Positions 1 to 64,000 of a stretch of DNA of 64,000 nucleotides are shown in pieces. Position numbers and translations under genes: made by a program. The notes beneath the pieces were generated by a model, which made no database searches, had not been told where the DNA came from, and was given only the letters and a program-made list of their open reading frames with translations. The stretch is from Bryopsis sp. KO-2023 (lineage: Eukaryota > Chlorophyta > Ulvophyceae > Bryopsidales > Bryopsidaceae): contig BSYQ01000005.1 in NCBI GenBank assembly GCA_030272585.1, positions 5,983,501 to 6,047,500 of the forward strand, written 5' to 3'. How positions within the stretch are numbered: position 1 is the first letter of the stretch; each line of letters begins with the position of its first letter.

Positions 1-15
1 GAAATCACCCCCTAC

Positions 16-1325
16 CCTTTCGGCATTTCCATTTTGGTGTCTTTCTTTTCACCCTTAGGAGTAGCCCTGGCCAAAGCGATGATTCTGGCTTCCTCCGCTG
101 CCTCGGCTTTTCTCTTGGCTTCCGCCTCAGCTTTCGCCTGAGCTTTCTTGGAGTTGGGCTGGGCAGTTGGAAACTTATCACCTTTTGCTTTCGCCTTCGC
201 TTTTTTGGCCTCCTTGGCAGCTAATTTAGCTTGTTTCTTGGCTTTCTTTTCGGGGTCCTCCTCACCCGCTGGTTGTGCCTGCTGCTGCTGCTGTTGAGGC
301 TCTCCGTTTCCAGCCTTCTTTTTTTTCTTTTCTTTCTTGGAAGCCACCTAGACAACAAACGAAGGAAACCCCTTGTCAAACTGTAATGTGTCAACTTTCA
401 ATTTCGTCACCAGATTCCAGTTATTGTGGTCGACAGTTCAGAAGCCATTCATTTCTTCTCACTCAATTTTTTTCACCACAAAGTGTGGCTCTTGGGAAGC
501 CTCTCATGACAAATTGATTCAATTTTTCGAGGCTTCATTGTGGACCTGAGTTTCAATTGCAAACTAATTTGCTACCATGTCAGACTTTTGTCAACAAGAT
601 GCATGTTGTATTTTTACTCATAGGTGAATGGCTTTAGCTTGGGAAATGCACTAGAAAAAAAAGAGTGATATGCTTTTCATGAGAAGGGGGGGGGGGGGAA
701 TAGCGGTTCTTACCTTTGGAGGTGTCCATCCGCTGGCTTTGGAACTGAGTCTCATTTCGCCCAAAACTTTCACGAAACTTGGCAGCGCGCAGCAAGTACT
801 GAGCCAACGGACGATATTGCCGAAAGGCTGTCGGTCTTGTTCTCCCAATACGCTGTCGAAAAGGGGCGAAAGGCATCCAATCAAAACAATGTCAGCGAGA
901 GTTATCCGCTCGCTGACGAGATACGTCTTATCCGACAGGCATCTTTCCAAACTGTCCAGGTGCGACAAGATTTGCGCCTTCGACGCCGCTCGGCTCGCGT
1001 CGTCGTATTGAGCAGACTGACAGAACGGTTCCACCCAGTTTCTCGCCCAAACATCCAAAGAACTAGCAACATCAATCCATTGGTCGACTTGGCTCGCCAG
1101 CAAAGCGTCTAGATCTCCATAGATTCCGTTCGAAGCCCCGGTCTGGCACAAAAACTTGACAATGGCCGGAGTGCTTTTCACTTTAAAACCGTCTGGAGTG
1201 GTTAACACAGCGTCCTTCAAGTCCGGATCTGGCGGCTGAATAGAGAGCTCACACCCGACGGTTTCGGACAAGATAAGAACCACGGGCTGAGAAAAGTGGC
1301 CGACAGGGGCCAGAAACTGGGACAT
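16..1325 (-). CDS. valyl-tRNA synthetase, cytosolic, N-terminal part (two exons, gene runs off the left edge)
   Basis: Exon 1 is 1325-714 and exon 2 is 347-16. The 366-bp intron has donor GTAAGA and acceptor TAG; phase is 0. A second donor (GTAGGG) follows position 16, so the catalytic core lies outside the window. Exon 1 encodes a GST-like domain of about 204 residues whose all-helical C-terminal half is clear (motifs QVDQWID, YLVSERITLADI). Exon 2 is a Lys/Ala/Glu-rich linker of 110 residues with a Q6 run. It ends in TPKGEKKD followed by MPKG, which resembles the segment just before the Rossmann domain of eukaryotic ValRS (xPGEKKD...MP.xY). A GST domain on ValRS is known in animals, where it mediates multi-synthetase or EF1 contacts. 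Start: ATG at 1325 (MSQFLAP); an in-frame ATG at 1400 is an alternative. Exon 2 begins with GTG after the acceptor, so it is not an independent gene. Another synthetase or EF1-gamma-like protein cannot be excluded. Confidence 0.62.
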
Positions 1326-1812
1326 CTGTGAATCTCTGCAAAGTCGTCTAACTCGCAGCAAAACAAAGAGGAAACCAATTTCAAAATGGCTGACACACAC
1401 ACTTCAAGGAGTGATTTGCGCTGGCGGCGGATTCTGTCTGACGCTTCCCCACCTGCTCGACAGGTGCTCGACGGACGTCTATGACGACTTCCCATTGATG
1501 CATCATTTTTTTCTCCATTTGAGTGCGGAAAATCGGTGGTGAGCTTCAGCCACCTCTACCATTTGAACCTCAGTCCCTCCGCAAATCATTCAACACCCCT
1601 TCCCCTGGTGGACATCGATGTGGCAGCGCGTGGATCGCGCCTCTCACATGGTCGAAGGCGCGAAGGCGCCTCGCCACCAAGTTCGCGACAAGAAACCAAA
1701 TCTCCCGAGGTATCCCCTTTGTTTAACGTTGATTCTATTTTGAGGAGACCCCTGGATTTTTCCCAAGTGTTGGCTGGCTGGGTTTCAATCATGCGGTTTC
1801 TTTCCTTCAGAC
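1326..1812. promoter_or_regulatory. divergent intergenic region between the ValRS-like and OPR/RAP genes
   Basis: About 490 bp separate the two divergent starts, so promoters are probably shared or back to back. No TATA box or other element stands out. The segment 1524-1711 is open in the frame that would splice (donor GTATCC at 1712, acceptor CAG at 1810) into the OPR/RAP exon at 1811. It is rich in Arg and Ser like a transit peptide, but it has no in-frame ATG. It may be 5' UTR, or an internal exon of a longer 5' end. Confidence 0.4.
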
Positions 1813-3773
1813 ATGCAAGCGCTGGATACATGGGACCAGCACACAAAGATTCTCACTCAAGATTATTTAATCTGCACCTCAAGAGAGTGGTAGGTGTAGC
1901 GCCGGGATCTTGAAAAAAAACCTTGATATCCACAACCAAAAAAACCCTGCTCATGGGCTTCTTGTGTGTGTCGATTTCCATCAAAATAATATTTTACAGT
2001 TTGGACATTTCTGTTGAATTAGAACTGCTACAAAATAAACTTTGCACCATTCACAAGCTGGATTTTGAAAATGCTGGCAAGGTCAGGGATATATCCCAGG
2101 ATGCACTCAGTAAGCCATCTCGATCACCCGACAGGAGATCGGGGTTTCAAACCATACGGCAAATTATCCAAGTTGCGGAAGTTTGCCAGGATACACTCAA
2201 GAACGGTGAACTCAGCCCCCGAGAAGAGAAAGAAATGTTGGTCACAATGGTGGATGCTTACAAGACGATTTTGATGGGGCTGCCAGTCGTGGAGCCCCTT
2301 CAATTAGTGACCGCTCTGCACCGATGTGCAGCAATGGTCAAAATCACGGGGGAGGGGCGATGGATTCTATCCAAGAGGAGGAGTTTTTTCATAGATGTGC
2401 TGAAACAATTGCAACGGGAAATCGATGATCTGGATGCTCGAATGCTGTCCACTATGGTTTGGTCGCTCGGTCAATTCGGGCCAGAGGTTACTGAGGAAGC
2501 GTTGGGTGGTGGGCTGACAGTGTTGGACCTCATCGATCAAGTGAAAATGGTGTGCGAACGGAAGCTGTCTGCTTTCAATCCCAAGGATGTGAGCTGTTTG
2601 ATGGTGGGGCTGGCTTATTTAGACAACAGGGATTTCGGCCGATTCATGTCTACACTGTGCAGCGAAATCTCACTTAAAATGAGCAGCTATGGACCCAGGG
2701 AGCTGGCTAACGTCGCTTGGGCGATCGGTAAGATGCAAATCAAGGCGGGCAGATCAGTGATTAAAAAAATGGAGCTGAGGCTTCGAAGTCCGTTGAGCGA
2801 CTTTTCTCCGCAAGGCATTTGTAATTTGATTTGGGGTGCTGCCAGAGTCAGGGCTATGCTTTCGAATGACTCAATGGCAGCTGTTGCTGCTCACGTGGTT
2901 CGAAATCGAGCCAAATTGGCTCCACAAGACGTGGGCAATTTTATGTGGGCTTTTGCAAAATTGCGCTTTTTTCCTGGGATGGTTTTCTTGGAACAATTAG
3001 CCCCGGTGGTGTCCAAGAGAATTCGATATTTTCAACCTCAGGAAATTGCGAATGTATTGTATGCTTGTGCTATATTCGGTGAGGCCCCGTCTGAGATAGT
3101 GAATGCCACTAGGACTTACATTCTTGATTTCCGAGACCGGTTTAGCCTCCAGGAATTGATCAACTGTGGCTGGTCTCTGGCGATCCTGGGTGAATTGGAC
3201 GGGTGGGTTTATGATGCCTTGACCGAGCGGCTGATTTCAGAAAACGGTGGTGATTTTGCCAGTTCGACAGGGGTGGGGGTGCACATTCCTCCCCAGATTC
3301 AAGACTCTGATTTGAGGCAATTTTATCAATGCTTGTTGCATTTGAGATATTTGTTCCCAGAGGAGTTGGTCGAAACACCCATCGGGCTGGAGAGGGCAGC
3401 CCGGCGATCCTGGATTTCTTTGAACGTCATGAGTCCGATTAATTATTTGGTTCCCAGAGTCGTGCAAACGCTGTCCAGTCTGGGGTATGCTTGCGAGACC
3501 CCCAAATTTGTTGTCCCTGGAGGAATAACAGTGAACGAGGTTCGAATTAGCTCTACGAGGGTAGGTTTGGAAGTGGTCGGCAGGTCGAATTGTTTCGAAA
3601 ACGACTGCATGAGATTGCAGGGGCCGTTTTATTGGAGGCATCGATTGATGGAGGCTTTGGGGTGGGAGCCTGTGATTATTTATGAGGATGTTTGGACTGA
3701 GATGGACAAGCGGGGGCAACGGGAATTTCTGGAGGACAACATATTGGTTCTCGGAGACATGGACTTTGAATGA
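1813..3773 (+). CDS. octotricopeptide-repeat / RAP-domain organelle RNA-binding protein
   Basis: CDS is join(1813..1889, 2000..3773), 616 residues. Donor GTAGGT and acceptor ACAG join in frame (TG|T = Cys). Most of the protein is an array of about 38-residue helical-hairpin repeats. Each repeat has the pattern (E/D)hxNhhWAhxKh, for example ELANVAWAIGKM, GICNLIWGAARV and DVGNFMWAFAKL, between roughly residues 170 and 410. The C-terminus (about residues 530-600) is a RAP domain: a run of beta strands followed by LQGPFYWRHRLMEALGW and a final VIIYEDVW. OPR/RAP and FASTK-like proteins bind organelle transcripts and control their processing, stability or translation. No convincing targeting peptide is seen from ATG 1813, so the true start may lie in an upstream exon (see 1326-1812). 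The RNA target is not predictable. Confidence 0.82.
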
Positions 3774-4200
3774 TGCACTGTTACTTTCTCCCTGTGAGAA
3801 AACTTTGGAAAATGTATGCCACAGCACCCCTCTCCTCTCTTTCCTTTTCCAGCTGGGATCAGTACTGACGATCCACATTCATCATGATCGTTATGATGCA
3901 GCTGGTATCATTCTTCTGTGTATCTGAATACTAAAAATTATTAGTTTTATTCACACATTCTATTTCATTTTGTAAGAAATGGAGATGCACGAAGGAGACA
4001 CAGGAGTCCTTCACACCAGCATTTTGAGACACTTTTCTGCCGAATTTTGGCCCTTCGGAAAAGGCTCACTGTTCGCTGACTCAACCAGCGTGTCGCTGTT
4101 CATTCGTCCCACTTCCACCCCGGCGAGCACTGCACGCTCCCTTTACTTGCCGCCCAGACGGATTCCTGTTTTGGCGCTGTCCCCGTTCCTTTGCCAACAA
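3774..4200. other. intergenic region, OPR/RAP 3' flank and uS5c 5' flank
   Basis: The region holds the 3' UTR of the upstream gene and the 5' flank of uS5c. The uS5c frame stays open back to an ATG at 3979. That extension (74 residues) has no transit-peptide character and I treat it as 5' UTR. No promoter motif is recognised. Confidence 0.4.
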
Positions 4201-5345
4201 ATGTTCCAGGCTTACTCTTTGCCTTCGCCCTCGGGCGTGAGGCCAACGCCCACCCGTTCCACCCCCGTGTGTTGCTCGCTCCCCTCCAGGCTTTCATCTC
4301 GCCAGAGTCTGCGAGGCAATGTGGTCGCCAGGCGCGTTTCATTGGATATCAGGGAGTCCAGGCGGCTTTCGCTAACTGTCAGCGCTAGACAGGGAGGTGG
4401 TGGCGGTCGCCGCGACCGCGAGGACAAAGAATTCGAGGAGCGCGTCGTGCACGTGACTCGCGTTTCCAAGACAGTGAAGGGAGGGCGAAACATTTCGTTC
4501 AGGGCTGTGGTGGTCGTAGGCAACAGAAAAGGAACGGTGGGTGTGGGAAATTCCACCGCGAAGGAAGTGTCGACCGCAGTTCAGAAGGCGGGCATAGAGG
4601 CGAAACGTAACATGATTAAAGTGCCTCTGCACTCGAAAACTCAGTCGTTCCCCCACAGAACCGAGGTCACTTATGGCGCAGCGAGGGTTATGCTCAGGCC
4701 GGCAGCCGATGGTACCGGGGTGATTGCTGGTGGAGCAGTCAGGGTTGTTTTGGAGTTGGCTGGTGTCAAAAACGGCTTTGGAAAGCAACTGGGCTCTGAC
4801 AATGCAATGAACAATGCTAAGGCAGCCCTCCTTGGGTTGGGCCAAATGAGAACTCACAAGGAGGTTGCTGAAGAGAGGGGGGTCACCGTGGACTATCTGC
4901 TTGGTCGATCATTCGGTGAGCCTTCCACCCACCTTTTCACTTGATTGAAAACAAAATGAGCTGAGATCTGGAACTCGTTTTTGTTATTCAGTATTGCTGA
5001 GAATCACCGGATGAGATACTAAATTAATTGCAAGAAATGTTCCTGAAAACAAAAAATCCAAAATCGTGCATAGTGAGGATCGAAATGCTGGTCATGTGGA
5101 CAGCAAAAACCCTGTCTGGGAGATTTGTTGAGGGATCAACGCTCATGAAAATCTTTCATTTATTTTCAGGACATTGTTTTTTCCGTAACGGGCACAGAAT
5201 TCACCTTTTGAAATCTTGGTCCTTCTTTTGTTTGTTAGATCCCACCAAGACAGCAGCTCAGTGGGTAGAATCTCAAGAAAATGGCACTTCCCTGGAAACT
5301 GAGGAAAACACCGCAGTGGCCGAGGTCCAGCCTGTGGAGGCTTGA
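4201..5345 (+). CDS. rps5: plastid 30S ribosomal protein uS5 (S5), nuclear-encoded
   Basis: CDS is join(4201..4915, 5239..5345), 273 residues. Donor GTGAGC and acceptor TTAG join in frame (G|AT = Asp). The first 63 or so residues from ATG 4201 are rich in Ser, Arg, Pro and Thr and poor in acidic residues, with a likely cleavage near VSA|RQ: a chloroplast transit peptide. The S5 N-terminal RNA-binding domain follows (about 78-142; ERVVHVTRVSKTVKGG, FRAVVVVGNRKGTVGVG). The C-terminal domain (about 155-235) contains GTGVIAGGAVRVVLELAGVK and GKQLGSDN. Both are close to cyanobacterial and plant plastid S5. uS5 lies at the decoding and mRNA-entry side of the small subunit. The second exon adds an acidic tail of about 35 residues beyond the bacterial end. 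An ATG at 3979 would add 74 residues but fits less well. Confidence 0.92.
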
Positions 5346-6868
5346 GCGTTTCCAGCCGTAAGTTGTTTGCATACGTTGATCCACTCTCCAAAAGACATCA
5401 CACTCTTCTTTTAATGGATCCCTCGAGTTGACTGGTCTTGCCACTGTATTCACTGTGCTGAGGTGGTCGTTAGAATTGGTAGGGTGAAATCAAGAAAGTC
5501 ATCAGAAATGGTTTGCCTGGAGGGGATTTGAGCGTTGCTCCTTTGGGCTTCAATTCTCTGGGACATAATCAATCAATCAGTTCAATGATATAGATCCTAG
5601 AACTCGTGTAAGATAAGGTCTAGGTTTGCATGATGCCCGTGGATGTCTATAGTTTAACTCCTGTAGTTCAGAATTGTACTGATTTGCAAAATAAAGTCTG
5701 GGATGGTTTGTCATCCAGATGTAATCCTGATTGTATTCCAGCTCTCTCTCTCTCTCTCTCTCTATTTTTTTGTTTTTAACTGGTGTAGTCTTGGAAAAGT
5801 TGAAAATGTTGGCTTTAATTCTGTGAAAAGTAAGATTCACACATTGTTTCAAATGCGTTTGACCAATGGGATTGTTTGGGGTTCTCGTTTTGCAGGACAA
5901 ATTTGCTCTGAGATGATGATGCCCGTCTGACATGGGGAGTCCCGTCCCCTGTTTTCGTTATTGCATTTGATGGTCGATTTTGAATTCCGAATTCTTTACA
6001 CGTTTTGAATAGGGATTGATTGGGTGAGAGAAATGTTTTCTAAGAAAAAGATCTTCGAAAAAAAAAAAGCACCACCTTTTGGTTTTCTTGGGAAGATTAA
6101 CGTGGAGAAGAGAAAAAGAGGGGGGGGAAATTTTAAAGAAATTATCAATGACTTGATGTAGCACGCTGGCTTGTCGTGTTGTGGTCAGAGCGACTGAGAA
6201 TATGTGAATGAGAGAGTGAGAGAGAGCGAGTTTTATTTTTGGAGAATCTGGGGGGGAAAGGGGGTTCTATTTCGTCAGGGGGTTTTCAGAATGCAGATGG
6301 GGGTTGGTGGATTTTTTCTTTGTGGTTGACTTCACTGGTGTAGGTTCTTTTTGCCCTCAGTTAATGCACTTCCTACCAAAAAAGAGATGAAAATCAACAT
6401 GCTTCTCTTTCGTTGATTAGTTTTTCTGCATTCCTTTCCCACGAGAAATTGTAGTGTGGTAAATGTGTGGAGACAACTGGAGAGATTTCATTCTGTTATG
6501 TTTCCCTGAGCGCTGATCATGTGGGGTGATAGAGCCGATTGCCTTCAGAGAAATCACCATTTGCATGTCCCGTGTGACGTCCAGCGGTTAACGGGAAACA
6601 CCTTCGCACATGCCAAACATCAGTGAAAAAATACGGAACGAAAAAATACTCTTCCTGCTGGGCATGTCCCAACACGCCAGCTTGCAACTGGACCATTGTT
6701 GAAGAAAAGCATGGCGACCTCCCATTGTCTGTCGGTCTATCAATTCCTTTCCAACATCGAATCAACCAGATAAATCCCGGCAATTGCAGCGTTCACCCCT
6801 GTGCGTATTTGTTCCTGACGCATTGTGCCTTGGGCATTCGACCTCACTGAAAAGTTTGAAAGTCAGCG
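5346..6868. other. intergenic region between uS5c and CAF-1 WD40 gene
   Basis: About 1.5 kb without a supportable gene. The open frames here are short and lack family signatures. The region has homopolymer A, T and G runs and purine-rich stretches (for example about 6195-6270). It presumably carries the uS5c 3' UTR and the promoter and 5' UTR of the next gene. Confidence 0.5.
5742..5763. repeat. (CT)11 microsatellite
   Basis: Perfect dinucleotide run of 22 bp, followed directly by a T-rich stretch. Confidence 0.95.
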
Positions 6869-9800
6869 ATGAAAGTGCAAACTCTACAAGTCCTGTGGCA
6901 CGACAAGCAACCCGTGTTGTCTTTGGACTTTCACTCGTCTGGTTGGCTCGCGACGTCAGGGGCGGACAAAACCGTCAAGGTAGTCCAGTTCGCTCTTTCG
7001 CTCTTGTTATCGCTCAACTTGGGTGCGCCGCGATGGGAGTGCGCTATTCGTGACTAACCTTCTCCCTCTCGTGTCCTCGCGAACTGGCGATAGCTCTGGA
7101 AGGTGAGGCGCTGAAACTGGAGGAAAAAACTACTGAATATCGCGTCTCTATTCTTTTATAGACATTCAACGCTCTGGAAAGAACCTTCTGATTCTTACAC
7201 TCTGATCGATGTGGTTTATCACTTCTCGTGGGACTGGTTCATGAGAATTTTTTTTCAATGAGAAGAGACATCAAGGAGGAGACATCTCAAATAGAAAGAC
7301 CAACTTCTGTTTCACAGCTGATGCTCCAACAAAGTTCGTTTTTCTCTTGGATTCTGTGAAAATTTTCATCATGTTGTCTATGTTAGGTGTCAGATTTGGC
7401 CAAAGGAACAAATGCTGTAGAGTTCATTGGAGACCTTGCTGGTCACACTGGGTCTGTCAATTGCATAAGATTCTCACCGAACGGTATGTATTGAATTTTT
7501 CTTTGCCATCAGAAAACTTCACCTCAGTTAGATGCCTGGACTCATACAAAATCCAATCTCTACAGCAAATTTGAAAATGGATGGGAGACGGAAGTGATGT
7601 TTTTGTTGTTGTTGAGAGGAGTAGGCCCTTTTTGGATTCTCATCATGGGTCAATAATGTTGAAACAGGGAAATTGCTGGCATCCGGTGGTGATAGTGGTG
7701 AACTGCTCCTTTGGAAACCAAATGAGGACACAAATGCATCGACTAAGGAAAATGTCAAGCCATGGGTTCGATATGCGCTTTTGAGGTGATCCAACAAAAG
7801 CTGAAGGATACGGAAAGATCTGGCGGTGTCATGAATGAGGACTTATAGACAGACCTCATCCAGACCTATCGCCATTACATTTGCCGGCGTCGTTTTGTGT
7901 TCACCCAATCGTTGTTATATCTTTTCCAATCGAAGGTAGATTGATGGTTGCATAGGGGCCATTCAGAAGACATCTATGATTTATGCTGGTCCCTCGATTC
8001 CTCAGCCCTGCTGTCTGGAGCGGTCGATAATAAGGCTGCTGTTTGGGATGTTGCTGGTGGGAAAAGGGGAGCGGTGTGCAAGGTATCCATTTTCGCCGCG
8101 TTCGTTCTTAATTCTTTCTACCAGTTTTCAGCGAAGGGCTTGGCATGACGTAGAGTTTATCGAAAAGGGTGAAATTTGTTCAGGTGCTCCTTGCGAATCA
8201 CATGCACTATGTACAAGGTGTGGCCTGGGACCCTGCTAATGAATTTCTGGTCACTCAAGGGGCTGATAGGACTTGCCGAGTCTATCATAAAGTGCCGGTT
8301 GCAAAGTCGAATGCGAGCTCAAGGGATCAACAATCCACGTCCCACGTGAACAATCAGTGGGCTCTGGAGGGAACCCTGTCAAAACGAACAATCAAAGGTA
8401 GTGGTTTAGTGTTTCCTATTGGTGAAATAATATGTAAGGAAATATTATTGTGAGTTGGTTTCTCTTGTTTCAAGCAAGTGACATTGGCCCAATTTGCATT
8501 TTTCTGTCTATAATGTGTTATGAGGCCTTGAGCAGCCTGTCCACATTAATGTGCTGTTCACACGAGTGGTATGAGCCTTTTTCTATTCTCATTTTCTGTG
8601 CGTAACGATTTTGTTTGGCTGGGTAGGACCTGATGGGAGTGAATCAAAAGAGTTTCTTTTCCATGACGACACTTTGACCAGCTTTTACAGGAGACTAGCT
8701 TGGTCGCCAGATGGTAAGAGGGGGGATCCTTTTTCCACTCGATGTAAGATAGTAGCATTAGTACGGCATGTGGACAAGGCGAAGAGTAACATAATATCAG
8801 ACATAGATTATCCATCAGCCTGTACTTTAAAGTAAGAAGCGCAAGATTTTCCTGAGTCGGTCCGTTTTATATGCGGGTGAAACAATTTGGTACTGCTGTC
8901 AAAGCTTCACCTTGAAAACGGAAAGAAAGTCCTAGGTTCCAGAGTTGGTCCTTCTCAAGTGCAGGGGTTTGGTCAGTCCAGTCACTGAACAGCTTTGAAG
9001 ATGGGTGTTTTCTAAAGTGTGTGTTCTTTTTTGTATGAACAATTGTAGGTTCATTTGTAGTGATACCGGCGGGACTCCATAGACCTGACCCCACAGCGCC
9101 ACCATCAAATTGTGCTTTTGCATTTGCTAGGGGAAAATGGTAAGTTCGTGGACAAGCAGACGAGTGATGAATTGTTTCTTTTTTCATTTGATATCGAATT
9201 GCACTGGTCGAGGTCGAAATCAGCTCAAGTGCATACCTCACAGAAAGTTGTCAAATCCTTGCTTCTGGGGACTTCACGTCCAAAAAAATGTAATTGGAAT
9301 TTGGTGAATTAGGTCAAGGGGGCTGCTTTTACCAGGTAGTTTCTAGAATATTGACATGAAGACTGAAAGCCTTAGGTTCCCTGTTCACCTTTTAGTGAGT
9401 GATACGGGCCAACACTCTGATCATTTCCACAATCTGCGAAAAGATGGACAGAAACTATGTTGCACTTTTTCTGAAACACACTGTGATGAAAAAGGAGAAT
9501 TGCACTGCATGAAAGCTAAGAAGTGGGTGGACTTTGTTTTTTAAAGGTCATCCCCAGTACTGGAGCTGTCAGGTCTCACGGAAGCTTTTGTGTGCGTGAG
9601 ATTTTGCCCTGTATTGTTTCGATTGCGAAATGACCGGGACAAGGAAAATGGCGAACAAGGTCTTCGCTCAGAAACGGGGATTCGCCTTCCTTACCGAATA
9701 GTTTTTGCGATTGCCACTTTGACTTCCGTAATTTTGTATGCTAGTGAGGTGAGTCCTTCATTTCACAGCGTCTTTCGCACATAACCCCCTATTAATGTTT

Positions 9801-10720
9801 TCTACCAAACCAGTTTATGTGTTCCCCCCCCCGTATTTCTAGTCAGTTGTCATAAAATCAACACCATATTCATCATATTTTGTCGATTTTACATATTTTG
9901 CTCGTGTGCGATGCTTGTGCAGGACCCCTTGCCGTTGGCTGTTTTTGGAGGCCTTCATTGCTCGGAAGTCACTGATTTGGCCTGGTCAGAAAACGCTGAC
10001 TTCCTGGCCATATCGTCCCGGGATGGCTACTGCACTTTCATTTCCTTTGAACCTGGCGAGCTTGGACTCCCTCTGGAAAGAGAGTCGCTGACCCCCTCCG
10101 CTGCACAATGGCTCCAGTCCCTCAATGATTGTAAGCTTTCCTCTACCCTTCAGCAAGACGAAGTCAAGTCAGGTGTAGGTCACAGCAATGCCCCCATCGT
10201 CATTGAACCCCTTGAAGAAGTGGCGGCAACTATTTCTGGTGGGGATGTGTTTTCGATTGGAAAAGGGGAAAGTTCTCCGTCGAAGAAAAGGATCACTCCA
10301 GATTCTCTTGTGGACAAGAGCATCGACCTCATGGAGCTTGACGGGGTGAGAAAAGATGCATTGGAGCAAAAGCTGGGAAACAAACCATCAAATGACCCAG
10401 AACCCCTCCGAAAAATCAAGAAAAGGAGGATTGCTCCTGTGGTCGACACTGACAGCCCCAAGAAAGGCTTGCTGGGGGAAGCAGACCCTGAAATAGACAG
10501 AACTGAAAACATAGAAAAGTCTGCAGCAATGTTGTTCGGTGGAGCCAAACCAGTGGAGCCAAGGATTGGTGGCCTGTTCAGCGAATTGACAAAGTTAGCC
10601 AGTAAAGCAGCGCCAGGTTTGGGTGCACATGGTGATGGTGAGGTTAAGGATGATAAGAATGAGGGATTGGGTGGAATGCTGGGTATCATAAAGAACAGCA
10701 GGTTTGGATCCACTGAATAG
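6869..10720 (+). CDS. CHAF1B: chromatin assembly factor 1 middle subunit (CAF-1 p60 / FAS2 / Cac2 type WD40 protein)
   Basis: Ten exons join in frame to 617 residues: 6869-6979, 7094-7102, 7387-7483, 7668-7785, 7956-8082, 8184-8397, 8627-8713, 9049-9139, 9547-9748, 9923-10720. All junctions are GT-AG. The protein follows animal CHAF1B throughout: MKVQTLQVLWHDKQPVLSLDF at the N-terminus, then LAGHTGSVNCIRFSPNG, LASGGDSGELLLWK, GHSEDIYDLCW, YVQGVAWDP, FHDDTLTSFYRRLAWSPDG and DGYCTFISFEPGELGLPL. It is a seven-bladed WD40 propeller of about 400 residues. The C-terminal 210 residues are disordered. They carry KKRITP (about 473-478) and KKRRIAP (about 518-524), which resemble the RRIxP-type B motif that binds the histone chaperone ASF1; the second also looks like a nuclear localisation signal. 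The family deposits H3-H4 during DNA replication as part of the CAF-1 trimer. Human CHAF1B is 559 residues, so length fits. Exon 2 is a 9-nt microexon. Confidence 0.93.
7094..7102 (+). other. 9-nt microexon (Leu-Trp-Lys) of the CAF-1 WD40 gene
   Basis: Flanked by acceptor GATAG and donor GTGAGG, both in phase 0. It restores the end of the first WD blade (ADKTVK|LWK|VSDLAK). Skipping it keeps the frame but deletes the conserved WD-type Trp. Confidence 0.85.
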
Positions 10721-11244
10721 AGATTCTCCAGGTGGTGGAGTCATTCACAACGGTAATAGATTAGCTTTTAAATTGTATATAGCAGGAGGAAATAGGTGTA
10801 GATGCTGACCGGACACTTCATGGATTCATTGGGTCAAACGAAGTCAAGATTCTTGTCCAGAAAATATGAATTTATTATGCCCCTTGATTTCACACTCTGA
10901 GCCATTTTTTAGTGCATTTTCCCCACTTTTATTTGTTAGCTATGGGAACTGATCACAAAAGTCCGTTTATATGTACACAATCAATCAACCCAAAACTCAA
11001 CACATTGTTTATGCTCGGTCCAAAGGAATGGAATAAATTGACAAAGATGACCGATTTAGAAAAGTGTTGCCTTTGGGCCTATAGTTTGAAAGAGAGAGTT
11101 GTTCCACTCTTTCTAAAACCACTGAAACGGAAAGATTTTGAAAAGTAGCAACTGCCCAAGAACTCTACGAGATGAACCAGTTTTTCCAAAAATCTAGCAC
11201 CCCACCACGCAAGTCGATGAAATGAAAGGACCAAAAGATCATCC
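10721..11244. other. intergenic region 3' of CAF-1 gene
   Basis: Holds the 3' UTR and flank. I see no gene or RNA signature. An open frame at 10912-11148 has no recognisable features. Confidence 0.45.
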
Positions 11245-11562
11245 ATTCGGACCAGAGTTGTGCCGAAGTCGAAAATTCGACAACGACAACGGAACGGCAA
11301 CGGCAACGGCAATTAACGGCCGTTAATTGCCGTGAAAACCGTTGCCGTTCCGTTGTTCCACAACGGTTTAACGGCCGTTAACGGCGTTGTAACGGCCCGT
11401 TGCAACGGCCACCGTTAACGGCACTTTTTCGTACTCACAACCCTTACTACAAGTATTACTAATGCATAATCCACCCCGTCCCGTTCGTTCCCTGCTCGTT
11501 TCGCGAGTGAGGAAGGAAGTGGAATCCTTCAAAAATAAGACCAACCGAATCCATATGTTTTC

Positions 11563-11701
11563 CCGAGCACGTCGCACTTTGTCGCGTGCGAAACGAGCAA
11601 GAAACGAGGGAGATATCCTTGTTTCTGTGGAAAATACAGAAACTGGGATATCTCCCTCGTTTCTTGCTCGTTTCGCACGCGACAAAGTGCGACGTGCTCG
11701 G
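11563..11701. repeat. nested hairpin in the left arm of the foldback element
   Basis: Near-perfect inverted repeat with arms starting CCGAGCACGTCGC and ending GCGACGTGCTCGG, around a short A/T-rich loop that itself has a stem (GTTTCTGT/ACAGAAAC). The right arm of the element holds only a shorter version (about 12,205-12,258). Confidence 0.85.
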
Positions 11702-11810
11702 AAAAAGTTTTTCTTTTGTCTAAGCTGCCTTTCACAGGTCGAAAACGACTCTTCAACTAAAACGACCGATGGTGTGAGTGAAGATCTGTATTACATCTAT
11801 TTTTAAGTTG

Positions 11811-12100
11811 ATAAGAACTTCCGTTGTTGTGGCGCTTTCACTGCCGCTAACGTTCCCCAAAAAGCGGAACTTCCACGGGTCTTTTCACGAAGAAGAGGGC
11901 GAGACAGAGCAAGTTCCGCCTTTTCGAAATACCTCCTTAAATTGTTTATTTTAGTTGGTTCTAATTCTGGAAACAGCATTTCGAAAAGGCGGAACTTGCT
12001 CTATCTCGCCCTCTTCTTCGTGAAAAGACCCGTGGAAGTTCCGCTTTTTGAGGAACTTTAGCGGCAGTGAAAGCGTCACAACAACGGAAGTTCTTATCAA
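11811..12100. repeat. central inverted repeat of the foldback element
   Basis: Arms of about 120 bp (11811-11929 and 11978-12100) are almost perfectly complementary around a loop of about 48 bp. Differences include ACAGAGC versus a one-base change opposite it, and AACGTTCCCC against GAGGAACTTT. Confidence 0.9.
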
Positions 12101-12560
12101 CTTAAAAATAGATCTAATATAGATCTTCACTCACACCATCGGTCGTTTTAGTTGAAGAGTCGTTTTCGACCTGTGAAAGGCAGCTTAGACAAAAGAAAAA
12201 CTTTTTCCGAGCACGTCGCACTTTGTCGCGTGCGAAACGAGTGCGACGTGCTCGAAAAGTTCTCTTCTTTCGTTTATCCCCAAACGGATTCACGACTTTC
12301 CTTACCCGCGAAACGAGCGAGACACCAACGGGACGGGGTGGATTGTTCATTCTAATACTCTAAATTTAGTAACATTGACCGTTGTAATCGATGGCAACGG
12401 CAGGTGCCGTTAATAACGGCTGTATGATCGTTAACGGTCAATTAACGGGTTTTAACGGGTTTGCACAACGCTCGCGACAACGGAACGGCAACGGCCCGTT
12501 ACCGTTAACGGCGCCGTTATTAACGGAGCCGTTGCAACGGCGCACAACTCTGATTCGGAC

Positions 12561-12975
12561 GGAAGAAACCTAGAGAAAATTGAGAAGTGCATGGAGTACT
12601 ATTGTCAACGCAAATAGTGTGAATAGTGTGATATTGCAACGGCTGCGACTCTGCAAGTCTGCCAGCCAAGCTGAAGGTGAAACAAAGGGAGACCAAGGTG
12701 CAAAGCACTCCAAACAAGGTTAAAAGCTAGGTTAAAACCAAGTGTACCAATACCCTAGAGGCGCTGCCCAAATACCCTGCTGCAGCACCTCTGACAAGAC
12801 CTGATCCCCTGATCAGACAACTACTGAGCTGACACAGTGAACCCTTCAATGTATCAGGTCAGATCACAGAATGTTCTGAGCTGCCAGTTCAGCAGGGACA
12901 CCTGCTGAGCTGCCAGCTCGCCAACCTACAGTCAGATCTCCTGATTCAGGGCCCAGCAGGCTCTGAATCAGGCGA
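12561..12975. other. intergenic segment with short palindromes
   Basis: No gene is supported. Short inverted repeats cluster at 12,780-12,974, for example CCTGATTCAG...CTGAATCAGG and GAGCTGCCAG...GCTGCCAGCTC. This may be the degraded end of another transposon, but no terminal repeat or target duplication was found. Confidence 0.4.
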
Positions 12976-12983
12976 TTCACTAC

Positions 12984-13285
12984 CAGTCATGGGCTGCACA
13001 GGACAGACCCCTGTCCTGTGCATCGCACAGGACAGGGTTCTGTGCGGGTTCTGTGCACCCTGTGCTGTCCTGTCCTGTTTTTCGAAATTCCACAGGCTAG
13101 AACAGAACAGACTGTCTGTTCTGTGCACAGGTCGGACCTGTGCTGCACAGGTGCACAGACTGCACAGCACAGCACAGAACTGCACAGACTGTGCACAGAG
13201 TCTGAACAGAAACTGCACAGACTGTGCACAGAACAGACAGTCTGTTCTGTCCTGTCCTGTGCACAGGGGTCTCAGCCCATGTCTG
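12984..13285. mobile_element. 302-bp hAT-like MITE
   Basis: Terminal inverted repeats CAGTCATGGGCTG (left) and CAGACATGGGCTG (right, reversed) match at 12 of 13 bases. The perfect 8-bp duplication TTCACTAC flanks it (12976-12983 and 13286-13293) and fits nTnnnnAn. The interior is a mosaic of short palindromes built on CTGTGCACAG, ACAGGACAG and ACAGACTGTCTGT. The termini resemble those of the large hAT element at 45,725 (CAGACCTGGGC), so it may be a deleted relative. Confidence 0.85.
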
Positions 13286-13348
13286 TTCACTACAGATATG
13301 ATTGGCATAAACCTTGAACACAAAAAAATCTATAAATTTCTAAGCATT

Positions 13349-14417
13349 GTAGGTTCGGGGAGCAGTCGGGGACAAGTGCCGTCGCGCGCGGGAACGAGGT
13401 TGCGCCAAAACTTCGGGAGGGTGTTCGTTCGTGGTTAGGACTCGTTCCGAGTTTTTTCATTGTTGCGATTTTCCGGGTGCTCGGATTCGGATATACGAGA
13501 GATATCGGCAATGGCCCATTTTGTTATCTCGAATTATCGCGTAAAAGGAGTTCTTCGTTTTCCATGGGTTTTTGGTGTCTTTTCGAGTTGTGGTGGTTTT
13601 TTTTCTTCTTTTTTTTCTTTCCTCGCAAGAGATCGATTCGTTTCTTTCTATTTTCGTCGTTCTTTTCTTATTTTTGTGCCGTTCGTTCCCTCCTTTCCTT
13701 CCAATAATCTTTCTTTTCTTTTCTTCCCTTTTCCGTGCTTTTCTGCTTTTTCCTTTTTCGATTCTTTCTCTTTCGGTCCTTTCGAGAAGATTCCATTTCC
13801 TTTGCATTCTTCTTTCGCCGTTTCGAAAGGTTTTTTTCTCCCCCTTCGAAATCAAACCGGTTTCTGTCTATCGTGTTTTCTCTCAAAGTTCATTTTCCTT
13901 CTTTCCCTCCCCCTTTTCTTTTCCTTTCTAGCTTTTTCGCTCTTTTCTTCGACCTCTCTCCCGATTTTCTCCCGAGAGGGATCCCGTGGATGATCCCGGA
14001 TTACCCGATCGGATGATCCAACAAGGGCGCGGTTGAACCCAGAAACGCCACCAACACGCCACCACCTGTGCGTTCCGTCGCCACACACGTCAAAACAGAA
14101 ACGAACATGCTCCCAAGGCTTTTTCGCTCTACTGCCGCTCACCCACGAGCTGACCCACACACACTCCACCGCCCGCGCGCGCGCTCACAGGCGCACACTC
14201 ACCCACACACCCACACACGAAAGATCGTGCCACACCTGAAAACGCTCCCACGGGGTCCTTTTCGATTGGATGAAGCCAAAAACACCATTTCACCGCTCTG
14301 CCCACCTCACCTCAAAAGAACAAACAAAAAACAATCGGTCCCCCAAACCGTCGGAGGGACACGTCCCTCGCGCACCTGAAAAACGGATACTTCACCTCCC
14401 GGCGTCCGCTTCAAAAC
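13349..14417. other. intergenic spacer of the array unit (unit 1 copy)
   Basis: No gene is recognised in this 1.07-kb segment, which recurs in each unit. About 13,560-13,975 is strongly pyrimidine-biased on the plus strand (T/C runs). Then follow short repeats of GGATCCCG/GGATGATCC (about 13,980-14,010) and a CA-rich stretch with a (CG)-rich core (about 14,155-14,215). Open frames of up to 300 codons here are low-complexity by-products of this composition. I looked for U6 and SRP RNA signatures and saw none. Confidence 0.6.
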
Positions 14418-14537
14418 GTGTTGCCATCAAACCACCGTGAATACATGCGATCCCTTCCGAACTCGCCAATCAAGCACGGTTGGGGCCGATCAGTACCGAG
14501 ATCAGGGATGTCTCAGGAATTCCGGCGGCGGCAACTC
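14418..14537 (+). rRNA. 5S ribosomal RNA (unit 1)
   Basis: Exactly 120 nt. The ends GTGTTGCC and GGCAACTC pair as helix I with one mismatch. Loop C (GATCCCTTCCGAACTC) and the internal promoter A-box region (AAGCACGGTTGGGGC) align with plant 5S, as does the helix IV/V region (GTACCGAGATCAGGGATGTCTCAGGAA). T runs for RNA polymerase III termination follow at 14550-14555 and 14563-14571. This copy has T at 14520 where other copies have A. Confidence 0.85.
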
Positions 14538-14603
14538 GGTGCACTGTTCTTTTTCCGTGCTTGTTTTTTTTGGGGGCTACGACCGGGAAGAAAAGGCCTT
14601 GAG

Positions 14604-14674
14604 TGCGTTGACCGGGAATCGAACCCGGGTCTCTACCGTGGCAGGGTAGTATGCTACCACTGTACCATCAACGC
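14604..14674 (-). tRNA. tRNA-Gly(GCC) (unit 1)
   Basis: Cloverleaf of 71 nt: acceptor GCGTTGA/TCAACGC, anticodon loop CTGCCAC in a CTACC/GGTAG stem, T arm CCGGGTTCGATTCCCGG. The decoded codon is GGC/GGU. Only four Ts follow the gene. Confidence 0.95.
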
Positions 14675-14941
14675 CTCGACGAAAATACCCGAGCTTGCTC
14701 GATCGGGTAACATGCGTGCGGGGGAATCGGGCCGGAACCGGGCAGAGGACTTTGGTCAAAATTCGGGTCCGGGGTTACGGTCGTGTTACCCGTCGCCGTA
14801 ATGCGGCCGTAATTGTGTTCCGTAACCGAAAGTTGTTTACTCTCCCGTCATTTACGGTAATTTATGGTCGGACAAGTTCTTACTACGGTTACGGTGACCG
14901 TGACCGTAGGGTCCTGTCTATGGTCGGAACGGAAGGGCGGA

Positions 14942-15015
14942 CGCCCGAGGAGGGACTCGAACCCTCGGCCACGAGATTAAAAGTCTCGCGCTCTGCCAAA
15001 CTGAGCTACCCGGGC
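14942..15015 (-). tRNA. tRNA-Lys(UUU) (unit 1)
   Basis: Acceptor GCCCGGG/CTCGGGC, anticodon loop CTTTTAA in CGAGA/TCTCG, T arm GAGGGTTCGAGTCCCTC, discriminator G. No run of four Ts within about 180 bp downstream. Confidence 0.95.
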
Positions 15016-15121
15016 ATATCTCAAGCAGGATCGCGCCGATCTCGTGGATCCCGATTCCGGGAATCTCGATCGCGGGGGGGCGACCGAGCCTCCACGCAGC
15101 GCGCGATCGACTCGTCGTCGA

Positions 15122-15203
15122 GCTGAGATGTCCGAGTGGTTAAGGAGGTGGACTCGAAATCCACTGGGTTCATCCCGCGTAGGTTCAAATCCTGCTCTCA
15201 GCG
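15122..15203 (+). tRNA. tRNA-Ser(CGA) (unit 1)
   Basis: Class II tRNA with long variable arm. Acceptor GCTGAGA/TCTCAGC, anticodon loop CTCGAAA in GTGGA/TCCAC. This copy has GTAGG in the T stem where others have GCAGG, giving a G-U pair. TTTTT follows 15 nt downstream. Confidence 0.95.
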
Positions 15204-15258
15204 AGCGTCGAAGTCGTTTTTCGGAGCGGCAAAAGACAAGGATGCAAGGTGGGCGTGC

Positions 15259-15320
15259 ATGAACCCGGGTCTCCTGCGTGACAGTGACAGGCAAGAATAC
15301 TCACCGCCGTACTGCAACGA
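15259..15320 (-). pseudogene. tRNA-Asp(GTC)-like relic (unit 1; present in every unit)
   Basis: Read on the minus strand, TACGGCGGTGAGTAT plus GCCTGTCAC and GCAGGAGACCCGGGTTC match the D arm, anticodon arm and start of the T arm of eukaryotic tRNA-Asp. It is broken by a 6-nt duplication (TGTCAC twice) in the anticodon loop and by loss of the 3' T stem and acceptor strand. Other copies lie 841-902 bases after each 5S start, for example 18049-18110, 20833-20894, 52788-52849 and 63924-63985. Confidence 0.6.
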
Positions 15321-15406
15321 CTCGATCACGATGACGAGGCTGACGATGAGGTTGATGACGAGGCGTGCGACGAGGATGGACGACGCGACGCCTCATCACG
15401 ACGTGA

Positions 15407-15488
15407 GTTGGGGTGTCCGAGTGGTTAAGGAGGTGGACTAGAAATCCATTGGGTTTGTCCCGCGCAGGTTCGAATCCTGCCCTCAACG
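15407..15488 (+). tRNA. tRNA-Ser(AGA) (unit 1)
   Basis: Class II; acceptor GTTGGGG/CCTCAAC, anticodon loop CTAGAAA in GTGGA/TCCAT, T arm GCAGGTTCGAATCCTGC. A34 would be read as inosine. This copy has T at 15464 (stem TCCAT) where others have C. It is more than 80% like Ser-CGA, so the two are probably duplicates. No T4 run before the convergent Leu-CAG gene. Confidence 0.95.
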
Positions 15489-15544
15489 AGGCATGTGTGT
15501 GCGTGTGTGTTCGCGAACCGAGGGGGTGACGCGGAAAGGCACGT

Positions 15545-15627
15545 TGTGGTGAGTGGGATTCGAACCCACGCTCGTCTCCGAACTAGAACCTGAATCTAGC
15601 GCCTTAGACCAACTCGGCCATCACCAC
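15545..15627 (-). tRNA. tRNA-Leu(CAG) (unit 1)
   Basis: Class II, 83 nt; acceptor GTGGTGA/TCACCAC, anticodon loop TTCAGGT in CTAGA/TCTAG, T arm GTGGGTTCGAATCCCAC. Convergent with Ser-AGA 56 bp away, with no T4 terminator on either strand between them. Confidence 0.95.
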
Positions 15628-15725
15628 ACCATCGTCGCTCGGGAGCCACCCCCACGAGGGCCCCGCCCCGGACGGGAGTCGCAGGCGACGCCCCCCGAGA
15701 TCGGCGGCACGGAAATCTTTCCGTG

Positions 15726-15817
15726 GCCTCGGTGGCGCAGTCGGTTAGCGCGTCGGTCTCATAACCTCGTGAGCCATCCGGAGGTCACCAGTTCGATCCT
15801 GGTCCTGGTCCGGGGCA
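15726..15817 (+). tRNA. elongator tRNA-Met(CAU), intron-containing, with 6-nt duplication (unit 1)
   Basis: Acceptor GCCTCGG/CCGGGGC, anticodon loop start CTCATA, then an intron of about 12-13 nt after position 37, then CCGG. The D arm and body match eukaryotic elongator tRNA-Met. This copy repeats CCTGGT at the T-stem/acceptor junction. That leaves six extra nucleotides and probably a non-functional tRNA. An 8-bp hairpin (CACGGAAA/TTTCCGTG) sits directly upstream. Confidence 0.65.
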
Positions 15818-15865
15818 ACCAACGCTTTTGACGGGACGCCCCACGCCACGTCACAAATTCTGACG

Positions 15866-15946
15866 TGTGGCGAGTGGGATTTGAACCCACGCCCTTTCGG
15901 ACTGGAACCTTACTCCAGCGCCTTGGACCAACTCGGCCATCGCCAC
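15866..15946 (-). tRNA. tRNA-Leu(AAG) (unit 1)
   Basis: Class II, 81 nt; acceptor GTGGCGA/TCGCCAC, anticodon loop GTAAGGT in CTGGA/TCCAG. Just 3' of the gene, TGACGTGGCG can pair with the acceptor 3' strand plus trailer (CGCCACACGTCA). No T4 terminator nearby. Confidence 0.95.
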
Positions 15947-16021
15947 ATACGAGAGGAGGGGTCCGCCGCGCGTCTTCAAGCTGGGGTCTCGGACGTCGGT
16001 CCGCTAAAAAAAGAGCACGAG

Positions 16022-16092
16022 TGCGTTGACCGGGAATCGAACCCGGGTCTCTACCTTGGGAGGGTAGTATGCTACCACTATATCACCAACGC
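16022..16092 (-). tRNA. tRNA-Gly(CCC) (unit 1)
   Basis: Acceptor GCGTTGG/TCAACGC, anticodon loop CTCCCAA (A37) in CTACC/GGTAG. The body is nearly the same as Gly-GCC, so it is likely a duplicate with a changed anticodon. A T7 run follows 11-17 nt downstream. Confidence 0.95.
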
Positions 16093-17207
16093 GGCTCGAG
16101 GGATGGCGCGTGCGGAGAGCGTGGTAGGTTCGGGAAGCTGTCGGGAAGCTGTCGGGGACAAGTGCCGTCGCGCGCGGGAACGAGGTTGCGCCAAAACTTC
16201 GGGAGGGTGTTCGTTCGTGGTTAGGACTCGTTTCGAGTTTTTTCATCGTTGCAATTTTTCCGGGTGCTCGGATTCGGATATACGAGAGATATCGGCAATG
16301 GCCCATTTCGTTCGCTCGAATTATCGCGTAAAAGGAGTTCTTCGTTTTCCATGGGTTTTTGGTGTCTCTTCGAGTTGTGGTGTATTATTATTATTTTTAT
16401 TTTTTTCTTTCCTCGCAAGAGATCGATTCGTTTCTTTCTATTTTCGTCGTTCTTTTCTTATTTTTGTGCCGTTCGTTCCCTCCTTTCCTTCCAATAATCT
16501 TTCTTTTCTTTTCTTCCCTTTTCCGTGCTTTTCTGCTTTTTCCTTTTTCGATTCTTTCTCTTTCGGTCCTTTCGAGAAGATTCCATTTCCTTTGCATTCT
16601 TCTTTCGCCGTTTCGAAAGGTTTTTTTCTCCCCCTTCGAAATCAAACCGGTTTCTGTCTATCGTGTTTTCTCTCAAAGTTCATTTTCCTTCTTTCCCTCC
16701 CCCTTTTCTTTTCCTTTCTAGCTTTTTCGCTCTTTTCTTCGACCTCTCTCCCGATTTTCTCCCGAGAGGGATCCCGTGGATGATCCCGGATTACCCGATC
16801 GGATGATCCAACAAGGGCGCGGTTGAACCCAGAAACGCCACCAACACGCCACCACCTGTGCGTTCCGTCGCCACACACGTCAAAACAGAAACGAACATGC
16901 TCCCAAGGCTTTTTCGCTCTACTGCCGCTCACCCACGAGCTGACCCACACACACTCCACCGCCCGCGCGCGCGCTCACAGGCGCACACTCACCCACACAC
17001 CCACACACGAAAGATCGTGCCACACCTGAAAACGCTCCCACGGGGTCCTTTTCGATTGGATGAAGCCAAAAACACCATTTCACCGCTCTGCCCACCTCAC
17101 CTCAAAAGAACAAACAAAAAACAATCGGTCCCCCAAACCGTCGGAGGGACACGTCCCTCGCGCACCTGAAAAACGGATACTTCACCTCCCGGCGTCCGCT
17201 TCAAAAC

Positions 17208-17327
17208 GTGTTGCCATCAAACCACCGTGAATACATGCGATCCCTTCCGAACTCGCCAATCAAGCACGGTTGGGGCCGATCAGTACCGAGATCAGGGATG
17301 TCTCAGGAAATCCGGCGGCGGCAACTC
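17208..17327 (+). rRNA. 5S ribosomal RNA (unit 2)
   Basis: Array-consensus sequence (A at 5S position 103). Confidence 0.85.
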
Positions 17328-17393
17328 GGTGCACTGTTCTTTTTCCGTGCTTGTTTTTTTTGGGGGCTACGACCGGGAAGAAAAGGCCTTGAG

Positions 17394-17464
17394 TGCGTTG
17401 ACCGGGAATCGAACCCGGGTCTCTACCGTGGCAGGGTAGTATGCTACCACTGTACCATCAACGC
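17394..17464 (-). tRNA. tRNA-Gly(GCC) (unit 2)
   Basis: Same cloverleaf as in unit 1. Confidence 0.95.
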
Positions 17465-17731
17465 CTCGACGAAAATACCCGAGCTTGCTCGATCGGGTAA
17501 CATGCGTGCGGGGGAATCGGGCCGGAACCGGGCAGAGGACTTTGGTCAAAATTCGGGTCCGGGGTTACGGTCGTGTTACCCGTCGCCGTAATGCGGCCGT
17601 AATTGTGTTCCGTAACCGAAAGTTGTTTACTCTCCCGTCATTTACGGTAATTTATGGTCGGACAAGTTCTTACTACGGTTACGGTGACCGTGACCGTAAG
17701 GTCCTGTCTATGGTCGGAACGGAAGGGCGGA

Positions 17732-17805
17732 CGCCCGAGGAGGGACTCGAACCCTCGGCCACGAGATTAAAAGTCTCGCGCTCTGCCAAACTGAGCTACC
17801 CGGGC
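17732..17805 (-). tRNA. tRNA-Lys(UUU) (unit 2)
   Basis: Same as unit 1. Confidence 0.95.
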
Positions 17806-17911
17806 ATATCTCAAGCAGGATCGCGCCGATCTCGTGGATCCCGATTCCGGGAATCTCGATCGCGGGGGGGCGACCGAGCCTCCACGCAGCGCGCGATCGA
17901 CTCGTCGTCGA

Positions 17912-17993
17912 GCTGAGATGTCCGAGTGGTTAAGGAGGTGGACTCGAAATCCACTGGGTTCATCCCGCGCAGGTTCAAATCCTGCTCTCAGCG
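17912..17993 (+). tRNA. tRNA-Ser(CGA) (unit 2)
   Basis: T stem GCAGG/CCTGC fully paired (array consensus). Confidence 0.95.
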
Positions 17994-18196
17994 AGCGTCG
18001 AAGTCGTTTTTCGGAGCGGCAAAAGACAAGGATGCAAGGTGGGCGTGCATGAACCCGGGTCTCCTGCGTGACAGTGACAGGCAAGAATACTCACCGCCGT
18101 ACTGCAACGACTCGATCACGATGACGAGGCTGACGATGAGGTTGATGACGAGGCGTGCGACGAGGATGGACGACGCGACGCCTCATCACGACGTGA

Positions 18197-18278
18197 GTTG
18201 GGGTGTCCGAGTGGTTAAGGAGGTGGACTAGAAATCCACTGGGTTTGTCCCGCGCAGGTTCGAATCCTGCCCTCAACG
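18197..18278 (+). tRNA. tRNA-Ser(AGA) (unit 2)
   Basis: Anticodon stem GTGGA/TCCAC fully paired (array consensus). Confidence 0.95.
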
Positions 18279-18334
18279 AGGCATGTGTGTGCGTGTGTGT
18301 TCGCGAACCGAGGGGGTGACGCGGAAAGGCACGT

Positions 18335-18417
18335 TGTGGTGAGTGGGATTCGAACCCACGCTCGTCTCCGAACTAGAACCTGAATCTAGCGCCTTAGACC
18401 AACTCGGCCATCACCAC
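18335..18417 (-). tRNA. tRNA-Leu(CAG) (unit 2)
   Basis: Same as unit 1. Confidence 0.95.
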
Positions 18418-18515
18418 ACCATCGTCGCTCGGGAGCCACCCCCACGAGGGCCCCGCCCCGGACGGGAGTCGCAGGCGACGCCCCCCGAGATCGGCGGCAC
18501 GGAAATCTTTCCGTG

Positions 18516-18601
18516 GCCTCGGTGGCGCAGTCGGTTAGCGCGTCGGTCTCATAACCTCGTGAGCCATCCGGAGGTCACCAGTTCGATCCTGGTCCGGGGC
18601 A
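18516..18601 (+). tRNA. elongator tRNA-Met(CAU), intron-containing (unit 2)
   Basis: Intact form: T arm ACCAGTTCGATCCTGGT runs straight into acceptor CCGGGGC plus A. An intron of about 12-13 nt follows the anticodon CAT-A. After splicing four of five anticodon-stem pairs form, with a possible mismatch at 31-39. Confidence 0.9.
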
Positions 18602-18649
18602 ACCAACGCTTTTGACGGGACGCCCCACGCCACGTCACAAATTCTGACG

Positions 18650-18730
18650 TGTGGCGAGTGGGATTTGAACCCACGCCCTTTCGGACTGGAACCTTACTCC
18701 AGCGCCTTGGACCAACTCGGCCATCGCCAC
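18650..18730 (-). tRNA. tRNA-Leu(AAG) (unit 2)
   Basis: Same as unit 1. Confidence 0.95.
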
Positions 18731-18805
18731 ATACGAGAGGAGGGGTCCGCCGCGCGTCTTCAAGCTGGGGTCTCGGACGTCGGTCCGCTAAAAAAAGAGC
18801 ACGAG

Positions 18806-18876
18806 TGCGTTGACCGGGAATCGAACCCGGGTCTCTACCTTGGGAGGGTAGTATGCTACCACTATATCACCAACGC
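18806..18876 (-). tRNA. tRNA-Gly(CCC) (unit 2)
   Basis: A37 form. Confidence 0.95.
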
Positions 18877-19991
18877 GGCTCGAGGGATGGCGCGTGCGGA
18901 GAGCGTGGTAGGTTCGGGAAGCTGTCGGGAAGCTGTCGGGGACAAGTGCCGTCGCGCGCGGGAACGAGGTTGCGCCAAAACTTCGGGAGGGTGTTCGTTC
19001 GTGGTTAGGACTCGTTTCGAGTTTTTTCATCGTTGCAATTTTTCCGGGTGCTCGGATTCGGATATACGAGAGATATCGGCAATGGCCCATTTCGTTCGCT
19101 CGAATTATCGCGTAAAAGGAGTTCTTCGTTTTCCATGGGTTTTTGGTGTCTCTTCGAGTTGTGGTGTATTATTATTATTTTTATTTTTTTCTTTCCTCGC
19201 AAGAGATCGATTCGTTTCTTTCTATTTTCGTCGTTCTTTTCTTATTTTTGTGCCGTTCGTTCCCTCCTTTCCTTCCAATAATCTTTCTTTTCTTTTCTTC
19301 CCTTTTCCGTGCTTTTCTGCTTTTTCCTTTTTCGATTCTTTCTCTTTCGGTCCTTTCGAGAAGATTCCATTTCCTTTGCATTCTTCTTTCGCCGTTTCGA
19401 AAGGTTTTTTTCTCCCCCTTCGAAATCAAACCGGTTTCTGTCTATCGTGTTTTCTCTCAAAGTTCATTTTCCTTCTTTCCCTCCCCCTTTTCTTTTCCTT
19501 TCTAGCTTTTTCGCTCTTTTCTTCGACCTCTCTCCCGATTTTCTCCCGAGAGGGATCCCGTGGATGATCCCGGATTACCCGATCGGATGATCCAACAAGG
19601 GCGCGGTTGAACCCAGAAACGCCACCAACACGCCACCACCTGTGCGTTCCGTCGCCACACACGTCAAAACAGAAACGAACATGCTCCCAAGGCTTTTTCG
19701 CTCTACTGCCGCTCACCCACGAGCTGACCCACACACACTCCACCGCCCGCGCGCGCGCTCACAGGCGCACACTCACCCACACACCCACACACGAAAGATC
19801 GTGCCACACCTGAAAACGCTCCCACGGGGTCCTTTTCGATTGGATGAAGCCAAAAACACCATTTCACCGCTCTGCCCACCTCACCTCAAAAGAACAAACA
19901 AAAAACAATCGGTCCCCCAAACCGTCGGAGGGACACGTCCCTCGCGCACCTGAAAAACGGATACTTCACCTCCCGGCGTCCGCTTCAAAAC

Positions 19992-20111
19992 GTGTTGCCA
20001 TCAAACCACCGTGAATACATGCGATCCCTTCCGAACTCGCCAATCAAGCACGGTTGGGGCCGATCAGTACCGAGATCAGGGATGTCTCAGGAAATCCGGC
20101 GGCGGCAACTC
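19992..20111 (+). rRNA. 5S ribosomal RNA (unit 3)
   Basis: Array-consensus sequence. Confidence 0.85.
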
Positions 20112-20177
20112 GGTGCACTGTTCTTTTTCCGTGCTTGTTTTTTTTGGGGGCTACGACCGGGAAGAAAAGGCCTTGAG

Positions 20178-20248
20178 TGCGTTGACCGGGAATCGAACCC
20201 GGGTCTCTACCGTGGCAGGGTAGTATGCTACCACTGTACCATCAACGC
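20178..20248 (-). tRNA. tRNA-Gly(GCC) (unit 3)
   Basis: Same as unit 1. Confidence 0.95.
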
Positions 20249-20515
20249 CTCGACGAAAATACCCGAGCTTGCTCGATCGGGTAACATGCGTGCGGGGGAA
20301 TCGGGCCGGAACCGGGCAGAGGACTTTGGTCAAAATTCGGGTCCGGGGTTACGGTCGTGTTACCCGTCGCCGTAATGCGGCCGTAATTGTGTTCCGTAAC
20401 CGAAAGTTGTTTACTCTCCCGTCATTTACGGTAATTTATGGTCGGACAAGTTCTTACTACGGTTACGGTGACCGTGACCGTAAGGTCCTGTCTATGGTCG
20501 GAACGGAAGGGCGGA

Positions 20516-20589
20516 CGCCCGAGGAGGGACTCGAACCCTCGGCCACGAGATTAAAAGTCTCGCGCTCTGCCAAACTGAGCTACCCGGGC
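20516..20589 (-). tRNA. tRNA-Lys(UUU) (unit 3)
   Basis: Same as unit 1. Confidence 0.95.
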
Positions 20590-20695
20590 ATATCTCAAGC
20601 AGGATCGCGCCGATCTCGTGGATCCCGATTCCGGGAATCTCGATCGCGGGGGGGCGACCGAGCCTCCACGCAGCGCGCGATCGACTCGTCGTCGA

Positions 20696-20777
20696 GCTGA
20701 GATGTCCGAGTGGTTAAGGAGGTGGACTCGAAATCCACTGGGTTCATCCCGCGCAGGTTCAAATCCTGCTCTCAGCG
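20696..20777 (+). tRNA. tRNA-Ser(CGA) (unit 3)
   Basis: Array consensus. Confidence 0.95.
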
Positions 20778-20980
20778 AGCGTCGAAGTCGTTTTTCGGAG
20801 CGGCAAAAGACAAGGATGCAAGGTGGGCGTGCATGAACCCGGGTCTCCTGCGTGACAGTGACAGGCAAGAATACTCACCGCCGTACTGCAACGACTCGAT
20901 CACGATGACGAGGCTGACGATGAGGTTGATGACGAGGCGTGCGACGAGGATGGACGACGCGACGCCTCATCACGACGTGA

Positions 20981-21062
20981 GTTGGGGTGTCCGAGTGGTT
21001 AAGGAGGTGGACTAGAAATCCACTGGGTTTGTCCCGCGCAGGTTCGAATCCTGCCCTCAACG
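20981..21062 (+). tRNA. tRNA-Ser(AGA) (unit 3)
   Basis: Array consensus. Confidence 0.95.
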
Positions 21063-21118
21063 AGGCATGTGTGTGCGTGTGTGTTCGCGAACCGAGGGGG
21101 TGACGCGGAAAGGCACGT

Positions 21119-21201
21119 TGTGGTGAGTGGGATTCGAACCCACGCTCGTCTCCGAACTAGAACCTGAATCTAGCGCCTTAGACCAACTCGGCCATCACCA
21201 C
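21119..21201 (-). tRNA. tRNA-Leu(CAG) (unit 3)
   Basis: Array consensus. Confidence 0.95.
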
Positions 21202-21299
21202 ACCATCGTCGCTCGGGAGCCACCCCCACGAGGGCCCCGCCCCGGACGGGAGTCGCAGGCGACGCCCCCCGAGATCGGCGGCACGGAAATCTTTCCGTG

Positions 21300-21391
21300 G
21301 CCTCGGTGGCGCAGTCGGTTAGCGCGTCGGTCTCATAACCTCGTGAGCCATCCGGAGGTCACCAGTTCGATCCTGGTCCTGGTCCGGGGCA
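21300..21391 (+). tRNA. tRNA-Met(CAU) with 6-nt duplication (unit 3)
   Basis: Long form as in unit 1; probably non-functional. Confidence 0.65.
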
Positions 21392-21439
21392 ACCAACGCT
21401 TTTGACGGGACGCCCCACGCCACGTCACAAATTCTGACG

Positions 21440-21520
21440 TGTGGCGAGTGGGATTTGAACCCACGCCCTTTCGGACTAGAACCTTACTCCAGCGCCTTGG
21501 ACCAACTCGGCCATCGCCAC
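21440..21520 (-). tRNA. tRNA-Leu(AAG) (unit 3)
   Basis: Anticodon-stem variant TCTAG in place of TCCAG, turning a G-C pair into G-U. Confidence 0.93.
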
Positions 21521-21595
21521 ATACGAGAGGAGGGGTCCGCCGCGCGTCTTCAAGCTGGGGTCTCGGACGTCGGTCCGCTAAAAAAAGAGCACGAG

Positions 21596-21666
21596 TGCGT
21601 TGACCGGGAATCGAACCCGGGTCTCTACCTTGGGAGGGTAGTATGCTACCACTATATCACCAACGC
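21596..21666 (-). tRNA. tRNA-Gly(CCC) (unit 3)
   Basis: A37 form. Confidence 0.95.
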
Positions 21667-22781
21667 GGCTCGAGGGATTGCGCGTGCGGAGAGCGTGGTA
21701 GGTTCGGGAAGCTGTCGGGAAGCTGTCGGGGACAAGTGCCGTCGCGCGCGGGAACGAGGTTGCGCCAAAACTTCGGGAGGGTGTTCGTTCGTGGTTAGGA
21801 CTCGTTTCGAGTTTTTTCATCGTTGCGATTTTTCCGGGTGCTCGGATTCGGATATACGAGAGATATCGGCAATGGCCCATTTCGTTCGCTCGAATTATCG
21901 CGTAAAAGGAGTTCTTCGTTTTCCATGGGTTTTTGGTGTCTCTTCGAGTTGTGGTGTATTATTATTATTTTTATTTTTTTCTTTCCTCGCAAGAGATCGA
22001 TTCGTTTCTTTCTATTTTCGTCGTTCTTTTCTTATTTTTGTGCCGTTCGTTCCCTCCTTTCCTTCCAATAATCTTTCTTTTCTTTTCTTCCCTTTTCCGT
22101 GCTTTTCTGCTTTTTCCTTTTTCGATTCTTTCTCTTTCGGTCCTTTCGAGAAGATTCCATTTCCTTTGCATTCTTCTTTCGCCGTTTCGAAAGGTTTTTT
22201 TCTCCCCCTTCGAAATCAAACCGGTTTCTGTCTATCGTGTTTTCTCTCAAAGTTCATTTTCCTTCTTTCCCTCCCCCTTTTCTTTTCCTTTCTAGCTTTT
22301 TCGCTCTTTTCTTCGACCTCTCTCCCGATTTTCTCCCGAGAGGGATCCCGTGGATGATCCCGGATTACCCGATCGGATGATCCAACAAGGGCGCGGTTGA
22401 ACCCAGAAACGCCACCAACACGCCACCACCTGTGCGTTCCGTCGCCACACACGTCAAAACAGAAACGAACATGCTCCCAAGGCTTTTTCGCTCTACTGCC
22501 GCTCACCCACGAGCTGACCCACACACACTCCACCGCCCGCGCGCGCGCTCACAGGCGCACACTCACCCACACACCCACACACGAAAGATCGTGCCACACC
22601 TGAAAACGCTCCCACGGGGTCCTTTTCGATTGGATGAAGCCAAAAACACCATTTCACCGCTCTGCCCACCTCACCTCAAAAGAACAAACAAAAAACAATC
22701 GGTCCCCCAAACCGTCGGAGGGACACGTCCCTCGCGCACCTGAAAAACGGATACTTCACCTCCCGGCGTCCGCTTCAAAAC

Positions 22782-22901
22782 GTGTTGCCATCAAACCACC
22801 GTGAATACATGCGATCCCTTCCGAACTCGCCAATCAAGCACGGTTGGGGCCGATCAGTACCGAGATCAGGGATGTCTCAGGAAATCCGGCGGCGGCAACT
22901 C
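22782..22901 (+). rRNA. 5S ribosomal RNA (unit 4)
   Basis: Array consensus. Confidence 0.85.
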
Positions 22902-22967
22902 GGTGCACTGTTCTTTTTCCGTGCTTGTTTTTTTTGGGGGCTACGACCGGGAAGAAAAGGCCTTGAG

Positions 22968-23038
22968 TGCGTTGACCGGGAATCGAACCCGGGTCTCTAC
23001 CGTGGCAGGGTAGTATGCTACCACTGTACCATCAACGC
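22968..23038 (-). tRNA. tRNA-Gly(GCC) (unit 4)
   Basis: Array consensus. Confidence 0.95.
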
Positions 23039-23305
23039 CTCGACGAAAATACCCGAGCTTGCTCGATCGGGTAACATGCGTGCGGGGGAATCGGGCCGGA
23101 ACCGGGCAGAGGACTTTGGTCAAAATTCGGGTCCGGGGTTACGGTCGTGTTACCCGTCGCCGTAATGCGGCCGTAATTGTGTTCCGTAACCGAAAGTTGT
23201 TTACTCTCCCGTCATTTACGGTAATTTATGGTCGGACAAGTTCTTACTACGGTTACGGTGACCGTGACCGTAAGGTCCTGTCTATGGTCGGAACGGAAGG
23301 GCGGA

Positions 23306-23379
23306 CGCCCGAGGAGGGACTCGAACCCTCGGCCACGAGATTAAAAGTCTCGCGCTCTGCCAAACTGAGCTACCCGGGC
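23306..23379 (-). tRNA. tRNA-Lys(UUU) (unit 4)
   Basis: Array consensus. Confidence 0.95.
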
Positions 23380-23485
23380 ATATCTCAAGCAGGATCGCGC
23401 CGATCTCGTGGATCCCGATTCCGGGAATCTCGATCGCGGGGGGGCGACCGAGCCTCCACGCAGCGCGCGATCGACTCGTCGTCGA

Positions 23486-23567
23486 GCTGAGATGTCCGAG
23501 TGGTTAAGGAGGTGGACTCGAAATCCACTGGGTTCATCCCGCGCAGGTTCAAATCCTGCTCTCAGCG
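23486..23567 (+). tRNA. tRNA-Ser(CGA) (unit 4)
   Basis: Array consensus. Confidence 0.95.
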
Positions 23568-23770
23568 AGCGTCGAAGTCGTTTTTCGGAGCGGCAAAAGA
23601 CAAGGATGCAAGGTGGGCGTGCATGAACCCGGGTCTCCTGCGTGACAGTGACAGGCAAGAATACTCACCGCCGTACTGCAACGACTCGATCACGATGACG
23701 AGGCTGACGATGAGGTTGATGACGAGGCGTGCGACGAGGATGGACGACGCGACGCCTCATCACGACGTGA

Positions 23771-23852
23771 GTTGGGGTGTCCGAGTGGTTAAGGAGGTGG
23801 ACTAGAAATCCACTGGGTTTGTCCCGCGCAGGTTCGAATCCTGCCCTCAACG
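23771..23852 (+). tRNA. tRNA-Ser(AGA) (unit 4)
   Basis: Array consensus. Confidence 0.95.
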
Positions 23853-23908
23853 AGGCATGTGTGTGCGTGTGTGTTCGCGAACCGAGGGGGTGACGCGGAA
23901 AGGCACGT

Positions 23909-23991
23909 TGTGGTGAGTGGGATTCGAACCCACGCTCGTCTCCGAACTAGAACCTGAATCTAGCGCCTTAGACCAACTCGGCCATCACCAC
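23909..23991 (-). tRNA. tRNA-Leu(CAG) (unit 4)
   Basis: Array consensus. Confidence 0.95.
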
Positions 23992-24089
23992 ACCATCGTC
24001 GCTCGGGAGCCACCCCCACGAGGGCCCCGCCCCGGACGGGAGTCGCAGGCGACGCCCCCCGAGATCGGCGGCACGGAAATCTTTCCGTG

Positions 24090-24175
24090 GCCTCGGTGGC
24101 GCAGTCGGTTAGCGCGTCGGTCTCATAACCTCGTGAGCCATCCGGAGGTCACCAGTTCGATCCTGGTCCGGGGCA
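24090..24175 (+). tRNA. tRNA-Met(CAU), intron-containing (unit 4)
   Basis: Intact short form. Confidence 0.9.
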
Positions 24176-24223
24176 ACCAACGCTTTTGACGGGACGCCCC
24201 ACGCCACGTCACAAATTCTGACG

Positions 24224-24304
24224 TGTGGCGAGTGGGATTTGAACCCACGCCCTTTCGGACTAGAACCTTACTCCAGCGCCTTGGACCAACTCGGCCATCG
24301 CCAC
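24224..24304 (-). tRNA. tRNA-Leu(AAG) (unit 4)
   Basis: TCTAG stem variant shared with unit 3. Confidence 0.93.
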
Positions 24305-24379
24305 ATACGAGAGGAGGGGTCCGCCGCGCGTCTTCAAGCTGGGGTCTCGGACGTCGGTCCGCTAAAAAAAGAGCACGAG

Positions 24380-24450
24380 TGCGTTGACCGGGAATCGAAC
24401 CCGGGTCTCTACCTTGGGAGGGTAGTATGCTACCACTATATCACCAACGC
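24380..24450 (-). tRNA. tRNA-Gly(CCC) (unit 4)
   Basis: A37 form. Confidence 0.95.
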
Positions 24451-25565
24451 GGCTCGAGGGATTGCGCGTGCGGAGAGCGTGGTAGGTTCGGGAAGCTGTC
24501 GGGAAGCTGTCGGGGACAAGTGCCGTCGCGCGCGGGAACGAGGTTGCGCCAAAACTTCGGGAGGGTGTTCGTTCGTGGTTAGGACTCGTTTCGAGTTTTT
24601 TCATCGTTGCGATTTTTCCGGGTGCTCGGATTCGGATATACGAGAGATATCGGCAATGGCCCATTTCGTTCGCTCGAATTATCGCGTAAAAGGAGTTCTT
24701 CGTTTTCCATGGGTTTTTGGTGTCTCTTCGAGTTGTGGTGTATTATTATTATTTTTATTTTTTTCTTTCCTCGCAAGAGATCGATTCGTTTCTTTCTATT
24801 TTCGTCGTTCTTTTCTTATTTTTGTGCCGTTCGTTCCCTCCTTTCCTTCCAATAATCTTTCTTTTCTTTTCTTCCCTTTTCCGTGCTTTTCTGCTTTTTC
24901 CTTTTTCGATTCTTTCTCTTTCGGTCCTTTCGAGAAGATTCCATTTCCTTTGCATTCTTCTTTCGCCGTTTCGAAAGGTTTTTTTCTCCCCCTTCGAAAT
25001 CAAACCGGTTTCTGTCTATCGTGTTTTCTCTCAAAGTTCATTTTCCTTCTTTCCCTCCCCCTTTTCTTTTCCTTTCTAGCTTTTTCGCTCTTTTCTTCGA
25101 CCTCTCTCCCGATTTTCTCCCGAGAGGGATCCCGTGGATGATCCCGGATTACCCGATCGGATGATCCAACAAGGGCGCGGTTGAACCCAGAAACGCCACC
25201 AACACGCCACCACCTGTGCGTTCCGTCGCCACACACGTCAAAACAGAAACGAACATGCTCCCAAGGCTTTTTCGCTCTACTGCCGCTCACCCACGAGCTG
25301 ACCCACACACACTCCACCGCCCGCGCGCGCGCTCACAGGCGCACACTCACCCACACACCCACACACGAAAGATCGTGCCACACCTGAAAACGCTCCCACG
25401 GGGTCCTTTTCGATTGGATGAAGCCAAAAACACCATTTCACCGCTCTGCCCACCTCACCTCAAAAGAACAAACAAAAAACAATCGGTCCCCCAAACCGTC
25501 GGAGGGACACGTCCCTCGCGCACCTGAAAAACGGATACTTCACCTCCCGGCGTCCGCTTCAAAAC

Positions 25566-25685
25566 GTGTTGCCATCAAACCACCGTGAATACATGCGATC
25601 CCTTCCGAACTCGCCAATCAAGCACGGTTGGGGCCGATCAGTACCGAGATCAGGGATGTCTCAGGAAATCCGGCGGCGGCAACTC
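25566..25685 (+). rRNA. 5S ribosomal RNA (unit 5)
   Basis: Array consensus. Confidence 0.85.
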
Positions 25686-25751
25686 GGTGCACTGTTCTTT
25701 TTCCGTGCTTGTTTTTTTTGGGGGCTACGACCGGGAAGAAAAGGCCTTGAG

Positions 25752-25822
25752 TGCGTTGACCGGGAATCGAACCCGGGTCTCTACCGTGGCAGGGTAGTAT
25801 GCTACCACTGTACCATCAACGC
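25752..25822 (-). tRNA. tRNA-Gly(GCC) (unit 5)
   Basis: Array consensus. Confidence 0.95.
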
Positions 25823-26089
25823 CTCGACGAAAATACCCGAGCTTGCTCGATCGGGTAACATGCGTGCGGGGGAATCGGGCCGGAACCGGGCAGAGGACTT
25901 TGGTCAAAATTCGGGTCCGGGGTTACGGTCGTGTTACCCGTCGCCGTAATGCGGCCGTAATTGTGTTCCGTAACCGAAAGTTGTTTACTCTCCCGTCATT
26001 TACGGTAATTTATGGTCGGACAAGTTCTTACTACGGTTACGGTGACCGTGACCGTAAGGTCCTGTCTATGGTCGGAACGGAAGGGCGGA

Positions 26090-26163
26090 CGCCCGAGGAG
26101 GGACTCGAACCCTCGGCCACGAGATTAAAAGTCTCGCGCTCTGCCAAACTGAGCTACCCGGGC
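26090..26163 (-). tRNA. tRNA-Lys(UUU) (unit 5)
   Basis: Array consensus. Confidence 0.95.
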
Positions 26164-26269
26164 ATATCTCAAGCAGGATCGCGCCGATCTCGTGGATCCC
26201 GATTCCGGGAATCTCGATCGCGGGGGGGCGACCGAGCCTCCACGCAGCGCGCGATCGACTCGTCGTCGA

Positions 26270-26351
26270 GCTGAGATGTCCGAGTGGTTAAGGAGGTGGA
26301 CTCGAAATCCACTGGGTTCATCCCGCGCAGGTTCAAATCCTGCTCTCAGCG
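26270..26351 (+). tRNA. tRNA-Ser(CGA) (unit 5)
   Basis: Array consensus. Confidence 0.95.
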
Positions 26352-26554
26352 AGCGTCGAAGTCGTTTTTCGGAGCGGCAAAAGACAAGGATGCAAGGTGG
26401 GCGTGCATGAACCCGGGTCTCCTGCGTGACAGTGACAGGCAAGAATACTCACCGCCGTACTGCAACGACTCGATCACGATGACGAGGCTGACGATGAGGT
26501 TGATGACGAGGCGTGCGACGAGGATGGACGACGCGACGCCTCATCACGACGTGA

Positions 26555-26636
26555 GTTGGGGTGTCCGAGTGGTTAAGGAGGTGGACTAGAAATCCACTGG
26601 GTTTGTCCCGCGCAGGTTCGAATCCTGCCCTCAACG
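26555..26636 (+). tRNA. tRNA-Ser(AGA) (unit 5)
   Basis: Array consensus. Confidence 0.95.
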
Positions 26637-26692
26637 AGGCATGTGTGTGCGTGTGTGTTCGCGAACCGAGGGGGTGACGCGGAAAGGCACGT

Positions 26693-26775
26693 TGTGGTGA
26701 GTGGGATTCGAACCCACGCTCGTCTCCGAACTAGAACCTGAATCTAGCGCCTTAGACCAACTCGGCCATCACCAC
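26693..26775 (-). tRNA. tRNA-Leu(CAG) (unit 5)
   Basis: Array consensus. Confidence 0.95.
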
Positions 26776-26873
26776 ACCATCGTCGCTCGGGAGCCACCCC
26801 CACGAGGGCCCCGCCCCGGACGGGAGTCGCAGGCGACGCCCCCCGAGATCGGCGGCACGGAAATCTTTCCGTG

Positions 26874-26965
26874 GCCTCGGTGGCGCAGTCGGTTAGCGCG
26901 TCGGTCTCATAACCTCGTGAGCCATCCGGAGGTCACCAGTTCGATCCTGGTCCTGGTCCGGGGCA
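26874..26965 (+). tRNA. tRNA-Met(CAU) with 6-nt duplication (unit 5)
   Basis: Long form; probably non-functional. Confidence 0.65.
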
Positions 26966-27013
26966 ACCAACGCTTTTGACGGGACGCCCCACGCCACGTC
27001 ACAAATTCTGACG

Positions 27014-27094
27014 TGTGGCGAGTGGGATTTGAACCCACGCCCTTTCGGACTGGAACCTTACTCCAGCGCCTTGGACCAACTCGGCCATCGCCAC
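27014..27094 (-). tRNA. tRNA-Leu(AAG) (unit 5)
   Basis: Array consensus. Confidence 0.95.
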
Positions 27095-27169
27095 ATACGA
27101 GAGGAGGGGTCCGCCGCGCGTCTTCAAGCTGGGGTCTCGGACGTCGGTCCGCTAAAAAAAGAGCACGAG

Positions 27170-27240
27170 TGCGTTGACCGGGAATCGAACCCGGGTCTCT
27201 ACCTTGGGAGGGTAGTATGCTACCACTATATCACCAACGC
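27170..27240 (-). tRNA. tRNA-Gly(CCC) (unit 5)
   Basis: A37 form. Confidence 0.95.
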
Positions 27241-28355
27241 GGCTCGAGGGATGGCGCGTGCGGAGAGCGTGGTAGGTTCGGGAAGCTGTCGGGAAGCTGT
27301 CGGGGACAAGTGCCGTCGCGCGCGGGAACGAGGTTGCGCCAAAACTTCGGGAGGGTGTTCGTTCGTGGTTAGGACTCGTTTCGAGTTTTTTCATCGTTGC
27401 GATTTTTCCGGGTGCTCGGATTCGGATATACGAGAGATATCGGCAATGGCCCATTTCGTTCGCTCGAATTATCGCGTAAAAGGAGTTCTTCGTTTTCCAT
27501 GGGTTTTTGGTGTCTCTTCGAGTTGTGGTGTATTATTATTATTTTTATTTTTTTCTTTCCTCGCAAGAGATCGATTCGTTTCTTTCTATTTTCGTCGTTC
27601 TTTTCTTATTTTTGTGCCGTTCGTTCCCTCCTTTCCTTCCAATAATCTTTCTTTTCTTTTCTTCCCTTTTCCGTGCTTTTCTGCTTTTTCCTTTTTCGAT
27701 TCTTTCTCTTTCGGTCCTTTCGAGAAGATTCCATTTCCTTTGCATTCTTCTTTCGCCGTTTCGAAAGGTTTTTTTCTCCCCCTTCGAAATCAAACCGGTT
27801 TCTGTCTATCGTGTTTTCTCTCAAAGTTCATTTTCCTTCTTTCCCTCCCCCTTTTCTTTTCCTTTCTAGCTTTTTCGCTCTTTTCTTCGACCTCTCTCCC
27901 GATTTTCTCCCGAGAGGGATCCCGTGGATGATCCCGGATTACCCGATCGGATGATCCAACAAGGGCGCGGTTGAACCCAGAAACGCCACCAACACGCCAC
28001 CACCTGTGCGTTCCGTCGCCACACACGTCAAAACAGAAACGAACATGCTCCCAAGGCTTTTTCGCTCTACTGCCGCTCACCCACGAGCTGACCCACACAC
28101 ACTCCACCGCCCGCGCGCGCGCTCACAGGCGCACACTCACCCACACACCCACACACGAAAGATCGTGCCACACCTGAAAACGCTCCCACGGGGTCCTTTT
28201 CGATTGGATGAAGCCAAAAACACCATTTCACCGCTCTGCCCACCTCACCTCAAAAGAACAAACAAAAAACAATCGGTCCCCCAAACCGTCGGAGGGACAC
28301 GTCCCTCGCGCACCTGAAAAACGGATACTTCACCTCCCGGCGTCCGCTTCAAAAC

Positions 28356-28475
28356 GTGTTGCCATCAAACCACCGTGAATACATGCGATCCCTTCCGAAC
28401 TCGCCAATCAAGCACGGTTGGGGCCGATCAGTACCGAGATCAGGGATGTCTCAGGAAATCCGGCGGCGGCAACTC
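28356..28475 (+). rRNA. 5S ribosomal RNA (unit 6)
   Basis: Array consensus. Confidence 0.85.
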
Positions 28476-28541
28476 GGTGCACTGTTCTTTTTCCGTGCTT
28501 GTTTTTTTTGGGGGCTACGACCGGGAAGAAAAGGCCTTGAG

Positions 28542-28612
28542 TGCGTTGACCGGGAATCGAACCCGGGTCTCTACCGTGGCAGGGTAGTATGCTACCACTG
28601 TACCATCAACGC
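28542..28612 (-). tRNA. tRNA-Gly(GCC) (unit 6)
   Basis: Array consensus. Confidence 0.95.
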
Positions 28613-28879
28613 CTCGACGAAAATACCCGAGCTTGCTCGATCGGGTAACATGCGTGCGGGGGAATCGGGCCGGAACCGGGCAGAGGACTTTGGTCAAAAT
28701 TCGGGTCCGGGGTTACGGTCGTGTTACCCGTCGCCGTAATGCGGCCGTAATTGTGTTCCGTAACCGAAAGTTGTTTACTCTCCCGTCATTTACGGTAATT
28801 TATGGTCGGACAAGTTCTTACTACGGTTACGGTGACCGTGACCGTAAGGTCCTGTCTATGGTCGGAACGGAAGGGCGGA

Positions 28880-28953
28880 CGCCCGAGGAGGGACTCGAAC
28901 CCTCGGCCACGAGATTAAAAGTCTCGCGCTCTGCCAAACTGAGCTACCCGGGC
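28880..28953 (-). tRNA. tRNA-Lys(UUU) (unit 6)
   Basis: Array consensus. Confidence 0.95.
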
Positions 28954-29059
28954 ATATCTCAAGCAGGATCGCGCCGATCTCGTGGATCCCGATTCCGGGA
29001 ATCTCGATCGCGGGGGGGCGACCGAGCCTCCACGCAGCGCGCGATCGACTCGTCGTCGA

Positions 29060-29141
29060 GCTGAGATGTCCGAGTGGTTAAGGAGGTGGACTCGAAATCC
29101 ACTGGGTTCATCCCGCGCAGGTTCAAATCCTGCTCTCAGCG
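29060..29141 (+). tRNA. tRNA-Ser(CGA) (unit 6)
   Basis: Array consensus. Confidence 0.95.
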
Positions 29142-29344
29142 AGCGTCGAAGTCGTTTTTCGGAGCGGCAAAAGACAAGGATGCAAGGTGGGCGTGCATGA
29201 ACCCGGGTCTCCTGCGTGACAGTGACAGGCAAGAATACTCACCGCCGTACTGCAACGACTCGATCACGATGACGAGGCTGACGATGAGGTTGATGACGAG
29301 GCGTGCGACGAGGATGGACGACGCGACGCCTCATCACGACGTGA

Positions 29345-29426
29345 GTTGGGGTGTCCGAGTGGTTAAGGAGGTGGACTAGAAATCCACTGGGTTTGTCCCG
29401 CGCAGGTTCGAATCCTGCCCTCAACG
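29345..29426 (+). tRNA. tRNA-Ser(AGA) (unit 6)
   Basis: Array consensus. Confidence 0.95.
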
Positions 29427-29482
29427 AGGCATGTGTGTGCGTGTGTGTTCGCGAACCGAGGGGGTGACGCGGAAAGGCACGT

Positions 29483-29565
29483 TGTGGTGAGTGGGATTCG
29501 AACCCACGCTCGTCTCCGAACTAGAACCTGAATCTAGCGCCTTAGACCAACTCGGCCATCACCAC
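29483..29565 (-). tRNA. tRNA-Leu(CAG) (unit 6)
   Basis: Array consensus. Confidence 0.95.
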
Positions 29566-29663
29566 ACCATCGTCGCTCGGGAGCCACCCCCACGAGGGCC
29601 CCGCCCCGGACGGGAGTCGCAGGCGACGCCCCCCGAGATCGGCGGCACGGAAATCTTTCCGTG

Positions 29664-29755
29664 GCCTCGGTGGCGCAGTCGGTTAGCGCGTCGGTCTCAT
29701 AACCTCGTGAGCCATCCGGAGGTCACCAGTTCGATCCTGGTCCTGGTCCGGGGCA
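29664..29755 (+). tRNA. tRNA-Met(CAU) with 6-nt duplication (unit 6)
   Basis: Long form; probably non-functional. Confidence 0.65.
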
Positions 29756-29803
29756 ACCAACGCTTTTGACGGGACGCCCCACGCCACGTCACAAATTCTG
29801 ACG

Positions 29804-29884
29804 TGTGGCGAGTGGGATTTGAACCCACGCCCTTTCGGACTGGAACCTTACTCCAGCGCCTTGGACCAACTCGGCCATCGCCAC
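29804..29884 (-). tRNA. tRNA-Leu(AAG) (unit 6)
   Basis: Array consensus. Confidence 0.95.
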
Positions 29885-29959
29885 ATACGAGAGGAGGGGT
29901 CCGCCGCGCGTCTTCAAGCTGGGGTCTCGGACGTCGGTCCGCTAAAAAAAGAGCACGAG

Positions 29960-30030
29960 TGCGTTGACCGGGAATCGAACCCGGGTCTCTACCTTGGGAG
30001 GGTAGTATGCTACCACTATATCACCAACGC
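29960..30030 (-). tRNA. tRNA-Gly(CCC) (unit 6)
   Basis: A37 form. Confidence 0.95.
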
Positions 30031-31145
30031 GGCTCGAGGGATGGCGCGTGCGGAGAGCGTGGTAGGTTCGGGAAGCTGTCGGGAAGCTGTCGGGGACAAG
30101 TGCCGTCGCGCGCGGGAACGAGGTTGCGCCAAAACTTCGGGAGGGTGTTCGTTCGTGGTTAGGACTCGTTTCGAGTTTTTTCATCGTTGCGATTTTTCCG
30201 GGTGCTCGGATTCGGATATACGAGAGATATCGGCAATGGCCCATTTCGTTCGCTCGAATTATCGCGTAAAAGGAGTTCTTCGTTTTCCATGGGTTTTTGG
30301 TGTCTCTTCGAGTTGTGGTGTATTATTATTATTTTTATTTTTTTCTTTCCTCGCAAGAGATCGATTCGTTTCTTTCTATTTTCGTCGTTCTTTTCTTATT
30401 TTTGTGCCGTTCGTTCCCTCCTTTCCTTCCAATAATCTTTCTTTTCTTTTCTTCCCTTTTCCGTGCTTTTCTGCTTTTTCCTTTTTCGATTCTTTCTCTT
30501 TCGGTCCTTTCGAGAAGATTCCATTTCCTTTGCATTCTTCTTTCGCCGTTTCGAAAGGTTTTTTTCTCCCCCTTCGAAATCAAACCGGTTTCTGTCTATC
30601 GTGTTTTCTCTCAAAGTTCATTTTCCTTCTTTCCCTCCCCCTTTTCTTTTCCTTTCTAGCTTTTTCGCTCTTTTCTTCGACCTCTCTCCCGATTTTCTCC
30701 CGAGAGGGATCCCGTGGATGATCCCGGATTACCCGATCGGATGATCCAACAAGGGCGCGGTTGAACCCAGAAACGCCACCAACACGCCACCACCTGTGCG
30801 TTCCGTCGCCACACACGTCAAAACAGAAACGAACATGCTCCCAAGGCTTTTTCGCTCTACTGCCGCTCACCCACGAGCTGACCCACACACACTCCACCGC
30901 CCGCGCGCGCGCTCACAGGCGCACACTCACCCACACACCCACACACGAAAGATCGTGCCACACCTGAAAACGCTCCCACGGGGTCCTTTTCGATTGGATG
31001 AAGCCAAAAACACCATTTCACCGCTCTGCCCACCTCACCTCAAAAGAACAAACAAAAAACAATCGGTCCCCCAAACCGTCGGAGGGACACGTCCCTCGCG
31101 CACCTGAAAAACGGATACTTCACCTCCCGGCGTCCGCTTCAAAAC

Positions 31146-31265
31146 GTGTTGCCATCAAACCACCGTGAATACATGCGATCCCTTCCGAACTCGCCAATCA
31201 AGCACGGTTGGGGCCGATCAGTACCGAGATCAGGGATGTCTCAGGAAATCCGGCGGCGGCAACTC
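31146..31265 (+). rRNA. 5S ribosomal RNA (unit 7)
   Basis: Array consensus. Confidence 0.85.
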
Positions 31266-31331
31266 GGTGCACTGTTCTTTTTCCGTGCTTGTTTTTTTTG
31301 GGGGCTACGACCGGGAAGAAAAGGCCTTGAG

Positions 31332-31402
31332 TGCGTTGACCGGGAATCGAACCCGGGTCTCTACCGTGGCAGGGTAGTATGCTACCACTGTACCATCAAC
31401 GC
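31332..31402 (-). tRNA. tRNA-Gly(GCC) (unit 7)
   Basis: Array consensus. Confidence 0.95.
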
Positions 31403-31669
31403 CTCGACGAAAATACCCGAGCTTGCTCGATCGGGTAACATGCGTGCGGGGGAATCGGGCCGGAACCGGGCAGAGGACTTTGGTCAAAATTCGGGTCCGG
31501 GGTTACGGTCGTGTTACCCGTCGCCGTAATGCGGCCGTAATTGTGTTCCGTAACCGAAAGTTGTTTACTCTCCCGTCATTTACGGTAATTTATGGTCGGA
31601 CAAGTTCTTACTACGGTTACGGTGACCGTGACCGTAAGGTCCTGTCTATGGTCGGAACGGAAGGGCGGA

Positions 31670-31743
31670 CGCCCGAGGAGGGACTCGAACCCTCGGCCAC
31701 GAGATTAAAAGTCTCGCGCTCTGCCAAACTGAGCTACCCGGGC
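31670..31743 (-). tRNA. tRNA-Lys(UUU) (unit 7)
   Basis: Array consensus. Confidence 0.95.
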
Positions 31744-31849
31744 ATATCTCAAGCAGGATCGCGCCGATCTCGTGGATCCCGATTCCGGGAATCTCGATCG
31801 CGGGGGGGCGACCGAGCCTCCACGCAGCGCGCGATCGACTCGTCGTCGA

Positions 31850-31931
31850 GCTGAGATGTCCGAGTGGTTAAGGAGGTGGACTCGAAATCCACTGGGTTCA
31901 TCCCGCGCAGGTTCAAATCCTGCTCTCAGCG
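31850..31931 (+). tRNA. tRNA-Ser(CGA) (unit 7)
   Basis: Array consensus. Confidence 0.95.
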
Positions 31932-32134
31932 AGCGTCGAAGTCGTTTTTCGGAGCGGCAAAAGACAAGGATGCAAGGTGGGCGTGCATGAACCCGGGTCT
32001 CCTGCGTGACAGTGACAGGCAAGAATACTCACCGCCGTACTGCAACGACTCGATCACGATGACGAGGCTGACGATGAGGTTGATGACGAGGCGTGCGACG
32101 AGGATGGACGACGCGACGCCTCATCACGACGTGA

Positions 32135-32216
32135 GTTGGGGTGTCCGAGTGGTTAAGGAGGTGGACTAGAAATCCACTGGGTTTGTCCCGCGCAGGTTCG
32201 AATCCTGCCCTCAACG
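32135..32216 (+). tRNA. tRNA-Ser(AGA) (unit 7)
   Basis: Array consensus. Confidence 0.95.
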
Positions 32217-32272
32217 AGGCATGTGTGTGCGTGTGTGTTCGCGAACCGAGGGGGTGACGCGGAAAGGCACGT

Positions 32273-32355
32273 TGTGGTGAGTGGGATTCGAACCCACGCT
32301 CGTCTCCGAACTAGAACCTGAATCTAGCGCCTTAGACCAACTCGGCCATCACCAC
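32273..32355 (-). tRNA. tRNA-Leu(CAG) (unit 7)
   Basis: Array consensus. Confidence 0.95.
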
Positions 32356-32453
32356 ACCATCGTCGCTCGGGAGCCACCCCCACGAGGGCCCCGCCCCGGA
32401 CGGGAGTCGCAGGCGACGCCCCCCGAGATCGGCGGCACGGAAATCTTTCCGTG

Positions 32454-32539
32454 GCCTCGGTGGCGCAGTCGGTTAGCGCGTCGGTCTCATAACCTCGTGA
32501 GCCATCCGGAGGTCACCAGTTCGATCCTGGTCCGGGGCA
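32454..32539 (+). tRNA. tRNA-Met(CAU), intron-containing (unit 7)
   Basis: Intact short form. Confidence 0.9.
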
Positions 32540-32587
32540 ACCAACGCTTTTGACGGGACGCCCCACGCCACGTCACAAATTCTGACG

Positions 32588-32668
32588 TGTGGCGAGTGGG
32601 ATTTGAACCCACGCCCTTTCGGACTGGAACCTTACTCCAGCGCCTTGGACCAACTCGGCCATCGCCAC
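32588..32668 (-). tRNA. tRNA-Leu(AAG) (unit 7)
   Basis: Array consensus. Confidence 0.95.
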
Positions 32669-32743
32669 ATACGAGAGGAGGGGTCCGCCGCGCGTCTTCA
32701 AGCTGGGGTCTCGGACGTCGGTCCGCTAAAAAAAGAGCACGAG

Positions 32744-32814
32744 TGCGTTGACCGGGAATCGAACCCGGGTCTCTACCTTGGGAGGGTAGTATGCTACCAC
32801 TATATCACCAACGC
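32744..32814 (-). tRNA. tRNA-Gly(CCC) (unit 7)
   Basis: A37 form. Confidence 0.95.
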
Positions 32815-33929
32815 GGCTCGAGGGATGGCGCGTGCGGAGAGCGTGGTAGGTTCGGGAAGCTGTCGGGAAGCTGTCGGGGACAAGTGCCGTCGCGCGCGGG
32901 AACGAGGTTGCGCCAAAACTTCGGGAGGGTGTTCGTTCGTGGTTAGGACTCGTTTCGAGTTTTTTCATCGTTGCGATTTTTCCGGGTGCTCGGATTCGGA
33001 TATACGAGAGATATCGGCAATGGCCCATTTCGTTCGCTCGAATTATCGCGTAAAAGGAGTTCTTCGTTTTCCATGGGTTTTTGGTGTCTCTTCGAGTTGT
33101 GGTGTATTATTATTATTTTTATTTTTTTCTTTCCTCGCAAGAGATCGATTCGTTTCTTTCTATTTTCGTCGTTCTTTTCTTATTTTTGTGCCGTTCGTTC
33201 CCTCCTTTCCTTCCAATAATCTTTCTTTTCTTTTCTTCCCTTTTCCGTGCTTTTCTGCTTTTTCCTTTTTCGATTCTTTCTCTTTCGGTCCTTTCGAGAA
33301 GATTCCATTTCCTTTGCATTCTTCTTTCGCCGTTTCGAAAGGTTTTTTTCTCCCCCTTCGAAATCAAACCGGTTTCTGTCTATCGTGTTTTCTCTCAAAG
33401 TTCATTTTCCTTCTTTCCCTCCCCCTTTTCTTTTCCTTTCTAGCTTTTTCGCTCTTTTCTTCGACCTCTCTCCCGATTTTCTCCCGAGAGGGATCCCGTG
33501 GATGATCCCGGATTACCCGATCGGATGATCCAACAAGGGCGCGGTTGAACCCAGAAACGCCACCAACACGCCACCACCTGTGCGTTCCGTCGCCACACAC
33601 GTCAAAACAGAAACGAACATGCTCCCAAGGCTTTTTCGCTCTACTGCCGCTCACCCACGAGCTGACCCACACACACTCCACCGCCCGCGCGCGCGCTCAC
33701 AGGCGCACACTCACCCACACACCCACACACGAAAGATCGTGCCACACCTGAAAACGCTCCCACGGGGTCCTTTTCGATTGGATGAAGCCAAAAACACCAT
33801 TTCACCGCTCTGCCCACCTCACCTCAAAAGAACAAACAAAAAACAATCGGTCCCCCAAACCGTCGGAGGGACACGTCCCTCGCGCACCTGAAAAACGGAT
33901 ACTTCACCTCCCGGCGTCCGCTTCAAAAC

Positions 33930-34049
33930 GTGTTGCCATCAAACCACCGTGAATACATGCGATCCCTTCCGAACTCGCCAATCAAGCACGGTTGGGGCCG
34001 ATCAGTACCGAGATCAGGGATGTCTCAGGAAATCCGGCGGCGGCAACTC
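33930..34049 (+). rRNA. 5S ribosomal RNA (unit 8)
   Basis: Array consensus. Confidence 0.85.
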
Positions 34050-34115
34050 GGTGCACTGTTCTTTTTCCGTGCTTGTTTTTTTTGGGGGCTACGACCGGGA
34101 AGAAAAGGCCTTGAG

Positions 34116-34186
34116 TGCGTTGACCGGGAATCGAACCCGGGTCTCTACCGTGGCAGGGTAGTATGCTACCACTGTACCATCAACGC
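34116..34186 (-). tRNA. tRNA-Gly(GCC) (unit 8)
   Basis: Array consensus. Confidence 0.95.
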
Positions 34187-34453
34187 CTCGACGAAAATAC
34201 CCGAGCTTGCTCGATCGGGTAACATGCGTGCGGGGGAATCGGGCCGGAACCGGGCAGAGGACTTTGGTCAAAATTCGGGTCCGGGGTTACGGTCGTGTTA
34301 CCCGTCGCCGTAATGCGGCCGTAATTGTGTTCCGTAACCGAAAGTTGTTTACTCTCCCGTCATTTACGGTAATTTATGGTCGGACAAGTTCTTACTACGG
34401 TTACGGTGACCGTGACCGTAAGGTCCTGTCTATGGTCGGAACGGAAGGGCGGA

Positions 34454-34527
34454 CGCCCGAGGAGGGACTCGAACCCTCGGCCACGAGATTAAAAGTCTCG
34501 CGCTCTGCCAAACTGAGCTACCCGGGC
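34454..34527 (-). tRNA. tRNA-Lys(UUU) (unit 8)
   Basis: Array consensus. Confidence 0.95.
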
Positions 34528-34633
34528 ATATCTCAAGCAGGATCGCGCCGATCTCGTGGATCCCGATTCCGGGAATCTCGATCGCGGGGGGGCGACCGAG
34601 CCTCCACGCAGCGCGCGATCGACTCGTCGTCGA

Positions 34634-34715
34634 GCTGAGATGTCCGAGTGGTTAAGGAGGTGGACTCGAAATCCACTGGGTTCATCCCGCGCAGGTTCAA
34701 ATCCTGCTCTCAGCG
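34634..34715 (+). tRNA. tRNA-Ser(CGA) (unit 8)
   Basis: Array consensus. Confidence 0.95.
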
Positions 34716-34918
34716 AGCGTCGAAGTCGTTTTTCGGAGCGGCAAAAGACAAGGATGCAAGGTGGGCGTGCATGAACCCGGGTCTCCTGCGTGACAGTGAC
34801 AGGCAAGAATACTCACCGCCGTACTGCAACGACTCGATCACGATGACGAGGCTGACGATGAGGTTGATGACGAGGCGTGCGACGAGGATGGACGACGCGA
34901 CGCCTCATCACGACGTGA

Positions 34919-35000
34919 GTTGGGGTGTCCGAGTGGTTAAGGAGGTGGACTAGAAATCCACTGGGTTTGTCCCGCGCAGGTTCGAATCCTGCCCTCAACG
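34919..35000 (+). tRNA. tRNA-Ser(AGA) (unit 8)
   Basis: Array consensus. Confidence 0.95.
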
Positions 35001-35056
35001 AGGCATGTGTGTGCGTGTGTGTTCGCGAACCGAGGGGGTGACGCGGAAAGGCACGT

Positions 35057-35139
35057 TGTGGTGAGTGGGATTCGAACCCACGCTCGTCTCCGAACTAGAA
35101 CCTGAATCTAGCGCCTTAGACCAACTCGGCCATCACCAC
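35057..35139 (-). tRNA. tRNA-Leu(CAG) (unit 8)
   Basis: Array consensus. Confidence 0.95.
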
Positions 35140-35237
35140 ACCATCGTCGCTCGGGAGCCACCCCCACGAGGGCCCCGCCCCGGACGGGAGTCGCAGGCGA
35201 CGCCCCCCGAGATCGGCGGCACGGAAATCTTTCCGTG

Positions 35238-35323
35238 GCCTCGGTGGCGCAGTCGGTTAGCGCGTCGGTCTCATAACCTCGTGAGCCATCCGGAGGTCAC
35301 CAGTTCGATCCTGGTCCGGGGCA
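35238..35323 (+). tRNA. tRNA-Met(CAU), intron-containing (unit 8)
   Basis: Intact short form. Confidence 0.9.
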
Positions 35324-35371
35324 ACCAACGCTTTTGACGGGACGCCCCACGCCACGTCACAAATTCTGACG

Positions 35372-35452
35372 TGTGGCGAGTGGGATTTGAACCCACGCCC
35401 TTTCGGACTGGAACCTTACTCCAGCGCCTTGGACCAACTCGGCCATCGCCAC
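35372..35452 (-). tRNA. tRNA-Leu(AAG) (unit 8)
   Basis: Array consensus. Confidence 0.95.
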
Positions 35453-35527
35453 ATACGAGAGGAGGGGTCCGCCGCGCGTCTTCAAGCTGGGGTCTCGGAC
35501 GTCGGTCCGCTAAAAAAAGAGCACGAG

Positions 35528-35598
35528 TGCGTTGACCGGGAATCGAACCCGGGTCTCTACCTTGGGAGGGTAGTATGCTACCACTATATCACCAACGC
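35528..35598 (-). tRNA. tRNA-Gly(CCC) (unit 8)
   Basis: A37 form. Confidence 0.95.
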
Positions 35599-36713
35599 GG
35601 CTCGAGGGATGGCGCGTGCGGAGAGCGTGGTAGGTTCGGGAAGCTGTCGGGAAGCTGTCGGGGACAAGTGCCGTCGCGCGCGGGAACGAGGTTGCGCCAA
35701 AACTTCGGGAGGGTGTTCGTTCGTGGTTAGGACTCGTTTCGAGTTTTTTCATCGTTGCGATTTTTCCGGGTGCTCGGATTCGGATATACGAGAGATATCG
35801 GCAATGGCCCATTTCGTTCGCTCGAATTATCGCGTAAAAGGAGTTCTTCGTTTTCCATGGGTTTTTGGTGTCTCTTCGAGTTGTGGTGTATTATTATTAT
35901 TTTTATTTTTTTCTTTCCTCGCAAGAGATCGATTCGTTTCTTTCTATTTTCGTCGTTCTTTTCTTATTTTTGTGCCGTTCGTTCCCTCCTTTCCTTCCAA
36001 TAATCTTTCTTTTCTTTTCTTCCCTTTTCCGTGCTTTTCTGCTTTTTCCTTTTTCGATTCTTTCTCTTTCGGTCCTTTCGAGAAGATTCCATTTCCTTTG
36101 CATTCTTCTTTCGCCGTTTCGAAAGGTTTTTTTCTCCCCCTTCGAAATCAAACCGGTTTCTGTCTATCGTGTTTTCTCTCAAAGTTCATTTTCCTTCTTT
36201 CCCTCCCCCTTTTCTTTTCCTTTCTAGCTTTTTCGCTCTTTTCTTCGACCTCTCTCCCGATTTTCTCCCGAGAGGGATCCCGTGGATGATCCCGGATTAC
36301 CCGATCGGATGATCCAACAAGGGCGCGGTTGAACCCAGAAACGCCACCAACACGCCACCACCTGTGCGTTCCGTCGCCACACACGTCAAAACAGAAACGA
36401 ACATGCTCCCAAGGCTTTTTCGCTCTACTGCCGCTCACCCACGAGCTGACCCACACACACTCCACCGCCCGCGCGCGCGCTCACAGGCGCACACTCACCC
36501 ACACACCCACACACGAAAGATCGTGCCACACCTGAAAACGCTCCCACGGGGTCCTTTTCGATTGGATGAAGCCAAAAACACCATTTCACCGCTCTGCCCA
36601 CCTCACCTCAAAAGAACAAACAAAAAACAATCGGTCCCCCAAACCGTCGGAGGGACACGTCCCTCGCGCACCTGAAAAACGGATACTTCACCTCCCGGCG
36701 TCCGCTTCAAAAC

Positions 36714-36833
36714 GTGTTGCCATCAAACCACCGTGAATACATGCGATCCCTTCCGAACTCGCCAATCAAGCACGGTTGGGGCCGATCAGTACCGAGATCA
36801 GGGATGTCTCAGGAAATCCGGCGGCGGCAACTC
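36714..36833 (+). rRNA. 5S ribosomal RNA (unit 9)
   Basis: Array consensus. Confidence 0.85.
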
Positions 36834-36899
36834 GGTGCACTGTTCTTTTTCCGTGCTTGTTTTTTTTGGGGGCTACGACCGGGAAGAAAAGGCCTTGAG

Positions 36900-36970
36900 T
36901 GCGTTGACCGGGAATCGAACCCGGGTCTCTACCGTGGCAGGGTAGTATGCTACCACTGTACCATCAACGC
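36900..36970 (-). tRNA. tRNA-Gly(GCC) (unit 9)
   Basis: Array consensus. Confidence 0.95.
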
Positions 36971-37237
36971 CTCGACGAAAATACCCGAGCTTGCTCGATC
37001 GGGTAACATGCGTGCGGGGGAATCGGGCCGGAACCGGGCAGAGGACTTTGGTCAAAATTCGGGTCCGGGGTTACGGTCGTGTTACCCGTCGCCGTAATGC
37101 GGCCGTAATTGTGTTCCGTAACCGAAAGTTGTTTACTCTCCCGTCATTTACGGTAATTTATGGTCGGACAAGTTCTTACTACGGTTACGGTGACCGTGAC
37201 CGTAAGGTCCTGTCTATGGTCGGAACGGAAGGGCGGA

Positions 37238-37311
37238 CGCCCGAGGAGGGACTCGAACCCTCGGCCACGAGATTAAAAGTCTCGCGCTCTGCCAAACTGA
37301 GCTACCCGGGC
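37238..37311 (-). tRNA. tRNA-Lys(UUU) (unit 9)
   Basis: Array consensus. Confidence 0.95.
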
Positions 37312-37417
37312 ATATCTCAAGCAGGATCGCGCCGATCTCGTGGATCCCGATTCCGGGAATCTCGATCGCGGGGGGGCGACCGAGCCTCCACGCAGCGCGC
37401 GATCGACTCGTCGTCGA

Positions 37418-37499
37418 GCTGAGATGTCCGAGTGGTTAAGGAGGTGGACTCGAAATCCACTGGGTTCATCCCGCGCAGGTTCAAATCCTGCTCTCAGCG
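37418..37499 (+). tRNA. tRNA-Ser(CGA) (unit 9)
   Basis: Array consensus. Confidence 0.95.
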
Positions 37500-37702
37500 A
37501 GCGTCGAAGTCGTTTTTCGGAGCGGCAAAAGACAAGGATGCAAGGTGGGCGTGCATGAACCCGGGTCTCCTGCGTGACAGTGACAGGCAAGAATACTCAC
37601 CGCCGTACTGCAACGACTCGATCACGATGACGAGGCTGACGATGAGGTTGATGACGAGGCGTGCGACGAGGATGGACGACGCGACGCCTCATCACGACGT
37701 GA

Positions 37703-37784
37703 GTTGGGGTGTCCGAGTGGTTAAGGAGGTGGACTAGAAATCCACTGGGTTTGTCCCGCGCAGGTTCGAATCCTGCCCTCAACG
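37703..37784 (+). tRNA. tRNA-Ser(AGA) (unit 9)
   Basis: Array consensus. Confidence 0.95.
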
Positions 37785-37840
37785 AGGCATGTGTGTGCGT
37801 GTGTGTTCGCGAACCGAGGGGGTGACGCGGAAAGGCACGT

Positions 37841-37923
37841 TGTGGTGAGTGGGATTCGAACCCACGCTCGTCTCCGAACTAGAACCTGAATCTAGCGCCT
37901 TAGACCAACTCGGCCATCACCAC
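37841..37923 (-). tRNA. tRNA-Leu(CAG) (unit 9)
   Basis: Array consensus. Confidence 0.95.
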
Positions 37924-38021
37924 ACCATCGTCGCTCGGGAGCCACCCCCACGAGGGCCCCGCCCCGGACGGGAGTCGCAGGCGACGCCCCCCGAGATCGG
38001 CGGCACGGAAATCTTTCCGTG

Positions 38022-38107
38022 GCCTCGGTGGCGCAGTCGGTTAGCGCGTCGGTCTCATAACCTCGTGAGCCATCCGGAGGTCACCAGTTCGATCCTGGTC
38101 CGGGGCA
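38022..38107 (+). tRNA. tRNA-Met(CAU), intron-containing (unit 9)
   Basis: Intact short form. Confidence 0.9.
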
Positions 38108-38155
38108 ACCAACGCTTTTGACGGGACGCCCCACGCCACGTCACAAATTCTGACG

Positions 38156-38236
38156 TGTGGCGAGTGGGATTTGAACCCACGCCCTTTCGGACTGGAACCT
38201 TACTCCAGCGCCTTGGACCAACTCGGCCATCGCCAC
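38156..38236 (-). tRNA. tRNA-Leu(AAG) (unit 9)
   Basis: Array consensus. Confidence 0.95.
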
Positions 38237-38311
38237 ATACGAGAGGAGGGGTCCGCCGCGCGTCTTCAAGCTGGGGTCTCGGACGTCGGTCCGCTAAAAA
38301 AAGAGCACGAG

Positions 38312-38382
38312 TGCGTTGACCGGGAATCGAACCCGGGTCTCTACCTTGGGAGGGTAGTATGCTACCACTATATCACCAACGC
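38312..38382 (-). tRNA. tRNA-Gly(CCC) (unit 9)
   Basis: A37 form. Confidence 0.95.
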
Positions 38383-39497
38383 GGCTCGAGGGATGGCGCG
38401 TGCGGAGAGCGTGGTAGGTTCGGGAAGCTGTCGGGAAGCTGTCGGGGACAAGTGCCGTCGCGCGCGGGAACGAGGTTGCGCCAAAACTTCGGGAGGGTGT
38501 TCGTTCGTGGTTAGGACTCGTTTCGAGTTTTTTCATCGTTGCGATTTTTCCGGGTGCTCGGATTCGGATATACGAGAGATATCGGCAATGGCCCATTTCG
38601 TTCGCTCGAATTATCGCGTAAAAGGAGTTCTTCGTTTTCCATGGGTTTTTGGTGTCTCTTCGAGTTGTGGTGTATTATTATTATTTTTATTTTTTTCTTT
38701 CCTCGCAAGAGATCGATTCGTTTCTTTCTATTTTCGTCGTTCTTTTCTTATTTTTGTGCCGTTCGTTCCCTCCTTTCCTTCCAATAATCTTTCTTTTCTT
38801 TTCTTCCCTTTTCCGTGCTTTTCTGCTTTTTCCTTTTTCGATTCTTTCTCTTTCGGTCCTTTCGAGAAGATTCCATTTCCTTTGCATTCTTCTTTCGCCG
38901 TTTCGAAAGGTTTTTTTCTCCCCCTTCGAAATCAAACCGGTTTCTGTCTATCGTGTTTTCTCTCAAAGTTCATTTTCCTTCTTTCCCTCCCCCTTTTCTT
39001 TTCCTTTCTAGCTTTTTCGCTCTTTTCTTCGACCTCTCTCCCGATTTTCTCCCGAGAGGGATCCCGTGGATGATCCCGGATTACCCGATCGGATGATCCA
39101 ACAAGGGCGCGGTTGAACCCAGAAACGCCACCAACACGCCACCACCTGTGCGTTCCGTCGCCACACACGTCAAAACAGAAACGAACATGCTCCCAAGGCT
39201 TTTTCGCTCTACTGCCGCTCACCCACGAGCTGACCCACACACACTCCACCGCCCGCGCGCGCGCTCACAGGCGCACACTCACCCACACACCCACACACGA
39301 AAGATCGTGCCACACCTGAAAACGCTCCCACGGGGTCCTTTTCGATTGGATGAAGCCAAAAACACCATTTCACCGCTCTGCCCACCTCACCTCAAAAGAA
39401 CAAACAAAAAACAATCGGTCCCCCAAACCGTCGGAGGGACACGTCCCTCGCGCACCTGAAAAACGGATACTTCACCTCCCGGCGTCCGCTTCAAAAC

Positions 39498-39617
39498 GTG
39501 TTGCCATCAAACCACCGTGAATACATGCGATCCCTTCCGAACTCGCCAATCAAGCACGGTTGGGGCCGATCAGTACCGAGATCAGGGATGTCTCAGGAAA
39601 TCCGGCGGCGGCAACTC
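39498..39617 (+). rRNA. 5S ribosomal RNA (unit 10)
   Basis: Array consensus. Confidence 0.85.
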
Positions 39618-39683
39618 GGTGCACTGTTCTTTTTCCGTGCTTGTTTTTTTTGGGGGCTACGACCGGGAAGAAAAGGCCTTGAG

Positions 39684-39754
39684 TGCGTTGACCGGGAATC
39701 GAACCCGGGTCTCTACCGTGGCAGGGTAGTATGCTACCACTGTACCATCAACGC
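39684..39754 (-). tRNA. tRNA-Gly(GCC) (unit 10)
   Basis: Array consensus. Confidence 0.95.
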
Positions 39755-40021
39755 CTCGACGAAAATACCCGAGCTTGCTCGATCGGGTAACATGCGTGCG
39801 GGGGAATCGGGCCGGAACCGGGCAGAGGACTTTGGTCAAAATTCGGGTCCGGGGTTACGGTCGTGTTACCCGTCGCCGTAATGCGGCCGTAATTGTGTTC
39901 CGTAACCGAAAGTTGTTTACTCTCCCGTCATTTACGGTAATTTATGGTCGGACAAGTTCTTACTACGGTTACGGTGACCGTGACCGTAAGGTCCTGTCTA
40001 TGGTCGGAACGGAAGGGCGGA

Positions 40022-40095
40022 CGCCCGAGGAGGGACTCGAACCCTCGGCCACGAGATTAAAAGTCTCGCGCTCTGCCAAACTGAGCTACCCGGGC
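40022..40095 (-). tRNA. tRNA-Lys(UUU) (unit 10)
   Basis: Array consensus. Confidence 0.95.
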
Positions 40096-40201
40096 ATATC
40101 TCAAGCAGGATCGCGCCGATCTCGTGGATCCCGATTCCGGGAATCTCGATCGCGGGGGGGCGACCGAGCCTCCACGCAGCGCGCGATCGACTCGTCGTCG
40201 A

Positions 40202-40283
40202 GCTGAGATGTCCGAGTGGTTAAGGAGGTGGACTCGAAATCCACTGGGTTCATCCCGCGCAGGTTCAAATCCTGCTCTCAGCG
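40202..40283 (+). tRNA. tRNA-Ser(CGA) (unit 10)
   Basis: Array consensus. Confidence 0.95.
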
Positions 40284-40486
40284 AGCGTCGAAGTCGTTTT
40301 TCGGAGCGGCAAAAGACAAGGATGCAAGGTGGGCGTGCATGAACCCGGGTCTCCTGCGTGACAGTGACAGGCAAGAATACTCACCGCCGTACTGCAACGA
40401 CTCGATCACGATGACGAGGCTGACGATGAGGTTGATGACGAGGCGTGCGACGAGGATGGACGACGCGACGCCTCATCACGACGTGA

Positions 40487-40568
40487 GTTGGGGTGTCCGA
40501 GTGGTTAAGGAGGTGGACTAGAAATCCACTGGGTTTGTCCCGCGCAGGTTCGAATCCTGCCCTCAACG
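40487..40568 (+). tRNA. tRNA-Ser(AGA) (unit 10)
   Basis: Array consensus. Confidence 0.95.
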
Positions 40569-40624
40569 AGGCATGTGTGTGCGTGTGTGTTCGCGAACCG
40601 AGGGGGTGACGCGGAAAGGCACGT

Positions 40625-40707
40625 TGTGGTGAGTGGGATTCGAACCCACGCTCGTCTCCGAACTAGAACCTGAATCTAGCGCCTTAGACCAACTCGGCCA
40701 TCACCAC
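40625..40707 (-). tRNA. tRNA-Leu(CAG) (unit 10)
   Basis: Array consensus. Confidence 0.95.
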
Positions 40708-40805
40708 ACCATCGTCGCTCGGGAGCCACCCCCACGAGGGCCCCGCCCCGGACGGGAGTCGCAGGCGACGCCCCCCGAGATCGGCGGCACGGAAATCTTT
40801 CCGTG

Positions 40806-40891
40806 GCCTCGGTGGCGCAGTCGGTTAGCGCGTCGGTCTCATAACCTCGTGAGCCATCCGGAGGTCACCAGTTCGATCCTGGTCCGGGGCA
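40806..40891 (+). tRNA. tRNA-Met(CAU), intron-containing (unit 10)
   Basis: Intact short form. Confidence 0.9.
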
Positions 40892-40939
40892 ACCAACGCT
40901 TTTGACGGGACGCCCCACGCCACGTCACAAATTCTGACG

Positions 40940-41020
40940 TGTGGCGAGTGGGATTTGAACCCACGCCCTTTCGGACTGGAACCTTACTCCAGCGCCTTGG
41001 ACCAACTCGGCCATCGCCAC
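40940..41020 (-). tRNA. tRNA-Leu(AAG) (unit 10)
   Basis: Array consensus. Confidence 0.95.
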
Positions 41021-41095
41021 ATACGAGAGGAGGGGTCCGCCGCGCGTCTTCAAGCTGGGGTCTCGGACGTCGGTCCGCTAAAAAAAGAGCACGAG

Positions 41096-41166
41096 TGCGT
41101 TGACCGGGAATCGAACCCGGGTCTCTACCTTGGGAGGGTAGTATGCTACCACTATATCACCAACGC
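41096..41166 (-). tRNA. tRNA-Gly(CCC) (unit 10)
   Basis: A37 form. Confidence 0.95.
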
Positions 41167-42281
41167 GGCTCGAGGGATTGCGCGTGCGGAGAGCGTGGTA
41201 GGTTCGGGAAGCTGTCGGGAAGCTGTCGGGGACAAGTGCCGTCGCGCGCGGGAACGAGGTTGCGCCAAAACTTCGGGAGGGTGTTCGTTCGTGGTTAGGA
41301 CTCGTTTCGAGTTTTTTCATCGTTGCGATTTTTCCGGGTGCTCGGATTCGGATATACGAGAGATATCGGCAATGGCCCATTTCGTTCGCTCGAATTATCG
41401 CGTAAAAGGAGTTCTTCGTTTTCCATGGGTTTTTGGTGTCTCTTCGAGTTGTGGTGTATTATTATTATTTTTATTTTTTTCTTTCCTCGCAAGAGATCGA
41501 TTCGTTTCTTTCTATTTTCGTCGTTCTTTTCTTATTTTTGTGCCGTTCGTTCCCTCCTTTCCTTCCAATAATCTTTCTTTTCTTTTCTTCCCTTTTCCGT
41601 GCTTTTCTGCTTTTTCCTTTTTCGATTCTTTCTCTTTCGGTCCTTTCGAGAAGATTCCATTTCCTTTGCATTCTTCTTTCGCCGTTTCGAAAGGTTTTTT
41701 TCTCCCCCTTCGAAATCAAACCGGTTTCTGTCTATCGTGTTTTCTCTCAAAGTTCATTTTCCTTCTTTCCCTCCCCCTTTTCTTTTCCTTTCTAGCTTTT
41801 TCGCTCTTTTCTTCGACCTCTCTCCCGATTTTCTCCCGAGAGGGATCCCGTGGATGATCCCGGATTACCCGATCGGATGATCCAACAAGGGCGCGGTTGA
41901 ACCCAGAAACGCCACCAACACGCCACCACCTGTGCGTTCCGTCGCCACACACGTCAAAACAGAAACGAACATGCTCCCAAGGCTTTTTCGCTCTACTGCC
42001 GCTCACCCACGAGCTGACCCACACACACTCCACCGCCCGCGCGCGCGCTCACAGGCGCACACTCACCCACACACCCACACACGAAAGATCGTGCCACACC
42101 TGAAAACGCTCCCACGGGGTCCTTTTCGATTGGATGAAGCCAAAAACACCATTTCACCGCTCTGCCCACCTCACCTCAAAAGAACAAACAAAAAACAATC
42201 GGTCCCCCAAACCGTCGGAGGGACACGTCCCTCGCGCACCTGAAAAACGGATACTTCACCTCCCGGCGTCCGCTTCAAAAC

Positions 42282-42401
42282 GTGTTGCCATCAAACCACC
42301 GTGAATACATGCGATCCCTTCCGAACTCGCCAATCAAGCACGGTTGGGGCCGATCAGTACCGAGATCAGGGATGTCTCAGGAAATCCGGCGGCGGCAACT
42401 C
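42282..42401 (+). rRNA. 5S ribosomal RNA (unit 11)
   Basis: Array consensus. Confidence 0.85.
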
Positions 42402-42467
42402 GGTGCACTGTTCTTTTTCCGTGCTTGTTTTTTTTGGGGGCTACGACCGGGAAGAAAAGGCCTTGAG

Positions 42468-42538
42468 TGCGTTGACCGGGAATCGAACCCGGGTCTCTAC
42501 CGTGGCAGGGTAGTATGCTACCACTGTACCATCAACGC
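42468..42538 (-). tRNA. tRNA-Gly(GCC) (unit 11)
   Basis: Array consensus. Confidence 0.95.
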
Positions 42539-42805
42539 CTCGACGAAAATACCCGAGCTTGCTCGATCGGGTAACATGCGTGCGGGGGAATCGGGCCGGA
42601 ACCGGGCAGAGGACTTTGGTCAAAATTCGGGTCCGGGGTTACGGTCGTGTTACCCGTCGCCGTAATGCGGCCGTAATTGTGTTCCGTAACCGAAAGTTGT
42701 TTACTCTCCCGTCATTTACGGTAATTTATGGTCGGACAAGTTCTTACTACGGTTACGGTGACCGTGACCGTAAGGTCCTGTCTATGGTCGGAACGGAAGG
42801 GCGGA

Positions 42806-42879
42806 CGCCCGAGGAGGGACTCGAACCCTCGGCCACGAGATTAAAAGTCTCGCGCTCTGCCAAACTGAGCTACCCGGGC
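42806..42879 (-). tRNA. tRNA-Lys(UUU) (unit 11)
   Basis: Array consensus. Confidence 0.95.
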
Positions 42880-42985
42880 ATATCTCAAGCAGGATCGCGC
42901 CGATCTCGTGGATCCCGATTCCGGGAATCTCGATCGCGGGGGGGCGACCGAGCCTCCACGCAGCGCGCGATCGACTCGTCGTCGA

Positions 42986-43067
42986 GCTGAGATGTCCGAG
43001 TGGTTAAGGAGGTGGACTCGAAATCCACTGGGTTCATCCCGCGCAGGTTCAAATCCTGCTCTCAGCG
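42986..43067 (+). tRNA. tRNA-Ser(CGA) (unit 11)
   Basis: Array consensus. Confidence 0.95.
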
Positions 43068-43270
43068 AGCGTCGAAGTCGTTTTTCGGAGCGGCAAAAGA
43101 CAAGGATGCAAGGTGGGCGTGCATGAACCCGGGTCTCCTGCGTGACAGTGACAGGCAAGAATACTCACCGCCGTACTGCAACGACTCGATCACGATGACG
43201 AGGCTGACGATGAGGTTGATGACGAGGCGTGCGACGAGGATGGACGACGCGACGCCTCATCACGACGTGA

Positions 43271-43352
43271 GTTGGGGTGTCCGAGTGGTTAAGGAGGTGG
43301 ACTAGAAATCCACTGGGTTTGTCCCGCGCAGGTTCGAATCCTGCCCTCAACG
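43271..43352 (+). tRNA. tRNA-Ser(AGA) (unit 11)
   Basis: Array consensus. Confidence 0.95.
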
Positions 43353-43408
43353 AGGCATGTGTGTGCGTGTGTGTTCGCGAACCGAGGGGGTGACGCGGAA
43401 AGGCACGT

Positions 43409-43491
43409 TGTGGTGAGTGGGATTCGAACCCACGCTCGTCTCCGAACTAGAACCTGAATCTAGCGCCTTAGACCAACTCGGCCATCACCAC
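43409..43491 (-). tRNA. tRNA-Leu(CAG) (unit 11)
   Basis: Array consensus. Confidence 0.95.
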
Positions 43492-43589
43492 ACCATCGTC
43501 GCTCGGGAGCCACCCCCACGAGGGCCCCGCCCCGGACGGGAGTCGCAGGCGACGCCCCCCGAGATCGGCGGCACGGAAATCTTTCCGTG

Positions 43590-43675
43590 GCCTCGGTGGC
43601 GCAGTCGGTTAGCGCGTCGGTCTCATAACCTCGTGAGCCATCCGGAGGTCACCAGTTCGATCCTGGTCCGGGGCA
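43590..43675 (+). tRNA. tRNA-Met(CAU), intron-containing (unit 11)
   Basis: Intact short form. Confidence 0.9.
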
Positions 43676-43723
43676 ACCAACGCTTTTGACGGGACGCCCC
43701 ACGCCACGTCACAAATTCTGACG

Positions 43724-43804
43724 TGTGGCGAGTGGGATTTGAACCCACGCCCTTTCGGACTGGAACCTTACTCCAGCGCCTTGGACCAACTCGGCCATCG
43801 CCAC
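43724..43804 (-). tRNA. tRNA-Leu(AAG) (unit 11)
   Basis: Array consensus. Confidence 0.95.
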
Positions 43805-43879
43805 ATACGAGAGGAGGGGTCCGCCGCGCGTCTTCAAGCTGGGGTCTCGGACGTCGGTCCGCTAAAAAAAGAGCACGAG

Positions 43880-43950
43880 TGCGTTGACCGGGAATCGAAC
43901 CCGGGTCTCTACCTTGGGAGGGTAGTATGCTACCACTATATCACCAACGC
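43880..43950 (-). tRNA. tRNA-Gly(CCC) (unit 11)
   Basis: A37 form. Confidence 0.95.
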
Positions 43951-45065
43951 GGCTCGAGGGATTGCGCGTGCGGAGAGCGTGGTAGGTTCGGGAAGCTGTC
44001 GGGAAGCTGTCGGGGACAAGTGCCGTCGCGCGCGGGAACGAGGTTGCGCCAAAACTTCGGGAGGGTGTTCGTTCGTGGTTAGGACTCGTTTCGAGTTTTT
44101 TCATCGTTGCGATTTTTCCGGGTGCTCGGATTCGGATATACGAGAGATATCGGCAATGGCCCATTTCGTTCGCTCGAATTATCGCGTAAAAGGAGTTCTT
44201 CGTTTTCCATGGGTTTTTGGTGTCTCTTCGAGTTGTGGTGTATTATTATTATTTTTATTTTTTTCTTTCCTCGCAAGAGATCGATTCGTTTCTTTCTATT
44301 TTGGTCGTTCTTTTCTTATTTTTGTGCCGTTCGTTCCCTCCTTTCCTTCCAATAATCTTTCTTTTCTTTTCTTCCCTTTTCCGTGCTTTTCTGCTTTTTC
44401 CTTTTTCGATTCTTTCTCTTTCGGTCCTTTCGAGAAGATTCCATTTCCTTTGCATTCTTCTTTCGCCGTTTCGAAAGGTTTTTTTCTCCCCCTTCGAAAT
44501 CAAACCGGTTTCTGTCTATCGTGTTTTCTCTCAAAGTTCATTTTCCTTCTTTCCCTCCCCCTTTTCTTTTCCTTTCTAGCTTTTTCGCTCTTTTCTTCGA
44601 CCTCTCTCCCGATTTTCTCCCGAGAGGGATCCCGTGGATGATCCCGGATTACCCGATCGGATGATCCAACAAGGGCGCGGTTGAACCCAGAAACGCCACC
44701 AACACGCCACCACCTGTGCGTTCCGTCGCCACACACGTCAAAACAGAAACGAACATGCTCCCAAGGCTTTTTCGCTCTACTGCCGCTCACCCACGAGCTG
44801 ACCCACACACACTCCACCGCCCGCGCGCGCGCTCACAGGCGCACACTCACCCACACACCCACACACGAAAGATCGTGCCACACCTGAAAACGCTCCCACG
44901 GGGTCCTTTTCGATTGGATGAAGCCAAAAACACCATTTCACCGCTCTGCCCACCTCACCTCAAAAGAACAAACAAAAAACAATCGGTCCCCCAAACCGTC
45001 GGAGGGACACGTCCCTCGCGCACCTGAAAAACGGATACTTCACCTCCCGGCGTCCGCTTCAAAAC

Positions 45066-45185
45066 GTGTTGCCATCAAACCACCGTGAATACATGCGATC
45101 CCTTCCGAACTCGCCAATCAAGCACGGTTGGGGCCGATCAGTACCGAGATCAGGGATGTCTCAGGAAATCCGGCGGCGGCAACTC
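45066..45185 (+). rRNA. 5S ribosomal RNA (unit 12)
   Basis: Array consensus; left of the insertion. Confidence 0.85.
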
Positions 45186-45251
45186 GGTGCACTGTTCTTT
45201 TTCCGTGCTTGTTTTTTTTGGGGGCTACGACCGGGAAGAAAAGGCCTTGAG

Positions 45252-45322
45252 TGCGTTGACCGGGAATCGAACCCGGGTCTCTACCGTGGCAGGGTAGTAT
45301 GCTACCACTGTACCATCAACGC
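45252..45322 (-). tRNA. tRNA-Gly(GCC) (unit 12)
   Basis: Array consensus. Confidence 0.95.
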
Positions 45323-45589
45323 CTCGACGAAAATACCCGAGCTTGCTCGATCGGGTAACATGCGTGCGGGGGAATCGGGCCGGAACCGGGCAGAGGACTT
45401 TGGTCAAAATTCGGGTCCGGGGTTACGGTCGTGTTACCCGTCGCCGTAATGCGGCCGTAATTGTGTTCCGTAACCGAAAGTTGTTTACTCTCCCGTCATT
45501 TACGGTAATTTATGGTCGGACAAGTTCTTACTACGGTTACGGTGACCGTGACCGTAAGGTCCTGTCTATGGTCGGAACGGAAGGGCGGA

Positions 45590-45663
45590 CGCCCGAGGAG
45601 GGACTCGAACCCTCGGCCACGAGATTAAAAGTCTCGCGCTCTGCCAAACTGAGCTACCCGGGC
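45590..45663 (-). tRNA. tRNA-Lys(UUU) (unit 12)
   Basis: Intact; ends 61 bp before the hAT element. Confidence 0.95.
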
Positions 45664-45716
45664 ATATCTCAAGCAGGATCGCGCCGATCTCGTGGATCCC
45701 GATTCCGGGAATCTCG

Positions 45717-45724
45717 ATCGCGGG
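45717..45724. repeat. left 8-bp target-site duplication of the hAT element
   Basis: ATCGCGGG, identical to 52598-52605. Uninterrupted units contain it once (inside GATCGCGGGGGGG). Confidence 0.95.
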
Positions 45725-45749
45725 CAGACCTGGGCGCCGACCCGTTGGA

Positions 45750-46315
45750 CCGGACCGGACCGGACCGGCAGTCACTTTCTGGACCGGAAATGACCTTTAT
45801 TAGACAGGTGTCTGACCGGTCTAGACAGGTCCGACACCTGTCTAATAAAGGTCATTTCCGGTCCAGTAAAGGTATACCTTTACTAGACCGGATTGAGCCT
45901 GTCCAGACCGGCTGGCCTCATTTCCGCTCGTGAATTCGTTCCTGTCCTGACCGGTAGGACCTGTCTGGACAGGTGATTTCCTGTCTAATAAAGGCATAGA
46001 AGCCGCTAATCGGTAACCTGGACAGGTTCGACCGGTCGGACAGGTCTGGACCGGAACCACCTCCTGTCTAAGCCTGTCCTAGCCTTTACTAGACAGGAAC
46101 TCAGCCTGTCTAGACAGGCAAGTCTGTTTAGACCGGCTGAACACCGGTCAAGACCGCACAGACTCACTCATCTGGACAGGCACCAGCCTGTCCAGACCGG
46201 TGTTTCACCTGTCCAATAAAGGTTAAATCCGGTCCACAAAGAACCGTTTTCCTGTCCAGAACAGGTCAAATCCGGTCAAGTAAAGGTGGAATCCGGTCAA
46301 GTAAAGGATCCACCT
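45750..46315. repeat. left subterminal palindrome cluster of the hAT element
   Basis: Begins with a (GGACC)-rich stretch, then many copies of CCTGTCYRGACAGG, GACCGGTC and related half-sites in both orientations, often separated by AATAAAGG or AGTAAAGG. Confidence 0.88.
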
Positions 46316-46439
46316 GCAGTTGCAAGCGAAGTCATAAACAATAATCTTACAACATAAATACCCAACCCAAAACAAATATTATCACCCCACCTGCACAAAT
46401 GTGTTTGCAACTGGCTGCCTAATCCCCACACACAACATG

Positions 46440-46797
46440 AACACCTTCCTTTCCCCTTTCCCCTAATTTTTTCGTAACCCCCCCTTCTTGTTTTTTTCTA
46501 ATCCACCCTCTCCCCTTGTTTTTTTTTAAATCCACCCTACCCCCTTGTTTTTTTTCTAATCCACCCTACCCCCTTGTTGTTTTTTTTAATCCCCCCTCTC
46601 CCCTTCCCTTGTTTTTTTTTTTATCCCCCCTTTCCCCTTCCCTTGTTTTTTTTTTAATCCCCCCTCTCCCCTTCCCTTGTTTTTTTTTTTAATCCCCCCT
46701 CTCCCCTTCCCTTGTTTTTTTTTTTAATCCCCCCTCTCCCCTTCCCTTGTTTTTTTTTTATCCCCTCCCCCCTTCCCCCCTTCCCCCCTTCCCCCTC
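46440..46797. repeat. C/T-rich minisatellite downstream of the transposase stop
   Basis: Degenerate tandem units of about 30-40 bp: TTGTTTTTTTT plus AATCCCCCCTCTCCCCTTCCC. In the transposase transcript this would be a purine-rich (A-run and G-run) 3' UTR. The transposase stop codon lies directly at its edge. Confidence 0.85.
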
Positions 46798-49700
46798 CTA
46801 TTTGTTCATACTAAGAAAAGACATATACCTAACATTTTGGGGCGTAAGGGATGCCCTTCTGGCTCTAACTAAAGCTCCTACCCTTGAGAAAGACCTCTCG
46901 CTGTGCGCACTAGACGCTTGCACCGCCAAAAAGTCAGGGGCGATGCTTTTCAGCAGAGGGTAGGACGACCCATCCGTTGCCCAAAAGGACAAAGGACAGG
47001 CCGTCCTTCTCCCTTCCCAAATCTGATCGAACCTATCTAATTCTGCTCTGCACATGCTCCTAAGACTACCTAACCTATTTCCGCTTCTGCCCCCCAACCC
47101 CCTCCTACCCCTTGCCCCGCTCCCACTCCCACTCCCACTGCCCCCCCCCTGTTCTGTTTCATCACCCCCTGGTGGAGCCGTCAGCAACAATCCCCCAGCT
47201 GGGGCATCAGTCTCCGTCCGCACCTCTGCTTGTTCGTCTTCAAATTGCAGGAAATCTGCACGTGGGTCACTCTGTCGAGGTTGGGCTGGGGGTGCCGCCT
47301 GCTCACGCTCCTGAACTGCCTCGGCCTTCTGGACCATTAAGGCCACAATTTCATCTCGAACCTGGCAGAATAACAACATCCATCATGGGAATGCTTGATA
47401 ACATCCCTGCTGGGGATGACCGCTCTGATCTGATTTATATGGATAAGGGAGTTAAGGATCTTTTCTGTTTTCGGATGCTGATTTCGGTTACATGGATCAC
47501 CCCCTTCCTTCTTTGTGATTTCATGGTTTTCAATCGGTTGGATGATGTATGAAACATAAAAAAAAGACTATTTCAGTTGTAAAGAAAAACCGAGTGAAGC
47601 GCCAGAAAATGGAGGGAGATATGAATAAAAACAAACAGGCACGCAAAACAAGAAACACGGAAAGCAACCAACACACAACAGATTGCTCACCTCGCTCCAC
47701 AATGCCTCTGGGGTGGACCAGTCCCTCGTGACGTTCTGCCACCTGTCATCCCGCCCCCACTTGAAGGCCTCCTGCAAGGACTTAAAGTCCGTCCGTGTTC
47801 CTACAACACCACAGAAGTGGATGTCAGTGGATGTCAGTGGATTCTAGTGGATTCTAGTGGAGTTCAAAACAAACAACCAAAGACAATGAACAGAAACTTA
47901 CTTGTGTCCAAGTACCCCAGCACCAGCCCTGCAAACACCCAGTTGGGGTCGTCCATCCTCGTGTAGACGCATTGGGCCACCACCCTCATCATGTCCTTCT
48001 CCAACTGGGGTGCATCTCGTGCCTTGCTGCCTTCTCGCAGGTGTGCCGCCAGCCGCATCATGGTTCGGAACGCCATGCCTCCTGTTGTGTGCTTTGCTGC
48101 CTCGAGCGTGTCAGAGACCACCTTGGCGGGCGCAAACACCTTTTCGCACACCCTTAATGCATCCCTAAATCACACAACACAACAACAAACACAGTTGATG
48201 AATAATAAACAACATGTTAATTCAATTTTGTTTTCTACCCTCCACAGGTACGCTTGTATTGGTTAAAGAAAATAGTTTACTTGGGATTTACATCGAAACG
48301 ACTTCATGTGAAGGCCTACCAGTCCGCCCTTTCCAGCGCTCCTTCCGGCAGTTGGGTGTGGTGGGCATCCAGCCATGCACGCACCGGTTTTTCCAGCTTC
48401 AGCAGCCTACACACAAGGCACAACAATGTTAAACACAAACACAAAGGAAAAAAAAAACAACAACAAAAGAAATGACCAACAACATGACATACCTCTCCAC
48501 CATCGCGTAGGTGCTATTCCACCTCGTGGCCTGGGGCACTTTGAGCTTCAGGATGGCTTTGGGGGGGTTTGTATTTCCCTCCACAAGCTCCACCTCCACC
48601 TCATCTTCCGAATCTGTGGGCACCTCCTGGCCTCGACCCTCCAGGTCCTCCCTTTGCAGGGTGTCGAGCTGGAACCTGGCTGTGGTAGATCTACACAAAA
48701 AACAAAGAAACAAACGTCATATCTGACCTTTAACAGACAGGCAATAGACCTGTCTGGACAGGTCCTTCTCCTGTCCAGACCGGTTCATCACCTGTCAAGG
48801 ACAGGAAGTTTTGCCTGTCTGGACAGGTGATAAACCGGTCCAGACAGGTCTGTCCTGTCCAGACAGGCAAAACTTCCTGTCCAGACAGGCAAAACGTCCT
48901 GTCCTTGACAGGTGATGAACCGGTCTGGACAGGAATCAACCTGTTCTAGACAGACATTAACCTTTTCTGGACAGGACAAAGACCTGTCCAGACAGGTCCT
49001 CCACAATGCACACTAACAACTTAGAAAAAAAAAAAATATTCCCTTATAGTATTGTTCACTTCCATAACTTTTTTCATTTCATGTCCTTACCTTGAAAAAT
49101 ACTCCACCAGCCTCGTAGCTTTTTTCAGGCTGTCCTGAATTCCAATGGGAGCGGTGCTGAGGGCAGCCGTCATGCTATTGTGGAGCATGTGGCAGCAGCA
49201 TCGCATCCAGTCCCAGTTGAGACTGTTTCGGCTGCAATTTGTTACACACATACTCTTAAGTGTTTTTATTTTTCCTTTTGTTTTTCCTTGGGGAGGTGGA
49301 CATGTTTCCAGGCATCACATTGCATGCTATTTCAACTTGTGGTTGTTTCTTACATTTAATTTCAAACAAGCACCGTATTTTTCTTTTGGTTGGTTCACTT
49401 ACTTGTCAAATGCGGCTGCTATATTAGCTCCCGCATCGGTGGTGATGGTGGGCCTGTACCCCTCCAACTGGATGCTCGGGAGAACCTGGTCTTCCACCAG
49501 CTGCTGGATTGCAGCGGAGGTGGCCCTTTCCACATCCAGGTGGAACACCCCGAGCATCCAGTCCTTCATCTGCCAGGGGTTGGTGGAGACATCCACGGCG
49601 TGGGCGGTGACAGTCAAGTACTTGTCACCCGCCCTGCAAAAACACAACACCAAAACACAACAAATCAAATCAAAACACATGACAACAAATCAAAACACAA

Positions 49701-52034
49701 CACAGCAAATCGAATCAAACACATGACAACAAATCAAAACACATCACAACAAATCAAAACACAACAGCATGGTTAACAATTCAGATTACCAATTATCAAA
49801 GACACAATGCTCACCGTGATGTCCACAGATCCCCGGTGAAGGCCGGTTGCTGCTGCAAATCTCGGTGGCCTTTGATTTCTTGGGCTACCCGGGCCAGGCG
49901 TTCGTGGAACAGCCCCTCCATCTTCCGCCCCACCGACCGTCTGGAAATCCGGGCTGCCCGGCCGTTCAGGGCGCGGGCAAAACCCAGAAATCCTTCTGAC
50001 TCCCCCAATGAGAGGGGAAGCCCTTCCTCCGCCACCCACCTGAAGCACACATGCACATGAACATTCAAAACCAAAAACAAACACAAAAACAAAAACGAAG
50101 ACAAAGACAAAGACAAAAACAAACAAACAAACAAACAAACAAACAAACACACTTACTCCGCCAGCTTCTTGCATGCTACCTTCCATGCATGCTCCGTCGG
50201 TTTCCAGGCCCTCCCCACCGTGTGGACCACCACCCCCGACGTGCTGTCGGTGTTGCCCCGTGGCCTGCAACACACATAATACCTGTTTCAGTTTCTGTTG
50301 GACACCATGCATCAGATTCACATGCACATTCAACAGTGTTTTGGGTTTCTTTTTCAGCACATTCAACAGTGTTTTGGGTCCCTTTTTCAGCACATTCAAC
50401 AGTGTTTTGGGTCCCTTTTTCAGCACATTCAACAGTGTTTTGGGTTTCTTTTTCAGCACATTCAACAGTGTTTTGGGTTTCTTTTTCAGCACATTCAACA
50501 GTGTTTTGGGTCCCTTTTTCTTACCATCCCGCTTCCTCCCTCTTCCGCATATCTTCCTCCGTCCTCAGTTGGTGGCCCTTGGCGTGGTTCTTCGCAGTCG
50601 TGAGGGAACTGCGGTGGTAACTCACGGGGAGGTCACACAGCCTGCAAACAAGCTTCTGTGTGACCTCCCCACCCTCCGTAAAATCACTGATTTTATGGAG
50701 GGTGCCATCGGGCTTGAGGAAGAGGCGCTTGACCCAGGCGTTTGCCGAGGGTCTCCTCTTCCTGCTTTCCCCCTGGACACAAGAAAACAGAGAATAGTTA
50801 GCATGAAGAAGGCATTACATGTGAACAGGTACTTGCCTGTCCGGACAGGTATATGACCTGTCCAGACAGGCAGACAACCTGTCTAGAACAGGTTGATACC
50901 TGTCTAGAACAGGTAGATACCTGTCTGGACAGGCAACACATCCTGTCTAGAACCGGTTATTTACCCGGTCTGGACAGGACATACCTGCCTGGACAGGCGC
51001 TTTACCTGCCTAGGAAAGGCTGTTGCCTGTCTGGACAGGCATCAACTCCTGTCCAGAACCGGTTGTTTTTCCGGTCTGGACAGGTCAGACCAAGACCAGG
51101 GCAAAGATTTTTGGGAAAGGAAAGCAATTTTCAGTTTTTAAATCATCCACTTCCATGCAGTGGTTGGATCATGTTTGCAACCCATCCCGACCTTTAACTT
51201 ATCATTTCCATGTTTTCCTTTTATCTCACCTGTGATGTCTGTGATGGTTCTGAACCTGAAGGGCCCTTTCCTGCAGAACCTTGACGCGGCTTCGCCACGG
51301 GTGGTGGCAGTGTCCCCAGCCTGAATGGGGGCGGGCTGTCATCAAGGAAATCCAGTTCCCCTTCGTAAAACCCTTCTAATGGCTGCAGTCGTCCTGTTGC
51401 CCGGGGCGCCTTCATCCTCTGCATGGCCTCGTCCTCCTCCCCCTCCCTCTCATCAGCGACATCCCTCAACCTCTTTCGAAGGTTCCCTGATGAACCTCCA
51501 AATATGTCCACCTGGTAACAAAATAAATATTATAAATTCCAGATGTGAAGTTGCAAGGATAAAAAATAAATACTATAAATTGCAGATGTGAAGTTGCAAG
51601 GATAAAAAACAAAAAAACATAAATTCCAGAGGTGCAATTGCAAGGATAAAAAACAAATACTATAAATTCCAGATGTGAAATTGAAAGGATACAAAACATA
51701 TCTTCAAATTGATTTTCTGGAAATTTCATTATTTCATTACATTTTTTTTTTCACCAACAAAAAATTGCAACACCCTTACATCCATGTCCGCCATGTCCAC
51801 CGTGTCCACCGTGGGTGCTTCCATGGGCGGTGGAGGCGGCGGCAAACTCGCTGCTTCCGCCGCCGGTGCCTTTTCTCCTCCCGCTTTTGACGCTGGTCCC
51901 TTGTTTCCTTCCGCTTTCGACGCCGGTCCCTTTTTTCCCTTTCCCTTCGCGGTGTCCACTTTTCCCCCCTCCGTCCCACCTCCCTTTTTCCCACCGGCCG
52001 TCTTCTTGTTGCGGAGCGTCATTTTTGGCGACAT
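46798..52034 (-). CDS. hAT-family transposase, 903 residues, 12 exons
   Basis: Exons in transcript order: 52034-51780, 51511-51230, 50772-50525, 50264-50157, 50039-49815, 49633-49403, 49231-49091, 48690-48493, 48406-48320, 48164-47902, 47800-47691, 47361-46798. Together they make 2712 nt with no in-frame stop; every junction is GT-AG and in phase. Residues 1-180 are low-complexity (Lys/Ala/Gly, then acidic). A BED zinc finger follows (W192, C222, C225, H242, H246). The RNase H-like core has AFTGDLWTSR (D368) and ITTDAGAN (D439), the cysteine/histidine motif RCCCHMLHN (461-468), and ATRWNSTYAMVER. The C-terminus is the hAT dimerisation domain (YPLLKSIAPDFLAV, SSAHSERSFSRVG, LTPQNV). I did not fix the catalytic Glu. 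Introns carry the element's palindromes, a 33-bp minisatellite and other simple repeats. The enzyme cuts and pastes elements with matching ends. Confidence 0.9.
48725..49010. repeat. intronic CCTGTC/GACAGG palindrome cluster
   Basis: About 285 bp inside the intron between 48691 and 49090. It is built of the same 14-bp palindrome family (CCTGTCTGGACAGG, ACCGGTCTGGACAGG) as the element ends. Longer inverted repeats pair the two halves, for example GACAGGAAGTTTTGCCTGTC against its complement. Confidence 0.88.
50323..50520. repeat. 33-bp minisatellite, 6 copies, in a transposase intron
   Basis: The unit starts CACATTCAACAGTGTTTTGG and ends with a pyrimidine run plus CAG; copies differ only at GGGTTTC versus GGGTCCC. 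It lies between exons 50772-50525 and 50264-50157. On the minus strand it is open (NVLKKKPKTLL per unit), but the exon junctions on either side splice in frame without it. Confidence 0.93.
50826..51090. repeat. second intronic CCTGTC/GACAGG palindrome cluster
   Basis: In the intron 50773-51229. Motifs include CCTGTCCGGACAGG, CCTGTCTAGAACAGG and AACCGG half-sites, the same family as the termini. Confidence 0.88.
51521..51690. repeat. tandem repeat of about 42 bp, 4 copies, in a transposase intron
   Basis: Diverged copies of TATAAATTCCAGATGTGAAG plus TTGCAAGGATAAAA in the first intron region (51512-51779). Confidence 0.88.
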
Positions 52035-52186
52035 CTTTCGTTGGCTTTCCTGGTGCGTACGTGCGTGCGTGCGTGCTTGTTTGCTCTTGCTGTAGGCGGA
52101 ATGATGCTAGGTTTTCCGCGCATGCAGGGTTCTCTTTTATACTGCAGTGACGTTCACACTTTCACACATCGCGCGAGGTTGTTCCT

Positions 52187-52590
52187 GTTTCGACAGGCGC
52201 TTGACCTGTCCAAGACAGGTAAACTTCTGTCTGAAACCGCCGATTTGCACTGTCTGGACCGGTGTTTAACCGGTCTTCGACAGGTTGTGGGCCGGTCTTT
52301 GAAAGGTTGTGGGCCTGTCCAAGACCGGTTGTTGTCCTGTCTAAGTCCGGTGAATTTGGCGGTTTGCCTGTCCAAAGCCGGAAATGCCTGTCGAAACCCG
52401 TTCCACATTTTCGACAGGCATTTCGGACCGGTGGACCGGACAGGGACAGGCCAGGACCGGTCAAAGCCTGTCCGGTCTTGCAAGGACCGGCGTTTTTTCG
52501 CTGGACCGGACAGGACCGGACAGGTTGGCCGGTCCTTAGACAGGTTGGACCGGACCGGACCGGTTTTTCGCTGCCGGTCCGGTCGGGCCC
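52187..52590. repeat. right subterminal palindrome cluster of the hAT element
   Basis: Same CCTGTC/GACAGG and ACCGGT vocabulary as the left end, ending in a GGACCGGACCGG-rich stretch next to the terminal repeat. Confidence 0.88.
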
Positions 52591-52597
52591 AGGTTTG

Positions 52598-52605
52598 ATC
52601 GCGGG
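52598..52605. repeat. right 8-bp target-site duplication of the hAT element
   Basis: ATCGCGGG; the array sequence resumes here and runs straight on to Ser-CGA. Confidence 0.95.
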
Positions 52606-52650
52606 GGGGCGACCGAGCCTCCACGCAGCGCGCGATCGACTCGTCGTCGA

Positions 52651-52732
52651 GCTGAGATGTCCGAGTGGTTAAGGAGGTGGACTCGAAATCCACTGGGTTC
52701 ATCCCGCGCAGGTTCAAATCCTGCTCTCAGCG
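52651..52732 (+). tRNA. tRNA-Ser(CGA) (unit 12)
   Basis: Intact; first gene right of the hAT element, 53 bp from its end. Confidence 0.95.
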
Positions 52733-52935
52733 AGCGTCGAAGTCGTTTTTCGGAGCGGCAAAAGACAAGGATGCAAGGTGGGCGTGCATGAACCCGGGTC
52801 TCCTGCGTGACAGTGACAGGCAAGAATACTCACCGCCGTACTGCAACGACTCGATCACGATGACGAGGCTGACGATGAGGTTGATGACGAGGCGTGCGAC
52901 GAGGATGGACGACGCGACGCCTCATCACGACGTGA

Positions 52936-53017
52936 GTTGGGGTGTCCGAGTGGTTAAGGAGGTGGACTAGAAATCCACTGGGTTTGTCCCGCGCAGGTTC
53001 GAATCCTGCCCTCAACG
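52936..53017 (+). tRNA. tRNA-Ser(AGA) (unit 12)
   Basis: Array consensus. Confidence 0.95.
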
Positions 53018-53073
53018 AGGCATGTGTGTGCGTGTGTGTTCGCGAACCGAGGGGGTGACGCGGAAAGGCACGT

Positions 53074-53156
53074 TGTGGTGAGTGGGATTCGAACCCACGC
53101 TCGTCTCCGAACTAGAACCTGAATCTAGCGCCTTAGACCAACTCGGCCATCACCAC
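53074..53156 (-). tRNA. tRNA-Leu(CAG) (unit 12)
   Basis: Array consensus. Confidence 0.95.
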
Positions 53157-53254
53157 ACCATCGTCGCTCGGGAGCCACCCCCACGAGGGCCCCGCCCCGG
53201 ACGGGAGTCGCAGGCGACGCCCCCCGAGATCGGCGGCACGGAAATCTTTCCGTG

Positions 53255-53340
53255 GCCTCGGTGGCGCAGTCGGTTAGCGCGTCGGTCTCATAACCTCGTG
53301 AGCCATCCGGAGGTCACCAGTTCGATCCTGGTCCGGGGCA
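53255..53340 (+). tRNA. tRNA-Met(CAU), intron-containing (unit 12)
   Basis: Intact short form. Confidence 0.9.
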
Positions 53341-53388
53341 ACCAACGCTTTTGACGGGACGCCCCACGCCACGTCACAAATTCTGACG

Positions 53389-53469
53389 TGTGGCGAGTGG
53401 GATTTGAACCCACGCCCTTTCGGACTGGAACCTTACTCCAGCGCCTTGGACCAACTCGGCCATCGCCAC
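53389..53469 (-). tRNA. tRNA-Leu(AAG) (unit 12)
   Basis: Array consensus. Confidence 0.95.
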
Positions 53470-53544
53470 ATACGAGAGGAGGGGTCCGCCGCGCGTCTTC
53501 AAGCTGGGGTCTCGGACGTCGGTCCGCTAAAAAAAGAGCACGAG

Positions 53545-53615
53545 TGCGTTGACCGGGAATCGAACCCGGGTCTCTACCTCGGGAGGGTAGTATGCTACCA
53601 CTATATCACCAACGC
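53545..53615 (-). tRNA. tRNA-Gly(CCC) (unit 12)
   Basis: First copy with G37 (loop CTCCCGA); all later copies share it. Confidence 0.95.
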
Positions 53616-54730
53616 GGCTCGAGGGATTGCGCGTGCGGAGAGCGTGGTAGGTTCGGGAAGCTGTCGGGAAGCTGTCGGGGACAAGTGCCGTCGCGCGCGG
53701 GAACGAGGTTGCGCCAAAACTTCGGGAGGGTGTTCGTTCGTGGTTAGGACTCGTTTCGAGTTTTTTCATCGTTGCGATTTTTCCGGGTGCTCGGATTCGG
53801 ATATACGAGAGATATCGGCAATGGCCCATTTCGTTCGCTCGAATTATCGCGTAAAAGGAGTTCTTCGTTTTCCATGGGTTTTTGGTGTCTCTTCGAGTTG
53901 TGGTGTATTATTATTATTTTTATTTTTTTCTTTCCTCGCAAGAGATCGATTCGTTTCTTTCTATTTTGGTCGTTCTTTTCTTATTTTTGTGCCGTTCGTT
54001 CCCTCCTTTCCTTCCAATAATCTTTCTTTTCTTTTCTTCCCTTTTCCGTGCTTTTCTGCTTTTTCCTTTTTCGATTCTTTCTCTTTCGGTCCTTTCGAGA
54101 AGATTCCATTTCCTTTGCATTCTTCTTTCGCCGTTTCGAAAGGTTTTTTTCTCCCCCTTCGAAATCAAACCGGTTTCTGTCTATCGTGTTTTCTCTCAAA
54201 GTTCATTTTCCTTCTTTCCCTCCCCCTTTTCTTTTCCTTTCTAGCTTTTTCGCTCTTTTCTTCGACCTCTCTCCCGATTTTCTCCCGAGAGGGATCCCGT
54301 GGATGATCCCGGATTACCCGATCGGATGATCCAACAAGGGCGCGGTTGAACCCAGAAACGCCACCAACACGCCACCACCTGTGCGTTCCGTCGCCACACA
54401 CGTCAAAACAGAAACGAACATGCTCCCAAGGCTTTTTCGCTCTACTGCCGCTCACCCACGAGCTGACCCACACACACTCCACCGCCCGCGCGCGCGCTCA
54501 CAGGCGCACACTCACCCACACACCCACACACGAAAGATCGTGCCACACCTGAAAACGCTCCCACGGGGTCCTTTTCGATTGGATGAAGCCAAAAACACCA
54601 TTTCACCGCTCTGCCCACCTCACCTCAAAAGAACAAACAAAAAACAATCGGTCCCCCAAACCGTCGGAGGGACACGTCCCTCGCGCACCTGAAAAACGGA
54701 TACTTCACCTCCCGGCGTCCGCTTCAAAAC

Positions 54731-54850
54731 GTGTTGCCATCAAACCACCGTGAATACATGCGATCCCTTCCGAACTCGCCAATCAAGCACGGTTGGGGCC
54801 GATCAGTACCGAGATCAGGGATGTCTCAGGAAATCCGGCGGCGGCAACTC
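54731..54850 (+). rRNA. 5S ribosomal RNA (unit 13)
   Basis: Array consensus. Confidence 0.85.
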
Positions 54851-54916
54851 GGTGCACTGTTCTTTTTCCGTGCTTGTTTTTTTTGGGGGCTACGACCGGG
54901 AAGAAAAGGCCTTGAG

Positions 54917-54987
54917 TGCGTTGACCGGGAATCGAACCCGGGTCTCTACCGTGGCAGGGTAGTATGCTACCACTGTACCATCAACGC
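54917..54987 (-). tRNA. tRNA-Gly(GCC) (unit 13)
   Basis: Array consensus. Confidence 0.95.
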
Positions 54988-55254
54988 CTCGACGAAAATA
55001 CCCGAGCTTGCTCGATCGGGTAACATGCGTGCGGGGGAATCGGGCCGGAACCGGGCAGAGGACTTTGGTCAAAATTCGGGTCCGGGGTTACGGTCGTGTT
55101 ACCCGTCGCCGTAATGCGGCCGTAATTGTGTTCCGTAACCGAAAGTTGTTTACTCTCCCGTCATTTACGGTAATTTATGGTCGGACAAGTTCTTACTACG
55201 GTTACGGTGACCGTGACCGTAAGGTCCTGTCTATGGTCGGAACGGAAGGGCGGA

Positions 55255-55328
55255 CGCCCGAGGAGGGACTCGAACCCTCGGCCACGAGATTAAAAGTCTC
55301 GCGCTCTGCCAAACTGAGCTACCCGGGC
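55255..55328 (-). tRNA. tRNA-Lys(UUU) (unit 13)
   Basis: Array consensus. Confidence 0.95.
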
Positions 55329-55434
55329 ATATCTCAAGCAGGATCGCGCCGATCTCGTGGATCCCGATTCCGGGAATCTCGATCGCGGGGGGGCGACCGA
55401 GCCTCCACGCAGCGCGCGATCGACTCGTCGTCGA

Positions 55435-55516
55435 GCTGAGATGTCCGAGTGGTTAAGGAGGTGGACTCGAAATCCACTGGGTTCATCCCGCGCAGGTTCA
55501 AATCCTGCTCTCAGCG
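55435..55516 (+). tRNA. tRNA-Ser(CGA) (unit 13)
   Basis: Array consensus. Confidence 0.95.
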
Positions 55517-55719
55517 AGCGTCGAAGTCGTTTTTCGGAGCGGCAAAAGACAAGGATGCAAGGTGGGCGTGCATGAACCCGGGTCTCCTGCGTGACAGTGA
55601 CAGGCAAGAATACTCACCGCCGTACTGCAACGACTCGATCACGATGACGAGGCTGACGATGAGGTTGATGACGAGGCGTGCGACGAGGATGGACGACGCG
55701 ACGCCTCATCACGACGTGA

Positions 55720-55801
55720 GTTGGGGTGTCCGAGTGGTTAAGGAGGTGGACTAGAAATCCACTGGGTTTGTCCCGCGCAGGTTCGAATCCTGCCCTCAAC
55801 G
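55720..55801 (+). tRNA. tRNA-Ser(AGA) (unit 13)
   Basis: Array consensus. Confidence 0.95.
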
Positions 55802-55857
55802 AGGCATGTGTGTGCGTGTGTGTTCGCGAACCGAGGGGGTGACGCGGAAAGGCACGT

Positions 55858-55940
55858 TGTGGTGAGTGGGATTCGAACCCACGCTCGTCTCCGAACTAGA
55901 ACCTGAATCTAGCGCCTTAGACCAACTCGGCCATCACCAC
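55858..55940 (-). tRNA. tRNA-Leu(CAG) (unit 13)
   Basis: Array consensus. Confidence 0.95.
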
Positions 55941-56038
55941 ACCATCGTCGCTCGGGAGCCACCCCCACGAGGGCCCCGCCCCGGACGGGAGTCGCAGGCG
56001 ACGCCCCCCGAGATCGGCGGCACGGAAATCTTTCCGTG

Positions 56039-56124
56039 GCCTCGGTGGCGCAGTCGGTTAGCGCGTCGGTCTCATAACCTCGTGAGCCATCCGGAGGTCA
56101 CCAGTTCGATCCTGGTCCGGGGCA
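56039..56124 (+). tRNA. tRNA-Met(CAU), intron-containing (unit 13)
   Basis: Intact short form. Confidence 0.9.
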
Positions 56125-56172
56125 ACCAACGCTTTTGACGGGACGCCCCACGCCACGTCACAAATTCTGACG

Positions 56173-56253
56173 TGTGGCGAGTGGGATTTGAACCCACGCC
56201 CTTTCGGACTGGAACCTTACTCCAGCGCCTTGGACCAACTCGGCCATCGCCAC
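56173..56253 (-). tRNA. tRNA-Leu(AAG) (unit 13)
   Basis: Array consensus. Confidence 0.95.
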
Positions 56254-56328
56254 ATACGAGAGGAGGGGTCCGCCGCGCGTCTTCAAGCTGGGGTCTCGGA
56301 CGTCGGTCCGCTAAAAAAAGAGCACGAG

Positions 56329-56399
56329 TGCGTTGACCGGGAATCGAACCCGGGTCTCTACCTCGGGAGGGTAGTATGCTACCACTATATCACCAACGC
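56329..56399 (-). tRNA. tRNA-Gly(CCC) (unit 13)
   Basis: G37 form. Confidence 0.95.
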
Positions 56400-57514
56400 G
56401 GCTCGAGGGATTGCGCGTGCGGAGAGCGTGGTAGGTTCGGGAAGCTGTCGGGAAGCTGTCGGGGACAAGTGCCGTCGCGCGCGGGAACGAGGTTGCGCCA
56501 AAACTTCGGGAGGGTGTTCGTTCGTGGTTAGGACTCGTTTCGAGTTTTTTCATCGTTGCGATTTTTCCGGGTGCTCGGATTCGGATATACGAGAGATATC
56601 GGCAATGGCCCATTTCGTTCGCTCGAATTATCGCGTAAAAGGAGTTCTTCGTTTTCCATGGGTTTTTGGTGTCTCTTCGAGTTGTGGTGTATTATTATTA
56701 TTTTTATTTTTTTCTTTCCTCGCAAGAGATCGATTCGTTTCTTTCTATTTTTGTCGTTCTTTTCTTATTTTTGTGCCGTTCGTTCCCTCCTTTCCTTCCA
56801 ATAATCTTTCTTTTCTTTTCTTCCCTTTTCCGTGCTTTTCTGCTTTTTCCTTTTTCGATTCTTTCTCTTTCGGTCCTTTCGAGAAGATTCCATTTCCTTT
56901 GCATTCTTCTTTCGCCGTTTCGAAAGGTTTTTTTCTCCCCCTTCGAAATCAAACCGGTTTCTGTCTATCGTGTTTTCTCTCAAAGTTCATTTTCCTTCTT
57001 TCCCTCCCCCTTTTCTTTTCCTTTCTAGCTTTTTCGCTCTTTTCTTCGACCTCTCTCCCGATTTTCTCCCGAGAGGGATCCCGTGGATGATCCCGGATTA
57101 CCCGATCGGATGATCCAACAAGGGCGCGGTTGAACCCAGAAACGCCACCAACACGCCACCACCTGTGCGTTCCGTCGCCACACACGTCAAAACAGAAACG
57201 AACATGCTCCCAAGGCTTTTTCGCTCTACTGCCGCTCACCCACGAGCTGACCCACACACACTCCACCGCCCGCGCGCGCGCTCACAGGCGCACACTCACC
57301 CACACACCCACACACGAAAGATCGTGCCACACCTGAAAACGCTCCCACGGGGTCCTTTTCGATTGGATGAAGCCAAAAACACCATTTCACCGCTCTGCCC
57401 ACCTCACCTCAAAAGAACAAACAAAAAACAATCGGTCCCCCAAACCGTCGGAGGGACACGTCCCTCGCGCACCTGAAAAACGGATACTTCACCTCCCGGC
57501 GTCCGCTTCAAAAC

Positions 57515-57634
57515 GTGTTGCCATCAAACCACCGTGAATACATGCGATCCCTTCCGAACTCGCCAATCAAGCACGGTTGGGGCCGATCAGTACCGAGATC
57601 AGGGATGTCTCAGGAAATCCGGCGGCGGCAACTC
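57515..57634 (+). rRNA. 5S ribosomal RNA (unit 14)
   Basis: Array consensus. Confidence 0.85.
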
Positions 57635-57700
57635 GGTGCACTGTTCTTTTTCCGTGCTTGTTTTTTTTGGGGGCTACGACCGGGAAGAAAAGGCCTTGAG

Positions 57701-57771
57701 TGCGTTGACCGGGAATCGAACCCGGGTCTCTACCGTGGCAGGGTAGTATGCTACCACTGTACCATCAACGC
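57701..57771 (-). tRNA. tRNA-Gly(GCC) (unit 14)
   Basis: Array consensus. Confidence 0.95.
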
Positions 57772-58038
57772 CTCGACGAAAATACCCGAGCTTGCTCGAT
57801 CGGGTAACATGCGTGCGGGGGAATCGGGCCGGAACCGGGCAGAGGACTTTGGTCAAAATTCGGGTCCGGGGTTACGGTCGTGTTACCCGTCGCCGTAATG
57901 CGGCCGTAATTGTGTTCCGTAACCGAAAGTTGTTTACTCTCCCGTCATTTACGGTAATTTATGGTCGGACAAGTTCTTACTACGGTTACGGTGACCGTGA
58001 CCGTAAGGTCCTGTCTATGGTCGGAACGGAAGGGCGGA

Positions 58039-58112
58039 CGCCCGAGGAGGGACTCGAACCCTCGGCCACGAGATTAAAAGTCTCGCGCTCTGCCAAACTG
58101 AGCTACCCGGGC
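58039..58112 (-). tRNA. tRNA-Lys(UUU) (unit 14)
   Basis: Array consensus. Confidence 0.95.
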
Positions 58113-58218
58113 ATATCTCAAGCAGGATCGCGCCGATCTCGTGGATCCCGATTCCGGGAATCTCGATCGCGGGGGGGCGACCGAGCCTCCACGCAGCGCG
58201 CGATCGACTCGTCGTCGA

Positions 58219-58300
58219 GCTGAGATGTCCGAGTGGTTAAGGAGGTGGACTCGAAATCCACTGGGTTCATCCCGCGCAGGTTCAAATCCTGCTCTCAGCG
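58219..58300 (+). tRNA. tRNA-Ser(CGA) (unit 14)
   Basis: Array consensus. Confidence 0.95.
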
Positions 58301-58503
58301 AGCGTCGAAGTCGTTTTTCGGAGCGGCAAAAGACAAGGATGCAAGGTGGGCGTGCATGAACCCGGGTCTCCTGCGTGACAGTGACAGGCAAGAATACTCA
58401 CCGCCGTACTGCAACGACTCGATCACGATGACGAGGCTGACGATGAGGTTGATGACGAGGCGTGCGACGAGGATGGACGACGCGACGCCTCATCACGACG
58501 TGA

Positions 58504-58585
58504 GTTGGGGTGTCCGAGTGGTTAAGGAGGTGGACTAGAAATCCACTGGGTTTGTCCCGCGCAGGTTCGAATCCTGCCCTCAACG
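58504..58585 (+). tRNA. tRNA-Ser(AGA) (unit 14)
   Basis: Array consensus. Confidence 0.95.
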
Positions 58586-58641
58586 AGGCATGTGTGTGCG
58601 TGTGTGTTCGCGAACCGAGGGGGTGACGCGGAAAGGCACGT

Positions 58642-58724
58642 TGTGGTGAGTGGGATTCGAACCCACGCTCGTCTCCGAACTAGAACCTGAATCTAGCGCC
58701 TTAGACCAACTCGGCCATCACCAC
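58642..58724 (-). tRNA. tRNA-Leu(CAG) (unit 14)
   Basis: Array consensus. Confidence 0.95.
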
Positions 58725-58822
58725 ACCATCGTCGCTCGGGAGCCACCCCCACGAGGGCCCCGCCCCGGACGGGAGTCGCAGGCGACGCCCCCCGAGATCG
58801 GCGGCACGGAAATCTTTCCGTG

Positions 58823-58908
58823 GCCTCGGTGGCGCAGTCGGTTAGCGCGTCGGTCTCATAACCTCGTGAGCCATCCGGAGGTCACCAGTTCGATCCTGGT
58901 CCGGGGCA
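58823..58908 (+). tRNA. tRNA-Met(CAU), intron-containing (unit 14)
   Basis: Intact short form. Confidence 0.9.
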
Positions 58909-58956
58909 ACCAACGCTTTTGACGGGACGCCCCACGCCACGTCACAAATTCTGACG

Positions 58957-59037
58957 TGTGGCGAGTGGGATTTGAACCCACGCCCTTTCGGACTGGAACC
59001 TTACTCCAGCGCCTTGGACCAACTCGGCCATCGCCAC
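58957..59037 (-). tRNA. tRNA-Leu(AAG) (unit 14)
   Basis: Array consensus. Confidence 0.95.
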
Positions 59038-59112
59038 ATACGAGAGGAGGGGTCCGCCGCGCGTCTTCAAGCTGGGGTCTCGGACGTCGGTCCGCTAAAA
59101 AAAGAGCACGAG

Positions 59113-59183
59113 TGCGTTGACCGGGAATCGAACCCGGGTCTCTACCTCGGGAGGGTAGTATGCTACCACTATATCACCAACGC
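59113..59183 (-). tRNA. tRNA-Gly(CCC) (unit 14)
   Basis: G37 form. Confidence 0.95.
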
Positions 59184-60298
59184 GGCTCGAGGGATGGCGC
59201 GTGCGGAGAGCGTGGTAGGTTCGGGAAGCTGTCGGGAAGCTGTCGGGGACAAGTGCCGTCGCGCGCGGGAACGAGGTTGCGCCAAAACTTCGGGAGGGTG
59301 TTCGTTCGTGGTTAGGACTCGTTTCGAGTTTTTTCATCGTTGCGATTTTTCCGGGTGCTCGGATTCGGATATACGAGAGATATCGGCAATGGCCCATTTC
59401 GTTCGCTCGAATTATCGCGTAAAAGGAGTTCTTCGTTTTCCATGGGTTTTTGGTGTCTCTTCGAGTTGTGGTGTATTATTATTATTTTTATTTTTTTCTT
59501 TCCTCGCAAGAGATCGATTCGTTTCTTTCTATTTTCGTCGTTCTTTTCTTATTTTTGTGCCGTTCGTTCCCTCCTTTCCTTCCAATAATCTTTCTTTTCT
59601 TTTCTTCCCTTTTCCGTGCTTTTCTGCTTTTTCCTTTTTCGATTCTTTCTCTTTCGGTCCTTTCGAGAAGATTCCATTTCCTTTGCATTCTTCTTTCGCC
59701 GTTTCGAAAGGTTTTTTTCTCCCCCTTCGAAATCAAACCGGTTTCTGTCTATCGTGTTTTCTCTCAAAGTTCATTTTCCTTCTTTCCCTCCCCCTTTTCT
59801 TTTCCTTTCTAGCTTTTTCGCTCTTTTCTTCGACCTCTCTCCCGATTTTCTCCCGAGAGGGATCCCGTGGATGATCCCGGATTACCCGATCGGATGATCC
59901 AACAAGGGCGCGGTTGAACCCAGAAACGCCACCAACACGCCACCACCTGTGCGTTCCGTCGCCACACACGTCAAAACAGAAACGAACATGCTCCCAAGGC
60001 TTTTTCGCTCTACTGCCGCTCACCCACGAGCTGACCCACACACACTCCACCGCCCGCGCGCGCGCTCACAGGCGCACACTCACCCACACGCCCACACACG
60101 AAAGATCGTGCCACACCTGAAAACGCTCCCACGGGGTCCTTTTCGATTGGATGAAGCCAAAAACACCATTTCACCGCTCTGCCCACCTCACCTCAAAAGA
60201 ACAAACAAAAAACAATCGGTCCCCCAAACCGTCGGAGGGACACGTCCCTCGCGCACCTGAAAAACGGATACTTCACCTCCCGGCGTCCGCTTCAAAAC

Positions 60299-60418
60299 GT
60301 GTTGCCATCAAACCACCGTGAATACATGCGATCCCTTCCGAACTCGCCAATCAAGCACGGTTGGGGCCGATCAGTACCGAGATCAGGGATGTCTCAGGAA
60401 ATCCGGCGGCGGCAACTC
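60299..60418 (+). rRNA. 5S ribosomal RNA (unit 15)
   Basis: Array consensus. Confidence 0.85.
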
Positions 60419-60484
60419 GGTGCACTGTTCTTTTTCCGTGCTTGTTTTTTTTGGGGGCTACGACCGGGAAGAAAAGGCCTTGAG

Positions 60485-60555
60485 TGCGTTGACCGGGAAT
60501 CGAACCCGGGTCTCTACCGTGGCAGGGTAGTATGCTACCACTGTACCATCAACGC
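60485..60555 (-). tRNA. tRNA-Gly(GCC) (unit 15)
   Basis: Array consensus. Confidence 0.95.
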
Positions 60556-60822
60556 CTCGACGAAAATACCCGAGCTTGCTCGATCGGGTAACATGCGTGC
60601 GGGGGAATCGGGCCGGAACCGGGCAGAGGACTTTGGTCAAAATTCGGGTCCGGGGTTACGGTCGTGTTACCCGTCGCCGTAATGCGGCCGTAATTGTGTT
60701 CCGTAACCGAAAGTTGTTTACTCTCCCGTCATTTACGGTAATTTATGGTCGGACAAGTTCTTACTACGGTTACGGTGACCGTGACCGTAAGGTCCTGTCT
60801 ATGGTCGGAACGGAAGGGCGGA

Positions 60823-60896
60823 CGCCCGAGGAGGGACTCGAACCCTCGGCCACGAGATTAAAAGTCTCGCGCTCTGCCAAACTGAGCTACCCGGGC
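60823..60896 (-). tRNA. tRNA-Lys(UUU) (unit 15)
   Basis: Array consensus. Confidence 0.95.
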
Positions 60897-61002
60897 ATAT
60901 CTCAAGCAGGATCGCGCCGATCTCGTGGATCCCGATTCCGGGAATCTCGATCGCGGGGGGGCGACCGAGCCTCCACGCAGCGCGCGATCGACTCGTCGTC
61001 GA

Positions 61003-61084
61003 GCTGAGATGTCCGAGTGGTTAAGGAGGTGGACTCGAAATCCACTGGGTTCATCCCGCGCAGGTTCAAATCCTGCTCTCAGCG
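61003..61084 (+). tRNA. tRNA-Ser(CGA) (unit 15)
   Basis: Array consensus. Confidence 0.95.
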
Positions 61085-61287
61085 AGCGTCGAAGTCGTTT
61101 TTCGGAGCGGCAAAAGACAAGGATGCAAGGTGGGCGTGCATGAACCCGGGTCTCCTGCGTGACAGTGACAGGCAAGAATACTCACCGCCGTACTGCAACG
61201 ACTCGATCACGATGACGAGGCTGACGATGAGGTTGATGACGAGGCGTGCGACGAGGATGGACGACGCGACGCCTCATCACGACGTGA

Positions 61288-61369
61288 GTTGGGGTGTCCG
61301 AGTGGTTAAGGAGGTGGACTAGAAATCCACTGGGTTTGTCCCGCGCAGGTTCGAATCCTGCCCTCAACG
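61288..61369 (+). tRNA. tRNA-Ser(AGA) (unit 15)
   Basis: Array consensus. Confidence 0.95.
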
Positions 61370-61425
61370 AGGCATGTGTGTGCGTGTGTGTTCGCGAACC
61401 GAGGGGGTGACGCGGAAAGGCACGT

Positions 61426-61508
61426 TGTGGTGAGTGGGATTCGAACCCACGCTCGTCTCCGAACTAGAACCTGAATCTAGCGCCTTAGACCAACTCGGCC
61501 ATCACCAC
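61426..61508 (-). tRNA. tRNA-Leu(CAG) (unit 15)
   Basis: Array consensus. Confidence 0.95.
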
Positions 61509-61606
61509 ACCATCGTCGCTCGGGAGCCACCCCCACGAGGGCCCCGCCCCGGACGGGAGTCGCAGGCGACGCCCCCCGAGATCGGCGGCACGGAAATCTT
61601 TCCGTG

Positions 61607-61692
61607 GCCTCGGTGGCGCAGTCGGTTAGCGCGTCGGTCTCATAACCTCGTGAGCCATCCGGAGGTCACCAGTTCGATCCTGGTCCGGGGCA
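61607..61692 (+). tRNA. tRNA-Met(CAU), intron-containing (unit 15)
   Basis: Intact short form. Confidence 0.9.
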
Positions 61693-61740
61693 ACCAACGC
61701 TTTTGACGGGACGCCCCACGCCACGTCACAAATTCTGACG

Positions 61741-61821
61741 TGTGGCGAGTGGGATTTGAACCCACGCCCTTTCGGACTGGAACCTTACTCCAGCGCCTTG
61801 GACCAACTCGGCCATCGCCAC
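61741..61821 (-). tRNA. tRNA-Leu(AAG) (unit 15)
   Basis: Array consensus. Confidence 0.95.
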
Positions 61822-61896
61822 ATACGAGAGGAGGGGTCCGCCGCGCGTCTTCAAGCTGGGGTCTCGGACGTCGGTCCGCTAAAAAAAGAGCACGAG

Positions 61897-61967
61897 TGCG
61901 TTGACCGGGAATCGAACCCGGGTCTCTACCTCGGGAGGGTAGTATGCTACCACTATATCACCAACGC
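61897..61967 (-). tRNA. tRNA-Gly(CCC) (unit 15)
   Basis: G37 form. Confidence 0.95.
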
Positions 61968-63082
61968 GGCTCGAGGGATGGCGCGTGCGGAGAGCGTGGT
62001 AGGTTCGGGAAGCTGTCGGGAAGCTGTCGGGGACAAGTGCCGTCGCGCGCGGGAACGAGGTTGCGCCAAAACTTCGGGAGGGTGTTCGTTCGTGGTTAGG
62101 ACTCGTTTCGAGTTTTTTCATCGTTGCGATTTTTCCGGGTGCTCGGATTCGGATATACGAGAGATATCGGCAATGGCCCATTTCGTTCGCTCGAATTATC
62201 GCGTAAAAGGAGTTCTTCGTTTTCCATGGGTTTTTGGTGTCTCTTCGAGTTGTGGTGTATTATTATTATTTTTATTTTTTTCTTTCCTCGCAAGAGATCG
62301 ATTCGTTTCTTTCTATTTTCGTCGTTCTTTTCTTATTTTTGTGCCGTTCGTTCCCTCCTTTCCTTCCAATAATCTTTCTTTTCTTTTCTTCCCTTTTCCG
62401 TGCTTTTCTGCTTTTTCCTTTTTCGATTCTTTCTCTTTCGGTCCTTTCGAGAAGATTCCATTTCCTTTGCATTCTTCTTTCGCCGTTTCGAAAGGTTTTT
62501 TTCTCCCCCTTCGAAATCAAACCGGTTTCTGTCTATCGTGTTTTCTCTCAAAGTTCATTTTCCTTCTTTCCCTCCCCCTTTTCTTTTCCTTTCTAGCTTT
62601 TTCGCTCTTTTCTTCGACCTCTCTCCCGATTTTCTCCCGAGAGGGATCCCGTGGATGATCCCGGATTACCCGATCGGATGATCCAACAAGGGCGCGGTTG
62701 AACCCAGAAACGCCACCAACACGCCACCACCTGTGCGTTCCGTCGCCACACACGTCAAAACAGAAACGAACATGCTCCCAAGGCTTTTTCGCTCTACTGC
62801 CGCTCACCCACGAGCTGACCCACACACACTCCACCGCCCGCGCGCGCGCTCACAGGCGCACACTCACCCACACGCCCACACACGAAAGATCGTGCCACAC
62901 CTGAAAACGCTCCCACGGGGTCCTTTTCGATTGGATGAAGCCAAAAACACCATTTCACCGCTCTGCCCACCTCACCTCAAAAGAACAAACAAAAAACAAT
63001 CGGTCCCCCAAACCGTCGGAGGGACACGTCCCTCGCGCACCTGAAAAACGGATACTTCACCTCCCGGCGTCCGCTTCAAAAC

Positions 63083-63202
63083 GTGTTGCCATCAAACCAC
63101 CGTGAATACATGCGATCCCTTCCGAACTCGCCAATCAAGCACGGTTGGGGCCGATCAGTACCGAGATCAGGGATGTCTCAGGAAATCCGGCGGCGGCAAC
63201 TC
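63083..63202 (+). rRNA. 5S ribosomal RNA (unit 16)
   Basis: Array consensus; the first downstream T run is interrupted by a C in this copy, the second is intact. Confidence 0.85.
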
Positions 63203-63268
63203 GGTGCACTGTTCCTTTTCCGTGCTTGTTTTTTTTGGGGGCTACGACCGGGAAGAAAAGGCCTTGAG

Positions 63269-63339
63269 TGCGTTGACCGGGAATCGAACCCGGGTCTCTA
63301 CCGTGGCAGGGTAGTATGCTACCACTGTACCATCAACGC
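63269..63339 (-). tRNA. tRNA-Gly(GCC) (unit 16)
   Basis: Array consensus. Confidence 0.95.
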
Positions 63340-63606
63340 CTCGACGAAAATACCCGAGCTTGCTCGATCGGGTAACATGCGTGCGGGGGAATCGGGCCGG
63401 AACCGGGCAGAGGACTTTGGTCAAAATTCGGGTCCGGGGTTACGGTCGTGTTACCCGTCGCCGTAATGCGGCCGTAATTGTGTTCCGTAACCGAAAGTTG
63501 TTTACTCTCCCGTCATTTACGGTAATTTATGGTCGGACAAGTTCTTACTACGGTTACGGTGACCGTGACCGTAAGGTCCTGTCTATGGTCGGAACGGAAG
63601 GGCGGA

Positions 63607-63680
63607 CGCCCGAGGAGGGACTCGAACCCTCGGCCACGAGATTAAAAGTCTCGCGCTCTGCCAAACTGAGCTACCCGGGC
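63607..63680 (-). tRNA. tRNA-Lys(UUU) (unit 16)
   Basis: Array consensus. Confidence 0.95.
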
Positions 63681-63786
63681 ATATCTCAAGCAGGATCGCG
63701 CCGATCTCGTGGATCCCGATTCCGGGAATCTCGATCGCGGGGGGGCGACCGAGCCTCCACGCAGCGCGCGATCGACTCGTCGTCGA

Positions 63787-63868
63787 GCTGAGATGTCCGA
63801 GTGGTTAAGGAGGTGGACTCGAAATCCACTGGGTTCATCCCGCGCAGGTTCAAATCCTGCTCTCAGCG
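63787..63868 (+). tRNA. tRNA-Ser(CGA) (unit 16)
   Basis: Array consensus; last complete gene in the window. Confidence 0.95.
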
Positions 63869-64000
63869 AGCGTCGAAGTCGTTTTTCGGAGCGGCAAAAG
63901 ACAAGGATGCAAGGTGGGCGTGCATGAACCCGGGTCTCCTGCGTGACAGTGACAGGCAAGAATACTCACCGCCGTACTGCAACGACTCGATCACGATGAC

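What the first reader, a model, noticed from the sequence alone, without database searches (positions are those of the whole stretch)
13349..64000. Tandem array of a composite 5S rRNA + eight-tRNA unit, at least 16 copies
Each unit of about 2.78 kb joins a 120-nt 5S gene to eight tRNA genes on both strands (Gly x2, Ser x2, Leu x2, Lys, Met). Tandem tRNA units, some with 5S, are best known from Entamoeba. Tandem tRNA clusters in plants have one or two isoacceptors. A mixed 5S/eight-tRNA repeat in a probable green alga looks undescribed. It could be a dosage device for part of the codon table, and concerted evolution would then act on 5S and tRNAs together.
Basis: partly seen in the sequence, partly recalled or inferred. 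Interest (0 to 1): 0.92.

Follow-up and report, generated by a model that had tools for sequence, protein, structure and literature searches.

The report
tRNA genes packed in tandem arrays
In this probable Bryopsis seaweed genome, tRNA genes for all 20 amino acids, with extra copies of the 5S ribosomal RNA gene, sit in three kinds of long tandem repeat, an organisation best known from the amoeba Entamoeba, and four tRNAs searched for genome-wide were found only in or right beside these repeats.

Summary
The array is real. The window holds 15 complete units (one split by a transposon) and part of a 16th; each has one 5S and eight tRNA genes in 2,784 or 2,790 bp (16 5S and 123 tRNA matches). It continues to about 55 units over 192 kb of contig C5 in a 91-Mb genome, very probably Bryopsis sp. 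KO-2023.

It is part of a system. An inverted sister array (about 45 units; two sampled units carry the same nine genes) lies about 104 kb upstream. A 12-tRNA unit without 5S occurs about 45 times on C5. An 11-kb unit with 5S plus 26 tRNAs (one read in full) occurs about 23 times on C5, C9 and C10. Together they hold all 20 amino acids and 40 of 46 standard tRNA species.

Genome-wide patterns (up to 3 mismatches) for Lys-TTT (100), Trp (23), Gln (24) and initiator Met (23) hit only array regions (one Lys lies just beside). Between sister arrays genes are 99.6% identical, spacers 93.5%. Neighbouring units share variants.

Closest known: Entamoeba arrays (at most 6 tRNAs + 5S per unit). No full tRNA scan, expression or function test was possible. 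A new variant of a known kind.

The parts
13355..14418 (+). left edge of array A: partial unit (unit positions 1717-2784), 98.3% identical
14419..17208 (+). unit 1 (2790 bp; Met gene with 6-nt duplication)
17209..19992 (+). unit 2, reference unit (2784 bp)
17209..17327 (+). 5S rRNA gene of reference unit
   Evidence: RF00001 76.9 bits
17394..17464 (-). tRNA-Gly(GCC)
   Evidence: 64.2 bits
17732..17805 (-). tRNA-Lys(TTT)
   Evidence: 70.0 bits; 100 genome matches: 55 in array A, 44 in array B, 1 beside B
17912..17993 (+). tRNA-Ser(CGA)
   Evidence: 61.5 bits
18197..18278 (+). tRNA-Ser(AGA)
   Evidence: 56.9 bits
18335..18417 (-). tRNA-Leu(CAG)
   Evidence: 60.7 bits
18516..18601 (+). tRNA-Met(CAT) with 12-nt intron
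   Evidence: 51.6 bits; intron
18650..18730 (-). tRNA-Leu(AAG)
   Evidence: 55.3 bits
18806..18876 (-). tRNA-Gly(CCC)
   Evidence: 60.0 bits
18877..19992 (.). spacer of the reference unit without known RNA gene, largely pyrimidine-rich
   Evidence: no Rfam match above its gathering score here
19993..22782 (+). unit 3 (2790 bp)
22783..25566 (+). unit 4
25567..28356 (+). unit 5 (2790 bp)
28357..31146 (+). unit 6 (2790 bp)
31147..33930 (+). unit 7
33931..36714 (+). unit 8
36715..39498 (+). unit 9
39499..42282 (+). unit 10
42283..45066 (+). unit 11
45067..54731 (+). unit 12, split by a transposon between Lys-TTT and Ser-CGA
45725..52596 (.). hAT-type insertion, 6,872 bp (9 nt shared at the junctions, read here as an 8-bp target duplication ATCGCGGG; hAT dimerisation domain on the minus strand at 46798-47382)
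54732..57515 (+). unit 13
57516..60299 (+). unit 14
60300..63083 (+). unit 15
63084..64000 (+). unit 16, cut by the window end; array goes on to about C5:6188672 (window scale 205172)

Best explanation
The window holds the start of one of a small set of rDNA-like 'tDNA' arrays that probably carry most of this alga's nuclear tRNA genes. Each gene in a unit is taken to be transcribed on its own by RNA polymerase III from internal promoters, on either strand (inferred from gene anatomy). Unequal exchange and gene conversion keep the units alike and let copy number drift (supported by the pattern of variants and by amplified insertions). The likely effect is high, adjustable tRNA dosage for a giant multinucleate cell: species in the 2.8-kb and 3.0-3.5-kb units have about 45-145 copies, those only in the 11-kb unit about 23 (from pattern counts, assuming complete units; dosage role inferred). 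The organism is very probably Bryopsis sp. KO-2023 (inferred).
For: Array anatomy. Inverted sister array B, C5:5728590-5892761; two sampled units have the same nine genes. 12-tRNA unit, 45 matches to a spacer pattern. 11,037-bp unit with 5S + 26 tRNAs; about 23 copies. No copy outside array regions within 3 mismatches: Lys-TTT 100 matches, 99 in A and B and 1 about 5.6 kb past B's last regular unit; Trp 23 of 23; Gln 24 of 24; initiator Met 23 of 23. Selection on genes: A versus B unit L050, 3 of 749 gene sites differ, no gaps, against 130 of 2,012 spacer sites and 76 gap columns, Fisher p = 8e-15; B unit L058, 2 of 749 (14 gap columns counted at Ser-AGA, which ARAGORN still reads whole) against 122 of 1,866 and 487 gap columns. 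Homogenisation: 45 variable columns in 47 units; adjacent sharing of minor alleles 34 against 10.3 +/- 3.8, maximum 24 in 2,000 permutations (six of the columns are one duplication); the same 7,780-bp retroelement at one site in three units. Copy number per amino acid tracks recalled average amino-acid use, rho 0.64, 0.76 without Met. Organism: 91,672-bp contig with psbA and 356,152-bp contig, 55.5% GC where sampled, with a start I read as cox3.
Against: No expression data. Only 21 of 47 scored genes (one unit of each kind) have a T4 run downstream: 5 of 9 within 100 nt, 10 of 26 and 6 of 12 within 60 nt. Ala and Val, used heavily by proteins, were found only in the low-copy unit, and Met is over-represented; amino acids with more isoacceptors get more copies anyway. 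[quoted passage not shown] The array 5S has an A-C mismatch at pair 8-111 where the other 5S families have G-C or C-G. Exceptions: one C12 place of seven listed was read and is a lone Ile-TAT; 2 of 39 Val matches are dispersed; other isolated tRNA hits on C1, C5, C8 and C9 were not read; several 5S are dispersed; 6 standard tRNA species were not located; the one full 11-kb unit read stands for about 23; on C10 the three copies are 18.6-25.5 kb apart, so not a regular array.
Confidence: 0.72

Rival explanations
1. Neutral ratchet: tRNA and 5S genes were captured by chance into duplicating segments, and unequal exchange keeps them in arrays without any benefit of the array form.
For: A defective-looking Met allele (6-nt T-arm duplication) is in 4 of 47 units, and units with a 7.8-kb retroelement were amplified to three. 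The 12-tRNA and 8-tRNA units share segments at 80-85% identity, as expected if units arose by shuffling. For Entamoeba the authors write that spread of variant units needs no selective advantage (PMC2652664, Discussion part 1 read).
Against: Genes are far more conserved than spacers, though that shows selection on the genes and not on the array form. Copy numbers differ between unit kinds in the direction of amino-acid demand, only loosely.
Confidence: 0.4
2. Chromosome-structure role: arrays act as boundaries, replication barriers, or sub-telomeric or pericentromeric blocks, the tRNA output being secondary.
For: Arrays A and B are in inverted orientation about 104 kb apart. The 11-kb units reach within about 0.4 kb of the end of contig C5 and about 3.7 kb of the end of C9. 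The human 1q23.3 tRNA repeat is proposed as a boundary (PMC4041453, title, abstract and passages).
Against: Of the DNA between B and A, the 13 kb scanned for proteins holds ordinary genes; 20 kb more was only checked for tRNAs and has none; the rest was not read. Matches to the A/B and 12-tRNA patterns lie on C5 alone, so these arrays cannot serve every chromosome. Contig ends may be assembly breaks.
Confidence: 0.12
3. Mostly silent reservoir: the arrays are heterochromatic and only a few units, or the few dispersed genes, supply tRNA.
For: A tandem Ser/Tyr tRNA cluster in Arabidopsis is silent in most tissues (PMC12308677, start of abstract in listings). Retroelements, one with a chromodomain, have inserted into array A.
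Against: For Lys-TTT, Trp, Gln-CTG and initiator Met no gene outside array regions was found within 3 mismatches, so at least some array copies must be active unless more divergent genes exist.
Confidence: 0.15
4. Assembly artefact: one or few units multiplied by the assembler.
For: The last 25 units of array A (about 70 kb) have no large insertion and are longer than the PacBio CLR read N50 of 33.7 kb quoted for the strain (PMC12509668, first part of text), so the count can be off.
Against: Units carry different variants, insertions and edges. The inverted sister array is 6.5% diverged in spacers. Two other unit kinds exist at separate places.
Confidence: 0.03

Closest known systems
Entamoeba tRNA gene arrays (Tawari et al. 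2008, PMC2652664: abstract, three sections in full, one in part, and passages read)
   Same: Almost all tRNA genes in tandem arrays of mixed units, some with 5S; uniform units; few dispersed genes. E. invadens has a 2,364-bp unit with 6 tRNAs and 5S, and also a 5S-only array, both closely matched here.
   Different: Entamoeba species have some 20-25 unit kinds of 1-6 tRNAs each; here three kinds with 8, 12 and 26 tRNAs. Unrelated lineage (inferred green alga). No short tandem repeats between all genes. Most 5S-core matches lie outside the composite arrays.
Xenopus laevis 3.18-kb tandem tDNA repeat with eight tRNA genes (recalled; one search did not find it)
   Same: Unit length, eight mixed tRNA genes per unit, and about a hundred or more copies, as recalled.
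   Different: No 5S as recalled; many Xenopus tRNA genes also lie elsewhere as recalled; a vertebrate.
Human 1q23.3 tRNA variable-number tandem repeat (PMC4041453, abstract and passages)
   Same: Tandem units (9-43 per allele) with several tRNA genes on both strands.
   Different: Five tRNAs per 7.3-kb unit, no 5S in the passages read, a small part of the human tRNA set; proposed boundary element.
Large tRNA gene clusters across eukaryotes, incl. green algae (PMC2888827, passages)
   Same: High clustering evolved many times (Nematostella 89%, stickleback 87%, zebrafish 65%, Chlamydomonas 56%, Volvox 41% of tRNA genes); its authors state large clusters are not restricted to Entamoeba, which tempers the novelty.
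   Different: The passages seen describe clusters, mostly small; none is described as a composite repeat with 5S that covers most of a tRNA set.
Leishmania major tRNA clusters (PMC2695483, passages)
   Same: Pol III genes of mixed kinds, including 5S, clustered on both strands; one cluster has 10 tRNAs and a 5S.
   Different: Described as clusters, not tandem arrays; 83 tRNA genes in all.
Arabidopsis Ser/Tyr tRNA tandem cluster (PMC12308677, start of abstract in listings)
   Same: Tandemly repeated tRNA genes in the green lineage.
   Different: Two amino acids only; silent in most tissues.
Classical 5S rDNA tandem arrays
   Same: Tandem, homogenised 5S copies.
   Different: Unit here also holds tRNAs; this genome has a classical 5S array with about 193-bp spacing separately on C13.

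Membership tests
Entamoeba-type tRNA gene arrays | Head-to-tail tandem units that each hold several different tRNA genes | tested here: met
Entamoeba-type tRNA gene arrays | Some units also encode 5S | tested here: met
   8-tRNA unit and 26-tRNA unit carry 5S
Entamoeba-type tRNA gene arrays | Almost all tRNA genes of the genome are in arrays | tested here: inconclusive
   40 of 46 standard species seen in arrays; 4 species tested genome-wide have no copy outside array regions within 3 mismatches. Val has 2 dispersed of 39, one lone Ile-TAT was read, 6 species not located; no full tRNA scan was possible
Entamoeba-type tRNA gene arrays | Units within an array nearly identical in sequence | tested here: met
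   45 variable columns of 2,794 over 47 units of array A
Entamoeba-type tRNA gene arrays | Short tandem repeats between adjacent genes (E. histolytica and E. dispar only) | tested here: not met
   only three small repeats of 11-25 bp period with about 2-3 copies per unit
Entamoeba-type tRNA gene arrays | Descent from the Entamoeba arrays | not testable with these tools
   organism very probably a green alga (plastid contig with psbA), so independent origin is inferred, not tested
Classical 5S rDNA array | Short unit of 5S plus spacer only | tested here: not met
   2,784-bp unit with eight tRNAs; the C13 array does meet it
Functional nuclear tRNA and 5S genes | Fold accepted by covariance models and purifying selection | tested here: met
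   all nine genes over gathering score; 3 of 749 against 130 of 2,012 differences; but the A/B 5S has lost one pair that the other families keep
Functional nuclear tRNA and 5S genes | Transcription by Pol III | not testable with these tools
   no RNA data; B-box core seen in all eight tRNAs, T4 run in 5 of 9 genes

The most novel reading that the evidence does not exclude
A green plant-lineage nucleus has independently consolidated its translation RNA genes into an rDNA-like 'tDNA' system: essentially the whole tRNA set plus extra 5S genes in three composite tandem units (8 + 5S, 12, and 26 + 5S), the last being the largest tRNA repeat unit known to me, with no backup copies for several essential tRNAs and with copy number tuned to demand in a giant coenocytic cell.
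Probability: 0.5. Interest if true: 0.87.

Novelty: new variant of a known kind. Interest (0 to 1): 0.78.

Why it matters
Composite tandem arrays that hold nearly a whole tRNA set are best documented in Entamoeba, where their function remains obscure (PMC2652664). Large tRNA clusters in general have arisen many times (PMC2888827). An apparently independent case in a cultured green alga would allow a comparative test of why tRNA genes become arrays. It is unusually clean: three unit kinds, measurable copy ratios, and essential tRNAs for which no copy outside the array regions was found. It also raises direct questions about how single-locus tRNA families avoid loss, how 5S variants coexist, and how a multinucleate giant cell sets tRNA supply.

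Tried and rejected
Rejected: chance resemblance (all nine genes pass covariance cut-offs); plastid or mitochondrial origin (the window lies on a 7.05-Mb contig, and plastid and presumed mitochondrial contigs are separate); the four-base 'CATA' anticodon as an odd tRNA (it is Met-CAT with a 12-nt intron); small-RNA-derived LTR elements such as Helenus/Ajax (seen only as a search listing; the units form head-to-tail arrays); C12 as a further array (one of its seven listed places was read and holds a single Ile-TAT gene).

Led nowhere: protein homology search for the organism (switched off); 18S search (not completed), so linkage to 45S rDNA is untested; psbA against solved structures confirms D1 but names no organism; a first script timed out and was replaced by BLAST; the DOI I tried from memory for the Bryopsis genome paper is not held. 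Amino-acid frequencies are recalled values, and its copy numbers assume that every unit is complete; one of two sampled 12-tRNA-type units in fact lacks an intact Met.


Full report
OBSERVATION. The described array is present. cmscan with Rfam gathering thresholds finds 139 matches in the window: 16 5S and 123 tRNAs. ARAGORN lists 119 of the tRNAs with the stated isotypes, and the four it misses are Met copies with a 6-nt duplication. With introns allowed, the 'CATA' gene is Met-CAT with a 12-nt intron. The array starts at window 13355 inside a unit; from 14419 there are 15 complete units, one of them split, and a 16th cut by the window end. Uninterrupted units are 2,784 or 2,790 bp and 99.6-100% identical to the reference unit at 17209-19992. 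Gene order on the + strand: 5S(+), Gly-GCC(-), Lys-TTT(-), Ser-CGA(+), Ser-AGA(+), Leu-CAG(-), Met(+), Leu-AAG(-), Gly-CCC(-), followed by about 1.1 kb without a known RNA gene. A permissive Rfam search of the unit adds only matches far below their families' cut-offs.

EXTENT. The window is C5:5983501-6047500 of a 91,088,769-base, 28-contig genome. Twelve further 10-kb stretches to the right give, with the window, 48 5S copies up to C5:6166280. A unit-specific 44-mer has 55 matches in the genome, all forward, all exact, control 0. The right edge is a partial unit ending near C5:6188672 with a 56th 5S at 98.3% identity. So array A spans about 192 kb.

THE REST OF THE SYSTEM. (B) On the opposite strand, about 104 kb upstream, 45 exact matches to the 5S core lie at C5:5728590-5887880. 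Two sampled units there carry the same 5S kind and eight tRNAs. (I) A unit with spacings mostly of 3.0-3.5 kb at C5:2.78-3.77 Mb has Ile-TAT, Leu-AAG, Glu-TTC, Ser-CGA, Asp-GTC, Ser-AGA, Leu-CAG, Met, Arg-TCT, Thr-CGT, Pro-CGG and Thr-TGT and no 5S; of two sampled units one (L052) has no intact Met, only a 46-nt piece of it. A 35-mer of its spacer occurs 45 times, all on C5, in three blocks of both orientations; the first block (8 copies over 137 kb) is loose. (III) An 11,037-bp unit at C5:6915552-6926589 holds one 5S and 26 tRNAs: Asn, Val-CAC, Cys, Trp, Ile-AAT, Arg-CCT, Gly-GCC, Asp, Phe, Gln-CTG, Ala-AGC, His, Thr-AGT, Tyr (12-nt intron), Arg-TCG, Pro-AGG, Pro-TGG, Leu-CAA, Gly-TCC, Ala-CGC, Lys-CTT, Met (the initiator by its sequence, my reading), Ala-TGC, Arg-ACG, Glu-CTC, Ser-GCT (5S). 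This is the one unit of the kind read in full; others were sampled over about 3.1 kb around the 5S. A longer variant adds Val-AAC. Copies lie at C5 6.91-7.05 Mb, C9 5.58-5.68 Mb and C10 5.08-5.13 Mb; on C10 the three are 18.6-25.5 kb apart, so irregular. Units I and A share blocks at about 80-85% identity, so they have common ancestry.

COVERAGE OF THE CODON TABLE. The unit kinds A/B, I and III hold 40 distinct tRNA species out of the 46 of a standard eukaryotic set (my count; the set of 46 is recalled), with all 20 amino acids and a separate initiator. Not located: Arg-CCG, Gln-TTG, Leu-TAA, Leu-TAG, Ser-TGA, Val-TAC.

ARE THE GENES ALSO DISPERSED? Pattern counts over the whole genome, without indels, with up to 3 mismatches (2 for Val): Lys-TTT 100 matches, of which 55 in A, 44 in B and 1 about 5.6 kb past B; Trp 23 of 23 in type III; Gln 24 of 24 in type III; initiator Met 23 of 23 in type III; Val 37 of 39 in type III and 2 dispersed. 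Controls were 0. More divergent genes would be missed, and the other species were not tested. Against the rule: the tRNA family search (63 best-scored matches of 8,630 candidates, so a lower bound) shows isolated hits on C1, C5, C8 and C9 and seven on C12, of which one C12 place was read and is a lone Ile-TAT. The 5S family search (47 best-scored) shows isolated 5S on C1, C4, C5, C6, C7 and C9, and a pattern adds one on C3 and a second on C1.

5S. The array 5S differs at 11 sites from the type III 5S and at 7 from the common C13 5S. C13 has a classical array with 5S genes about every 193 bp (L021). The 47-nt core with up to 3 mismatches occurs 1,006 times in the genome (163 forward, 843 reverse), against about 125 in arrays A, B and III, so most core matches are not in the composite arrays; only the first 100 places were listed. 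In the 5S structure, pair 17-61 is C-G in the arrays and U-A in C13, and pair 8-111 is G-C in type III, C-G in C13, but A-C in A and B. The A/B 5S may therefore be a slightly weaker variant.

FUNCTIONAL CONSTRAINT. Aligning unit A to a B unit (L050), 3 of 749 gene sites differ with no gaps, against 130 of 2,012 spacer sites plus 76 gap columns (Fisher p = 8e-15). With a second B unit (L058): 2 of 749 with 14 gap columns counted at Ser-AGA, which ARAGORN still reads whole, against 122 of 1,866 with 487 gap columns. Five of nine genes have a T4 run within 100 nt downstream, and 10 of 26 and 6 of 12 tRNA genes within 60 nt in types III and I. This is a point against simple textbook Pol III termination.

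HOMOGENISATION. Over 47 units of A there are 45 variable columns, six of which are one duplication. Minor alleles are shared by neighbours more than expected (34 against 10.3 +/- 3.8; maximum 24 of 2,000 permutations). A 7,780-bp element with 511-bp terminal repeats sits at the same site in three units, 99.99-100% identical; the copy that was scanned has Ty3/Gypsy-type gag and pol. This is most simply one insertion amplified with the array. Edge units are more divergent (98.3-98.5%). The Met duplication allele is in 4 of 47 units, and 2,790-bp spacing suggests three more near C5:6.17 Mb (spacing only).

ORGANISM. One contig of 91,672 bp carries psbA; one of 356,152 bp, 55.5% GC where sampled, carries a start that I read as cox3. 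A ribosomal protein S5 that I read as plastid-type is on C5. Large mitochondrial genomes are described for siphonous green algae (PMC6944098, start of abstract in a listing), and that of Bryopsis hypnoides is 408,555 bp with 57.9% GC (PMC11852573, passages). Bryopsis sp. KO-2023 has an assembly GCA_030272585.1 (PMC12509668, first part of text); that its genome is about 90.7 Mb is recalled. I put this identification at about 0.85.

EXPLANATION. An rDNA-like way of holding tRNA genes: Pol III genes packed on both strands, homogenised by exchange, with two copy classes (about 45-145 per species in A/B/I, about 23 for species only in III). Copy number per amino acid correlates with recalled average amino-acid use (rho 0.64; 0.76 without Met), which fits dosage. 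But isoacceptor number alone contributes to it, Ala and Val are exceptions, and Entamoeba shows no such link. A neutral ratchet is the main rival, and the two are not exclusive.

KNOWN RELATIVES. Entamoeba arrays are the closest described system: 25 units with up to 5 tRNAs in E. histolytica, and in E. invadens a 2,364-bp unit of 6 tRNAs plus 5S with a separate 5S-only array. Xenopus has, as I recall, a 3.18-kb eight-tRNA tandem unit (not found in the library). The human 1q23.3 repeat has five tRNAs per 7.3 kb. Large tRNA clusters occur in many eukaryotes, with 56% of Chlamydomonas and 41% of Volvox tRNA genes clustered (PMC2888827, passages). The window's unit alone is therefore a new example of a known kind; consolidation of this much of a tRNA set into three very large units in a green alga is what I would call a new variant.

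LIMITS. No RNA data. The 18S search never ran. Copy numbers rest on a long-read assembly, in which long identical runs can be mis-sized. The type III arrays run to the ends of C5 and C9, so those counts may be lower bounds.

Noticed in passing
window 45725-52596: hAT-type element with CAG...TG ends, target duplication and a hAT dimerisation domain; its interior has palindromic CCTGTCTGGACAGG-like minisatellites.
   Followed up: partly
C5:6065893, 6082033, 6095389 (L007-L011) and C5:6111450 (L012): Ty3/Gypsy-type elements (one, with gag, pol and chromodomain in the copy scanned, at the same unit site in three units) inserted about 180 and 260 bp upstream of 5S genes; yeast Ty3 also targets Pol III genes (recalled).
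   Followed up: partly
window 15726-15811, 21300-21385, 26874-26959, 29664-29749: Met tRNA allele with a 6-nt T-arm duplication, 36.2 instead of 51.6 bits, in four units.
   Followed up: yes
C13:73035-76153 (L021): Classical 5S array with about 193-bp spacing, carrying a further 5S sequence family with compensatory changes.
   Followed up: partly
window unit and L030, L051, L053: Many array genes have no T4 run within 60-100 nt downstream (26 of 47 genes scored in one unit of each kind), unusual for Pol III genes.
   Followed up: partly
C5:7015405-7018523 (L038) and C9 loci: Variant 11.5-kb unit with an added Val-AAC gene next to Val-CAC; unit III exists in subtypes that differ between places.
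   Followed up: partly
C5:5820291-5851017: Three successive 10,242-bp spacings in array B suggest another insertion amplified with its unit.
   Followed up: no
L052 961-1006 (C5:3122960-3123005): 46-nt piece of the Met tRNA gene left in a 12-tRNA-type unit without an intact Met.
   Followed up: partly
window 651-10720: Flanking genes: glutathione S-transferase-like, FAST-kinase-like, ribosomal protein S5 (plastid-type by my reading), CAF1B/HIR1-like WD40.
   Followed up: partly
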